Origin: Perkinsus olseni
Lineage: Eukaryota > Perkinsozoa > Perkinsida > Perkinsidae
Direction of reading: 5' to 3'
Assembly (NCBI GenBank): GCA_013115135.1
Contig: JABANP010000147.1
Coordinates: 44,201 to 108,200, forward strand
DNA length: 64,000 nucleotides
The notes beneath the pieces were generated by a model that saw nothing but the letters and a program-made list of their open reading frames with translations, made no database searches and was not told where the DNA came from. This document shows, piece after piece, positions 1 to 64,000 of the stretch. Position numbers and translations under genes: made by a program. Each line of letters begins with the position of its first letter. The stretch's first letter is position 1.

Positions 1-1039
1 GTGAATTTTGGTACGCCGAACGCTTTTCTTATGTCCATCGCTGTTTAACAGATTTTCTCGTCGGAATATTCTATCAGGACTTGATTGAGATCAGGTTTAT
101 GAAATTTTGATGCAGCTGCAGAAAATACGGCGGAATCATCGGCAATTGAGGGCGGTAGCGATGGCCGATGAGGAAGCAATAAATCAAGCGGTGAAGAGCC
201 AAATGCATGAAGCAATTATGGTAGGATGTATTTGGTTGGGTGTGGTAGAAGTATTCGAGAGGTCATCAGGCGAGGGAGAAAGCAGCTTTCCGCGGGTCGC
301 TCTATGAGCAAGTTATCTCGGCCACTGAGCATCCGGTGATGAACGATATGTCCAAGTTGGCGGAGGGGATGGGGAAGGTCCTAATCGGGAGGTCTCTGGT
401 TCTATTCTCGGTCGGGGCACTCGTGGATGCACTGACATATCGGCGTCGTTGCCACGCATGGCCAGCGTTGCTGAGGGTTATGGAGTTTAGACGTTCCCTT
501 CTACCAAGAGCTTTGATGAGATTGACCGGAACCTAGCAGCTGAGTTGAAGGCCCGGCAAGAGTTGGAAGGGACTCTGGACGGATTGTAATATGGGGAAGG
601 TTATCTATTGCAAGATAGATGGATCTGGGTGTGGGCTGGGGATGGTAAAATACGAAGTGTGAGACTATCGGATATTCTCGACCCCAAGGATGCTATTATC
701 GATCGCGGGATCGATTAGGGTTACCAGTATCACTAATTTGTGTAGATGCAGTCAGCGAGAGGAATCCGCGAAGGATTTGGAGTCCCGCGAGAAGTTGCAC
801 AAATTGGTTGATCAGTAAGTATCTGTTGGTATCTTGAGGTTGGATCGCGTCTCACTCATTAATACACACCGTTTTTTATACAGCTTAGTAAAAGATTCCT
901 CAACCGATCAACTCAATGCGTCGTTCATCCCATGCTGATTCCGTCTTTCAGGCGACTGGATGAATTGCAGAAGGTCGTGAATCCTCTCATGAAGGCCTTC
1001 GGCAGCGAACAGCCACAGCAGCAGCACACTTCGACGTAA
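1..1039 (+). CDS. 3' part of a coiled-coil protein gene (partial)
   Basis: The gene enters the window from the left. Exons read in one sense are separated by short introns. An intron at 221-269 joins a helix around AINQAVKSQMHEAIM to AREKAAFRGSLYEQV, which runs into HPVMNDMSKLAEGMGK. Further exons carry TFPSTKSFDEIDRNLAAEL and then SAREESAKDLESREKLHKL. A final intron (from about 816 to about 951) leads to RLDELQKVVNPLMKAFG and a TAA stop at 1037-1039, after a run QPQQQHTST. The peptide is rich in Lys, Glu, Leu and Gln in a heptad-like pattern, so a coiled coil is likely. No family is recognised. Boundaries between about 360 and 760 are uncertain. Confidence 0.5.
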
Positions 1040-1271
1040 TCATTGTTTCTACCCTCATGTTGCCTTGCGTTCACTTGTACCCTCCTCCCGGTTGTTTCTC
1101 CAGTTGCGCTTCGTGTGGAATTGATGACGATAGTGCCTATGATTCAACAGTGCTGAGCGTTTGGAGACTGGTTGATGGATTTGCTAGTACACCGTCGTTC
1201 GAGATCTTCCCTGGAGACTCCTTTTTCTCTGTTACGTTTTGTTGTTATCAGTTTCTACTGTCTGCTCTAGA

Positions 1272-3148
1272 ATGGCAAAGTCCATCCTCATACTAGGGGA
1301 TGGCGATTTCTCATTCTCAGCATCATTAGCCGAAGCTTTGCTCAGTCCGGATGAAGAAGAGTAGTACTCCAGGGTTTTATCTCGGGGGTCGATCTATGAT
1401 ATTTCAACGAGGGCATTCGGCGCATAGAGGTGATTACCGGTGTAACAGTATCGGCTGAAAGGATCTCCCAGTAGTGGTGTAGAATGAATGAGGAAGATTA
1501 TGGTTGACATTTGAAGGGTGATAGTGTTGATGAGGAATCATCTCAGATGATTCATTTGCGAAGATACGGATACCAGAATAACTTGGAAAGATAGACGAAC
1601 TTACTGCGAAAATAGGCTCTATCAGTACGAGAAACGTTGGGAATTTCGTGAAAAGGGTAATTCCGTTTTGATGGCTGAGAGTGAGGAATCATGCTGGCAT
1701 CGGTTTGGCTGTGGAAAATGAATGAAAATTCATCGGGCATTCACGCTAAAATGCCGATCTACCGTCGTATAAAGTCGAGGATTATACGGTATTAATGTCC
1801 TGTTGTGATGATCAGGCGGCATTTACCTGTTTTATCACTCTACCTCGGGCTGTTTCCCGATACCTCCACAATACGATTATTATGCACGTCTTTCGATACG
1901 AGAGAGGACTTGGATAAGAAATATGGACGTGCGGTGGAGGCTAATTTGAAGATATTGCAAGATTACAACATCTCGGTTCAACATGGCGTCGATGCTGTGA
2001 GGCTGCCTGAAGAAATGAAAGGAGAGGTAGTAGTAGTGTACACGGGTGTCGCGCGCCATAAAATTCCGTTCGCGTCGTGTCAGCTGTTCGATGTTATCAT
2101 ATGGAATCATCCCCATTTGGGTGTCGAGGACGCTAAGCTTCATCAAGTGCTAATGGCCCACTTTGCCGACTCCGCTAGGTGAGTGTACAAGAATCTTGGA
2201 TCGGTAAAACACTTTGGGGGGCTGCCAACCGAGTGCGTGGTCATTGATACCGTTATCGATGGTTTTCATTGCCTCAGGCGAGTTCTCCGTAGTGATGGTC
2301 GAGTCCTTCTTTGTTTGGTCGACGGTCAGGCAAAAAGATGGAATCTTGCAAACTTGGCATCCCTCAACGGTCTACATCTCATCGGCAAACCTCGACCTTT
2401 CCCTGTGGAATTATTTCCATCATTTAGAATGGTACGGAATAGGACGTATCAGACTTTCAAGAATCATCAGACGCAGAAGCAGTGGGTACCTGCTGGCAAC
2501 GACGCCGAAGTCGAAAGTATGTTCTCGACGTTATACGTGCTGGCGAAAAATCGGTGCAGTGGTAAGGCGGAGCGATGCGATTCTGGCGATGGAAACAGTG
2601 GAGAGTCTCCGATGAAGAGGGCGAGGAAGAAAGCAGGGGATTATGTTTGTGAAATTTGTGACAAACGTTTTACAACGAATCAGGGATTATTTACCCATAA
2701 TCGTCAAGTGCATGAACTGGGACTCTATCACAATAGAGTGGGTGTGAAGTGTTCGGCCTGCGGGGTGGAGTGCCGCGATGAGGAAGGCTTGGCTCAGCAT
2801 AGAGCAGCGAAGCATTCGGGAGTTCATCTGGGCCGGAAGGTGGAGAGTGCAGCATTACGAGGGACGGGAGAGGTTTGCAAAATTTGTGGATATCGATTGA
2901 TGGAAGGGGAAAGCAATGGTGGGAACATTGACGGTCATTTGGGTATGCTCCGGCCAGTGGATGAAGAGGAGTTTAAGTGTGAAGAATGCGGCAAGGAGTT
3001 CGTAGACGGTCGAGCGTTGGGCCAGCATCAACTCTTCTGTGGAGATCGGAAGGGAAGGGATCGGGGTAGTAGGGTGAATGGGGCGTGGGCTTGGGGGATG
3101 CGTTATCGCTTGGATTGTTTTGAAGTGGCGGTAGATTCCATAGTATAG
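1272..3148 (+). CDS. BMT5-like (DUF2431) rRNA methyltransferase domain with C-terminal zinc fingers
   Basis: The first exon starts MAKSILILGDGDFSFSASLA, the glycine-rich GxGDFSFS motif of the DUF2431/BMT5 family, which methylates N3 of a uridine in large-subunit rRNA. After an intron of roughly 450 nt (about 1360-1850), exons give a helix with VEANLKILQDYNISVQHGVDA and then LFDVIIWNHPHLGVEDAKL, the family's FDvIiFNFPHvG motif. Introns at 2027-2083 and 2179-2277 keep frame. The last exon ends the methyltransferase with RSDGRVLLCLVDGQ and adds at least three Cys/His fingers (YVCEICDKRFTTNQGLFTHN; KCSACGVECRDEEGLAQH; FKCEECGKEFVDGRALGQH). Seen: motifs and fingers. Known: family role in rRNA modification. 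Inferred: fingers help bind RNA or ribosomal precursors. The stop is TAG at 3146-3148. Confidence 0.75.
2027..2083 (+). other. Intron with GCGCGCCA motif
   Basis: A 57-nt intron (GTAGTAG...GTGTCAG) inside the methyltransferase domain. Removing it joins EEMKGE to LFDVIIWNHPH in frame. It holds TCGCGCGCCATAAAATT, resembling TACCGCGCGCCACGAAATTG in the intron at 5625-5683. Confidence 0.65.
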
Positions 3149-3577
3149 TACCATTTTGTGATGTGACAAAGGAGTGGTATGATTGTGTGTTTCCTGTACG
3201 CATGTCCCAAATGGTCGAGATAGCGGTAGCTCTGCTGTATAGTTTAAAGTTGTATACCATTCTGGAGTTTACTGTCACAATCACCGTGTCAGGCCACACA
3301 GGAGAGGCCCCTCCCCCTCCACCTGCTGCTGCCGATGATGATGACAATCCGAGTGGATGCAGCTCACCGTCCTGACGAGACTTACCAACCCGTCCCACCA
3401 TCACCACCAAGCTCTGGGTTTATATGTTGTTTCAACTGTACAGAAATCTGTAAACGTTCCTCCTCACGATGGGTCAGTTCTGCGTTCAGGAGGGTTACTC
3501 CCGACCTACCTCAGGTTCTCATACCCTCTAGTAGCCTGCCTTCTCTCAGTCTTTCACTCTGCTGGTCACTAGGTGTA
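3149..3577. other. Intergenic / 5' region between methyltransferase and KH genes
   Basis: No convincing gene. At 3163-3190 a reverse-oriented stretch matches the 3' part of the KH-gene introns: on the minus strand it reads AATCATACCACTCCTTTGTC. The open frames here are short, proline-rich or histidine-rich and look like untranslated sequence. Confidence 0.45.
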
Positions 3578-5989
3578 ATGTATGGCGAACCGGTCCCTCT
3601 CAACTTCACACGCAAACGTCGGTACCCAGGAGATCAGCCTGAGCTAATGGGAGTGGATACAAGGTAAGGGCATGGATAGTGTGGATCATACACAGTGCAC
3701 TCGATGCTGTAGGTATTCGCCACCAATGCCACCTCCATTGATGCCCCCTCCTCTGACTGGGATGGAGGTGGACCCCGGCCCGCCTACCAGAGGGCCCGAT
3801 GGATACTCCTGGGAGGTGATAACGTTATATTGATAATAGTAGAAGTTGGAGTATTAGTATACGCATGCATCTTATACACTCAAGATCAGCATTCCTGTGT
3901 GTATCATTACAGAGAGGAAAGTCGAGTATAGAGGGAACAGCCAGGGGGTTGCGCGCCTTGGAATTTAGTCATCCTTCCCTTGCTACTTCCCTCAATCACC
4001 ATTAGTATGCCCGGCCTTGTGTATCCATTCGTTGTTCAGAATTTGGTATTCGAGACCATCGACCCCGCAGTGCCGAGCTTAGCAGTTAACCTACCAGTAC
4101 CATTGGATAGAGCTGGCTTGGTGGTGGGAGTGAGAGGCAATACAGTCAGGGTAGGTGCATCAGTGCAGAGTAATGCATACCACTCCTTTCGTTATTCAGA
4201 GTCTAGAGTCCCAATGTGGAGTTGAGATTAGTGTTGCTGTTCGTGATGATGACCCTCTAAGAGATCCATCGACTAACACAACTCATGTACACGTTAGAGG
4301 CCCCAAGTATGGCGTTTATGAAGCCATGCAGAGGATTGGGTAATAGTAGTGGTGGTCGGGTACGGAAGAGCTGATGGAATGCCATCTGTGGCTATGCCAT
4401 TACTCGATCCTTCCTCAGGGATCTATTTCGATATCGTCACCCGTTACCGGAGATGCACACGCCCCCTCCTCCGCCAGTGGTTCCTTCGGAGTTACTACCA
4501 CCTCCCCTTCCCGTGATGAATCATCATAGTGCCTACGAAGCCAATCCTGAGTCTCTCTCGGCGGTGGATAAGCCCAATCTAGTACGACACAGTGACCTGC
4601 GAGTCGAGAGTAATTTCGTGGCGCGGTGACGTTTAGGTATCTTTTGATATCTTGGATGACCATTGTGGTTTGGTAATTGGCAGGAGAGGTCGGATGCTCG
4701 CTGATCTACGTGAGGAATCCGGAGCATCAATCGAACTTGTATCAGGAGACGATCCTACCCAACCTAAGTAGTGGAGCATGCGTGCAGTAAGTGAATCATA
4801 CCACACCTTTGTCAATTCAGGAAGTGTCTGGTATGGTCGTCGGATCCTGATAAGGTTGATGATGCGTTGGTTCGACTAGCCCGAGTTTTGTCTAGATTGC
4901 CGGACGCCCTACCGGTGCCACCGCCGAAGAATCCCGAGGCGGAAGAGAGGGTAGCATCTTTGGTTGAACACTGCGAGATACGAACGAGGTTGGGTGAGAC
5001 TATCTTCTCAGGCATTGAACCCACGCTGGGTGGAAGAAGACTACCGGGGAGGACCGCCGACGCCATCAGTGCCTGTGGCAGGGTAGGCGGAGCGAAGGGC
5101 CTCATGTTTAGCACTTTTGCGTTCAGGTTACCTCGTGTAGATGTAAGTGCAGCCACGGCAGCTGTTGCTGTTTCACACTTCGACTCACCCGAAGCGGTTG
5201 ATGCTTGCGCCCCGAGTAACGCCCTCAATGCAGCTCTCGACGGATCTCAGCTGTATCCCTTCAGATCGGGACACGCCTCTTGATACACCAGTCGAGTACT
5301 ATGTAGATGTACCGGCTGATAAGGCAGAGCTACTCACTGATCGGACCATGCAGGTAGGAGCGGCATATCTTGAGGTTAAGCGTGCTAGATACGGAGTAGC
5401 TAATAATAAGTAGCTCAATACTCTTACGTGGATTCGAACCCGAGACCATTTTCTCCAGGATCTCCGACGACGATCACAATGCTACGTTGAGTTGATGCCG
5501 ATCGATGATGAGCAAGAGTCGAGCGAAGATGCTCCTCTCATGTGGCGTCGGTTAATGCTGTACGGGATGCCGGTACCAATACATTATGCCATCGTCAAAC
5601 TGAAGGACATCATGAAGGGTGAAGGTAAGTTATGATATATTTTTACCGCGCGCCACGAAATTGATGCCCATCGTTTGTGTCAGTCGTTGAGGTTGGTGAT
5701 AGCGCGAACACCAAGGTGAAAGAGTATCCGAAGATTGGGGAAGGTGAGATGACGAGGCGTCGTCCCCACAACTCTCAGTTTCGTTTCTTGCCAGTTGATT
5801 CGGGTACGCCCTCGACACAGTATAGTCGCATGCAGGATGAAGCTGATGCAGAGAAGGGCAAGGTAGGATGATGGTGATGGTCATCATTGTTATTATCGTG
5901 TTGATCAGTATGATGATGAGTGGAGGAGTTATTATGCCGAGTTGCACGTATCAAATCCCCCATCTCGCTACGCCAAACCTTCTCCTTAG
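3578..5989 (+). CDS. Multi-KH-domain RNA-binding protein
   Basis: Probable start MYGEPVPLNFTRKRRYPGDQ, followed by a proline-rich stretch (YSPPMPPPLMPPPLTGMEVD). Three KH-type folds follow. KH1: PVPLDRAGLVVGVRGNTVR, then after an intron SLESQCGVEISVAVRDDDP. KH2: ILDDHCGLVIGRRGRMLADL, then REESGASIELVSGDDPTQP, with a proper GxxG loop. KH3: VDVPADKAELLTDRTMQ joined over an intron to DLRRRSQCYVELMPIDDEQ, lacking a clear GxxG. A C-terminal tail ends YYAELHVSNPPSRYAKPSP and TAG at 5987-5989. Introns seen at 4151-4199, 4768-4820, 5354-5458, 5625-5683 and about 5870-5910. Known: KH domains bind single-stranded RNA. The exact start is a guess; the frame around 5150-5350 was not fully resolved. Confidence 0.65.
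4151..4199 (+). repeat. KH-gene intron, copy a of a related intron pair
   Basis: A 49-nt intron splitting KH1; splicing gives GNTVR-SLESQCGVEI in frame. Its 3' part (TGCAG, then CATACCACTCCTTTC, then ATTCAG) matches the intron at 4768-4820. The 15-mer CATACCACTCCTTTC recurs at about 30363 downstream of MAF1, also after TGCAGAG. Confidence 0.6.
4768..4820 (+). repeat. KH-gene intron, copy b of a related intron pair
   Basis: A 53-nt intron just after KH2; splicing joins PTQP to KKCLVWSSDPDKVDDAL. It aligns with 4151-4199 over its 3' half (TGCAG, ATACCACnCCTTT, ATTCAG). A minus-strand stretch at 3163-3190 matches AATCATACCACnCCTTTGTC. Confidence 0.6.
5354..5458 (+). other. Intron with antisense tRNA T-arm-like module
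   Basis: A 105-nt intron inside KH3; removal joins AELLTDRTMQ to DLRRRSQCYVELMP, which restores a KH helix. On the minus strand 5430-5447 reads GGTC, TCGGG, TTCGAAT, CC: the variable-loop end, T-stem and T-loop of a tRNA in exact order. The T-stem is only partly paired. The 3' splice AG lies 11 nt beyond the GGTC element, where a tRNA anticodon loop would be. Confidence 0.7.
5625..5683 (+). other. Intron with GCGCGCCA motif, second copy
   Basis: A 59-nt intron with a strong GTAAGT donor and TGTGTCAG acceptor. It shares CGCGCGCCAYRAAATT and the TGTCAG end with the intron at 2027-2083 in the neighbouring gene. Confidence 0.5.
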
Positions 5990-6754
5990 TTTATCAGTGT
6001 CTCTCCTGTAGTCGAGTTAATAATCAACGAAGGCCTGTCAGGAGGAGGGCGTGGGTGGTCTTTAGTACACATCTGGGGAGCTGATTGTTGGCGTTCAGAG
6101 CTTGGCTGATTCTGTCGAAACCTCCAGAACATGTTCGAGATGCTTCGAGTGCACTCGCCGCCTTGCAGTACAATGGAGTAATACGACTAAGGACACTCGA
6201 ATTCGTCACAACAATTATTCGGCCATCGTACGGTCACTACGCTCACGCTACCCTCCCCATAAGGGAATGCATGTATCTTCGACTTGACATAATATCGATT
6301 GTGAAGGTTGGGTATCGGTCAAGATTCCAACTAGGTATGCTGTGTTGCCCCTGGTAGTATCTGCAATAGCCTTGGATTCGGTTGTGGATAGAATAGTCGT
6401 TACGTAGGCTTCAGTGCGGAGACCACGAATGATACATGGATTTACATTGGGATCATTCTTCCGAGAGCTCCATTAGTATGTTCATCAGTTCGGGCCACTG
6501 TTGTCATTGTCATCCTGATGAGACTCAGTCCCCTTCGGTATTGCGGTAAGGTATTACGTAAATCAGACTTTATAAAGACAGAAGGGGTTCACCAGAGAGT
6601 CTTCCGATGGGGTATTGGCAATCGATTCCGATCTGCTAATGCCAATAGATATCAGCCCGTGCACTTGGAGAGGATAAAAGAGGTAGTAGAGAGACCAGCT
6701 GTCCACCGGGCGTGCGCTGATCTCTTCGGACTCTTCTTCTTGATGTAGTCGTAC
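5990..6754. other. No confident gene
   Basis: Several overlapping open frames of 60-90 codons occur on both strands with no recognisable domain. The frame 6518-6748 (WGIGNRFRSANANRYQPVH, then HLERIKEVVERPAVH) could be an upstream exon of the AP2-like gene but I cannot connect it. Confidence 0.4.
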
Positions 6755-7145
6755 ATGAATGCGATGGGAAGGGATCAGTAGTGAGCGGGTTCGTCTCTCT
6801 TCTCGAGGTAACACTGAACGATGACTACTACGACAGCCCAGATCCGAATATACGTTGGGATGATTATTCTGAGTGTTGGGAAGTGTATTGGTATGAGCAT
6901 GAGAAGCTCAATGCCAAGCCTTTTCCGGTAAGATGCTGTGAGTGCGGATCGAACCTGGGACCGTCGGACAGGTTAAAAAATTTGGTATAAAGTGGTCTAA
7001 GGAAGAGGCAAAGAAGTTTTATGAGGAATTGAAAGAGAGTGGTCGAGTTCATGCTCGCCCTTCACATAAAGGCGGGGATGATTCCATCATGTGGGATGAG
7101 AGGATGCAAGGATGGGCAGTGAGCTATTGGCAGAATGGAAGGTAG
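6755..7145 (+). CDS. AP2-domain-like DNA-binding protein
   Basis: The frame gives an AP2-type fold: IRWDDYSECWEVYWYEHEKL (three beta strands) then, across an intron at 6928-6971, FPVKKFGIKWSKEEAKKFYE (end of strand 3 and the amphipathic helix). This matches the apicomplexan/dinoflagellate AP2 pattern in which SFSVKKYG is followed by an EEAK helix. A second unit may start with IMWDERMQGWAVSYWQNGR before the TAG at 7143-7145, or the gene may continue past an intron there (a GTAGAC donor overlaps the stop). Known: ApiAP2 proteins are sequence-specific transcription regulators in alveolates. The start is uncertain; ATG at 6755 is the nearest upstream in-sense candidate and needs a further junction before 6813. 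Confidence 0.6.
6928..6971 (+). other. Intron with antisense tRNA T-arm-like module
   Basis: A 44-nt intron (GTAAGA donor, GGACAG acceptor) inside the AP2-like domain; splicing joins AKPFP to VKKFGIKW. On the minus strand it reads GGTC (6959-6962), CCAGG, TTCGATC, C: tRNA variable loop end, T-stem 5' strand and T-loop in correct spacing. T-stem pairing is degenerate. The tRNA-like part covers most of the intron. Confidence 0.75.
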
Positions 7146-7876
7146 ACGAACAGCAGTGAGGGTAGATGCTCCCGGAGTATCCAACTTGATGCTCTGAGAA
7201 TCACCTCCTCAAGTTCCGTAGGGTTGACGATGCCATCCAATCGAAATTACTTTCCTCTCCTCGTATGTCTGTAAGTCGCTTGAAAGTGTTCTAAAATCCC
7301 TGCCTTCCTTCGGTGAGCTTACACAGCATGAAGTTCTTGCGAATCCGATAGTCGGGGGCACTCCTTCCCGGCGAACTACCTAGAGTACGAAAACCCATGC
7401 CCGTCACTATCGGAGACGCTTGCACGCGAGCGCGCGGCTGTCTCCTGAAGCTGGCTGCGGACGAATTTTCACGGGAGCGTTTCGTCCACTTTAGCCGGCC
7501 TCTCTCACATCAGCGACGTTTCTCTCCTGTCATTTCAGTCATGGTGTCAGGCCGAGGACCGCTACTTATGGTGCGAGTAAGCATGGCTTCTATCGAGCCC
7601 ATGACAAGGCAATAGAAGTATCCAGGGATAGTCAGAGTACATATTGGAGAAGGGAGATGAATGATGATGGCTGGGGGCAGCAAGAAGGAAAACCTTTCCA
7701 ACCACAGCCATGAGAGTGCACGGCGATATCGGTTCGTTTCTGAGTCTTCCGCATGATGTGGCGTTGAAACTACCATGTACGCGAGTAAGCAGAATGCCGT
7801 CTTCATTATCGTACAACGATTCATGCTGTTGTGACATGTATACTCGTGCGCCGCTTCCCTTCAGTCGCCTTTGTTA
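7146..7876. other. No confident gene; possible small secreted protein on the minus strand
   Basis: A minus-strand frame starting at 7824 or 7806 begins MKTAFCLLAYMVV, like a signal peptide, and an intron may follow the first 18 codons. I could not build a full model. The rest shows no recognisable coding sequence. Confidence 0.3.
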
Positions 7877-8486
7877 ATGTTCGAGCTGACGTTGGAGTAC
7901 GTGCTGTCACCCTCTCCTACTCTGGTCTACCTCTCTCGTGATGATACCAGAGAGGATATGGTCCGTACTGCTATTATGTATTGTTGGTGGCGACAGTGTC
8001 ATTGCAAAAGGCTCTACACAACAACAACGCTACAAGGCTATCTCTGGTGCATTGAAGAACGGTCTTAGTGTGGTGAAGTTCGGCAGAGAGTTGGGTATCT
8101 TAGTTGCTCGTCGAGGTCGAAGTGGCAAGAAAGATACCCTTGTCGATCTCATCAATGTGGCTGTCCTGCAACTCGATCATGTTATGTTTCTGAATGCCAT
8201 CGGACTTCTCAAGTTGTCCGATGAGGACAGTAGACGTGTCGACTTGGCTTCGTTCTACCTCTCATTTTTACGTGACCTCATCCTTCTGCCTGACATCATA
8301 GCCGATCCGATGCAGCTGTTACGGTGGTTACTAAGACAACCCATGTGGGGTTTTTTGATTGCTCATTCGTCCAAGTGGGACTGGAGCAGAGTTTCGACCC
8401 GGGCACCACAGATAGCATCAACATGTGGGCTGTTGAATGAATTATTTGGCATCAGTTCGGGGTTGATGATGACTGTTAAAGATTAG
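7877..8486 (+). CDS. PEX11-like peroxisomal membrane protein
   Basis: Starts MFELTLEYVLSPSPTLVYLS, then RDDTREDMVRTAIMY. In a second frame it continues with RYKAISGALKNGLSVVKFGR, then LVDLINVAVLQLDHVMFLNA and ends KWDWSRVSTRAPQIASTCGL plus a short hydrophobic tail with TAG at 8484-8486. The amphipathic helix with the GRELG pattern and the LDHVMFLNAIGLLKLS segment resemble PEX11 proteins, which act in peroxisome division. The two frames overlap near 7985-8030 and need a short intron or another join that I could not place; a 24-nt intron beginning GTGGCGACAG is one candidate. Length (about 185 residues) is a little short for PEX11. The family call is moderate. Confidence 0.5.
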
Positions 8487-8900
8487 ATTCTTCTCCGACT
8501 TCGATGGTATATGTTGCCGCTGTTGTTGGGTTAATAGTGGTCAATCGTGATACTCGCTTAAAGCGGCGATAAAAGCGCTTTCATCGCCGCTTCTGGTGAC
8601 TGGAGATGATGTCTGAGCTCATGGGGCGAGGATATACCGATACAGCCGCAGCTGAAGCACTCCCTGAAGCCTGCTAGCGATGCTGTGCGTTGTACATGTT
8701 CGTGCACAGTATAGCTATCGATGCTGAAGAGTGTTTACAGGTATTTATAGAAATTCCTGTCTCTGCAAAATTTGGACTTTACTCTACCGTCGTGTTACAC
8801 TGGGTTATCCCACATCGTGCCCGCGCACTTTCCATCCTGCTCGTATCATCCCATGCAGGCGACTTACACCTTTAGCCTGTTGTCAAGTTGTTTTGGTTTG

Positions 8901-11900
8901 ATGTTCTCACGTTTGTGTATCCGACCATCGAGTAGAGGGTACAGTACTATTGCCTCTAGCGTGCCCAAGGAGGTGGACACTCTCATCGTTGGAGGTAAGC
9001 ATCAAGCATAGGTGTTGCATTGATGCTAGGGATGTGTCGATGATCTATTCAGGCGGCATTATAGGGGTAGCAACAGCATATCAGCTCTCTCGACTAGCTG
9101 GACCATCCCATAGAATACTACTCGTCGAACAGAACACCCTCACGTCTGGCACCACCTGGCATGCTGCTGGTCTCCAGACTGCACTCAAGGGGGTTAAGTA
9201 GGAGGATGGTCACCCATCACTACCCACCCGTCGACCATCGCAGATGCATCGCTAACATGGCCAGAGAGGGGCATAGGTTGTATCAATCCTTTTGATGAAG
9301 GAGTAGGCTGGGCCAAGACAGGCAGCCTGGGCATAGCCCGAACTGAAGGTATGTCTACTACAGTCCCCTTTGATGGTCGTATGGTATGGACAGATCTCTG
9401 GACGCAGTTGCTGCAGATGGCAAACATCTCGGAGTCACTCGGGATACCCTATGAACTGTGTGATGCCAGTAGGATTAGCCAGGTAGCCATTACTCACTAC
9501 ACCTAGCCCCTCTCATACCTCAACCACGAGATGGAAGATATTTATATATTTCCCAGCTGTCTCCAATACCGCACCATTCTCAGATCCATCCATATTTGGA
9601 TACTACCGGAGTTTATGGTGGTATATACACCCCAGAGGACGGTATCGTCAATCCAGCAGATGTTACCATGGCGATGGCTAGTACCGACCACCGCCGACGC
9701 AACAACAATACGGCCCCTTCTCAGCTCGAGCGAGAGCCCAAGGGGCCCATCTACTGGAGAGGACGGCCATTCGTCGTATAGTGAGGGATGGTCGCCGAGC
9801 CCATGCTGTTGAACTCGACAGCGGGGCATCGGTGCACATGAATAACATCATCATCTGCGCAGGTGACAGGCTGCAGCGGGTGGTGGGCGTCGTCATTGTG
9901 AGGTCAGGTCAATGGAGTAAGGGTATCGTCAAGGAGCTGGGCCTAGGCGACATCCTCCCAGCTGCCGTTGTGCCGCATCAGTAAGGCCTTTGGCACCACT
10001 GCTTGTAGGACCCTCATGATCAGGTATGTCGTGTTTGATAGACTTGAAGGGGTGTCCAATAAGTTGCCTGTTGTCCGAGACTACCTCAACAAGTTCTACC
10101 TCAAGCCTGAAGTAGGGCTTCTTGTGACTACAACACCCCACCCTCTATTCTTTCTCGAGGTTGGCGGTTTTATGGTTGGAGTTTTCGAATCCAACCCCGA
10201 GGTCCACTTCCCACCAGATGTGAAGGAAAGGAACGCGTCAGGAGCAGTAGCATCTACCAGCACCAACTCCATCATGGTATGGTCATCACCCGTAGGCGCC
10301 GCGAGACATATCGCATGAAGTCTTCCCGGAGAGCATAGACAAAGCGGGCGAGTGGCTCGAGCGTACTGCCACTGCCTCCTGTTCATCCCCATCATCGACC
10401 TTAGATGCCTTGGAGACCGTCCCCGCCTTGCAGGAGGTGGGTATAAAGCGTTGGTTACACGGCCCCGACACGCATAGTTGTGATACCGCACCAATCATGG
10501 GCAGGCTTCTTGGCACTGATAATGTCCACATATGTAACCATCTGTGAGGACCGTCGATGCATGGGAAGGAGGAGCCCTGGCGTAGGTACTGGGTTCAATT
10601 CCCAGGGCATACAATGTGGTGCGGGTGCTGGCCTCGCTAATGCCGAGTGGATCCTCTATGGGTATCCTAGAAGCTTCAAGGACGACTTCGTAGCAGCTGA
10701 CGTCAATCGTTGGTATCCATCGTTAGCTGAGGACCCTGACTGGTGTGAGGGGAGGGCAGCTGAGGAGTATGGCATCATGTAAGTAGCCATCGAGGGTGTT
10801 GTCAGCATCTGTCCCTCTAGGTATGGGATCCACTATCCCTACATGCAGCTCCACAGCGGCCGCAACCGACGCCTCCTGCCCCTTCATGAGGAGCATCAAC
10901 GCCATGGTGCACGCTTCTTTGAAGGCTTCGGTTGGGAGAGGGCTGCTTACTATCTCCCGACCAATGTCGCGCGCCACGAAAATCCTTATTCTTGGGGCCT
11001 GGGCAAGACCGAGTGGTTCGAGGCTATGAAGGAAGAGGCCCGGGCTGTTCGGCAGCACGTCGGTGTTATTGACATGTCGTCTTTCGGCAAATTGATGGTC
11101 GAGGGTGATGGCGCAGGAGAGCTCCTCCAGTGGGTCTGTACAGCTGACATTGATCGACCAATCGGCACCATCGTCTATACGGCCATGGCCAACGAACGCG
11201 GGGGTATTCTTGCTGACTTCACCGTCACTCGACTAGGAGAGGACAGCTTTTATATTACTACCACTTCCAACCAGCCCGAGATGATAAAAGATCATCTACA
11301 CTGGGCGACGGCGAGCCGAGGCACGAAGGGAGTTACCATCAATGATGTCACCGACGACATCGCCGTACTACTACACCCACACATCAGGCCTGTCGTCAAG
11401 CTCCCATCCTCAGGTCTTATCCGTGATGGGCCCGAAGAGCTTCGAGCTGTTATCCTCTCTTGGAGACGGAATAGATCTTCATTCGACCATACCTCTATCA
11501 AGGGCGAAGGATGAGCTGATGCTTGCAGGAGTCTCCTGCCGAGCGTTGCGTGTCTCGTAAGTCCCCCTGGCCCGTCCTGTGCTGTGGATGCTGCTCCATC
11601 GCAGTTATGTCGGAGAGCTTGGTTTGGAGCTTCACGTTCAGAAGAGTGAAGTCAAGAAGCTGTTCGACGGGATCATGTCCGGAGGGAGCATCCGACCTGT
11701 GGGTTGTTGCGCCGTTAGTCTGCCGCCGTCCATTCGTTTTTCCGAACAGCGGTTGGTGGGCTCCTTAGCCATGCTCGACTCATTGAGGATGGAGAAGCGC
11801 TTCCTTCACTATGGTCATGACTTCTCACCGATGGAAAGTGTCCTACAAGTTGGCCTGGGTTTTGCATGCAAGCTCAAAACAGGTGAAGGCAAGCGGGGCT

Positions 11901-12480
11901 GCGGGATGCCGCCCCAATGAGGTCTTCCTCCTCAGATGTTGACTTCATCGGCAAGGCAGCCTTGATCGAAGAAAAGGAGGCCGGGGGGCTGAAGAAAAGG
12001 CTGCTATCCCTGCAGGTGGGGCTTAGTGACTCATTGAAAAGCCCCACTGAATACTTCAGGCCCAGTGCCCGGATGTAGACCTCGAAAAGCTGCCATGGTG
12101 GGGGCACGGCGCTGAGCTCGTCTATAGGGACGACAAACTAGTCGGGTATGTGACAACCTCTCGATGGGCCTCATCAATGGTGTATAGTTACTTGAACTCC
12201 GCGGGATACTCAACAGTCCTGGAATGCCCGATCGGGCTGTGCCTCATCTCGGATGATGGAGCAATCATCGATAAGTCCTACATAGAACAAGGTGCCGCTC
12301 CCGAAGGCTGCTACTCCAATGGATCGTTTGCTGTCAGGGGAATGGACCGTTCGCGTCCATCCGGTTGGTGGGGATGGTAAGCCGCTGATTATACCAGTGA
12401 AAGTGACGGCGGGTTGCCTGTTCGATCCGAAAGGCCGACGCATGCGAGGAGATTATACCACCACTAGTGCATCAACCTGA
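8901..12480 (+). CDS. FAD-dependent dimethylglycine/sarcosine dehydrogenase-like, mitochondrial
   Basis: The start MFSRLCIRPSSRGYSTIASS looks like a mitochondrial presequence. Next comes the FAD-binding Rossmann motif VDTLIVGG joined over an intron (about 8996-9051) to GIIGVATAYQLSRLAGPSHR, then VEQNTLTSGTTWHAAGL, typical of the DAO family. Middle exons include GFNSQGIQCGAGAGLANAEW and ADVNRWYPSLAEDPDWCEGR. The C-terminal half is the folate-binding GCV_T fold: WERAAYYLPTNVARHENPYS, then GVIDMSSFGKLMVEG, GGILADFTVTRLGEDSFYIT, and the tail DPKGRRMRGDYTTTSAST before TGA at 12478-12480. At least nine introns. Known: such enzymes oxidise N-methyl groups of choline breakdown products with tetrahydrofolate as acceptor. 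Substrate (dimethylglycine or sarcosine) cannot be decided here. Frame is lost in places between 9190 and 10500. Confidence 0.75.
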
Positions 12481-12484
12481 GAGC

Positions 12485-12844
12485 ATGAAAGCTAGCTTCG
12501 AGGGAGACTCCGAGATTCTCTCGGTAAAATTGACTATTCATCTTCAACTTTCTGTGACTTACTTCTGTACTGAATTTTTGGTTATTTGCTGCTCAGTCGC
12601 TCAGTGCTCCTTCAAGTGTGTATCGGAACCCGTAAGTTGCGTTGTTCAGTTCAAAAAGCGATTGCAACATCTTCGCCTCATCTCACAAACCCATAAGGAC
12701 TTCAAGTTATCGACTTATCAACTGCCTCCACGGCAGCGGTTACAGAAAGATATACAGATACGCGCAGAGGCAGCCGGCCTGAGATACGAGGGTGGCAAAC
12801 GGGGTAGAAAACTCAGTGGGTTAGAGACTTTCGCCGATCACTAA
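12485..12844 (+). CDS. Small basic protein, unknown
   Basis: Only 5 bp after the dehydrogenase stop. Exon 1 MKASFEGDSEILS ends at a GTAAAA donor; a T-rich intron of about 70 nt ends TGCTCAG. Exon 2 reads VAQCSFKCVSEPVSCVVQF, then KKRLQHLRLISQTHKDFKL and ends LRYEGGKRGRKLSGLETFAD with TAA. The C-terminal half is strongly basic, as in organellar ribosomal or RNA-binding proteins, but no family is recognised. The short gap to the upstream gene makes it possible that this start is wrong and the exon belongs elsewhere. Confidence 0.4.
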   Translation: MKASFEGDSEILSVKLTIHLQLSVTYFCTEFLVICCSVAQCSFKCVSEPVSCVVQFKKRLQHLRLISQTHKDFKLSTYQLPPRQRLQKDIQIRAEAAGLRYEGGKRGRKLSGLETFADH

Positions 12845-13111
12845 GGATGAAGGATGTTTGGCAAACACCCGTACACCAATGAGAGTATACCTGGATGATT
12901 TGTGATGCAACCGGCTGGTATTTTTCCCACATTCCCTCAGTCGGGCGAAACCCTTCCCTCTCACGATCGTCCTAACCTTATATCTGTTGACTACTCAACT
13001 CCGCCTCGTCAAAGCCGCTTTCGCGGTGTGACTTTCGTTATTAAATTATATAATTGTTGTTGTTGTTCTTCCTCGAGTATTATAGTGCAATAATCATATC
13101 TAATCTACAGG
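12845..13111. other. Convergent intergenic region
   Basis: Lies between the plus-strand basic gene and the minus-strand RING gene. Contains a TTGTTGTTGTT run near 13050. No feature recognised. Confidence 0.4.
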
Positions 13112-15404
13112 CTAGCCAGGGACGGGTTCTCCAAGCATCTCAAACAGTGACTTCTTGTCCAGAGGGCATCGAACATTGGTCGGATCCTTCGTGGACGCCG
13201 TCTTGAACCACTTCTCGATACATCCTCGATGGTACCTTCCCAATACAACATCATAAATCCAACATCCTCCTACAAGAACTCACCGATGCTCGCAAGGCAA
13301 CTCAATAACGGCCTGTCTGGTCTTCATAGGCTCCAAACAAATCGTACCTGAAGCAAGCATAGGGAATATTCGAGATTGAGCCAACCTCACATTCTCGGAA
13401 GTCATTCGTGTCGGGGTCCACGTCGCCCTTCTTGATGACAACCCTCGTACACTTCTTCAGCATCTGATAGAATGATAGATGGCAATACCGAAGAGCAGGC
13501 CCTCGCCCTCGTACTGCTGGTATCGATGGAGGTGGTGGGCCACGTTGGGGCATCCGACCGCGCAGGAGGGCTTCAGCCACCGATGAGTGGTACATGTTAA
13601 TATGATGCCCCGGTGGCCCAAACCCGGCCACTGCCGCTGCTCCCGGCAACAACCAATTGTAAGCCTGCAGCATATGATCATCGGTGGTCGTAGAGGTATG
13701 CACCGCTACCAGTAGGCCCTCATGAAGGCCATTGTCGAAGCCAAGCACTCGACCAGGGTCCTCCATCACCGGCTGGGGCTGCTGCTGTTGTGGAGGTATC
13801 CGCATATCCAAGAGGAGATCACCGCCGTTTTGGCGTCTGTTGTTGCGTCGACGTCGAAGTTCCCTGAACAAGGCGGGGTGGGTGAGCATGCAGGCCTGCA
13901 TCTCCGAGCCTACCCTTCACGATCCATCAGCCTCCTGCTTCTCAGATGACTCAAAGTACTAATGACCTGTTAAAAGATGTGCTGGCCGGGGATCGAACCC
14001 GGATCCTTTCGATTGCCTACCCGATCTACTTCCGCTTCATCGTTAGCAACTGCGTCCTGGAAGATAACATCAACTCCAACATCCGCTGGCCTGTACCTGC
14101 GCTTGATGAGTGTGGATGATGATGATGGACGAGTTATCCTCCTCACATCGCGCGGCTATTGGGGGCACATTCGACGTGAACAGTTTTGACCATCAATCTA
14201 CTGCGGTAACAGAGAACAGTCGAGTTGAGCGATATGTTGCGGCGGCAGACCTACAACAGAGCTGGGGTGTGGCGAGGAGACGATGGCGCCTTACTTCACA
14301 TCGTTGACGATTCCCTCGGGGATAGCGAACTGCATAAAGAGGCCGATCACCCTCGCCCGGTTGAGGAGTATCAAGATCTCGCAAGTCAGGCAAGTTACCT
14401 CCGTTATACCTCCTAACACCCTGAAATGATCTACACTACATCCATTGGCACTGCACGAGGTATCACCCCAGCTCTGAGCCTCTCCCTGTTCGCCCGATTG
14501 ATGAAGGCATTAGGCAATGGGTGGGCGACAGGAGGAGGAGGGGCACCGAAGACGTCTTGAATGCCGACAGGAGGGTTGAAACCGAGATGACGATCGAGTG
14601 CCTGAAGGTAGCGTAGGAAGGGGGAGGATGGCGTGGCGGCAACTACCCGCAAAGCGCTGTTATCCAGCCTGTTCCTATGTTGCCATCGCAAGCCCCAATT
14701 GGCTCCTGGCTGCCCTGGTCTCCCCTACGAACTCCACATCATCATCATCATCATCTTCGGCATCATTATGGTCAGTATCGCTATGATGGCCCCCCTCGCT
14801 GGCCTCGTCCTCGGTGATCGCTATTGGTGCTGCACCAGCCTCGAAGTCCTCATCATCGAGGAGGTCTACTTCAATGGGATCTAGCAGCATTCTAGGCTAA
14901 CCGCCGAGCAGTGAGTGGGTATCATCCCCTACTACCTTCCACTACTGCTTCCAGCTCATCATCATCTTCATCATCGTCAGAATCCGATGATACCTCCAAC
15001 ACGTCCACCGGCCCTTCATCTTCAGAAGAATCGAGGATATCAACAACAGCCGCCTCCGGTTGGGGAGGTGGTGCAGCAGGAGCTGCAGCAGGGACCTGAG
15101 AACAGACCAGTCGTTTTGCTACGACATACCATAACTTACACTGCTCGATGATGAGGAGGAGGTTGCTGGGTCCTGAGCAGGCTCTTCCCTCCCGGTGGTG
15201 AGGCCCAGACCCATCCTCGATCTTCACTGGTGACAGTCCAGAAGAGGATGACGAGGAGGACGATGATGGATGGTCATCAGGATTGGCTGAGTGACCAGTC
15301 GTCTATCGCGGTACAACAATTTAGTAAATTCCAAGGTTACCTGCAAGACGCTGCCTCTTCCGGCTGGGCAGGGGGTCTTCCTCCTCTCCTGACGCAGCAG
15401 CCAT
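13112..15404 (-). CDS. RING-H2 ubiquitin ligase-like protein with acidic N-terminus
   Basis: Start MAAASGEEEDPLPSRKRQRL, then introns and a Ser-rich stretch (HPSSSSSSSSGLSP, KIEDGSG), an acidic block (VVDILDSSEDEGPVDVLEV; ITEDEASEGGHH; DDDDDDVEFVGETR), and a middle region HRNRLDNSALRVVAATPSSP with LGFNPPVGIQDVFGAPPPP. Later exons give VDVIFQDAVANDEAEVDR, an intron at 13967-14020, VISTLSHLRSRRLMDREGEL and QNGGDLLLDMRIPPQQQQPQ. The C-terminus is a RING finger: TICLEPMKTRQAVIELPCEH, then YHRGCIEKWFKTASTKDPTN and RCPLDKKSLFEMLGEPVPG, with TAG at 13112-13114. Known: RING-H2 proteins recruit E2 enzymes. The acidic and Ser-rich part looks disordered. One junction just before the RING (about 13325-13360) is not exactly placed. 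Confidence 0.65.
13967..14020 (-). other. Intron that is a sense-oriented tRNA 3' half with a perfect T-arm
   Basis: A 54-nt minus-strand intron; splicing joins DEAEVDR to VISTLSHLRSRR, and the frame stays open through the next intron. On the minus strand it runs GTAGGC, AATCGAAAGG, AT, then CCGGG-TTCGATC-CCCGG (13986-14002), a perfect 5-bp T-stem with 7-nt T-loop, then CCAGCA as an acceptor-stem remnant and CATCTTTTAACAG. The TTTT after the acceptor remnant is where a tRNA gene has its Pol III terminator; here it also serves as polypyrimidine tract. There is no matching 5' acceptor strand, so it is not a whole tRNA gene. Confidence 0.85.
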
Positions 15405-15436
15405 CCTGGACTCAACAGCCCGCACCCTCAATGCTC

Positions 15437-15473
15437 CTGACAAGGGAGGAGGAAGAGGTACCGGGTTCAATAC
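15437..15473 (-). other. Possible 5'-UTR intron with antisense tRNA T-arm-like sequence
   Basis: A 37-nt GT-AG candidate (GTATTG donor, TTGTCAG acceptor) just upstream of the RING gene start. On the plus strand it ends GAGGTA, CCGGG, TTCAATAC: variable loop, T-stem and T-loop, cut inside the T-loop by the splice donor. Weaker than the others because no reading frame fixes this intron. Confidence 0.4.
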
Positions 15474-15669
15474 AGAGCAGGGACACTTTGCAAGTGAATG
15501 TTCGACTGGATCGTACTTAAACGGGCGCCCTCATCCTCGAGTGAAGTTGATGATGACGAAGAAGCTTCCACCATCTTGGATCAACTACCCTCTCATTCAA
15601 AGTGACCGCTGCCTCCACACACAACCCGACACCGCCATAGTAGAAAGGATCTTCACAACCAGTTGGATA

Positions 15670-16131
15670 TCATGTCGATGGTATTGCCGTAGAGGGCGTA
15701 TCTTTTGGTATCATCCATGTTGGAGTATCGACCTCTAATTGAAGTTCTCTCCGTAAAACCCCGAGCCCTTGCAGCAGCATCACCCGTCCTACCATCCACA
15801 CTGTCCTCGTAGTGAGAGCAGCATCCACCGGACTCACCAAGATCTGTGAACTTATTGCCAAATAACCACAACTTGTTCAAGGCTGGCAGCACCTTCTTGT
15901 CGCAGAGCCGGCCCACTAACGCTTGTACCTATCGCCCACAGCAGCACCGCTCCTCCGCCCTCCTCAGGTGCTGTACCCCTACTCCAGCATCCATAATGTC
16001 ATTCGAGCTGAGGTCTATGAAGGTACAGGTGTTATTATGACGTTCCCCGAGGACGTCCATCACAACATCGATGTCGCTGTCTCGAATACCCGAGTACGAG
16101 AGCCGTACTTCCACGAGGCCAGAGGTACCCT
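15670..16131 (-). CDS. Leucine-rich repeat protein, C-terminal exons
   Basis: Minus-strand exons read VEVRLSYSGIRDSDIDVVMD, then CTFIDLSSNDIMDAGVGV and, over a 48-nt intron, QALVGRLCDKKVLPALNKLW followed by LFGNKFTDL. This is the ribonuclease-inhibitor type of leucine-rich repeat (LxxLxLxxNxxxxxG). A further intron (from about 15841 down to about 15805) and a basic tail ending TAIPST with TGA at 15670-15672 complete the 3' end. Upstream exons towards 16420-16800 are likely but could not be assembled. Known: such repeats bind proteins. Partner unknown. Confidence 0.55.
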
Positions 16132-17017
16132 GCCGACAGCAGCAGGAGTGATGGCAGCGACTCGGGAGGGCATCTCACATCGAGAATATCTTGCCACCTT
16201 TTAGAATGCACTAGTAAGTCTCTGATGGGCCTCAGTACTTTGGCTACACTGCAACGGATCCATCACACACTGCGGGTTGTTATATTCACAATTCTTGGGA
16301 TACTCGGGGGTGTACCTACACGGTAAGACAGTAGACTCCCTGCGGAGGTGAGGACTACCAAGGCGCTTTGTCGGGATACTTCCCATCGTAGCCGTCAACT
16401 ATACGATCTCTCTTATGCAGCACCTCATGCATGGCATCATTACTTTTACAATTCAGCTCGTACCTACCGAGCGGTCCCCTCTTCTATCATCATCATGACC
16501 GGACCGTCGTCGGACTACTCATCTCTTCTCCTTCTCTGTTCCTCCGTGACCGCACCCTCAGGGCTGCCCTCATCGCCATACAGACGAGCGTCACCCGAGA
16601 GGAAGCCTTTCGTGACACCCCTCCTGCTACTACTGCTGGCGCTGGCGGTGGTGGCTGGTACCTCCTTGATGATGACCATGAAGATGGATATACTCGACCT
16701 ATCCCCACAGTTATCAACACTACATCATTACTAGAGCTTCGAACAATGTATTATGACGACGACCATTACTCGAAACTAATAGCAGATCGAACGATTATTG
16801 GAACCGATACTCAATAGGAGCAATAACAGAAACTGCGCACTCGTGTCTTCGATAATACCACTCCCCAGCTAACTTCTGGTAAACTATAGGGTAGGGCTCT
16901 GTTCGCCTCCTACAATCGATTCACCAATAACCTCTCGAACCTATCGGAAACCTGAGCAGTACATTGGTATTTACGACAAGATAACGACGGAGCCTACCTG
17001 TTGATTATTATTTTCCA
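16132..17017. other. Probable upstream exons of the LRR gene and intergenic sequence
   Basis: Open frames of up to 128 codons exist on both strands but none shows a recognisable domain. The likely reading is 5' exons, introns and untranslated sequence of the minus-strand LRR gene, then the 3' flank of the prohibitin gene. Confidence 0.3.
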
Positions 17018-18203
17018 CCCTGCGCCGCAGAGCCGAGGCCTAGAAGTGTATTCTGCTTCTCAGGTAGATACATAACATTCGGTGATTTAGCCAGAGTCTC
17101 CGCAATCTCTCGAGCAGCATCGATTCTTCTCACCTAACAACGACGACGACGATGATGATGGTATCGCTATCGATCATCATCATGCTTCACAATAATTACC
17201 TCGATGAGGCCAGTGCCATGCTCCTTGAGTGCCTTGGATATCATGGTAGCAGCCTCAGCCTCACCCTCAGCTCTGATAACGGTGGCTATCCTCTCTTGCT
17301 CGGTCTCTACGGAAGAATACTATGTTATGTAGTAGAGTTGAATGTTGGTCACTCACTGGCAACGACAAACTTCTGCCTCTCGGCCTCCTGCTCGGCAACC
17401 TGCTTCTCCTCAATAGCCTTGGCAAACTCCTTACCATAATTCAAGTGCGTAATGGCAACATCATCCAGAGCAATCTGATAACAGTTACATTTCCCAACCG
17501 TGCGACCCCGGTTCAATCCTCACATCGAATGCTTGGCATCGGTCGACTACAGCATTCCTGATCTCACGCGATACCTTCTCTCTTTGTGTCAGTAGTTGCT
17601 CGGCGTTATATCGAGCAACAACAGCCTTCAATACCTGACGAAGCATACACAGTAGCAGCACAAGGGATTGCAGCAACAGCAACCGACCTCATTCCCAACA
17701 GAAGGCAAAACTCTCTCGGCAAAGTCGGGTCCAAGAGACTTGTGGATGGCCGGCAAACGCTCAGCGACAGGACGGTAAAGCAGACGGACATGGATCGTAG
17801 CCATCTGCAGGTCCTTGGTACCTGAGGTTCATAGTATCTTAGCTTGAACCATGTAGGATACAGAACAGGCTGAATTTACCTGTGGTCGTTTGAATGAGCT
17901 TAGGTTTGATCTGGATTGAGTACACATGTGGTCGCTGGAACCACGGGAGCCTCACATGAGTCCCTTCGCCGTATATTTTATCGGATACACCCCCGAAGAC
18001 CTAAGATATCCACAGGTTGAGCAGGCAAGATACAAAACAGGTCTAGTTCCTGGCGTAATTACATTCCACATGACTGCCCTCTGGCCACCATCCACATTAA
18101 AAAGGCATGTGTTGCAGAATAGGCCAACCCCTCCTGCACCAAAGGCTGCTAATGCCAATCCGGATAGGAATTTATCAGCTCCAGCAGATGATGCACTAGC
18201 CAT
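17018..18203 (-). CDS. PHB: Prohibitin
   Basis: Start [20 protein letters not shown], then an N-terminal membrane-associated helix and [11 protein letters not shown] joined over an intron to [20 protein letters not shown]. The SPFH/band-7 domain follows: [94 protein letters not shown] and [18 protein letters not shown]. The C-terminal coiled coil ends [15 protein letters not shown] with TAA at 17018-17020. Introns number at least seven. Known: prohibitins form ring complexes in the mitochondrial inner membrane. PHB1 versus PHB2 is not certain, because motifs of both appear. Every region of the family is present, so the gene is probably functional. Confidence 0.92.
17475..17523 (-). other. Prohibitin intron with antisense tRNA T-arm-like module
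   Basis: A 49-nt intron fixed by homology: removal joins RCQAFD to [11 protein letters not shown], a conserved stretch. On the plus strand 17501-17519 reads TGCGAC, CCCGG, TTCAATC, C: variable-loop end, T-stem 5' strand and T-loop of a tRNA. The T-stem 3' strand (CTCAC) is degenerate. The tRNA-like part is antisense to the gene. Confidence 0.75.
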
Positions 18204-18574
18204 TCAAATACAAGTAGGATGGGAAGGCTTAGACTACAGATAGATAACGATCCACCTCCATCATCATACTAATGATATTCAGCACAACACACCACACATC
18301 ATCTATCGAGAAGCCCATTGGAGGGCTACCATCCTCCATGGTATCACTAGGGTCGGCTCATCATCACCTCCTCATTATCATATTCACGAGCACCGATTGG
18401 GTAGCGCACGCCCGAGCGATCGATTGACCGCGCAATTAGTGTTGAGCGGCTCAACTTGAGCCCTTGAGGTTTCCGCTCTCGGGAGTGTTGGCGTTTGGCA
18501 CCCCGACTCTCCTCAACCAGTTATTCGGTTGCGATTCGGTTGTTATTCCGATTGAGTTGTGTTTGTAGTTGAGA
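18204..18574. other. Divergent promoter region between prohibitin and CASP
   Basis: About 370 bp between two outward-facing start codons, so it probably holds both promoters. It shows an inverted GGCTCAACTTGAGCC at about 18448-18462 and two ATTCGGTTG/TTCGGTTG copies near 18524-18540. No TATA-like element stands out. Confidence 0.4.
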
Positions 18575-21084
18575 ATGTCGGTAACATCATCACCAAGAGT
18601 GGCTGAGGAGGAGCAGACACCGACCGAGTTATGGAGGTAATAATGATGCTAGGGGTTAGCAATAGGGGACTAGCATGATTCCAGCAGGTCCTTGAACTTC
18701 CCCCTCCTACTCGAGGAGATGTCCAACACCGTTGATATGATGGCCGATTGTAGGGCTCGTAGTCTTGAGTCTAAGAAGCAGCTTGCAGAGGACACGAGTA
18801 AAGGGATGCTACTAGAGTATGAGGTCATAGGATGCTGCTCTTAGAGGCATTCCAAAGGCGGTTATTGGCGACCTCCTCGGGAGTATCTTTGCCGCACTGT
18901 GAAGATTCATCATCACCATCACAGTGGGATGAGTTGTTGAAGAGTTATCAATCGGAGATCGACGCTCTGAGTAGGAGAGCCAAACATGCCGAGACTTCCT
19001 TCAATAAACTCTTCCAGTGAGTCCTCGGCCAATGGTAGCAGCGGTAGTATCAGTATTATCACTGCCTCAGATTGCTCAAACCTCTACCCGATCCCCTGTC
19101 GGCCGCTGATGGTCTCGGGGCCACTGGTGATGAGGAACAGATAGATGAGTTTAGTCGGGCTATACGGATGAAGGACGATGAGATTGTCAGACTTACTACG
19201 AAGGTGTTGAATAGGACTACTGTAGGGCGTGATGATCATGTGTCTTCAGTTGCACGACCTAGACGCGGAGTTCTCTACCCTCACCAATCAGGCTGTGACT
19301 GTACGCCGACTGCGAGAGACTATCAAGGCTAAGGATGATGAAGCTGATGAGAAGGTTAAAGCAGCTCTTAGCGAACAGGCGGAGGAGTTTAATAGAAGAC
19401 TCCATGCCCATGGTATGGAAGTTGATGATCATAAACGACGGCTACAGCAGGAGTTGGACATGGAAATACAGCGAAGGAAGGAGATGGAAGATTTAATAGC
19501 TAAAGCCGAGGAGGAGAGGCTCCAATACTCGAAAGTATCTGAGGATAGTCTGCAAGCCCTGGCCTCTGAGAACGAGACACTAGCTGCAGTAGGGTAGCTA
19601 TTGGCATTGCATCATCACAGGATGCAAGTTTAGGATGTCGATCGGCTCACTGCTGAGGTAGAGGCTTTGCGGACCCAACTCAACTGGAAGAATAGTAGCT
19701 CGCAACACTTAGATGGATCCAATGCGTAATAGGTAGAGAGGGCTTGGCTTTGGCGACGATTGGTTGTACTTCAGGACGGTCGAGTTGAACCTCCAGCAAG
19801 AGCGGGCGCGTAGTGAGGCACTCGAGGCCGAGTTGGCTGCATTACGGGCCAAGGCCGATGCTGATAGAGACGAGAGACAGAATGCCATTGATGAGCTGCG
19901 GAGGAGAGAATCTCAAGCGTCCGAGGAGTTAAGAGCGACGATAGAGAGACTTGAACACCAGGAGAAGGAAGTGATGAGGCTGAGGGCTGTAGAAGAGGAT
20001 CTCGGAAAGTACTGCACCTGGGATTTGAACCTGGGCGGATTCCATTTCAACGTCAGGTGCCAAGCAACACTGAAAAGGATGAATATCGTTGAATACAGTA
20101 CGGACCCCTCAGAGGGCACAACCGAGGTCGAGCGAATGCTGCTGGGGAAGGTGGGGGTGGTGGTGCGTCAGGGGGCCCTTGTCAGAGTATCTGCTTAGGT
20201 TAGGAACTTGGAAGCTCAGTTGGCCCCTCTCCGTGTGAAGGCCTCTGAAGCTGATAGTATGGCAGACGAGCTGAGACGACGGCAAAGTGAAGTGATGACG
20301 TTGAAGGAATCCTTGGACAGGCTGGAGAAGGAGGTTACTGCTGATGTCATATTCTACGCTTCTTCTCGTTGTTCAATCGTCATTGGCTAATGCTACAGGC
20401 CTCACCATCATCATCACTACCGTACACTGCGACGGCGGGTGTCAGTAATGGGGAGGGCAGTTCGACCGAACCATCCTTATTGGATATAACACGTCAACAA
20501 AGAGATCATCTTAGAACTAGAGTATTGGCTCTTGAGACTGAGAGGGATTCTCTGAGGGTGGAGGCTGGGGAGAAGTCGAGGAAATGTGATAGACTTTATG
20601 CGGATAATGTCCGGCTGCTGGAACAGAAAAAGTAATAGTCATTACTATTGCTCGTCCATCATGTATTGGGCAGGTACTGGCAATCTGTGAGTGGCGGCAG
20701 CAGCAGTAGTGTCGAGGCTCCTACCGGAAGAGCACGTAGTGGTCTCCTTGTAGTCGTCATTATACTGTATCTTGAGTAGGTATCATACCCGAGTTGGATG
20801 ATGGGGAGGATGATGTGGAAATGCGGTATATGCCAGCATACATGGAAGGGGTTATATTATCACCATTCGAGACCTTCAAGACCTCAGAAAGAGAGAAGAG
20901 GCTGATGAAACTCCCAACGGGGGAACGTATGATTGTAATACTCCCGAGATGATTTCGGGGATGTGTGGTACTGTTCTTTGATCAGGTCCAGGTTTTAACT
21001 CAAATGGTTGGGAATAGAGTTACGAGGATCGCAGGTGGAGTGTACCTGTTGGCTTTACATCTGCTAGTCTTCATTGTTTTGTAA
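18575..21084 (+). CDS. CASP: CASP-like Golgi coiled-coil membrane protein
   Basis: Start MSVTSSPRVAEEEQTPTELW, matching the CASP N-terminus where an LWxxF motif is followed by long helices. Then LLKSYQSEIDALSRRAKHAE, very close to the family's LLKxYQxEIDxLTxRxKxAE, and LKPLPDPLSAADG for the PDP motif. A long coiled coil follows (VELNLQQERARSEALEAELA; DELRRRQSEVMTLKESLDRL; DHLRTRVLALETERDSLRVE). The C-terminus carries PAYMEGVILSPFETFKTSER and then VTRIAGGVYLLALHLLVFIV, the family's single C-terminal membrane segment, with TAA at 21082-21084. Known: CASP is a Golgi membrane protein, the short product of the CUX1 locus in animals, with a role in intra-Golgi transport. Many short introns. Confidence 0.85.
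20009..20056 (+). other. CASP intron with antisense tRNA 3'-half-like module
   Basis: A 48-nt intron; removal joins AVEEDLGK to CQATLKRMNIVEY in frame. On the minus strand it reads GTTGAAATGGAATCCGC, CCAGG, TTCAAAT, CCCAG, GTGCAGT: a long variable region, T-arm with three of five pairs, and an acceptor-like end. The longer variable part suggests a Ser- or Leu-type tRNA source. Nearly the whole intron is tRNA-like. Confidence 0.75.
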
Positions 21085-21678
21085 GTTACTGCGGTATCAT
21101 CATGCTGTCAACATCATACCCTAGGTACAAGTTGATGCACCTATCGACTCAGTATGAGAACATCGCTACAACTGGCTGAACTATTCTTATTGACATATTG
21201 CTGCACCTTTCAGTTTATTTTAATATTACTTTTAACATCACAGCTTCACTACTGTCCTGTCGTGTTCCACAGTCACACGTTGGCCATCACTCGGTGAAAG
21301 ATGACAGCGGCAGTGGGTGACCACAACTGTGGTAGTTACTAGAATGAATCCCTCCGTAATTGTCAGATCTCTGAGGTCCATGCCGCCCCGTGTGAATACT
21401 AACACCACTCTAGTTCATCATGCACAGCTCAACATGATTATACTCATCATCACATCATTCTTGTTATTAATTTACTCAGGGCTGCTGCTGCTGTAACCAA
21501 GCACGCGTTGTCGTAGTAGTTGGGTGTAGCCGTTTGATATCTGATCATCACCGTCATTGTTAATACCCCACACAGACCACAACACGTCTTACAACTATTC
21601 TGTACATGACACCGTGTTGGTGATGTGGAGGTAGCAAGTGATGATGACCTGATTATGCAGCACCCATCGTGTGGCTCA
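21085..21678. other. Intergenic / 3' exon sequence of the secreted gene
   Basis: Contains the T-rich CASP 3' flank and further minus-strand open frame (21450-21785) that overlaps the last exon of the secreted gene in another frame. No domain recognised. Confidence 0.35.
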
Positions 21679-22244
21679 TCAGGATGACGAAGTGTAGTAC
21701 CTTGATGACCGTGAAGAGTGATATGCTTTCCTCTCCCTACGACGAGGACGACACTCTCCTCCATACAGCTTTTCAATGACAACATCTGGTCTGTTAATTC
21801 TACTCATGTCCAATTGATAAATAGTAGCCAGTGATGGGCTGGTGTATGGTCTGATATCAGTATTATTGAATAGCATCATAGCCCTAGTAGTGCTATCGTG
21901 AGCCCAGCCTGATGATTCCCATGGGAGATCTCGACGCCACAACCTGATGACGGGAACGCCAATAGTGTATCATCATTGGACAGTGCATGATGACGTTCAG
22001 ACCCTCACCTTCCCTCTGCTCGTTTAACATAGTTATCGTTCACTATTGCATGACCATAGATGCAGCTCGGGACTACGAGTGTGGATGATGTAGAGTATCC
22101 TGCATTATCCAGTGGTCTATGGTTATAACCACCATTGGTCCATGCTGGTACCCCACTACGACGACCGACTGGACGATCGATGATGGCTGCTGATGATGAC
22201 ATCAATATGAGAATACTCTGAAACATGAATACCATCAACCTCAC
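21679..22244 (-). CDS. Secreted protein, unknown
   Basis: Start MRLMVFMFQSILILMSSSAA is a clear signal peptide. The mature part begins IDRPVGRRSGVPAWTNGGYN. A 64-66 nt intron (GTGAGG donor, CATCAG acceptor) joins YVKRAEGR to LWRRDLPWESSGWAHDSTTR, followed by INRPDVVIEKLYGGECRPRR and a basic, Ser/Tyr-rich tail. An alternative 3' frame (21450 onward) contains several cysteines and may be the true end after another intron. No family recognised. Confidence 0.45.
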
Positions 22245-22322
22245 AGCAGCTGCTACGCTTCACCATGGTCAACACAATTCGGCCATAGATCGTTGATAGA
22301 AAGATGCTTACAAGCAGTGAGA

Positions 22323-23739
22323 TCACGGTGATGTCGGCATGGCAGGCGATGGTGGTGGTGGTGGTGGTGCTTTATTTATAACCATCACTACAGTCTGACG
22401 ACATAGTGGGCATATCTTACCGACACTTGATGTCATAGCACATGAGTAACAGGATATCTCATGACCACAGCGTTCAAGACGGCAGTCGACAGGTCTACAG
22501 TAGCATATCTTACCTGAATTCTTGTTGGTAGTAGTAGAAGGATGAACATGAATTGTATACACAAGTACTACAGATGTTGTTTGGATCAATAGTATCTCCT
22601 TCGTCGTCGTCATCAGCATTCGGTAGGTAGCGTCCAAACTCATCGATCTTTTTATGCGGAGTCCGGAAGGATGACAGTCGATTGCCCATCGTCAACGAGG
22701 ATCTCCTATTCCCTGAATACCGCCGTCAGTTTGCATCTCAATCCGTAACACATCTACCTTTCTTCTTCTTGTGGATATCTTCCCGCACGGCGACCGTGCC
22801 TGGGTATGTAGGGATGGTGTAGAGTTTATGACCAGGCTCACCAGGTGGTGGTGATGATGATGGATGCTCACCAATGGCCTCCCTCATCTCTCTCAGTCGA
22901 TCCTCTGCATTGTATGATGCGCTCAAGAGTAGGTGAGTATCTTAACCCTCCATGATTAGCGTAAGCTAGTTATGTGCATACTTGATGGCTGCTGCTGCTG
23001 CTGCTGCTGCTGTTGGCCTCCGAGAGCATGTGACCGACGGATGCGATCTGAGCAGCAGACCCAGCAAGGAGAGCAGTAGAACCACCGAGGTTTGACAACA
23101 GAGGGGTGCTTGTGCGTTGTGACGACTGATTACTGAGTTCAGCTTGGAATGGTCCACCTATCGTCGATACCCCATAGGATAGCACATCGATTACGTACAT
23201 TGGGTCGGGGGAGGGGATACCATCTGATAATACACGACGTATCTGAGGGTCGGTGGAGCCATACCAGTAATTCACCAACTCCAAGCATACATCATGCATG
23301 ACGCGTGGAGGGAACGAGTACAATGCTGTCATCATTACATCATCCTCTCTGTACCCCTGCCAAGTGAGGTTGTCAATCATAGCATCCTGAATATCCTTCA
23401 TAAAGGTCTGATGATGATGATGTTCGAAATGACGTAATGCCAAGATGCGATAGATGATAATACCGGCAACTGGAAAGCCTCTTGGTCGCGCTCATGCCGT
23501 GATGATGCTGCGATATTGGCTGCCGCTCGATTCTGAGGAGTTTGTTGCCCTATGCGTTAAGCTGTATTTTCGCCATTCACTTTGAACGCTTGCATCTGTT
23601 TGTGTTCCTCCACCGCGTTATGTATAACTTGGTCCTCATACCCTCCTCTGTGTTTCTTCGGTGAGGCCTTGGTGACCCTAAAGCCAGCAGTACTATGATG
23701 ATGACCACCCATCACTTGATGATCTGCTTTGGGTTTCAT
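22323..23739 (-). CDS. RING-finger protein with unknown conserved N-terminal domain
   Basis: Start MKPKADHQVMGGHHHSTAGF, then KASPKKHRGGYEDQVIHNAV. Across introns it continues QTPQNRAAANIAASSRHERD, TFMKDIQDAMIDNLTWQGYR, PPRVMHDVCLELVNYWYGST and VLSDGIPSPDPMYVIDVLSY, a compact globular domain I do not recognise. Then a Ser run, YNAEDRLREMREAIGEHPSS, YTIPTYPGTVAVREDIHKKK and NRLSSFRTPHKKIDEFGRYL. The C-terminal RING reads ICSTC, ICYCRPVDCRLERCGHEISC, YSCAMTSSVGKICPLCR and ends with proline-rich sequence at 22323. A trinucleotide GCT run at 22986-23012 encodes the Ser repeat. The RING makes ubiquitin ligase activity likely; the target is unknown. Its start lies only 14 bp after the copine stop. 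Confidence 0.6.
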
Positions 23740-23753
23740 AGGCTGTATACCTA

Positions 23754-26690
<2,937 letters not shown>

Positions 26691-26944
26691 TGATGGCCTC
26701 CACCACCCCCACCTTAAGTCGGTACTCGGCATCTCATAGTCGTGAACAAGTGCCGCTAACCTTTGGTGGCGAAAGCAGCGGCATCATTCACTTCAATATC
26801 ACGTTGTTGTGCATCTCGAGCGATGACAGCACTTTGATTGCTACCCATTATCAGCGTGCAGCGAAGCCGTATAGGACTGTAATGATGATGATGATGATGA
26901 TGCCCATGTCATTAACGCAATTCAAAAGGACTCATACATCATCA

Positions 26945-29772
26945 TTATAGATATCGGCGACAACAACAGCATGACATGAAATCATCATCATTATGAACAT
27001 CTTTATTATTATCATATTCGCTATCGCTTTCGAGACTCTTTATTGAAGCTGGTTGGGAGTTACAGGGCTTGAGAGTGAAGGTACAGTCCCTTCCGAGCCT
27101 CAGAGTCCATTGATTATCGTCGTCGAGTCGAAGAAGTCTGACATCCTTCAAAAGAATATTGGACGCATCCGACCAGCGTTAAAGACCAGCGTAAAGCCCA
27201 GCCTGTATGAATTGGACAGACACTTCCTCCAACTCAGTCTCATTCAGCCTGGTAGTATCCAAAAGTAGTCCATCAGAATCATCAACTTTCTTCAATGGTA
27301 CGCGGCACGGAGGTTTGAGGATGATGGGGGGGGAAAACTCAAAGAAGAATTCAACAGACGCTGCTGCTGCTGCTGCTGGTGACTGTTGCTGTTGTTGTTC
27401 AGTCCCATACACCCGCATGTGGATAGAATTGAACCCTTGAGAGGGACTTTCAGTGGCATAACAGATATAATCAGGATCCCCAACATCTCCTGGCGTCAAC
27501 CTAGGATATTTCTGGTCGTCTTCTTTGATGTTTCCGGTCCATGCAAAGATGATATTTCCATGGAACCCCGCGGTCGTTGATGGTTGGTTGCTGCTGCTGA
27601 ATTTGAGACATAAAGCATCAGGAGAGGCCAACCGTGCTCCCCTAACGTATGCTTCAATACGAATAGAACCATCGACAGGTATACCTCTAATGACAGCTAT
27701 CCGGGCCAAGGTTGAAAGTACATAACGTCTATCCTTGTCGGGTAGGGCTGCTGTTTTAAGATAGAAATGATTTAACCAACCTTCCTGAATGTATGGTATC
27801 AGTGGGACGAAGGGTGTTTTCTTTATTGAGTAGCTCGTTTCCAGCCATTTGAAACTGCCATCATCTTGAAGTATTGCGCGAGGTTCCCCATTGCCTCCGG
27901 GCCTGAGCTCCTGTAATTCGAGCGTAATCCCTATAAATGACTGTCGAGTGAAGACCTCAATGATAATACGATCATCCATTTCCCCCATAGTCCACTTCTC
28001 GTTAACGTACACACCGGGTGTGATGATGGATTTGGTCATCATGGCCGGAGCATCCCCAACACCACTAGCAGCAGCAGCAGACCCGTCTGCTGGACGTCTG
28101 GTCACCTCCTTCTCTGAGGACTTCTTCTTCCCTCCCACCACCATCTTCCGGCGCTTCGCTTCAGGCTTCACATATGATGCTGATGCCCTCTTACCTGAGG
28201 CTGCTGCTCGCCCGTGAGATGATGAGACTGATGATGATGATTGAGGGTGAGCAGCGCGAGGGAGGAGAGGCAGACGCAGACGACTGCGGCTGAGGCATAA
28301 AAGTATCATTGGTGGTACCGATAATACTTTTGAATAGGGGAAACTGTACTTTTCCAAGTACAATCCGCAAGGTAGGTTTCGTAAGGATGGTAAGCACCCT
28401 GCGCGAGGGTACCACCCCCAAGTTGACATCAGCAATAAGCTTCCGTAGAGGGAGATCTTGAGGCAAGCTGTCCCTTAAGGAAGTGAGCACGATGCTTGTA
28501 TAGACTAAGTTGTTGTGACTCTATATAATGATGAGCATTGCCCTTTGAGAACCCCACCACTACACTTGTCTCACTGGAATCTAAACTTGCGATAATAACC
28601 ACTTCCAAATTCGTAAGGTACTTGAGATATTGTGGGGGGATGTACCCAATGTACAACTGATGCTTATCATCATCATCATCATTACGAAGATGATAATGAT
28701 GATGGCCGTGGATTATGCCGCGGTCCTGTCCTGCTGACTTCCACCGTGACAATACTACTTTAAAATAGTCATCATCAGAGGGCACCCCAAATTTGAATAG
28801 AGCATAGGATTGGCGGAAACAGATGAAGAATTGATCTGCGACGACGCCCAGCTCCATCAATGATACCACATCAAGAGCCATATTCAAATCTATACTGTAA
28901 CATGGTCTATGATGCTGCCCCTTACTCATCATCATAGACTTCTCCTTAACCATCACTAAAGGCTTCGTGTGTTCTATAATACCATCTCTATCTTTACCCA
29001 TTCTCAGCTTGCATTGCAGTAAACCGGCATCATCATCAACTTTCTTCTCTACTATCATTTGTATTTGGAGGCCATGCTCTGATACACCCTGATAGTATCC
29101 AATGATATCAGGCATCCGTAAGGTACTCTCACTACGTCGACTGAGTTCAACTGTGGTATCTTTACCAAACATGATGGTACTCGGGTGACCATATCTTGGG
29201 TGGAGGCACATTTTAACGTCTTTAAGTGTCAATGCCTTGTTGTTGCTGCTTCCTTCCTCATTGGCCGCGATATCAGCCAATGTCCTCAAAAATGCTTTTG
29301 GTTTGGATATCATACTAAAAGTATCGAAGGTGAAGCACTGGTGGTTGAGACTGCCATCAGGATTGACGATGAGTTGACCAGTCGTGATTCGGTTGGGATG
29401 GCTGCTGGTCTTACCATTATTAATCATGTCGATGGTGATGCTCATCATTGGTGGATTGGCGTTCTCAACAGCAGCATTCATCGTTACTCGTTGGACCCCA
29501 CTTGTAGTGAAGGACTTCGGTAATGAACCATCAGCACTGAAGTAATACCCATCTAGTGTACCATATTCGTCATCATCCTCATCATCCGTATCATCAGAGT
29601 CGGGATATAATACTCCATCTCCATTCTTCGGGTTGTCGGTCTCACTAGTCCCAACAGACGACGGCGCAGCTCCAACCTCCAATCTTGGGGTGTGGGCTGC
29701 TGTTGGAAGTAATGATACTATGATGATGAAGATGATTACGATTGTCGGATGGTGTTGCTCAGGTCTAATCAT
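26945..29772 (-). CDS. Large secreted protein with two related domains
   Basis: Signal peptide after MIRPEQHHPT: the core IVIIFIIIVSLLPTAAHT. An acidic spacer (YPDSDDTDDEDDDEYGTLDG) is followed by a first domain containing TGQLIVNPDGSLNHQCFTFD and AFLRTLADIAANEEG. A Ser/Lys-rich linker with basic KPEAKRRKMVVGGKKK leads to a second domain with ILQDDGSFKWLETSYSIKK and RRYVLSTLARIAVIRG, which looks like a diverged copy. The last exon, after a short intron near 27150-27190, ends in a Cys run (SCCCCRRYL). The frame changes at about 28430 and near 28200 without a clean intron, so this may be two genes or contain a frameshift. No known family. Confidence 0.5.
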
Positions 29773-30464
29773 TATTAGGTTGGATACAACTGCATAGCGG
29801 AGAAAGTAAAGTTACACGAAGACCTTCCAGAATGATGACGATGAACTCAATAATAAGAATAATGGTCATTAGTTATTAGATTATCATCATAATGGTGTCC
29901 ACGAAGGCTTTATTATCAACATCATCATCAGCATTACTCACGTTAATAATAAAACTTATCATGACTATTATCATACCGCCCGTACGCTTCTTCTCATACC
30001 ACAACTTCCACATCACGTGATAGTAATAATAATGATGCATTGAGTAATGATAATAATAAAGTCGTTAGTGTCGTGGTTAATGTTACTTAATACATGATAT
30101 TACTATTAATACAAATCACTTGATTCACTACTACTAGCATAATCATCCATAGCTATATCCTCCTACTGGTCTGGGACCATATACTACCTATTAATAACAA
30201 CAACCATACATCATTGATGACCCTACTACTTTATTACTCTGTTGATCATCGCTGCGCTGGTCATATGATGCTAATCTACCATTCTGCCGGGACCGCTTTA
30301 TTATGCGATGATGATGTCCTGCATTGCCAGTAGAAGGCCCTACTGCAGAGCCTTCTCCTCCCATACCACTCCTTTCCGAATCACTGCTACTATAATACCC
30401 CCTGGCTGATGTAGGTGATGAATAAAGCCCTTCTCCAGGTTGCATCATATCATCATCCTCATCA
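29773..30464. other. AT-rich intergenic region downstream of MAF1
   Basis: Rich in AAT/ATT and CAT repeats. A 111-codon Ser-rich minus-strand frame (30191-30526) overlaps the MAF1 C-terminus in another frame and is probably not real. Near 30351-30385 TGCAGAG and CATACCACTCCTTTC match the KH-gene intron at 4151-4199. Confidence 0.4.
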
Positions 30465-31366
30465 TCAGCCTCCGAGCCTGTTGTATGACCATGAACGTAT
30501 CTTGATGTCGCCTTCACTGCGAACAAGAGTAACCCTAATAATGATTATCGTTATAGTTATTTTTGTATGGTATCGTTATTACTCTTATGCTTATTATCAT
30601 TGAAGAAGTAATGGAATTGCCAAAGATGTGATCCAGAATCATCATCAGCTGCTGTCAGAAGGCTCAGATCATCAACCTAACAACAACAAGATACTAGCGA
30701 CAGCATCATCATGATGGGGACCATTACCAGCTCATAGACTTCTGTATCGATAAAGCTAACACAACTCTGTACTGCACCCCACAGCTCAGCTACTAACCCT
30801 GGTTGGGCTAAGTCTAGTGATGTGCCAAAGTACTGATTAACTTCACCTGATGATGACATTGGGGTGGCGATGACGCTGATGATTGGAGTGGTAGTATTAT
30901 TACTAACAACCTCAGCTGGGTCTTCCTTCTTAACAAAATGATCAGGGCTTAGAGTGTTGAATTGATAATCAGGGAATGTGTCGTTCAATGCTCCGATTAA
31001 TGTAACCAATAATTGTCTTGAATGCTGAGCTGATAATGGCCCTAATGGTGATGCCTTCAATAGATGTGGTGATGACCGTAGCTCATTATTAAGACTCTTC
31101 TCTATAGGTAATGGTATTCTATTATTAATATCCTGGTTGGCACTACTACTGGATATGGTGGCGAATAATTCTAATCTGCAATCTAGTCTTAGATCGGCCA
31201 AGTCCAATGTATTGATCCTTGCTGATATTTGCCGTAGTTTCTGGTTATCAATCCACTGCATAATGGTATCCTCAGTATTATCAAGATAATCGTCTTGGTA
31301 GTAGTGACGGTAGGAGGAGGAGGGGAGGGGTGATGGTAAGAATAATATACCTGCAACATGCAACAA
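30465..31366 (-). CDS. MAF1: MAF1, repressor of RNA polymerase III
   Basis: N-terminal part DYLDNTEDTIMQWIDNQKLR, then INTLDLADLRLDCRLELF, the first MAF1 homology box. The second box is LVTLIGALNDTFPDYQFNTL, SPDHFVKKEDPAEVVSNN, and LVAELWGAVQSCVSFIDTEV with YELV. After introns the third box reads SHLWQFHYFFNDNKHK and RVTLVRSEGDIKIRSWSYNR before TGA at 30465-30467. Known: MAF1 shuts down tRNA and 5S rRNA transcription in stress and binds the Pol III clamp. All three boxes are present and in order. The start exon is not resolved; it may lie beyond an intron ending at about 31367. Confidence 0.85.
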
Positions 31367-31649
31367 AGATAGCCAAGGAAGTTCAGATTGAATGAAAGTG
31401 ATCGATGTCAGTAGCGCTCGCCCGAAGGATTAACACAATAATCAGCATACCTTCCTGCAGTCCCCGGTCCCTGATCTTGTCCATTCGTTGCAGTACCCTG
31501 ATGAACTTCATCATGGATTAGCTGCGTTTAAACCCATGTCCATGAGGGGAATCGTTCGGGTAGGGTTTGGGGAGAAGTTGGTATTAGTTATCGTAATGGG
31601 GGCGGTTGTACGACTTTGTTGTGCTGCACAGTTTGTTGTTGTTTCGATA

Positions 31650-34088
31650 ATGACTTCATCATCGTCATCACATGCCAATACGCAGCGGAAAGCGGCTCCT
31701 ACAGTAAACACCTCGGCACAACAACAACAATCGTCGATGAATGCAACTGGAAGCATTCCAAGCCAGAATGAAGAAGTGATAATAACATTCTGCATCAGTC
31801 GTGGCCAACCTCTCTTGTATCTTGCACGGGACACCTTTAGATACGGTACAGTAGGTTTGGGTATTATACCCGACTCGCTTGGTGCCCTCCATGTTGCCGA
31901 GACCCTTGATGATACCACTCCTCCCCCTGCTCCTACCACTACTGGTGCTGATGCTATTAATAACCGTGATGATTTCCTAAAACTACTCAATGAGGTGGCT
32001 GATTATCATGTAATGATAATACTGGGTATCGTACATGGTCTATTCATCATCATATTCATCAGATTAATTCCCGAAAGCGTATCTCTGACTTCGCGAGGGA
32101 GTTAATAAAGAAGGGCGGTGGTTACGAGGCATTGACATTCAAAGACCTATACAACATGCTATTGGATCTCGGACAATGTAGTCTTCTGTTGCCAAGCTGC
32201 TGCTGCTGTTGATAGGATGATTATTATTAGGGAAGGACCCAGCAGAAGAAAGGGGTATCAATGATAGGGATATTCAATCACTAGCTATGAAGTAATGTAC
32301 TTACTACTTCTGCACCGCTTCAACCTTTATCATACTTGACATCAGGTACGATGATGATGAGGTTAATAAAGCTGGTGAGAGGATGATGTTAGCTCAGCAA
32401 GGTAGTAGCACTACTCAATAATACTATCGTCTAGTTATTGTCTATCATCGTAGGGGGTATTAGTGTACCGCCAGTTCATGCTACTAAATCGGTGGCTGAT
32501 GGTATTGATCGGAAGAAGGTCATCAGCATACATAAATTCATGAATAAAACGTAATGGTGGTCCAGACAGCATCATCACTCAGACAACAGCAGCAGCAGCA
32601 CATCTTACTACAGGTTCTTGAGGCTTGTGGCGACCTTCAAGAAGATACCGCAAACTGAGCGCTATGAGATGCTACCCAAAGTGGTGGAGGCTGCCGCTGA
32701 GGTTCATGTAATAACAACAACAACAAGCGGTATGTTGGTGATACATTATCGATAACCTGTCTAGGTTACTTTAAAGGTTTATTCTGAGTTTCATATTGAT
32801 GCTGATGACTTGGAGATGGCAGTTCAGCGCATGGAGAAGCAACTCGAAGATGATAAGGCTTATCAACAGGTGAGGATTATGATGAGAGTGATTATCGCCT
32901 TATTGGTATCATCAACTTGCAGGAGGCGGAGATGTTGGCTCATACTATGGCTAAGTTGCATGAGTACTGCAGACCATTGGTAATAGGACAACATACAGGC
33001 ACTAGTACTCGATGGGAACGATACCTTAGTTACTCGAAGATGAATTTGAGAAGATGATGGAGTTACTTTACGAGCAGAATACAAGCACTCGGAAGTTGTG
33101 GGCGAAGCTGTATGACATGTTATTCTCTTCTAAAGGGACGCCTGATCACCACAAGATCAGCATCAAGGTAGTGGTGGTAGTAGTGAGGGTGATTGTTGGA
33201 CGATGACCTGGTGTTAGACGGCATACAGGGAGTTTGTCAAACATACCAAGGAGAACTCCAAAGCCATGAAGGATGCAGGCTATCGTAAGCTCGGTGGTGA
33301 TACCTAGTGTATCGAGTTGCTGATGCTGCTGCTGCTGTTGTCAGCTGAATTGAACCCACTTGAGCTTGGCGACCTATATGGACGGTATAAGGATAACGAC
33401 AAGATTCACAATATTTGGATCAAGTCCAGTTGTGATCTAGCAGCCTATCTACAGGTAGTCAGCATCTACAGTTATGATACCATTCTACTATACATGTACT
33501 CCAACAACAGGTGATGATGATAGCAGCACAAGGCCAGATGCCACCACCACCTCCCCACCTAGTGTTATGAAGAGAGTCAAGAATATTACAGCATCCCAAG
33601 TAAGCAGCGTCTCATGTGTAGTTGGTAGAGTAGGTGGTGTTATCAGGTAGTAGCCATGCAGAGTTGTATGACAGCATGCTTGGGGTTGATAAAGACTATG
33701 ATGAAGTCAGAGGATAACCCTGAGGAGGTTTTCGATGCGCAATATGCATTACCATTCGCCCAAGGTGTAGCATCAATTGCTATAGAAAGGGAAGATAGTG
33801 GCAAGGGTTTGACTGGAGAGGATTTAACAATAGCGGGGATGATGCATTCACCCACCCTTCAAGGAGACATGAAGTACATTCACCCCGATAGATCCTCGGT
33901 TCGAACCCCGCTCATGTCATTTTAACAGGTTTATGGAATCGTCAATGAAACAACAGCAATACATATCGGAAATAATGCAGATGTGTGGCGGAGCGAAGCC
34001 TCCTGGAGGTGACCAGTATGTTGGATACATCACAGAAATGACATCGTTATCAGGTTCACAACAGCCTAATGCCTGTAGTATAATGTGA
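31650..34088 (+). CDS. Alpha-helical protein ending in a CaaX prenylation box
   Basis: Assembled through at least ten short introns. Segments include AINNRDDFLKLLNEVADYH, KRISDFARELIKKGGGYEAL, TFKDLYNMLLDLGQ, LEDDKAYQQEAEMLAHTMAK, YEQNTSTRKLWAKLYDMLFS, YREFVKHTKENSKAMKDAGY, LGDLYGRYKDNDKIHNIWIK, CMTACLGLIKTMMKSEDNPE and EVFDAQYALPFAQGVASIAI. After the intron at 33874-33928 the tail is FMESSMKQQQYISEIMQMCG, then GGDQYVGYITEMTSLSG and QQPNACSIM with TGA at 34086-34088. CSIM fits a farnesylation CaaX box, so the protein is probably membrane-tethered on the cytosolic side. No family is recognised. An upstream Met at 31488 with a hydrophobic stretch is possible but fits poorly with a CaaX protein. 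Confidence 0.55.
33874..33928 (+). other. Intron with sense tRNA T-arm-like module and T-run
   Basis: A 55-nt intron (GTACAT donor, TTTTAACAG acceptor); removal joins PTLQGDMK to FMESSMKQQQ in frame. It contains TAGATC, CTCGG, TTCGAAC, CCCGC and ends CATGTCATTTTAACAG. The end resembles the tRNA-like intron at 13967-14020 (CACATCTTTTAACAG). The GGTTCGAACCC core is near-palindromic, but spacing supports sense orientation. Confidence 0.7.
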
Positions 34089-34496
34089 TGATCATGTCAT
34101 CATAGCCACACGGGTAGTTCCACCAGCCCCTCTTGGAGACACCAACAACAGTCGTTTGTCGGACGTGACTTCTTCTTCTACTCACCGCTCTACTCGTTTC
34201 AGTGGATTTATTGGTTTCAGAATATATAGTTGATAGCAGCTCGTGTACGTCGATGGTAGTGTAATACTATCCCTACTGTGTCCTTGTGTTAGTCAGCATA
34301 ACAACATTTGGGATTATTCATAATATTCATCTATCAGGGTGGAACCTCTGCTACTGATGCTACGCTTGCAAGAACGATAGTAATATTATCCGGTCCTTTC
34401 GGGGTTGATGAGGGCACACAGGAAACCTAAGAGGAAGCAGGGAGCACTACATATTATCACCTGCTATCTACTGTTATATTATTCGATAGCTACCTG

Positions 34497-34649
34497 ATGG
34501 TGGCACGTCCCTCCCCTGTGGCACAACGAGGGGTGGATCCTTCGAAGTCTGTATTGTTCTGTCCCTTCTGCTGGATGATGGTATCACCAGGGAAGTCCAG
34601 TACAGACCAGCACACTGACAAGAGTAAGTGCGAGTTGTTCTTATATTGA
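34497..34649 (+). CDS. Possible small zinc-finger-like peptide
   Basis: Fifty codons: MVARPSPVAQRGVDPSKSVL, then FCPFCWMMVSPGKSS and DQHTDKSKCELF. A C-x2-C...H...C spacing suggests a small zinc site. A GTAAGT donor overlaps the 3' end, so this may be the first exon of a longer gene reaching 34937. Function unknown. Confidence 0.3.
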   Translation: MVARPSPVAQRGVDPSKSVLFCPFCWMMVSPGKSSTDQHTDKSKCELFLY

Positions 34650-35143
34650 CGGCATATTAGGGGTCTACCGATCTAATACGAAGTCATCGCACAGGAGCCA
34701 CGGGGAGGAATATTGATTGCTAATCATTCACTGACGGATGAGGTAGCGGTACTACCAAATTGTTCGTGTATTGGGTGGAGGTTACTCCAGGAAAGGCGAT
34801 GGGCTAATGTTGACCCGTTCATAACGACTCATCATCATCCTGGGATTATCAAATACTACGGCGTTCTCGCTCGTCAGTTGTCCCGTCGTTCGCCTCGGCC
34901 GTCGTTGAGCGTCCGAGGCTACGGTCGGCCGGACTAAGCTCTCGATGTTGGTTCGGCCATCCTCAACAATCCCGGCACCCCGAACTAGGGATACATCTTA
35001 CAACCTTACAGGTCGTGCATCTCATTGAATCCATTATAAACTCAAGGGGGACAATATGACAGCACATCCAAGATTCACATCATCATTATCATCATTCATA
35101 AACATTAGCAGATACAACATAGTCCCTCCTAGTAGCTCGTCTA
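34650..35143. other. No confident gene; local GC-rich patch
   Basis: A GC-rich block at about 34860-34990 (many CGTCG and CGGCC words) differs from the AT-rich surroundings. It carries a 74-codon frame without a recognised domain. Confidence 0.3.
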
Positions 35144-36054
35144 TTAATTAGCATGAACATCGTCATCATTATGGCCTCGGATGCTGGACATCACCTTAGC
35201 GCCATGCTTGGCCTCACCCCATGTATGCAGGTTACTCGTGCCGTAACCTACACCGGCCGTATGCTTTACAGCAGGAATTGGTACACGGGAATAGAAGCCG
35301 TCATACGACTCCATAATGAGATGTCTAACCTTCGTATAACCACCACCATCAACAAGCGTATCGATGCGTAGATACAGGGACTTCCCTATTGGGGATATGT
35401 GAAGGTCTCTGTAGTCATCAGAAGATTCACCCAGTATATTGAGATTAGTGGAACCGAGGTTCAAAACCACAAGTACATTAGGCTCAGTATCAGCAGCGTA
35501 GTACATCGTGGTACCATCAGGATGGTTGCTGTTTGATGAATCAAGCTCATACAGTTGATGTTCATGGCATAGACTATTGAGGTCATTCTCAATCATTTCT
35601 AGATAAGGTGATGTTGTTGATTCTCTCATCAGCCGCTTTCCACATCTCTGAACCCATAACCACCAGTAGCTGCATTCCCATCAATAACCGCTCTATACTC
35701 TTTACATTCATGAGAGTTGACAGCATAAACAGTAACATCCTTCCCTGTTGTCGTCCCTCCCGGATGTCGGGGTAAGGCGGTGGTACTTGCCATATGCGAC
35801 ACGTATATAGCGTGATTCTCATCTACCTTAACAGTATTGATAATATCATCATGTATGCCATCCTCGGCTGATAGAACGGGTCTTATGTAATAACGATTAC
35901 TGTAAGTAGGCCTCGTAATGGTGCCGTATAACCATGGTATATCTTCATCATTCCTGCCAGTTGTTGAAGCAGAACAACAGCTCACCAAAGAGCCAAGCAT
36001 AACAGCAACGTTTATCATTAACTTAATCGTCGTCGTCCTGTTATCAAGCAGCAT
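35144..36054 (-). pseudogene. Secreted paralogue with a frameshift
   Basis: Two overlapping minus-strand frames together match the intact paralogue at 36865-37818. The first (36054 to about 35630) has a signal peptide ending LGSLVSCCSAS, then NDEDIPWLYGTITRP, YIRPVLSAEDGIHDDIINT and VTVYAVNSHECKEYRAVIDG. It ends GFRDVESG and a stop. The second (about 35640 to 35144) has HQLYELDSSNSNHPDGTT, YRDLHISPIGKSLYLRIDTL, HLIMESYDGFYSRVPIPAV and VGYGTSNLHTWGEAKHGAKV. The switch lies near 35625-35640, where no intron fits. Either a recent pseudogene, a sequencing error, or a programmed shift. Function of the family is unknown. Confidence 0.6.
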
Positions 36055-36195
36055 CAGCAGTCACGGAAAGTTTCTCGAGCTCATGACGTGAGTATCTTGC
36101 ATTCTTGGCCGACTCGACCCCCGAGCTCCCCACGCCTTCCGTTGACCTAACAAACTTCGCGCGGGCCACAAATGGTCCGGGCAGCAGCCACAATC

Positions 36196-36626
36196 CTACT
36201 GAGCACCGCATTCAAATGGTAATACCAATTTGGTGTTGGTCAAACCAATAGCAATATCGACAAGGTCTGGCTGCAAGATAGCGAGGAAAGGCACCCCAAT
36301 AGCAGTTATACAGCGCTGTTACCCAGGGCAGGCCAGAAACCCGAAGGCCGTCAAGACCAGTAGTGCCGGTGGAATATAATTCGAGCCCGACCAACATGGC
36401 CGCCGCCGGGTGTAGGGAAACTGGGGCCCGCTCGAGGACGAGAGGGTCAATACTGTCAACGATCTGTAATAACGATAGTTAACGCGAAAGCGGGAGAACG
36501 AGTGATCGAAATATCACCGAACGCAATGACGGAGGAAACAGCCCAAGCTACGTTGACGATACCAACGTAGCGAGTGAGAACAGATCTAGCTATCGGGCAG
36601 CGCCAGCAGCAGGACAGCGGCATCAT
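36196..36626 (-). CDS. Small hydrophobic, probably multi-pass protein
   Basis: Exons read SVLTRYVGIVNVAWAVSSVI, AFGDISITRSPAFALTIVIT, then IVDSIDPLVLERAPVSLHPA, AAMLVGLELYSTGTTGLDGL and RVSGLPW. A 52-nt intron at 36271-36322 (GTAACAG donor, CTTGCAG acceptor) joins this to PDLVDIAIGLTNTKLVLPFE and CGAQ, with TAG at 36196-36198. Two or three membrane segments are likely. Codon use is more GC-rich than the flanking secreted genes, as expected for a highly expressed housekeeping gene. No family recognised. Confidence 0.55.
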
Positions 36627-36864
36627 TTGCTAACTCCAACAGACTCTCAGATTCTGGTATGGATGTACTCCACGCTCCTACTTGGTGTTAACATGGTCGT
36701 GCCCAGCATTGAGTAGGCAGTGTTATTAGCAGTAACTCCATAATCAACAGGGAATGATGAGATAACATCATCACATTCAGGCACTAGGATCATCAGCGGA
36801 AGATATAAATATGAAGATGTAAAGATCGGTAGAATTGATTAACATCATGATGATTGTGAACACC

Positions 36865-37818
36865 CTACGATTGACTCCTACGGTGAGCACGTACACCCTT
36901 AAGACTCCCTCTTCTAATGTGAGGGGCAACCTTCGTGGCATAGCTGTTATCCCAGGCGTTTAGGTTGCTAATACCGTAACCAACAGTACCCAGGTTATCC
37001 TGTGGTAAGGGACCTGCGGAAGGGAGACCCCCAGCATAGGGTTCCATGATGAATCTCTTAGCGGTATTCATATCATCTCTATCAAGTTGGGAGTACAATG
37101 ACCTTCCTATCGGGTAAACATGAAGTCTATTATATCTATCAGCATGATCTCCGGTTACTTGTAGTAGTGGATGATGACCACCGAGTTTGGTAAGGGTGAT
37201 AGTGAGTTGAGCATGAGTGGCGCGATAAGTCGCGTCAATACTTGGGTTGTTGGTGATGGATGAGTCTAGTTCATAGAACTCATGATCTTCGGCAATACCA
37301 TTGAGCTCATACCGCACCAATCCCCACGAGTCCTCCATCCTCTTCTTCTCGTCGTCGTCACCTGGTGGCGGTGGCGGTGCAGTTCCTTTGATATCGGTGA
37401 ACTCGTAATTACCAGTGGTTTCGTTCTTAATAATACTAGCTGTATATTCTTCACAAGAACTCTCGTCGACTGCATAGACAGCCACACTCTTCCATGATGC
37501 TTGTTCCTTGTACGGCAGGGTACGGGAGAGATGCGATACGTCCACAGTACGACGATTACCGCCATCAACTTCTTCAGTGCTGATAATATCCTTTTTCAGG
37601 GTGGAACTCGGTAGAGTTGGTCTAATATAATAACGCCTTTGCGTAACACTACCACTAGCAGCATATAACCATGGTATATCCTCGTACCTCATACTACTAG
37701 ATGCTGTACAAGAGTGCACCACCAAACCCGACACGACCAATACACCAACCTTACTAGACAGTACAAGTACCATATTCATACAACGCAACGGCGGAGACGT
37801 GTGATCCAACATCATCAT
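36865..37818 (-). CDS. Secreted protein, intact member of a local family
   Basis: A single-exon frame of 317 codons. The N-terminus has a hydrophobic signal (MVLVLSSKVGVLVVSGLVVH, then SCTASS). The mature part has YEDIPWLYAASGSVTQRRYY, IRPTLPSSTLKKDIISTEEV, WKSVAVYAVDESSCEEYTAS, HEFYELDSSITNNPSI, YNRLHVYPIGRSLYSQLDRD, KRFIMEPYAGGLPSAGPLPQ and VGYGISNLNAWDNSYATKVA. The same blocks in the same order form the frameshifted copy at 35144-36054. Known: nothing for this family. Inference: extracellular proteins that may face a host or prey. No introns, unlike nearly all neighbours. Confidence 0.75.
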   Translation of the reverse strand: MMMLDHTSPPLRCMNMVLVLSSKVGVLVVSGLVVHSCTASSSMRYEDIPWLYAASGSVTQRRYYIRPTLPSSTLKKDIISTEEVDGGNRRTVDVSHLSRTLPYKEQASWKSVAVYAVDESSCEEYTASIIKNETTGNYEFTDIKGTAPPPPPGDDDEKKRMEDSWGLVRYELNGIAEDHEFYELDSSITNNPSIDATYRATHAQLTITLTKLGGHHPLLQVTGDHADRYNRLHVYPIGRSLYSQLDRDDMNTAKRFIMEPYAGGLPSAGPLPQDNLGTVGYGISNLNAWDNSYATKVAPHIRRGSLKGVRAHRRSQS

Positions 37819-37924
37819 CGAACTAGGTACAAATCTTGCGTTCTTGCTTCATTCCCTAACGGAACCATCGCGCTCGCCCCATACCCATCACTCGTTGATC
37901 ACAACTGAAGCATTTGAATGATTA

Positions 37925-38623
37925 ATGGCCGGTACGCTCCACGCAGCAGCGGATACCTCGGTAGGGTTGAAGGACGACAAGACAGGAGCGGGGCGGCAGC
38001 TGCCTGCTGAGTCGTCCAAAGAGCCACTACTCGGGACCCAAACATCATCATGTCCATCATCGGGTGGATTAACTCCCCCACCTACCCCTGAGATCTACAT
38101 ACAACTGCCCGATCATGGTAGTAGACATCATCTAGCTATACCACCTCCTGAACCTGAGCACTGGTGGCAGTACCACGGACAACTACCGTGTTGTGGTACT
38201 TGTGGGTGTTTTGATGGTATAGGAGAGTATTTTACTAAAAGATGACAAAGTCATATAACACTACAACTGCCACCATTCATTACTATCTGGTTCCTACTCG
38301 TTAAATAACATTGAACTTTTTCTCATCTTCCAGTTGTAGGATATGTATTTTGTTGCTATCAAGGTGTATACGATCCTTCACAGTTTCTTGGTTATTATAT
38401 GACCAAGTACCCTTCCCATGATACTAAGCAAGCCTCCAGCTCAATACCACTACCTCGGATAAGGCTACAATTGGCCTCTTGTGAGAGTCTACATACCGTC
38501 CATATACCAACACCAGTGTGCCATAGTCGACGAGTAACAATGGCTAAGGCAACGGTAATACTGGGGGATATGACCAGGGGGCAGTCTGCAAGCGTCGTTA
38601 GAAGTATCAATATCCGGGGCTGA
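37925..38623 (+). CDS. Unknown protein with Cys-rich segment
   Basis: Exon 1: MAGTLHAAADTSVGLKDDKT, PAESSKEPLLGTQTSS, PPPTPEIYIQLPDHGSRHHL, WWQYHGQLPCCGTCGCFDGI. An intron of about 100 nt ends CTTCCAG near 38332. Exon 2: VVGYVFCCYQGVYDPSQFLG, YYMTKYPSHDTKQASSS and IRLQLASCESLHTVHIPTP, ending VVRSINIRG with TGA. The CCGTCGCF pattern and hydrophobic GYVFCCYQGVY suggest a small membrane-associated protein, but no family fits clearly. Confidence 0.4.
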
Positions 38624-39541
38624 TGGACCATTCACATCCGTCTTGTTAGTCTCGGATTTTCCGATAACCATACGGTGTGGTGGAGGGGTATCGGACTTCT
38701 TGCACTCTGTCCAACATATCCGGTATCTTACATGGTGTTTTGAAATTGTTGAACTCTTGGTAACCGTTCAACTGTCAATCTCTTGAAGACTAGAGGCATG
38801 TGCCATGGACAACTGCCCCGCTCATGGACCTATCGAGAGCTGAAAAGTCGATTCGTGACTAGTGAATGCACGACTAAAAATTTCCCCTCCTCCAGTAGGA
38901 GTCCCACAAGGGGATGATGAGGGGTATCATAGACTTCGCTGGTGAAGGAGACCTCTTCGCCCACACGAGTGGCCAGTAGTACAGAGCCAAAGACCTCTTA
39001 GCATCGTGCAAGGAGTTGTGTTGGCATCTTCGACCTCTTATCGGCTGCAGTCATCACCGATCGCAGGAGGCGTGATGAATCCATAACTCGGAGTTCAAAT
39101 CAGTGAGTATTGCACCGTAAAACTAAGCTGCCTAGGGGAATGTGACCGGCCTCGGCGAACACCTCACTTCGTTTACTCACGATGAGCGTCTGGGTGGAGA
39201 TGTGCTAACAGACATGTTCAGTTCAATACTAACATCAGGGCATGAGCCTTGAGTATGACTGAGTATCCTTGCAGTATCCCCCCTCTGGCAGTATCGATAA
39301 TCCTAATACTATTTCAGGAAGGGAGTGGTACAACACCACCGAAGAGTGTTGACGGTCCTCATCGGTGGTGGAGAGTATTCATATGTTGTCGGAATGAGCG
39401 AACATCCGATGACGATAGGGTATTAATTCATAACAACAACAACACCACCCGGATGGGCACTGTCCCCTACCGGACCTAACACGCCATTCTCATCGACATC
39501 ATTATAGTCATCATCATCAAACCAATTTGTAATATCTCGTT
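38624..39541. other. No confident gene
   Basis: Relatively GC-rich with many stops in all frames. A plus frame (39249-39479) with EGSGTTPPKSVDGPHRWWRV could be an exon after an acceptor at about 39318, but I cannot extend it. Confidence 0.3.
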
Positions 39542-39757
39542 CTACTCAGTATCATTCATTTCACTATCATGGTAGTTTCTCCGACTCTCTAGAGTTTCGT
39601 TGGGATACCCTGCCAAGGTTGCTCCTCGGTTAAGTATTATTCTGATGATACCTGCCTCGGCTCGCCTGAGGTACCCTCGGGCTTCTGCCCTCATATCAAG
39701 TAACCAACGCGGCTTGGTGTATCGATCATATAGGGGTGTTAGGTAGTATCGCACCAC
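39542..39757 (-). CDS. Short basic protein or exon, unknown
   Basis: The frame reads RYYLTPLYDRYTKPRWLLDM, RAEARGYLRRAEAGIIRIIL, NRGATLAGYPNETLESRRNY and ends in TAG at 39542. Its composition looks coding (regular Arg/Ala helix). A GTATCC donor overlaps before the end. It points away from the isocitrate dehydrogenase gene, so the pair may share a promoter region. Confidence 0.35.
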   Translation of the reverse strand: MVRYYLTPLYDRYTKPRWLLDMRAEARGYLRRAEAGIIRIILNRGATLAGYPNETLESRRNYHDSEMNDTE

Positions 39758-39781
39758 ACCACCAGAACCAGCACCAGCAGT

Positions 39782-41959
39782 ATGGCTTCTCTGCGGCCCA
39801 GCACCAGCAGCAGAGGCGTTGTGTATCTAATAATATCATGCCTGATAAAACCGAATGGAAGCTTCTTACACGGGTATTGATCATACAGGAGTCTTAGGCG
39901 ATGGTTAGCACCATCGTCATCATCATTCTAATAGGTGGAGTATGAACGTATTAAAGTAGATAATCCGATAGTAGAGTTGGATGGCGATGAGATGACGAGG
40001 ATAGTCTGGCAAATGATCAAGGATAAATTAGTAATAATAACATCACCACGGAAACGGTAGCAAAGACGATGATGAACCTTTCAATAGATATTCCCATTCC
40101 TGGATATGGATATTGATTATTATGATCTATCACTTGAGAATAGGGATAGGACTAATGATGAGATAACAACAGATGCTGCGAAGGCTATCCTCCAGTAGTC
40201 TTCCTCCTCCTGATTCGCACGTGTATACTTGTGTAACCTATACAGGTATAATGTCGGTGTTAAATGCGCCACTATCACGCCCGATGCAGCCAGGGTTGAG
40301 GAGTTCAAGTTGAAGAAGATGTGGAAGAGCCCCAATGGGACCATTCGTAACATCTTGGATGGCACAGTCTTCAGGGCTCCGATAATAATACGTAATATAC
40401 CACGGTAATAATCGAAAGGTCTGGGGTTCGATCCACATCGAGGACACTTCTTAGATATGTCCCCGGTTGGGAGTACCCTATTGTTATCGGCCGTCATGCT
40501 CATGCTGATCAATATAAGTGTGAACAGTTCCAAACTGATAATACCCCGGGTAGGTGGTGTGGCCAGGAATCGAACCGGGGACCTCCCTATCCGTTAGGGA
40601 CGGTCGACTTGGTATTCCATCCCAATGACGGGTCTGAAAGTAAGACTGTGAGGTTATTCGAATTCAAGGAGGAGGATGAGGGTGGTGTGGTTATGGGGAT
40701 GTAATGGCGGTGCATACACGCATCTCATCACCAATCATACCCCTTCAGGTACAACACGAAGAGATCCATCGAGAGCTTCGCTAGGTGTTGTTTCACATAC
40801 GCCTTGGGCCAGGTAGTAATGACAACGGTCATCATCGTCATCATGCCTGTGAACCGATAGTAGTTATGTTAATATTTGTTGGTGTAGGGCATGCCTCTCT
40901 ACTTCTCCTCTAAGAACACTATTCTGAAGGTCTATGATGGTGTCTTTAAAGACGTCTTCCAACAATTATATGACAATGAATACAGGTAGGACAATGATGA
41001 TGATGTGGATATGATTCATCATCCGTCATGACTATAATGTTTAGGGATCAATTCGAGAAGGCCGGGTTGTGGTACGAACATCGTCTAATTGATGATATGG
41101 TGGCACAGGTAGTAGGGCTCATGGTGGTACTAGGTCGGGCTGACAAGTGCTCAACTTTATTCTGTAGGCCATCAAATCCAAAGGTGGTTTTGTGTGGGCA
41201 TGTAAGAACTATGACGGAGATGTTCAGTCTGACATTGTCGCTCAAGGGTAGTTATATCACCGCTAACCAGCCAATTCGGCGGTCCCGGGTTCGAGTCCCA
41301 GATCGTCCATATTTAGATACGGCTCACTGGGGTTGATGACGTCTATCTTGGTCTGCCCGGATGGTAAGACAGTTTTGTCAGAAGCTGCTCATGGAACTGT
41401 TACAAGACATTTCAGAGCGTACCAGGTAAGGCACGGATGCTGCTGCTGGCTGCCTCCTCATTAATTATACTCAGAGGGGCGAGAAGACTTCAACCAATCC
41501 AATAGCATCGATATTTGCCTGGTCGAGGGCTCTCAACCAACGAGCCATCCTTGATAATAATAACAGACTCAAACACTTCGCTCAGGTGAAACCTCAATTG
41601 ATGATGATTCCGATCGGTGATGCTCAGGCCCTCGAAGATGCGTGTATTGAATCCGTCGAAGCTGGTTATATGAGCAAGGATTTGGCGATATGTGTAGCTG
41701 GCACGTCTAAGGTCAGTTGTTGCTACTCTTCATCCCAGAGGGCCTCCTTCCTCATCATCAGGTATCTTCTGAGCAATATCTCACCAGTGAAGATCTTATC
41801 GACTACTTCTCCGAAAGGTGCTTATCCATTCTAGGTATTCATGAGTGGTGACGGCGGTTTATCAGGTTGAAAGTGAAGTTGGCGAAGCCTCTAAGGAAGC
41901 GGTATGCTTTGGTTGGCCCTCGACTTGACCCTCCAAAGTACAAGTCGGAAGACCAATAA
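39782..41959 (+). CDS. IDH: NADP-dependent isocitrate dehydrogenase
   Basis: A first exon [12 protein letters not shown] may be a targeting sequence; the enzyme then runs [225 protein letters not shown] and [20 protein letters not shown]. The substrate-binding SPNGTIRN and [12 protein letters not shown] motifs are intact. TAA at 41957-41959. Known: it makes NADPH from isocitrate. Eukaryotic-type homodimeric family. About twelve introns, three carrying tRNA-like modules (40405-40454, 40550-40597, 41248-41316). Confidence 0.92.
40405..40454 (+). other. IDH intron with sense tRNA 3'-half module
   Basis: A 50-nt intron fixed by homology: removal joins [10 protein letters not shown] to [11 protein letters not shown]. 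It begins GTAAT, AATCGAAAGG, then TC, TGGGG, TTCGATC, C. The block from AATCGAAAGG to TTCGATCC is 25 nt, the same length as in the intron at 13967-14020, and 21 of 25 positions agree by hand. It starts six nucleotides after the intron start there and five here. The T-stem is degenerate; the end is GAGGACACTTCTTAG. Confidence 0.8.
40550..40597 (+). other. IDH intron with antisense tRNA 3'-half module
   Basis: A 48-nt intron; removal joins FQTDNTPG to [13 protein letters not shown] as in other IDHs. On the minus strand: CTAACGGATAGG, GAGGTC, CCCGG-TTCGATT-CCTGG (four of five T-stem pairs), then CCACACCA as acceptor-like end. So the intron reads as the anticodon stem 3' side, variable loop, T-arm and acceptor strand of a tRNA, end to end. 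Confidence 0.85.
41248..41316 (+). other. IDH intron with a longer sense tRNA fragment
   Basis: A 69-nt intron; removal joins [10 protein letters not shown] to [11 protein letters not shown]. It reads GTAGTTATATCACCGC, a 15-nt stretch, GGCGGTC, CCGGG-TTCGAGT-CCCAG (four of five pairs), ATCGTCCA, TATTTAG. It may therefore reach back into the D-arm side of the source tRNA, with the anticodon stem remnants CCGC and GCGG. Confidence 0.8.
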
Positions 41960-42481
41960 CAAAGAGTTGTTCTTTTTGTCATGTGTTGATGAAGCTATCG
42001 ATCGTAGCAGTAGCTGAGTTACAAGTGTGCTGGAATGTCCAGCATTATAGAAGGTTATGGAATTTAGGCGGGTTCATGATGATTATAGCCCGTTAATACT
42101 GTCGGAGACGAACATCGGTACTTCTCACGGACGAAGTGTACTGGCCCTTCCCGTGGTATCATTACTACTACTGGGGTATCATCCCAACCCAAGCAGACTG
42201 GTGATGAAATAATTGAATAGCTACTGTTGAACTCAAGAACACTATCGTATACTACATCGATGCATGCAGCAGCTGTATGTTAATACATGATTGTTAGAGT
42301 AGAAATCTATCATCTACCATACTCGTCCGACTTATTGTACGCCTCGATACAAATGACCAAATGGAATCGAAGAAGAATGAGAATAAATACGCAACAATAA
42401 CACCCGACACTGGACTGTCAGTATATCGGAATACGATGCAGAAAAGAAACAACTGTAGAAGAGCTGAATGGAGTTCATTAC
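41960..42481. other. Convergent 3' region between IDH and meckelin
   Basis: No gene recognised. Contains stops in all frames and is probably both 3' untranslated regions. Confidence 0.4.
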
Positions 42482-45400
42482 CTAATCGTGATAGTAATAG
42501 CTGAGTAGAGGAAGGCGACTCTCACCGGTAGGTAGCCCATAAACATCAGACCCGTACAAGAATGGTTTAATCCATCCAATACCAGTGGTATCATCAATCA
42601 GCATACCATCCGAGGTTACACCTGATTCATACCATCATATAATATGCTACCATCCCTACCTCTTGTGTGATCAGCGATGCTCTCCTTCAGTGTCGACCGT
42701 CTTACCGTACCATTACGGACGATTGACTCTACCGTGGTCAACAGTGTATCTTGGATCCTCGATCTGAGGTACACAAGTGAAGACGATCATCAGGCACGAA
42801 TAACCTGAGATCGGCCAATTTAATAGTATCCTGTTTATTATTTGTTGTTGAACCCCTCCTCCCCTGTAGAGCCGCGCTTGTTGTTGTTCTCAAGACCATC
42901 AGCTCACTACAAAGTTCTGTGATGGTATTACGGAATTGTAATGGCATGAATATCTGATGAGAATAGTTAAAACAGACAACAAGACTGCTATCCACCGACG
43001 ACAACTATGTAGTACTTCATAAGTCTGAAGGTGACAGCGTTGAGGGTCATCTGGACGGAGGCCACGCTTCAACAAAAGATTCTCCCTCTCATCCTATAAT
43101 GAGTACATAGAAGAGTTTATGGAGTTATGGTAGGTACTTGTAAATGGCACATGAGTTGAGTAGCATTGCAGTCTGCTTTACCACTAGGCGCTTTACCATG
43201 GATATACCATCCATGAAGAGGCTCATCGAGTATCTTATGACCAGGATTATGATGTTACTAATAATAGTACAAGTTGAAGAGTGGCAGTGTAGGACTTACC
43301 AATACACTGATGTTAGCTAAAGAGCAGACATCAACAAAATCCCCCAGAGTGTCACCAAACTGCAGTGTCCCTATTTTACGTAGTACTAGCAGTACGATGA
43401 ATACCAACAACCATGTACTGACAGCAATACTGTATATCATAATAGGATTTAGAGGGGCTAATGATATTGTATCTGATGATTGGCATTGATGATTACTATC
43501 TACATAGGAGTGTGGAAGTGATACCAGAGATCATGGCTACTACCTTGCGTGGTGGTGGTGGTGTGGTACGCTATCCTGGCTTGTTCAGGGGTCCATTGGG
43601 CATTATTCATCCAATTAAAAGTATGAATAAACAGTAACACTAGCACCCATAGGATAGCTGATGATACTCTCGGATAAGTAGACCTCTCGTTTAGCTCATT
43701 ACCAATGAATAGCATCCTCCAGGCTGATACCACACCATCACCTACAAAAGGCTACGTACTACTCATCGTGAGAGGACTATCACCTCTCTCCCCACCAGGG
43801 CGGCATCTAGTATCATCAGAAGACCCCAACTGTCCTCCGGTACCAGATAAGCCAATTGATGGTAGTGCTTGTGTATCAGCTAAAGTCGTGGGGTTACGAT
43901 CAGTGATGGACGGGGCCAAACTACTATGATGATGCTTTGGGTGGGAGGAGGAGGAGGAAGAGATGAATGTGTTGAATCCAAAGGTGCTCAACGATCGACT
44001 TGGTTGTTGCTGCTGCTGCTGCTGCCATCGCCATTGGTCTCCTCCTTGCTGCTGTGGGATGGTAAGATTATTGTCGTCATATGAAGGTTGTTGTTGTCCA
44101 GCAGCAGCTGCAGCGTTGTTGTTGTTGTTGTTGTTGTTGTTGTTGCTGTGTAGTCCTTGTTCTCTGTCCAGAATAGGAATACAAACACTTTCGACACCGA
44201 GATGATGTCCATCATTACGACTAGGATAGTTAATATTAGTAGGTATATGAGGAGGGCATCGAACGATCGATAATGAGCAGAGCCAGGGGGAGGTGGAACG
44301 AACGAGTCTGATGAGGCTATACGATGTAATAGTATTATCATGAAGAATGCCGTATGTGACAAGAGAATACTAGTTAAGAATGTTTGTACCAATATAAAGG
44401 GTCTAAGACGGAATACACCCGGATCCAGGATGATCCGACCATCGGTAGATACTACACTAGTAGAAGGGTATCGACGCATTATGCTCAATACACGGTATAG
44501 AGCAATGATTAGACTTATGGTGGTCCATGGTATGAATAGAGCAATTATTGGTATCCAATAATTTGATAATGATCCGTAATATAGGCTGCTGAATGCTACT
44601 AGTATGGTGCTACTAGTGGTGGTGTCTGATGTCCTATCATCGTGCTCATCATCATCCATCTCCATCATATATAACTCCAATAACGGTGTCGTCGAATCCG
44701 ATGACATAACGAAGCGTGTGATAGCTGCTATTCTAACTATCGCTTCATTTGTAGTATCACAGAGGTAATATCTTTTGACTAGTACGTCGTCATCATCAAC
44801 ATCATTGGGTGATACTTCTCCTTTAACAGTATTCCATAGACGAATAGGTACTGGAATAATACTCGATGCTGATGATGATGATGATGATGCTGCGGTGTCA
44901 TGGGAATTATCATTATGATCATATTGAATGTAGAGCTCATAGAATAATGGTGTAGTACATCTTGGATCTTGCCTCAACCTTCTGGTATTAACACGGCATG
45001 ATGCATCCTATAACGTATGATGATGTTGTACATGATAAGTAGTGCTACTACTACCTGTGTTGTTCCAAATATGGGCCATGATCGAGCAGTATGGGTAAGC
45101 TGATCACATAATGTTACAACATGAGCCCCCCCATCATCAACTCTATCCCATCCCAACCATGTGCCTGCGTATGACAACTTTACAATGGAAGTGGTGATGG
45201 TGATAGTAGGTGGTACCGTTAATATCATATGTTGAGACCCATAACTTAAGTTCATCTCCTGCTACCATAGTGTACGGTAACGATTCTATCATCAGACTGG
45301 AGTTGATAAATAATGATGGTAGTGGGTTAGTGTATAGACTTCGACCACTACCTCTACTACCATCATCTTCCAGATTAGTGCCTAACAATGCTACCACCGA

Positions 45401-46664
45401 TGTGACGGCTCGAGCAGGGGGAGAAAGGAATACTTTTATTACTTCCTTCTGCATTTGCTGCTTCACTAGCATCACTCAATGATAAGAAGTAGCTACAAAT
45501 TGTTGAAGTTGTGGTATACAGATTCATTACACATAAATTAGCGAGGCAATTGCATGCATCATTGTGTTGTAGTTGTGTACATCGTAAGGGCGCATGTAGG
45601 GAAGTACCCCATGATGATATCATTATTAGGATAATAGTATACATCATCAATAGCTACAGATATCGCACGCAACTTGGCAAAGGTAGTATCATCATAATAA
45701 CCTATGATGACAACAACAACAATAGTGGTATATGCTTGATGCTACTACTACCTCTGATTAAGGCTAGAAGATACTTCTCATAGTCGACCATATTGGATAC
45801 AACATGCCTGTATTGAACCCTAGACAATAAGTCTAGTGGTGCTGTCTTCTGTGAGGTTCTACATCCAACCAAAGATACTCCGGCACACATGGAGATGCAG
45901 TGGTAGGCCTCCATAAACTAGCAAGTGATGATACAGACATCCATCACCCTCTACTACCGCACTACTGCTGAAGTAGTGTTATCATTACCCTTGGGCACAG
46001 TCACAGCCTGGGGATGTTCTGCTACTCCGGACTCCCACGGTATTTGTCCACAATGATATGATGATGGAATGGTATGAGCAGGGTGACATAGGAATGATGG
46101 AGGGGTGGTGTGGTTGGGCCGCAGAGTAGTTAGTTAATAATGATGATTCAGGATCGGTGCATCTGGTAATGCTGATTACTATTATTATTACCGATACTAA
46201 TAACACATGTATTACTACCTGCAGGTATTACCGTCCGATCCTAGTACTACCCCGTCCGCGGCTGGACATGTATAACATGCTGTTTGATAGATATTGGGGA
46301 CTGTGCCATTGGGACATGGTCTACAACTACTGCTGCACGTATTTGATAGACATCTATAGTGGTTACGATGATAATGATATTGATGTAGTTGTGGTACCTT
46401 ATATGACCGGCTGGGCATACACATGATGTTGCTTGATATGATGGACTTGTTGTTGTTGCTGTTGTTGTGGTACTATTATTGTACAGTGATGGATGAGGGC
46501 ATGGTGTACATTGTAGGGATGTAGTATGGAAAGCCTTGCCCTATGGTCGAACATGATGTTGGATCCTTCAATGGTATGATGTATCCTGATGGTGTATGAT
46601 GAAGGATTCCTGTTGATAGTAGGAGGAGGAGGAGCATATGATGTGATATGCTCATCATGATCAT
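42482..46664 (-). CDS. TMEM67: Meckelin / TMEM67, ciliary transition-zone membrane protein
   Basis: Signal peptide MIMMSISHHMLLLLLLSTGI. Cys-rich ectodomain: GKAFHTTSLQCTPCPHPS, RCLSNTCSSSCRPCPNGTVP, ACYTCPAADGVVLGSDGNTC and ACNCLANLCVMNLYTTTS, the last matching meckelin's CQALxNMCVMNM. Then CTTPLFYELYIQYDHND, RYYLCDTTNEAIVRIAAITR, and membrane helices (YWIPIIALFIPWTTISLIIA; FILVQTFLTSILLSHTAFFM; FVPPPPGSAHYRSFDALLIY). Conserved VSAWRMLFIGNELNERSTYP follows VSKVFVFLFWTENKDY, then FGDTLGDFVDVCSLANISVL and GWYIHGKAPSGKADCNATQL, aligning with human VSIWRTYFVANEWNE and FVDLCSMSNISVF. Known: part of the MKS complex at the base of cilia. Its presence fits an organism with flagellated spores. The 3' exons below 42750 are tentative. 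Confidence 0.88.
45808..45862 (-). other. Meckelin intron with sense tRNA T-arm-like end
   Basis: A 55-nt minus-strand candidate intron (GTAGAA donor, AATACAG acceptor) in the ectodomain. On the minus strand it ends CTAGACTTATTGTC, TAGGG, TTCAATACAG, with the 3' splice site directly after the T-loop. The CTAGAC/GTCTAG repeat could form a hairpin. Homology is weak at this point of meckelin, so the intron limits are less sure than for the others. Confidence 0.45.
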
Positions 46665-46767
46665 AATAAGGGTAGTACTGGTAGTAGGCCTATATTAATT
46701 AACTAGTAAATAAAGAGGATGATGGCGGTGGTGTAATAATTGGTATTGAACAACATTGGTAGGCATG

Positions 46768-47424
46768 TCAGACATGGTGCCCTTGTTTAATAAAGGATGA
46801 GAGTATTATCATAGCCTTATCTCTTGTATCATTAGATGATGTATTATCAATCACTGCATTAAGTGCTGTAATAATCATATTATCATGCGATGGTGATGGT
46901 CCATCACTACTAGAAGATACTACCAACGATTGTAGTGTATCCAGCAATACTGGTAGTATCCTCCTATCACTACTCCTGTTCTTGTCATGGCCCTGCATAA
47001 TACTAGTATGCATCAGGTGACACATGCTCGTTTACCTCCTGTCGACTATTAGTCCTCCCCATATGATCCCTCCTTTCATCAAGTTTATTATTTTGCATTA
47101 TTATCTTATCCTCTAAGCTCCATGGATACCCTCCTCACCTCCTCTTTGTGTATGGATAGATCATGCACCCTGCTACATAGTCTATGCCATACCTGAGGGG
47201 TATGATGATGATGATGATGACCCAAGTAACATGCTCATCAACATGCTCATCATTACCTCTTCCATACTGCCTCTACCCGGACCATCAGTCGGTAATGGTG
47301 ATGGGGTTCTACGTCTATTACTGCTGGTAGTAGCCATTAGTGGGGCAGCGGAAGAGCTAGGCATCATCATCATCACGTGGGACCTTAATAACTGTACTAC
47401 TGTGTACCAGGCTGGACAACACAA
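46768..47424 (-). CDS. Unknown minus-strand exons
   Basis: Two open stretches: SSNRRRTPSPLPTDGPGRGS with MEEVMMSMLMSMLLGSS, and RSSDRRILPVLLDTLQSLVV with IITALNAVIDNTSSNDTRDK ending HHV. The second looks like an armadillo/HEAT-type helix. Whether they belong to one gene is not clear. Confidence 0.3.
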
Positions 47425-47739
47425 TGGTCAGTCTACTATTAACAACTGTTCTATGTAACATGCTACCACGCGATGATGATGATGATGACTGATGATAGTA
47501 GTGATGGTATTGGGTGGATATCATCTTGTGGAGACGTAGGGAGCACCGACTAATTTACCTGATAGTACCACAACAGCAGTAAAAGCAGTAGAAGTAGTGG
47601 TGATACCTCCATAATACGCACTAGTAGGGGCCATGACCATACTAAGTATCGCGGATAATGACATTATGACCAGGAATGAGGTAAGAACACTCGATGTTGA
47701 TGATACTAATGCCGCACCGTCATCATTAAAGCATTCTGC

Positions 47740-48878
47740 TGATTGTAACTAATAAGTACTATTAGGAAGGCTAGCCCGATGGTGATGGTGATGATAATTA
47801 TTACATCAGACATGAACTGATCAGCCCCGGACCCTAATACAACTCCGAATGCTACCTATCATCATGACGACTCTATGCATGATCATGGCTGTTGCTGTTG
47901 TTGCTGCTGCCTACCCATTTGATACAACTTGACGATAAATTGATAAAACTCTTGAGAATGACTGAGTCCGGCGTAGCTACGAATATAACCTGATAGGCAG
48001 ATTACTCGTAATAATGAGCATTCCTCCTACTCCTAGTATTACCATATCAATAATATCTAATATAAGGGCCAAGCCCGCCAGTACAAAGGCAGCCAAGGTC
48101 ATATTCTCGATTAGCTTATGATCAATACATACCTGATGAGTATGATGATGATAATACATACGACCACCACTACTAGTAGCAGTACGACCTTAGTGCGGCA
48201 TTGACCTGATACATCAGCAAAATCACGACACCATGTGAACGCGGCTTGACACTCTTCTTCAGTCTTCATAGCTGCTGTTGTCTCGGTGGTGAGCATGACT
48301 GGCTCTACTGTTGTAATACTACTACTCGGATAGTTATTATCTAATAGGAATAGTAATCATTACATCATGTATAAACATTACTGTTGTTATGCCCCAATAT
48401 TGATGCTATCCCTGGACACCCTCCACACCTTGATACCCCATCTTTACATAATAACCCTACTACTGGGGAAATCTCACATACATACCTATCAATAACACTA
48501 CCAACAACACCAGCAACAGCAGTGAGGGTTAGTACTACCCAGTAGGGCAGCAACGATCCCAACATTTATCAATAATTGTATTATCACATTCACTCAGAGT
48601 ATGCCTTACACAAGGTAAGTATCTGTCATAAGAATGCTCTTGTTAATATGATGATGATATTATCATATATTACTTGGATGTCAACTCCCCTTTAAAATTA
48701 TCACTCAAATCGGTTAAGAACGCTTGGAACAATATAAGTGCAATGAAGCTGCCAATGGCCGTAGCAAATGTTGTCACCGTCAAAGTAACCTAATAATCAT
48801 GACCATGATGATAATGAGTGATGATAATAATGATGAGCCGTACCTGGAATATGGCCCTCCTTGTTGTTCTACTGTCAT
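47740..48878 (-). CDS. Multi-pass membrane protein, possibly tetraspanin-like
   Basis: From the start MTVEQQGGPYSR the exons read VTLTVTTFATAIGSFIALIL (first membrane segment), FQAFLTDLSDNFKGELTSK, YWVVLTLTAVAGVVGSVIDR with YVCEISPVVGLLCKDGVSRC, EECQAAFTWCRDFADVSGQC, a very hydrophobic VVLLLVVVVVCIIIIILIRY, ENMTLAAFVLAGLALILDII and a last IIIITITIGLAFLIVLIS. Several extracellular cysteines lie between segments 1 and 4. Tetraspanins have four membrane segments and a Cys-rich loop, but a CCG motif is missing, so the family call is open. Both gene ends are approximate. Confidence 0.4.
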
Positions 48879-49447
48879 ACTTTACCATGATGATGATGAT
48901 GCGATGACCATGCGATGATGACTACTAACAACACAATAATGATGCTTTCTTCGTGCATACCATTTAGCGCTCGCCCAGTAATTAATGACTGTCAACGCGT
49001 TGCATGATGATTGATAATAGCAGGAAACGATTGGGTAACAGGCAGTAATGGAACGATTATTATAGCACAACAACAATAGGGATGATGAGGACTGTTGTTG
49101 ATGCTGTTGTTATAATACTATTACGGTTGATGATGATTATTGTTATAGGTAGGATGTGAACTACTGCTACTATTAGTAATAATAAGCTACAACTTGTTGT
49201 TAGTCATTATAATGATGATGATGATGATGCAATAGTAGTGATAGTTAATACGTTACTGGATATACCATAATGAGGGGGGAGGATGATGGGGCTATGTCTT
49301 GCCAGTGGTAGATGATGATGATAAGACATCATAATGCATAAATACATGTCAACTTATATTGTGTATCATTAGGTAAACTGTTCCATAACCTGAACAATAC
49401 CCAACAATACCACTACCTTTGTTATCATCGTCATCATCATCGTTCTA
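48879..49447. other. AT-rich intergenic region with ATG/CAT repeats
   Basis: Lies between the transportin 3' end and the start of the membrane-protein gene. A GCGCTCGCCC word at about 48967 also occurs at 31411, 37869 and in both transposon ends. Confidence 0.4.
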
Positions 49448-52400
49448 CTACCTATCCCAATCATCCTTGGATAATGCTGATTTATAACCATGTACCAATT
49501 GATGACACATCTGTATAGCATCATGTACATCAGTCGTAGTTGGTGAGGGTGGTGGAGGGGGGTACAATGATGCTGCTACTGATAGTATACCAGATAGTCG
49601 ATCTGGTGCCATGGCACATGAAGGGTTAGCCTGTAATGCTAGACATATACCATGTATAGCATGCGCCTTCTCTGTATCATTCCTCATCTGAGATGCAGCT
49701 ACACACCATGGTAGGATAGCTGATGGTAATGCATTATGTCCAATCTCATCGGGGCATACCTAACACGACTGTCCTTATCATACCAGATTGCTACTACTAC
49801 CAAAGCTAGCCTTCCAAAAGTGATGGCAGCATTCTGCATCAATAGTGGTCGTTGTAGGTGCCCAGTCTCCAATATTGATGTTAGTTTACTCGATATCACA
49901 TTAGCGTACCTTCAACAATACATCAATACAGCAGCATTACTGACTCATCATAATCATTACGGTTTGATATCGAAATCCTTGACATCATTGTTAGCAGCTG
50001 CTATTGCGACACAGATCTCCCCAATAGCCCATATAGCATTATTGCATGTACTGTAAGATGCATTATCCATGTACTGAATACTGGCTGGTAATACCATTGA
50101 TAGATGTGGTGCTACTAGAATCATACAATACCTAAGGCGTTGAACCTGATGACTAATAGGGGATACCAGTTGTTACCTCGATAAATCGCCTAATAATGCA
50201 TAGACAGGTTGAGTAACTTGTGATGGTATACTAACTGATGACCTCACTGTTGTTGATTGTATAAGACGTACAACTATTGGTACAACACCTGAGAACAACC
50301 ACAATAACCAACATCACCACCACCCTACTACATGATGATGATGATGATGCTAATACTACCACTCAATATCTGTGATGCGTGTAAACCCTCAGCGACAGCA
50401 GATAGACAATCCAATGCTGCAGCTACGATATCAGCATCAACTCCAGTATCATCATCAACGGCATCTGATAGGAAAAATACTCTACTATACCGTATTGCAT
50501 GTACAAGCCATTCAAGGGCAACGCTATCGCTACTCTGTTGTTGTTGGTCATGCTGAGGTAATTGTATATATTGGAGATAACCTTGTATTATACGTCCACA
50601 ACGGTTAACAACCTGAGTGATGTTGTAACGACGAGGAGGAGGAGGAGGAGCATCATCGTGTTGTTATTCTCACCATTGTGACACCGTCTTGACCTAGTTT
50701 ACATGCTAGTTCGGGTGACCATAGTATTGGTGTCAATGCTTCTAGGAGAGATATTAAACATTTATCGTTATCATTATTAACCTAATGATGATAAGAATAT
50801 TATCCAACAACAGCGTACAGCCTACGTCTCGCCTACTACCATTGTCAACCTCTGTACCATGGTAGGAATCAACTCCATACCCATTGATGGTATCTTTGAT
50901 AATACATCAGCACCAACAGCCCCGACTAAAGTTCCAATAGCATCCAATAGTATAAGTAGATTCTTATATTGGTAACTGATAATAATAACAACAAGTGTAC
51001 GTATTGATGATACTACTACTAGTAGTAGTGGATTGGTTGTTGTTATTATTACAATCTAATGGCTATCTTGAAAACCTGTATTATTTTATTAATAAGATCT
51101 TCATCTTCCCTAATACGATGACCACTCTCCTCAATTAGCCCAGCCAAGGCTGATATGGCAGCCTCTTGTACTCGTTTATTCTTGTCAACACATCTGCACA
51201 GTATATGGTATTATCCCCTACCAGCAACAGCATGATGATGATGATCACCTCTGTAATATAGCAGTAGTAGCTGATTTAAGTGCAGTGATGTCCTGCTGTG
51301 CTGCCAGCCATCGGGCAAACCTTCCTAATGCCCAACAACCAATAGAACGTAATAGTGGTTGATTAGATTGAGTTGTCTGATGAATAACAACAACAAGAGG
51401 ATGATGATGATGATGAGCGGCACCAGCATTATCGTTATTATTACCTGTATCAATAGTGGTAACAATGTATCCATATGTCGACCCAAACCACTCTCACAAC
51501 CATGTGCAATAGCTCCTACTGCTAGGACTGATGCTTCTTGTTGTTGCCAATCTAACAACAACATCACGTAGCACGGGTGACCGATTTTTGCGATGAAGTG
51601 TCTAATAAAGACGCAGAAAATTGAGAATGTCATATGATAGAGAATTTCATGTAGATTCAGAATCTGTAATTATTTCTGTTTTATTATTCTGCAATTGATG
51701 ACAAAAATCGATCGCGCGTTTTTCGCGCGTCGCGCTCGCCCTGCAGCGCCCCATATCGGACAAATTGACAAGTCTAAAACCCCAAGCTCTCAGGAAATCA
51801 AATTCTATGGCATAGAAGAGTGAGAATAAAAGTTAATCAAGAGTATTAGAAGATGACTCGTAAGAGTCAACATCTGAACTATCCTCATTAGAGGACGCAG
51901 AGTTCCAATCAACCACTGGAGGCAACCGAGAAGAGCTGGAGCCTCCACTAGAAGAGTTATTACTAGCTTTTTCACTAGAGCTCTTCGACTCGCTTCCCTC
52001 CGTCGACACCCTGGAGGCCTCGTCCCACTGGAGATTCCAGTTGTAAGAGACCACGCAGTCCACCAGACGCTCGCGGAACACCTCGTTGTCGGGGTTAGCT
52101 TTGAACCTCAGGTTCCATACTCGTTGTAATCGTGCATGGAGTGATTCACCGGATTGTTCAGAGGAAAGGCCGAGGCCAGCATCCGGAACAGTTTCGTACC
52201 GCTCAAGGTACTCTTCGACATGACTGCAGAGTACATGGACCTTCAGAGTGTAAGGGAGGCTGGTCGCTTCCCAAGCGGTACGGAACGACGCAATTGCCTG
52301 ACTCCATCCTGGGACTCTCATAAGTCCGAGGCACTTGTCTTTTACCACCTTGAAAGCTTTGAGAGCCTCGACGAACGGCCTTGCCCGCTGTTCAAAAGGT

Positions 52401-55400
52401 ATACGACCCGCTGCAATCTCATCGAGTAAGCGGGAACAACCGTTTCCTTCGAACGCTCCGTCGAAGTAGACCGAACGCCTTATATTGTACTTGACCAAGG
52501 CCTTACAGTGACGAGCATGAAGCGAGTTTGAAGCTCCTGATGTCTCCGTGGGACGGGCTTTATCGTATAGCTTGTTGACTATACCGAGCAGGAGGTGCAG
52601 TGGGGATAGGGATAGAAACTCCAGAGGCGAATTCACCCATTGAATCACCGGTTGAGCCACGACATTATGGGAAGCGCTCTCCAGATCCTTCATATGCTGC
52701 TCCCACGTTCGTGTGGGAGCTGAGCCATCGCAGTCACCCTTACGGTACAGGCAGAATGGGCACGGGTACTTGCATGACGCCATCTGAATTCCTACCATCA
52801 TAGCCGAAACCTTCAAGTCACAGGCAACCTGCTTGGGTATTCCCAGGTGGAACAACGCTTCCACAGAGGAATGACCGAACACCTGTTCGAGGTTCTTCTG
52901 TGTCTCGCTTGCCTGACCCATTCCAATAACGAAGTTCTTCAAGACGCTGTTAGGACTAGGCATATACCGAGAGCCTTCTTCCATAGTGGTGATGTTGATG
53001 GAAAGCTTCAGGAACTGCTGGCCTCCATCAAATTGAAGTTTCAGGCGTGTTATACGATGGGCTTCTCCACCAGTGACGATGTTGAGAAGGGCATTGATGT
53101 CGGTACAGAAGACAAAGGGCGTTGATGTAGCTTCAGAGTGACGATCCGTCTGCAGTGGAAGAGCCTCAGACCGGAAGAGAGGCCCAAAGACATCCCATTT
53201 TTCATCCAAGGCCTTCTTCAGCCCACCTTCTGGAAAATACACCCCATCCCGTCTCAGGATCTTGCAAAGCTCCCGAGCACTTCGCATACCAAGCCCCAAG
53301 TGCCCTAGACGCAGCAGGTCTCGTGCTGATTCCCTGCTCAGCACCACACCAGTCTCTTCTCCTCCATAAGAGAATGACGATACCCCAAGGTAGTGGTGAG
53401 AATCCAAACTCACTCCAGAGGGCAAAGGGCTCTCATGGCCACTCTCAGTAGATTCCCTGAAGCGCTCCTCAAGCCTCTGAGCTACGAGCGTATCTGTGTA
53501 ACCTCTAGCAGCAACCCTCTCAGCGAACTTCACACCAGCTCTACGTGGGCGTTTCACTGTCCTGGCGCATTCACGATCATCATGATCTTCAACAGGGTTC
53601 CCGCATCGCGAGCAGACCCCTTTCGGGGGAGACGCCGTTGATGGCCTTCCAGGTCCCGGAGCATTCGACTGCGCCTTCTTAACGAAGTTAGGGACAAGCG
53701 CGGAAGCAACGCTACACACCTTGCAGCGATCGGCCTCAGAGCAGATCGCCGCCTGACGGGTTGATACCGGATCGTAGTCCATGAGGAGAGCATCATAATA
53801 GTGCCGCTTCTCCTCATTCCACTTCTCGACGTCCATTGCACCAGTGCTCATCTTGGCCAAGCGAGTACGACACGCATTACACAGTACCTTCGGTAGCCTC
53901 AGGTTGGTTACCTCGGCTTTGAAGTCAACCTGGTAGAATTTTAGAGCTCGCTGACAGACCTCCTGCGTGGGAGGGTTGGCCGTTGTACCCCTCTTAGGTA
54001 AAGTGAGCCTAGCGAAGCAGAAACGACATACAACATACAGGTGTCGTAAGTGGTTCTCGTCAACAGTGGCAGCGACCTCCGGTGGGATGGTTAGATTCTT
54101 CTCGGACTTGGGCATTAGTATTTTCTGAAACCTACTACGCTACTATGTTACTCATTGGCTCTATACATCTCCGCGCTAGTTCTGTTCCATATTCACTCAT
54201 TATTTGGAGATTGCTCTCCCATGGTCTCTAGCTTGATTGGTTGGTGGTTCGCTAGCAAGTCGACTCTTCCGTTTGATGAGCATGCCTAGATTGCGCCCAA
54301 GTAGCTAGCGCATTCCAGATGTGGGTGCTGCAATGTGTACCGGGATAGGGGGCGACAGTGCTTGACTCATCTACGCGTCTGTGACGTACTATAGCTACGT
54401 ATTTTGGCTAGTCCTGCATCTCTATATAATATATCTGTACGCGCAGGGCGAGCGCGACGCGCGAAAAACGCGCGATCGATTTTTGTCATCAATTGCAGAA
54501 TAATAAAACAGAAATAATTACAGATTCTGAATCTACATGAAATTCTCTATCATATGACATTCTCAATTTTCTGCGTCTTTATTAGACACTTCATCGCAAA
54601 AATCGGTCACCCGTGGTAGAGGACGGGCGACTAACGGCATGAAGATGGATACATACCTGAAGTATTGGTGAGGCCTTTCTCTATGAGCGGCAGCAGGATG
54701 GGTAATATCTCGTCATTCAGAGCACTCGCTATATTATCCAGACTGATCGATAACAACAGTAATGATCATGATGATGACGTTGATGACGTTGAGCCTGTTG
54801 TTGTTGTTACGCATTGGCAGCAGCCTTCCTCACTGTCCACTCATTACCCCATGTAGACATATTACCCCGTCCACCATGAGCTGATGATGATGATGAGCAG
54901 CAGCATGTGTCATCAAGGCAGCATGATATTAGGATGTTGTTACCTTCCCCTCCGACAGCTCTATCTTCCTCATCACCACTATCATCACTATCATCATTAT
55001 CACCATCTCCTCCTGCGCCACGGGTTGAGCGATCCTATTAATGATGCATTAGTAAGAGGAATCGTAGGTAGTAGTAGCAATACTTGGTGGAATATTGGTG
55101 CTGTATCATGTGGTTCGTCCTGTATATGGGAATCATCCCCTACCAACCCACTCTCCATTGATTCAAAGTCCTCTTTAGCATACACCATATTGGACTAAGA
55201 ATGGATGATGATGATGGTTGTCGTTGTGATAACAATAATTACTACCAGTAATGTTGGTAATATAACCCTGAGACTATCTGGTGATTGTATATTAGCCAAC
55301 CATTGTGTATTAAGACAGACTGCTGGCCAGAACTCTAATGCTTCTCTACGCACTTCCACTGGTGATGATTGACCTGATGAGGTAGCTAGTAGAGGTAGTT

Positions 55401-56575
55401 AATGGAACTAAGTACTACTACTTGATGTAGCCAACATAAACTGCATGATCTGTGGTAGATGAGACTCCAGTAGATCAGGCTGATGATTGGCACAATGCAC
55501 GAAACCGATGCAGACCTCCTTCAAAACTGATTCAGCAACATCATCAGGTATGATCGGGACAAGAGTAAACGGGTATATCGCGTTACCGGAAGGATTATGG
55601 CTTTCAGCGGCCAAAGCACCCAATGAGTTGAAGTATGCTTCCATGTGATGATCTAATCTAGTAGCACCCGGCATGAGTAGAAATGAGCATACAAATAAAT
55701 GTAATATATTGAGGGATAGCGCCCTGTACCTGCTGAATACATAACCGCAGTACTACTACCAGCAGCAGCACTGGTAGTACTGTTGTTATTACTTATCGGG
55801 TGCGGCTGGAGTGGTACAAACTTCCAATAGTTTAGGTATTAGATCTTTATCAGCAAACTCGATGAAAGGGGAAGATATTGCCTAATATCATCACTACACG
55901 ATGACTACGACGATGCTGTTGTTAATGGCATAGACGCTACTACTACTACCGCCTCCCTTTGATGTGATAATAATTGTTGTCTGTATATCTCAACTCCATC
56001 TTCGCATACATACTTGAGTGCTTTGAAAGATCCATCAACAACATCTATCGATGAATCAGCCAGACCATTAGCCAACGTATGCATGCAGTCGGGCCACGAT
56101 CCAACCCCATGTACAGATACTATAGTGGCAATGAGAGTTGATGCTGTTGATCTTACACCGGCATCACTGTCACGTGATGCTTCCAAGATAGCTGATTTTA
56201 TTGATGATGTTATAACCATCTGAAATACGGATTGTAACAAGCATGAATTACATGCATGGTATTATAACCTGTTTATTGGATTGTATAGTATTCTTTAATA
56301 ATAGACCAGCACGTTGTCTTGTATAGGGTGAATGCTCCTTATCTTTTGATGCAAATACTATAACCAAATATCGTGACATTACATCTGGTCCAAGATTATT
56401 AGATAACTCAGTTAGAGTATGCATGACCTGAAGAATGATGATAGTGATAATAATACTGACTAAAGTGTATTACTACCTGTTGTTGTACATTATTATCACT
56501 ACTACTACCATTATCTAATGCATTACTTAATGTTGATAATATATCAGGATTAATCCCTCCTGCTGATGTACTCAT
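49448..56575 (-). CDS. TNPO: Transportin / karyopherin beta-2, interrupted by a transposon
   Basis: N-terminus MSTSAGGINPDILSTLSNAL, then VMHTLTELSNNLGPDVMSRY and SPYTRQRAGLLLKNTIQSNK, matching importin-beta N-terminal repeats. Next MVITSSIKSAILEASRDSDA and LADSSIDVVDGSFKALKYVC EDG, as in transportin (SLLDSEDYN...GALQKICEDS). LLLDWQQQEASVLAVGAIAH aligns with transportin [20 protein letters not shown]. The C-terminus has RPLLMQNAAITFGRLA and CHQLVHGYKSALSKDDWDR with the stop at 49448-49450, matching ILHGFKNQVGDENWRRF. Known: nuclear import of RNA-binding proteins. About fifteen introns with many microsatellites. A 3-kb transposon (51572-54615) lies inside an exon, between PVLY and VMLLLDWQQ; both sides are coding. 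Confidence 0.85.
51572..51744 (+). repeat. Left terminal inverted repeat
   Basis: 173 bp, CACGGGTGACC to CTCGCCCTGC. It mirrors 54443-54615. Confidence 0.92.
51833..54115 (-). CDS. Transposase-like protein of the DNA transposon
   Basis: A single uninterrupted 760-codon frame, unlike the intron-rich host genes. The N-terminus has zinc-binding pairs (VCRFCFARLTLP, VLCNACRTRLAKM; DRCKVCS; GVCSRCGNPVEDHDD). The centre carries candidate catalytic acids: LKLQFDGGQQFLKLSINI, then CDLKVSAMMVGIQMASCKYP followed by a CPFC knuckle, and near the C-terminus LGLSSEQSGESLHARLQRVW. SPLHLLLGIVNKLYDKARP and YTLKVHVLCSHVEEYLERYE are further blocks that I recall from repeated, unannotated proteins of cnidarians and nematodes. 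A D-D-E triad is therefore inferred, not shown. The tail is Ser-rich. Start ATG at 54113-54115. Frame and TIRs are intact, so it may be active. Confidence 0.75.
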   Translation of the reverse strand: MPKSEKNLTIPPEVAATVDENHLRHLYVVCRFCFARLTLPKRGTTANPPTQEVCQRALKFYQVDFKAEVTNLRLPKVLCNACRTRLAKMSTGAMDVEKWNEEKRHYYDALLMDYDPVSTRQAAICSEADRCKVCSVASALVPNFVKKAQSNAPGPGRPSTASPPKGVCSRCGNPVEDHDDRECARTVKRPRRAGVKFAERVAARGYTDTLVAQRLEERFRESTESGHESPLPSGVSLDSHHYLGVSSFSYGGEETGVVLSRESARDLLRLGHLGLGMRSARELCKILRRDGVYFPEGGLKKALDEKWDVFGPLFRSEALPLQTDRHSEATSTPFVFCTDINALLNIVTGGEAHRITRLKLQFDGGQQFLKLSINITTMEEGSRYMPSPNSVLKNFVIGMGQASETQKNLEQVFGHSSVEALFHLGIPKQVACDLKVSAMMVGIQMASCKYPCPFCLYRKGDCDGSAPTRTWEQHMKDLESASHNVVAQPVIQWVNSPLEFLSLSPLHLLLGIVNKLYDKARPTETSGASNSLHARHCKALVKYNIRRSVYFDGAFEGNGCSRLLDEIAAGRIPFEQRARPFVEALKAFKVVKDKCLGLMRVPGWSQAIASFRTAWEATSLPYTLKVHVLCSHVEEYLERYETVPDAGLGLSSEQSGESLHARLQRVWNLRFKANPDNEVFRERLVDCVVSYNWNLQWDEASRVSTEGSESKSSSEKASNNSSSGGSSSSRLPPVVDWNSASSNEDSSDVDSYESSSNTLD
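54443..54615 (-). repeat. Right terminal inverted repeat
   Basis: 173 bp, reverse complement of 51572-51744. Read in transportin sense, the other end of the element contains TTTTCTGCGTCTTTATTAG, a good 3' splice-site sequence, 30 nt before the element ends. Confidence 0.92.
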
Positions 56576-57365
56576 TGATGGCAATGACGTAATACCCCAA
56601 CAACAACAACAACAACCCTAAAGGCAATTATTAACATATACAGAACGACAAGTATAAATATCGATCACAATGGCGTGCGCGATGTCATCGCCGAATCATG
56701 GTGGAGGAACTGTTGATAGTCCTATCATGTTAATGACTATGATACTACCTGATGGTCTGTATGATAATCCATCATTCTGTTGGTATAACTTCGTATTGTC
56801 ATCATCTTCTTATCATTACTATAACCATTATCCCCATCACCATTCATCATCATCAACCCCCCATTCCGGACCACTAACAGTATAATCATCAACAGTAATA
56901 ACAACAAGAAGGACTCCTTACTGATATCATGAGTGGTATCTTTATTAGATACACCACTTAGATGATGACGGTCCTTCCGTTTACTATGACGCCCATATAA
57001 ACCACCACCACCATCAGTCGACATCACCACCATTATTACTGATTCCCAAAGAGTACGTTTGCGTAATAGGTGCCAATAACAATATCTGGTGTTGGGCACA
57101 AGGACTTTACACCAGGTGCCACAGGGATGGCGTATAAGGAAAAGGAAATGTAGTATAATAGCACATCAATCGTAACATAAAGTGCCGGTGCTTTTACAGG
57201 TGTAAAGCAGATCAGGGTAGTAGGTTGATAATGACTACTAGTGTATATAATAAGGATAAAGATATCTCGGAAAGAGGGGCTTACCCTAATGTAACGATAA
57301 CTGTTAGATTATCGGGTACCCTTGTTTATTATTAGAACATATCATTATTTGGTATCGGTCGGGTA
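56576..57365. other. Divergent intergenic region, possible small minus-strand gene
   Basis: A minus frame at 56737-57099 contains a hydrophobic LLLLLLMIILLVV stretch and basic, Gly-rich sequence, but looks low-complexity. Otherwise no gene recognised. Confidence 0.3.
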
Positions 57366-60300
57366 ATGAAGGATGACACGAAATATGAGGAGTATAAGAA
57401 AGTAGGTGGTGGTGGTGATAGAGCCGATGTTGATGATGCTTAGCAGCAGCAACAGCAGCAGGCTAGTAGTAGTCATCATAATGCTGTTGACATCTCAGAA
57501 TATACCGATAATACATGCACCACCTTTACATGCTACAGATAACGAGGATAATAAGAACACCACGATAGTACTACCAACAACAAGGACAACATTACCATCT
57601 ATGCATGAGACTACTAAGAAAAGCAATACACAACCTAAACATTGGTTTGATGCATCCCAAATATATCGTTTGCCTCTACATAAAGGTAGTAGTTCTCATT
57701 ATGAGGATATTGTAATGATATCGTGTGATGATAGGTCGGGGGATGAATGTGTGGAATAGTGAAGATTCAACTATGGTGTCCAAACGTATGAAGGGAACTG
57801 ATAGATTGATGAGGGCTACTACATATCCAAACAATAATAACACAAACACTGAGGATCCCACAACCACAACAGCAGCATCATCAGTTGGTAATGATAATGA
57901 TACAGATGATGGCACCATGGTCGAAGCTATTGATGATACTCCTGTAAATGATTATCAAGTGAGGATGCTATGGTATTATTATACTTCTATTACCATCAGC
58001 TTTAGATAAGGCCGATCCATTTGCCTGATTTAGCATACAGGCCAATACATCAAACCAAATCAGAAGCCATCAAAAGGGCTACTAGAGTACGCGAAGCCAC
58101 AAGGCAGAGATATGCTGCTAGGCCAGCATTATTACAGTACTGTCATCATCATCATCAGGGCATCACTCAGAGTGATGATGATCATTATTCAGGGTCTTCC
58201 GTAGTGCAGCGAGGAACAGAGATAATATGGTTCGATCGAGGGATTTGGTAGGCCTGTGAGATGGACCGTAGGAGTATCATGATCATCTTTAATAGTTGAG
58301 AGTATTCGAAAGGATGGGTATAATGTTAACGAAGATGGAAGCTGATATAATGATTCATGCAGTTGATAAGGATAACAATGTATCACCATCACCACCATCA
58401 CCACCACTATTACACCGGCTGCATGGCTGTTTAGGATGGTATCACCTATGATGAATTCTGTGAATTGATATACTCGCCGGACGTAGAATTGGGTGTTAAT
58501 AATCCCCACCAGGTGGCACGTGGACGTCATGTACGTAATATTACTAAATCATTGTTCATGGATATAGCGAGGGAAGGTAGTGACAAGAGGAACATTACCA
58601 ATACTGTCGGATGATGATGATGCCCTCATTATGATGCTTCTGTCCTCCTTGTAGCTCCTATTCTGGGACGTAAGTTCGATGCCATCGTCAAGCGGGATAG
58701 AAAGTAATACTTAAAATAATGATGATATCGATGAAGAGGAGTTGTGGCAGATACCTGGTTAATAAGGATGAGTTTAATACTGTTGTACTGTCGGCTATTC
58801 GACATGCATCAAAGGAAGCTCTTGACATGCTATGGTCCTCACAATTCTCATCATCATCACTCAATAATAAAGGTCACGAAGATACTCTCTATGACCACCA
58901 CCACCACCACCATCACCTCATCATCATCGTATCCTTTATCAGACACTACCCAGTCTAAACGACTGATAAATGAAGGTTTAGTAGATTGGCGGGACTTCAT
59001 CAAGCAAACAATAGAAGTTGAGAATGAATACAGACCACCAACCCCACCTTACATACAGGGAGCTAAACGTAAGTGTACACCTGAGACGAGGGTATTGATA
59101 AGAACAGGTAGAGAATGGGAGGACAGGAGACTGTATGAACTGACTGATGGTAACGAGGACCCAATACTCTTACTGAATAAATTTACAGACAAACATCAGG
59201 GGGGGCATCACCAACAAGACGATGATGTAGGAGCGATAATGATGACGCCTTGTCCACCCTTGTAACCTCTTCTGTTATTAGAAGAGAAATTCACTGTTCA
59301 TGTACTAGGTAATACTAGTATGCGATAAATTGGTGAATCGACAAGTTGAACTGCCTCATAGACCTCATCAATGTTCATTCAAAACACTCAATTACAAAGA
59401 GTAATCATCATCATTAGAGTTCATACCCAGTGGGTATTACCCACTATGCCACTCTAACATCATCAGGTTCATACGTGCCAAGGCGATGAGAGCCCACAGA
59501 GCCTTGTCGAAGTATGACAATGATGATGATAGAACATGAATCTGGTGAGTAGTTATGATGGGTCATCATGTGCGTAATCATTCTTATGATATCAACAGTT
59601 GGTAGAAGGATGGTAGTAATTATATTTAATATTATGCAGGTGAGTGATAGGATACGTAAACTAAATAATGGAGCTCGGAGAATAGCGCGGGAAGACCTTA
59701 TTGATATAATACATCAGACTATCAAGCCAAAACATGATAATAATACTAAGAGAAAACGGATGACTAGTAAGATGACACTAACGCATCATAACTATCAACA
59801 TCACCATCATCATCAACAACAACACTGTTATCATCATTGCAGACTGTCCTTCTTCTTCCGCCCACCGCATCCCCCCGTCTAATAATACCGACCATCATCA
59901 TCATCCTCCGCCAGTACTACCCCGTATTGAACGTAGTGATATTGAATCTCTAGTGGCAACCCTGTAAGTTGCAGTAGTCATTACTTCAAGGAGGTAACCG
60001 TTAGGGTATCTGACAAGGACGGCTACGTTGACGTCGAGGACTTCTTAAAGACATGTACGGATGATGACATGATTATGGATGGGTAAAGGCCACACTACCA
60101 GGAGGAGCAGCAATAGTGGAGTACATCATCATCAGGCCTGATGCTTTGGATGATAGAGCAGTTAGACGTTTAAGACCATCAAAGGATTCTACGCAGGGTG
60201 AAATACTCGATAATAATAAGTAATAGTATTACTAGTACTCCTTGTGGTGGTGCCTGTTGTAGCTCTGTCGACCATAAGATACTGGCAAGGAAGATATGCA

Positions 60301-62063
60301 ATGGAGGTGTTAAATGAAGCACTAGGGAAGAAGGACAATCCAAGTGGTGGTGGCGGTAAACTGAAGGCTGTCAATGTACTAACCATTGCTGCTACCATCA
60401 ATCAATACAATCGTTTTCATCAGATATTCAACAAACTTGATCGTGATGGTGACGGTTATATATCATTATCGGATATTCTATCAAGTGTTGAACATTATAA
60501 TGTGCCTCTTGATAGATCTGATCAAATAGCGATGCTTAAAGTGCTGGATGGGGGGGAACTGAACCTAGGTAGTAGCATTATTAGTAGTCGATATGATAAT
60601 TAATAAGGGTTATACAGCTCACAGGCTCATCATCGGTAGTAGTATTATTAGTAGTCGATATGATAATTAATAAGGGTTATACAGCTCACAGGCTCATCAT
60701 CGGTAGTAGTATTATTAGTAGTCGATATGATAATTAATAAGGGTTATACAGCTCACAGGCTCATCATCGGTAGTAGTATTATTAGTAGTCGATATGATAA
60801 TTAATAAGGGTTATACAGCTCACAGGCTCATCATCGGTAGTAGTATTATTAGTAGTCGATATGATAATTAATAAGGGTTATACAGCTCACAGGCTCATCA
60901 TCGGTAGTAGTATTATTAGTAGTCGATATGATAATTAATAAGGGTTATACAGCTCACAGGCTCATCATCGGTAGTAGTATTATTAGTAGTCGATATGATA
61001 ATTAATAAGGGTTATACAGCTCACAGGCTCATCATCGGTAGTAGTAGTATTAGTAGTCGATATGATAATTAATAAGGGTTATACAGCTCACAGGCTCATC
61101 ATCGGTAGTAGTATTATTAGTAGTCGATATGATAATTAATAAGGGTTATACAGCTCACAGGCTCATCATCGGTAGTAGTATTATTATTTTTATACCACAG
61201 GTTCGGTTGATATAGGGCAGTTCAGTCGAAACTTCATACTTGATACTGGATCTATCATGGACTCTATGCAGAGGCAGTTGGTTGGGGTAATAATCATGCT
61301 CAGTATGCAACTACAACTTTAAGGTTCTTGCCTTACACCCAACTTAATACAAATCAGGTTGTACATGATAATGACGATGGTGGTGGTGGTGGTGGTGGTC
61401 TGTACTATGGTAGGACAAACAGTGCTCCTCCATCGTCATCATCACCACCTATTCATAGTGGCCCATCCCCACACACTGGACGAGTCGTTGTTGGTCGAAT
61501 ATCCGATGTACGTCGGGGATTCAATCATCACGGTGGTCATAAATACCATACAGGTGCTGGCCCGTCGTCGTCGTCATCATCACTACAACAACCACCACGG
61601 CCACCATCATGCTCCTCCTCCTACACGGTTTTCCCGTACTATGTATCCTGATACCAGATTCATAACAGAACCCTTCCCTGGCAGTAAGCTACTATTCATC
61701 ACTACCGCCCTATCATCTATCATTGTACTCCCCTGTAGATTGTAATGCATCCTACATATCGGATGGTCAACGATTTAAGACAACTTATAGGACAAGTCAA
61801 GGGAACGTGCCTGACCCGATTAATCCTCAGATATCTGATGCAGTAGTATCATGAACAATAATGCACTCGATGGTGCATTACCTTAGGTGAAGAAGTCGAG
61901 TATACATGATAGACGTATAGAGCGTATAAGGGCTCATACCGAGGCAATAGAGTGTAGATTGAAGGCTGCTGAAGAAGCGGCTATACACATAGACAAAGCT
62001 AAGTTAGCACGGAAGGCTTTGGCTACAATGTCTTATGAACGGCAAGTTAAAATGATGATGTAA
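57366..62063 (+). CDS. Multi-exon EF-hand protein
   Basis: Probable start MKDDTKYEEYKK, then exons with TRTTLPSMHETTKKSNTQPK, HWFDASQIYRLPLHKGSSSH, RMKGTDRLMRATTYPNNNNT, RPIHQTKSEAIKRATRVREA, YDEFCELIYSPDVELGVNNP, DWRDFIKQTIEVENEYRPPT, DRIRKLNNGARRIAREDLID and a partial EF loop SDKDGYVDVEDFLKTC. A full EF-hand loop, DRDGDGYISLSD, lies at 60439-60474, followed by VEHYNVPLDRSDQIAMLKVL. The minisatellite intron (60569-61200) then leads to VDIGQFSRNFILDTG. The end is helical (RRIERIRAHTEAIECRLKAA, KLARKALATMSYERQ) with TAA at 62061-62063. The layout recalls axonemal EF-hand proteins, but I do not assign one. Several exons are uncertain and it could be two genes. Confidence 0.45.
60568..61187 (+). 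repeat. 67-bp intronic minisatellite, nine full copies
   Basis: Nine head-to-tail copies of a 67-bp unit starting GGTAGTAGTATTATTAGTAG and ending CTCACAGGCTCATCATC, plus a partial tenth. Copies differ by about one base. The array lies in the intron 60569-61200 of the EF-hand gene. Each unit contains a GGTAG donor-like start, TTAATAA, and two acceptor-like ends (TTATACAG, CTCACAG). Confidence 0.95.
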
Positions 62064-62240
62064 GTATCCCATTACCAAGCATAATGCTGCCCATCATCAT
62101 CATGCTCATAGTCTTTGGTGGCCTTCTTCTTCTTGGTGTTGTCATTGACCAGCAGCAGCAGTGTTGTGTTGTTAGTTGTTGTCAGTTATAGGGTGTTGAT
62201 AGCATATCTAAGTAGCTGCTACTTGGGAAGCCCTCGGTAC

Positions 62241-64000
62241 ATGATGATAAATGAACCACAAGTCCGCGATAATGGAGCGCCGTCGGCTGCCATACACCAG
62301 ACTTACGATCTTCACGACCTTGGCAACAACATCAGAATACCGGTCAGTTTGCCGGCAACATCCTACTGCAAGCCTTCTACTGCAGTTTTAGGAGAATGGA
62401 GCGAATGATGATGATGAGTTCACAGCATCGCCATCGTATGCCTCCATGCGTCCTCCTCCCTTTACAGCTACTCGAGATCCTCGCTACTGGTATGGTCATC
62501 ATCTTGATGATGATATTATCACCACACCCATGCATCAGGTCTAGCAACCGTAGTTACGATGATCGAGTGTTGGGATCATGTCTATCGAGGATTACAAGAG
62601 GTGAAGGGCCGCCCACACAACCAACAACATCAACAACAACAACAACAACAGCTGATGATAATATCCGGTACTACTAATACTAATACTATCACTACGTAGG
62701 GTATATGTTCCTAGATATCTCTGTGCTAAGTTTACCAATCTCATACAACGACTTGAGAAGGAATCATTACGCAGAGCAAAACTGGAAGATATGTAGTATC
62801 ATGTATCACCGATCATCATGATGATGATACGCGAGTAGGGTTGATGATTTGAATAGAAGATTGGACGCTAGATCGGCCGATGTTATCAGAGAGCAGGAAA
62901 AGTTGAAGAGTATTGAGCGGGAGCTGTGCATGGCAAAGGAGAGGTGATAATAATGATAGTACAACTTAGGTGGACATGCTTACTTAGTGGAGGGAGATCA
63001 TTGGACGCGTTGCGGGCATCGGAGAGGGAGCTCCTGCAGCTACGCACAAAAGTTGAAGAATTGAATAAGGATTTACACATGGAGAGGATCAAGAGCAAAG
63101 AGCTGGAGACTAAGTGAAAAAGAAACATCAGCAGCAGCAGCAGCAGCAGTATCGTGATGAGTTGGCAATATAATGTTTATCGAGGGAGGGTAGCAATGAT
63201 GGTATTAACCTTCCTTAGGAGGGCTTTATCCGAGTCGAAGCACACAACGCTAGAGAGACATCAGAGTGAGTTGGTAGGACGAATAGAAGTACTGGAATCA
63301 CGTATAGGAGTCATTACACATGAGGTGGTACATACCTCAGTAGTACTCTCACCTAGGACTGCGTAGTGATAGGCTAACGTTTGGAGAGAGAAGTTTGTGG
63401 ATGCCACAAGAGATGCTCCGAAGATGGATACTCATAATGTAAATTGGTGTAGCATGATGATGACTGGTCAGAATCTACCCTTCATAATTGATAGGTGGAT
63501 AAAGCAGCGGAAACACAAGAACATAATTTGAGAACGCAGTTGAGAAGGGCACTACGGCAAAGCAGTAAACTGCAGGATAAAAACAGAGAACTTGAAGTGG
63601 AAGTAATCGTGGACAGTAGTAGTCACATGTATCACCTGTAGTACTTAGTTGGGTAAGATGAGCAGTCAACTCGAGCAGAAGTCTCGAAGGATGGACACTC
63701 TTCTAGCTGATAATATTCATAAGGTCCCTTATAGTCAATAGCTGATAGAAGAGTATTGAACAACAACTCAGGAAGGGAGACTGAAGAAGTTATTACGTGA
63801 ATATCAATCATTCGAGGACTTGAGAAGGGCTGTTATCGAGGAAAGGAATGCTGGGGAAGCTCTACTAGTAGAGCTCACACAACAGCAAACTGAAAAGGAA
63901 ATGTAATAACGACGATAATAGGGATGGTGCTATAGAGAATAGTGCTCCCTCATAGGTGCATCGACAGAGTCTGTGTTGCCACACAGTCATTGGATATGAT
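62241..64000 (+). CDS. Coiled-coil protein gene, 5' part (partial)
   Basis: Probable start MMINEPQVRDNGAPSAAIHQ with TYDLHDLGNNIRIPVSLPAT. After introns the exons are strongly coiled coil: RLEKESLRRAKLEDM, LNRRLDARSADVIREQEKLK, SIERELCMAKER, LDALRASERELLQLRTKVEE, LNKDLHMERIKSKELETK, HQSELVGRIEVLESRIG, LRTQLRRALRQSSKLQDKNR, SQLEQKSRRMDTLLADNIHK and RRAVIEERNAGEALLVELTQ. Introns are 45-80 nt. The gene runs off the right edge. No family is named; the pattern (long heptads, few hydrophobic cores) fits a centriolar or cytoskeletal rod. Confidence 0.55.

Follow-up and report, generated by a model that had tools for sequence, protein, structure and literature searches.

The window analysed here, a 64,000-nt stretch of a Perkinsus olseni contig, holds eleven short intervals that an earlier note had described as introns or intron candidates with a core resembling the 3′ half of a tRNA. 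Their sequences and coordinates proved to be as given there, and a recount agreed on orientation, the module being sense to the host gene in five and antisense in six. Three of the intervals lie in one isocitrate dehydrogenase (IDH)-like gene on the forward strand: a 50-nt intron with a sense module (40405..40454), a 48-nt intron with an antisense module (40550..40597) and a 69-nt intron with a sense module (41248..41316). When the first and third are removed, the junctions RNIPR^YVPGW and SDIVAQ^GYGSLG, respectively, fall in gapless alignments with solved IDH; for the second, the spliced protein aligns with a one-residue gap adjoining the junction. A 49-nt intron with an antisense module interrupts a prohibitin-like gene on the reverse strand (17475..17523), and here the spliced protein aligns without gaps to solved prohibitins and matches Band_7. 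Alignment of the predicted proteins across the splice confirms these four introns, all of which show, at the protein level, the U2-type features of GT-AG ends and a coding sequence restored on removal.

Two IDH paralogues are intron-free, with the site of 41248..41316 empty in both; lacking any intron, they could be retrocopies. No informative paralogue was found from the prohibitin region or from the L082 region. By eye, the start of 41248..41316, GTAGTTATATCAC, looks like a tRNA D loop. Gene models were taken from a gene finder at a conservative setting, which missed or misplaced several of the named introns; it called 17475..17523, 40405..40454 and 40550..40597 exactly and placed the start of 41248..41316 wrongly (at 41282). 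Other settings were rejected, the first under-calling and the self-trained one drifting and over-calling.

The remaining intervals are less firmly placed. A 44-nt intron with an antisense module (6928..6971, forward strand) was called exactly by the gene finder, and its junction is spanned by a weak AP2-domain match (E 0.0096, below the curated cut-off). For four candidates intron status is read from GT/AG ends and frame, without homology support. Three of them have a frame that is open when spliced and meets a stop when unspliced: 5354..5458 (forward, 105 nt, antisense, core at 5427-5450 on the reverse strand), whose spliced piece has no Pfam match; 13967..14020 (reverse, 54 nt, sense, ending in TCTTTTAACAG), open for 135 nt upstream and 54 nt downstream; and 33874..33928 (forward, 55 nt, sense, ending in ATTTTAACAG), the last two receiving no call from the gene finder. 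The fourth, 20009..20056 (forward, 48 nt, antisense), is called exon and is weak as an intron because its frame is open spliced and unspliced alike. Two intervals on the reverse strand are doubtful: 15437..15473 (37 nt, antisense), for which a 60-nt open frame on both flanks was not found, and 45808..45862, with an open frame of only about 100 nt per flank. The intron status proposed for the set is borne out by protein alignment for four members and is questionable for these last two.

To assess tRNA likeness independently, a profile HMM was built from 13 intact tRNA isotypes of the same genome. Ten of the eleven intervals score, at 5.4-18.0 bits: 13967..14020 (18.0, model 36-68), 40550..40597 (14.8), 41248..41316 (13.8), 40405..40454 (12.5), 33874..33928 (11.7), 6928..6971 (8.9), 5354..5458 (8.2, model 42-65), 15437..15473 (6.8), 17475..17523 (6.4) and 20009..20056 (5.4), while 45808-45862 has no match. 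Further 3′-half matches lie on the forward strand at 379..418 (11.8 bits, model 33-72) and at 10582..10605 (10.9 bits), the latter exonic according to the gene finder. GGTC stands exactly five bases before TTCGA in the five intervals beginning at 5354, 6928, 40405, 40550 and 41248, as had been reported. Partial matches of at least 7 bits number 8 in 121 kb, with the window and locus L039 left out, against 3 in five shuffles of the entire 204 kb. A 21-nt core of the modules was found at four loci in a collection of bacterial and archaeal genomes, all four within intact tRNA genes and at the same tRNA positions, and in the module alignment positions 37-48, beyond the B box, are likewise tRNA-like. 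These comparisons support the proposal that the modules descend from a tRNA 3′ half. Two further points of the earlier note are also upheld: the start near the anticodon loop, which holds in the main subfamily, and the module taking up most of its intron.

No intact tRNA was detected in the window by ARAGORN or by Rfam at gathering and lax thresholds, nor by ARAGORN among the fetched copies L088-L131 or in any of 20 core copies (0/20). In 18 loci Rfam gave no tRNA-family match, and the sole tmRNA match was a T-arm-like stretch. The Rfam negatives at both thresholds rule out that the modules are intact tRNAs. The flanks are unrelated in all three matches of a 16-mer to viral contigs.

GGTTCRANNCC, the B-box motif, is present 10 times in the window, where 0.8-1.0 are expected; the previous hand count of seven was too low, though its expectation of about one was sound. 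Six matches lie in named introns, as claimed, but four rather than one lie outside them (5021 and 50146 on the reverse strand, 10592 and 35458 on the forward strand). In the 61.5-Mb genome the motif is found 6,046 times and its reversed pattern 1,033 times, a six-fold excess, with the reservation that reversed-pattern controls may match the true background poorly. The 21-nt core, allowing one mismatch, gives 330 matches and the 14-mer GTAATCGAAAGGTC gives 65, against none in either control, so that the refuting outcome named in the earlier note, matches no commoner than in shuffled sequence, is not borne out genome-wide. Likeness by chance through base composition could account for the weak intervals 45808 and 15437 and, by the reversed-pattern control, about one sixth of the strict B-box matches; the six-fold excess and the absence of any control match to the core and the 14-mer refute it for the family as a whole, and we give it virtually no weight. 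Box A, in the tRNA 5′ half, shows no excess (3,893 against 3,801 in the control), which bears out a bias of the modules to the 3′ half. Stretches resembling a tRNA 3′ half number in the thousands; they are dispersed over the genome and not limited to introns.

The best-defined subfamily, GTAATCGAAAGGTC...TTTTTAG, is 46-50 nt long and behaves as an intron; it begins at the 5′ splice site and is repeated end to end in unrelated genes. In the fetched copies of GTAATCGAAAGGTC the shared sequence begins at its GT, and upstream flanks are unrelated except in paralogous pairs. For one intron, ten other genomic places match at 87-95% over 36-52 nt. Similarity runs close to both splice sites in L039:5201-5255 and in the pairs L128/L150, L144/L145, L146/L147 and L148/L149; in L099 and L117 it does not, and most other copies have the core alone in common. 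Inspection of copies by eye turned up neither target-site duplications nor terminal inverted repeats. The end-to-end copies support the view that one subfamily acts like a repeated element.

T-stem pairing and acceptor sequence have not been preserved. For the outer pairs of the T-stem, 49-65, 50-64 and 51-63, a set of 83 modules shows 45, 50 and 22 formed, versus 45.7, 50.1 and 30.9 with shuffled columns, and pairing above shuffle level was thus not found. In 17 copies picked solely by the 14-mer, the B box has a pairwise identity of 0.863 and the acceptor part one of 0.324, the latter being near-random among copies with the same 14-mer. In the four real tRNAs the core is followed by GGG, which is kept in 0 of 20 core copies. 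The B box has been retained while the T-stem has been lost.

This pattern bears directly on the idea that halves of many tRNAs were inserted repeatedly and independently, each intron being a piece of one tRNA gene or of a cleaved tRNA. Such an origin would fit copies that by eye resemble other isotypes (L072, similar to Ile-TAT; L039:6304, similar to Phe) and the match of L039:7505-7569 to tRNA model 3-68, and the comparison covered part of the tRNA set only. T-stem pairing at shuffle level, the missing GGG and the near-random acceptor parts nevertheless make it unlikely. The earlier note had suggested insertion of tRNA halves or of a tRNA-derived element; tRNA descent and a repeat-like subfamily are supported, whereas intact halves of many tRNAs are not. 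CCA-tailed copies of mature tRNAs were likewise rejected as a source, since CCA occupies tRNA positions 74-76 in only 1 of 83 modules (L097), which is about chance. TTT is found at these positions in 18 of the 83.

We also asked where modules lie relative to predicted genes. In two sets of loci chosen by motif only, 6 of 20 modules fall in predicted introns where these make up 6.9% of bases, and 6 of 28 where they make up 7.4%; for the 28 B-box loci, 12 modules are in predicted exons and 10 are assigned to neither exon nor intron. With L039 left out, a module is present in 7 of 154 predicted introns versus 4 of 3,380 shuffled introns, and the median length is 50 nt for those seven versus 46 nt for the 147 others. 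Neither region is a neutral sample, the window having been picked by the finding and L039 where B-box matches were listed, and the intron counts were repeated without them. With both left out, just 2 introns with a module remain among 96 predicted, and the 11 remaining modules are intronic in 2 cases at 4.0% of bases (p 0.07) or, under a liberal gene model, in 4 cases at 18.2% (p 0.12), neither being a significant enrichment. An open-frame test on short loci did not exceed its control, with 10 of 21, at least 4 of which have too little flank, versus 12 of 19 control GTA sites.

Two readings would do without intron creation by the element. Under the first, tRNA-derived repeats entered introns that already existed, where insertions are tolerated, and enrichment by itself is compatible with this. 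Some 40 nt of extra length would then be expected, whereas module introns exceed others by just ~4-5 nt, and the sequence common to the main subfamily begins at the donor; we regard this history as very unlikely. Under the second, the B box is kept by a function at the DNA level, the modules being extra TFIIIC (ETC-like) or boundary sites that introns merely tolerate. The far better preservation of the B box than of the T-stem and acceptor, the occurrence of modules in both orientations and the many modules outside predicted introns all agree with such a role, but it would explain neither why tRNA likeness extends to positions 37-48, outside the B box, nor why the confirmed introns are filled by the module. 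We hold it to be improbable.

The reading we favour, at somewhat better than even, is an introner-like family descended from a tRNA 3′ half that has spread in both orientations and is spliced from coding sequence. Spliceosomal GT-AG introns would here consist almost entirely of a short element running from about tRNA position 33-37 through the trailer, dispersed genome-wide in the manner of introners and spliced out wherever coding sequence was hit. In sense copies GTAA from the old anticodon loop would serve as the 5′ splice site, and the T-run of the former Pol III terminator, together with AG, as the 3′ splice site; antisense copies would draw their splice sites from altered ends or adjoining bases. 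On this view the element would have been mobile and its introns gained, and the B box may have been preserved through a need of active copies, or of the cell, for Pol III or TFIIIC binding. The copying route was, most simply, perhaps a 5′-truncated reverse-transcribed tRNA-like transcript. A broader proposal, which we put forward tentatively as possible rather than probable, is that tRNAs are a standing source of introns whose 3′ half comes splice-ready (GTAA, T-run plus AG), giving thousands of introns in both orientations in this lineage and placing a Pol III B box in the introns of Pol II genes.

The origin of new introns is an old question, and the introners described in PMC9860276 (Gozashti et al. 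2022) are traced there to DNA transposons or to no identifiable source. That some very short introns consist almost entirely of a module is a hint that new introns may have an origin so far undescribed. A tRNA-derived class, if real, would tie Pol III genes to intron birth, would account for the immediate splicing of so small a piece, and would provide a tractable system with thousands of copies whose donor and acceptor parts are named, where gain might be caught between strains.

As presented in PMC9860276 and, for Amoebophrya, in PMC7789003, introners are similar introns in unrelated genes, in both orientations, with splice sites carried or borrowed and median family lengths reported from 30 nt. 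Many families in PMC9860276 are tied to DNA transposons by target-site duplications or terminal inverted repeats and others lack them; its main text contains none of the words tRNA, SINE and Perkinsus. The family described here shares with introners the occurrence of alike, intron-filling sequences in non-homologous genes (65 versus 0 for the 14-mer) and in both orientations, and differs in its tRNA-derived core with a B box and in that most copies are alike in the core only. Longer than the modules, tRNA-derived SINEs retain box A along with a body. Like them and like tRNA pseudogenes, the modules have a tRNA origin, a Pol III B box and dispersed copies, but the combination of box A and box B typical of SINEs was not found, box A being at control level genome-wide, and the best-defined subfamily is short and intron-like. 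As at ETC and other extra TFIIIC sites, the B box of the modules is not part of a complete tRNA gene; the modules are set apart by thousands of copies, some of them intronic, and by a tRNA likeness that reaches back to the anticodon loop.

Read again in the window, the eleven intron candidates of the earlier note (5354-5458 to 45808-45862) agreed with its description, and ten of them scored 5.4 to 18.0 bits for a tRNA-like core, 45808-45862 giving no score. The tally of seven B boxes (GGTTCRANNCC) had been too low, the actual count being 10, while the chance expectation of about one was borne out by a computed 0.8 to 1.0. Across the genome (61.5 Mb, 968 contigs) the B box occurs 6,046 times versus 1,033 for the reversed pattern. 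No comparable genome-wide excess was found for box A of the tRNA 5' half, TRGCNNARYNGG (3,893 versus 3,801 for the control); a narrower form, TAGCTCARYNGG, gave 364 versus 111, and many of its matches, among those listed, belong to one tandem array of contig 154. Contigs 778, 823 and 154 carry tRNA genes or A boxes in tandem arrays, ∼150 to 185 bases apart. A gene resembling Maf1, a Pol III regulator, lies at 30677-31426 (minus strand).

A tRNA profile was built from 13 intact isotypes of this genome, the modules (stretches resembling a tRNA 3' half) being kept out of training, and was run over 204 kb comprising the window, five 10 kb pieces and 30 loci around A boxes. It returned 51 matches of at least 7 bits, versus 3 in five shuffled copies. 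Among the matches listed, 27 of the 51 lay outside ARAGORN tRNA genes; six of these, near-complete tRNA genes or overlapping loci, were set aside, and 18 of the remaining 21 covered the 3' part only (model start at least 32). Eight partial matches fell in the 121 kb that exclude the window and locus L039, both non-neutral, the window having been picked via the finding and L039 at listed B-box matches. Matches at 379-418 and 10582-10605 add to the earlier list. The 21-nt core AAAGGTCCCCGGTTCGATCCC occurs at four loci of a bacterial and archaeal genome collection, each time as part of an intact tRNA gene (one Ile, one Thr and two Phe) and at identical tRNA positions. Judged by sequence, a tRNA origin of the modules is clear. 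A decayed, almost full-length match at L039:7505-7569 (model 3-68) is a possible link between the halves and intact tRNA genes. By eye, a tRNA-Tyr-like gene at L070 (∼1494-1580) has an apparent short tRNA intron.

The tRNA structure is gone from the modules. In 83 nonredundant modules (90 minus seven near-duplicates, selected with the tRNA profile and a core pattern), T-stem pairing did not exceed shuffle level at 49-65 (45 versus 45.7) or 50-64 (50 versus 50.1), and pair 51-63 was present in 22 modules versus 30.9 in shuffles. GGG directly follows the core in the four real prokaryotic tRNAs but in 0 of 20 exact-core copies. The B box is better preserved than the sequence adjoining it: among 17 copies selected solely by one 14-mer (20 loci, less two paralogues and a locus lacking the exact motif), pairwise identity was highest in the B box (0.863), lower in the T-stem (0.485 for one strand, 0.453 for the other) and lowest at acceptor positions 66-71 (0.324). 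Two paralogues on contig 64 (L122 and L123) are similar up to the module's B box and diverge from precisely that point, as though the module were a breakpoint.

Three modules lie within a single isocitrate dehydrogenase-like gene. Aligned to solved isocitrate dehydrogenases, the spliced protein is gapless at 40405-40454 and 41248-41316 and has a one-residue gap adjoining the junction at 40550-40597; likewise, removal of 17475-17523 restores a prohibitin. Contig 490 carries two tandem paralogues of the dehydrogenase (171500-175100), each one uninterrupted frame, and their nucleotide alignment to the window gene skips 41248-41316. They have none of the window gene's introns, which is proof of where the introns begin and end, not of the direction of change. 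The window copy (40106-41430) is intron-rich and more diverged, and also has module-free introns, about one-third of its introns carrying a module. Genome-wide, the spliced-leader motif, CCGTAGCCATYTTGGCTCAAG, has 183 matches with up to 2 mismatches, versus 0 for the control, and every exact match among those listed has the C form. Its presence suggests a perkinsid or dinoflagellate, Perkinsus being the likeliest guess.

Loci were also picked by motif alone, in any context, and module midpoints were scored against a baseline drawn from these loci at distances above 80 nt. For the exact core, 6 of 20 midpoints fell in a predicted intron (baseline 6.9%), 2 in exons and 12 without assignment; for B boxes of contig 1 (30 loci minus two tRNA genes), the counts were 6 of 28 (baseline 7.4%), 12 and 10. 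Intron enrichment in these motif-chosen loci is real. With the conservative gene finder and all sampled loci, a module was found in 9 of 168 predicted introns after removal of a real tRNA gene that had been called an intron (7 of 154 introns minus L039; 2 of 96 minus L039 and the window). Among 3,380 shuffled introns there were 4 with a module, and among as many exon pieces 36. Counted by module, 10 of 29 were intronic where introns made up 4.3% of bases; minus L039 the figures were 7 of 23 and 4.1%, and minus L039 and the window 2 of 11 and 4.0% (p 0.07). For the liberal model they were, in this order, 11 of 29 and 18.9%, 8 of 23 and 18.4%, and 4 of 11 and 18.2%. In the small neutral sample, minus L039 and the window, the enrichment is modest. 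In the sampled loci a comparison with shuffles and exons, of the kind proposed in the earlier note, yielded an excess in introns; modules also occur outside introns and are not exclusive to them. The tRNA-Asn gene at L063:1427-1505 was called an intron because GTAG stands in its D-loop and a T-run with CAG in its trailer; it shows how intron-like a tRNA gene can be.

Had modules entered pre-existing introns, ∼40 nt of extra length would be expected; however, median lengths were 50 nt for module introns and 46 nt for 147 others with L039 excluded (51 versus 46 nt with it; one boundary corrected via homology). The module is the intron itself. The short introns agree with the 39-1622 bp, mostly below 100 bp, given for Perkinsus in PMC3101222. 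The main subfamily, defined by GTAATCGAAAGGTC, has 65 copies versus 0 for the control; in 19 copies fetched by this motif the common sequence begins at GT, and the upstream flanks are unrelated, paralogous pairs excepted. One intron of this subfamily matches ten other places (87-95% over 36-52 nt), eight of which form four paralogous pairs while two stand alone. The pairs span GT to the T-run and AG (46 nt in L144 and L128); in L117 and L099 a clear T-run/AG end was not seen.

Among the titles and abstract openings listed on introners, tRNA halves, spliceosomal introns from tRNA, SINE/Pol III and Perkinsus, none described introns of this kind. The old anticodon loop would provide the donor GTAA, and the old tRNA trailer the T-run and AG of the acceptor. 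Copying may have proceeded through a reverse-transcribed, 5'-truncated tRNA-like RNA, which would account for the 3' bias. Positions 74-76 read TTT in 18 of 83 modules and CCA in one; a T-run instead of CCA favours copying from a precursor or a gene over copying from a mature tRNA. We infer mobility and intron gain, and likewise the cause of B-box conservation. On balance we lean, by a little, towards regarding the modules as an introner-like family descended from a tRNA 3' half.
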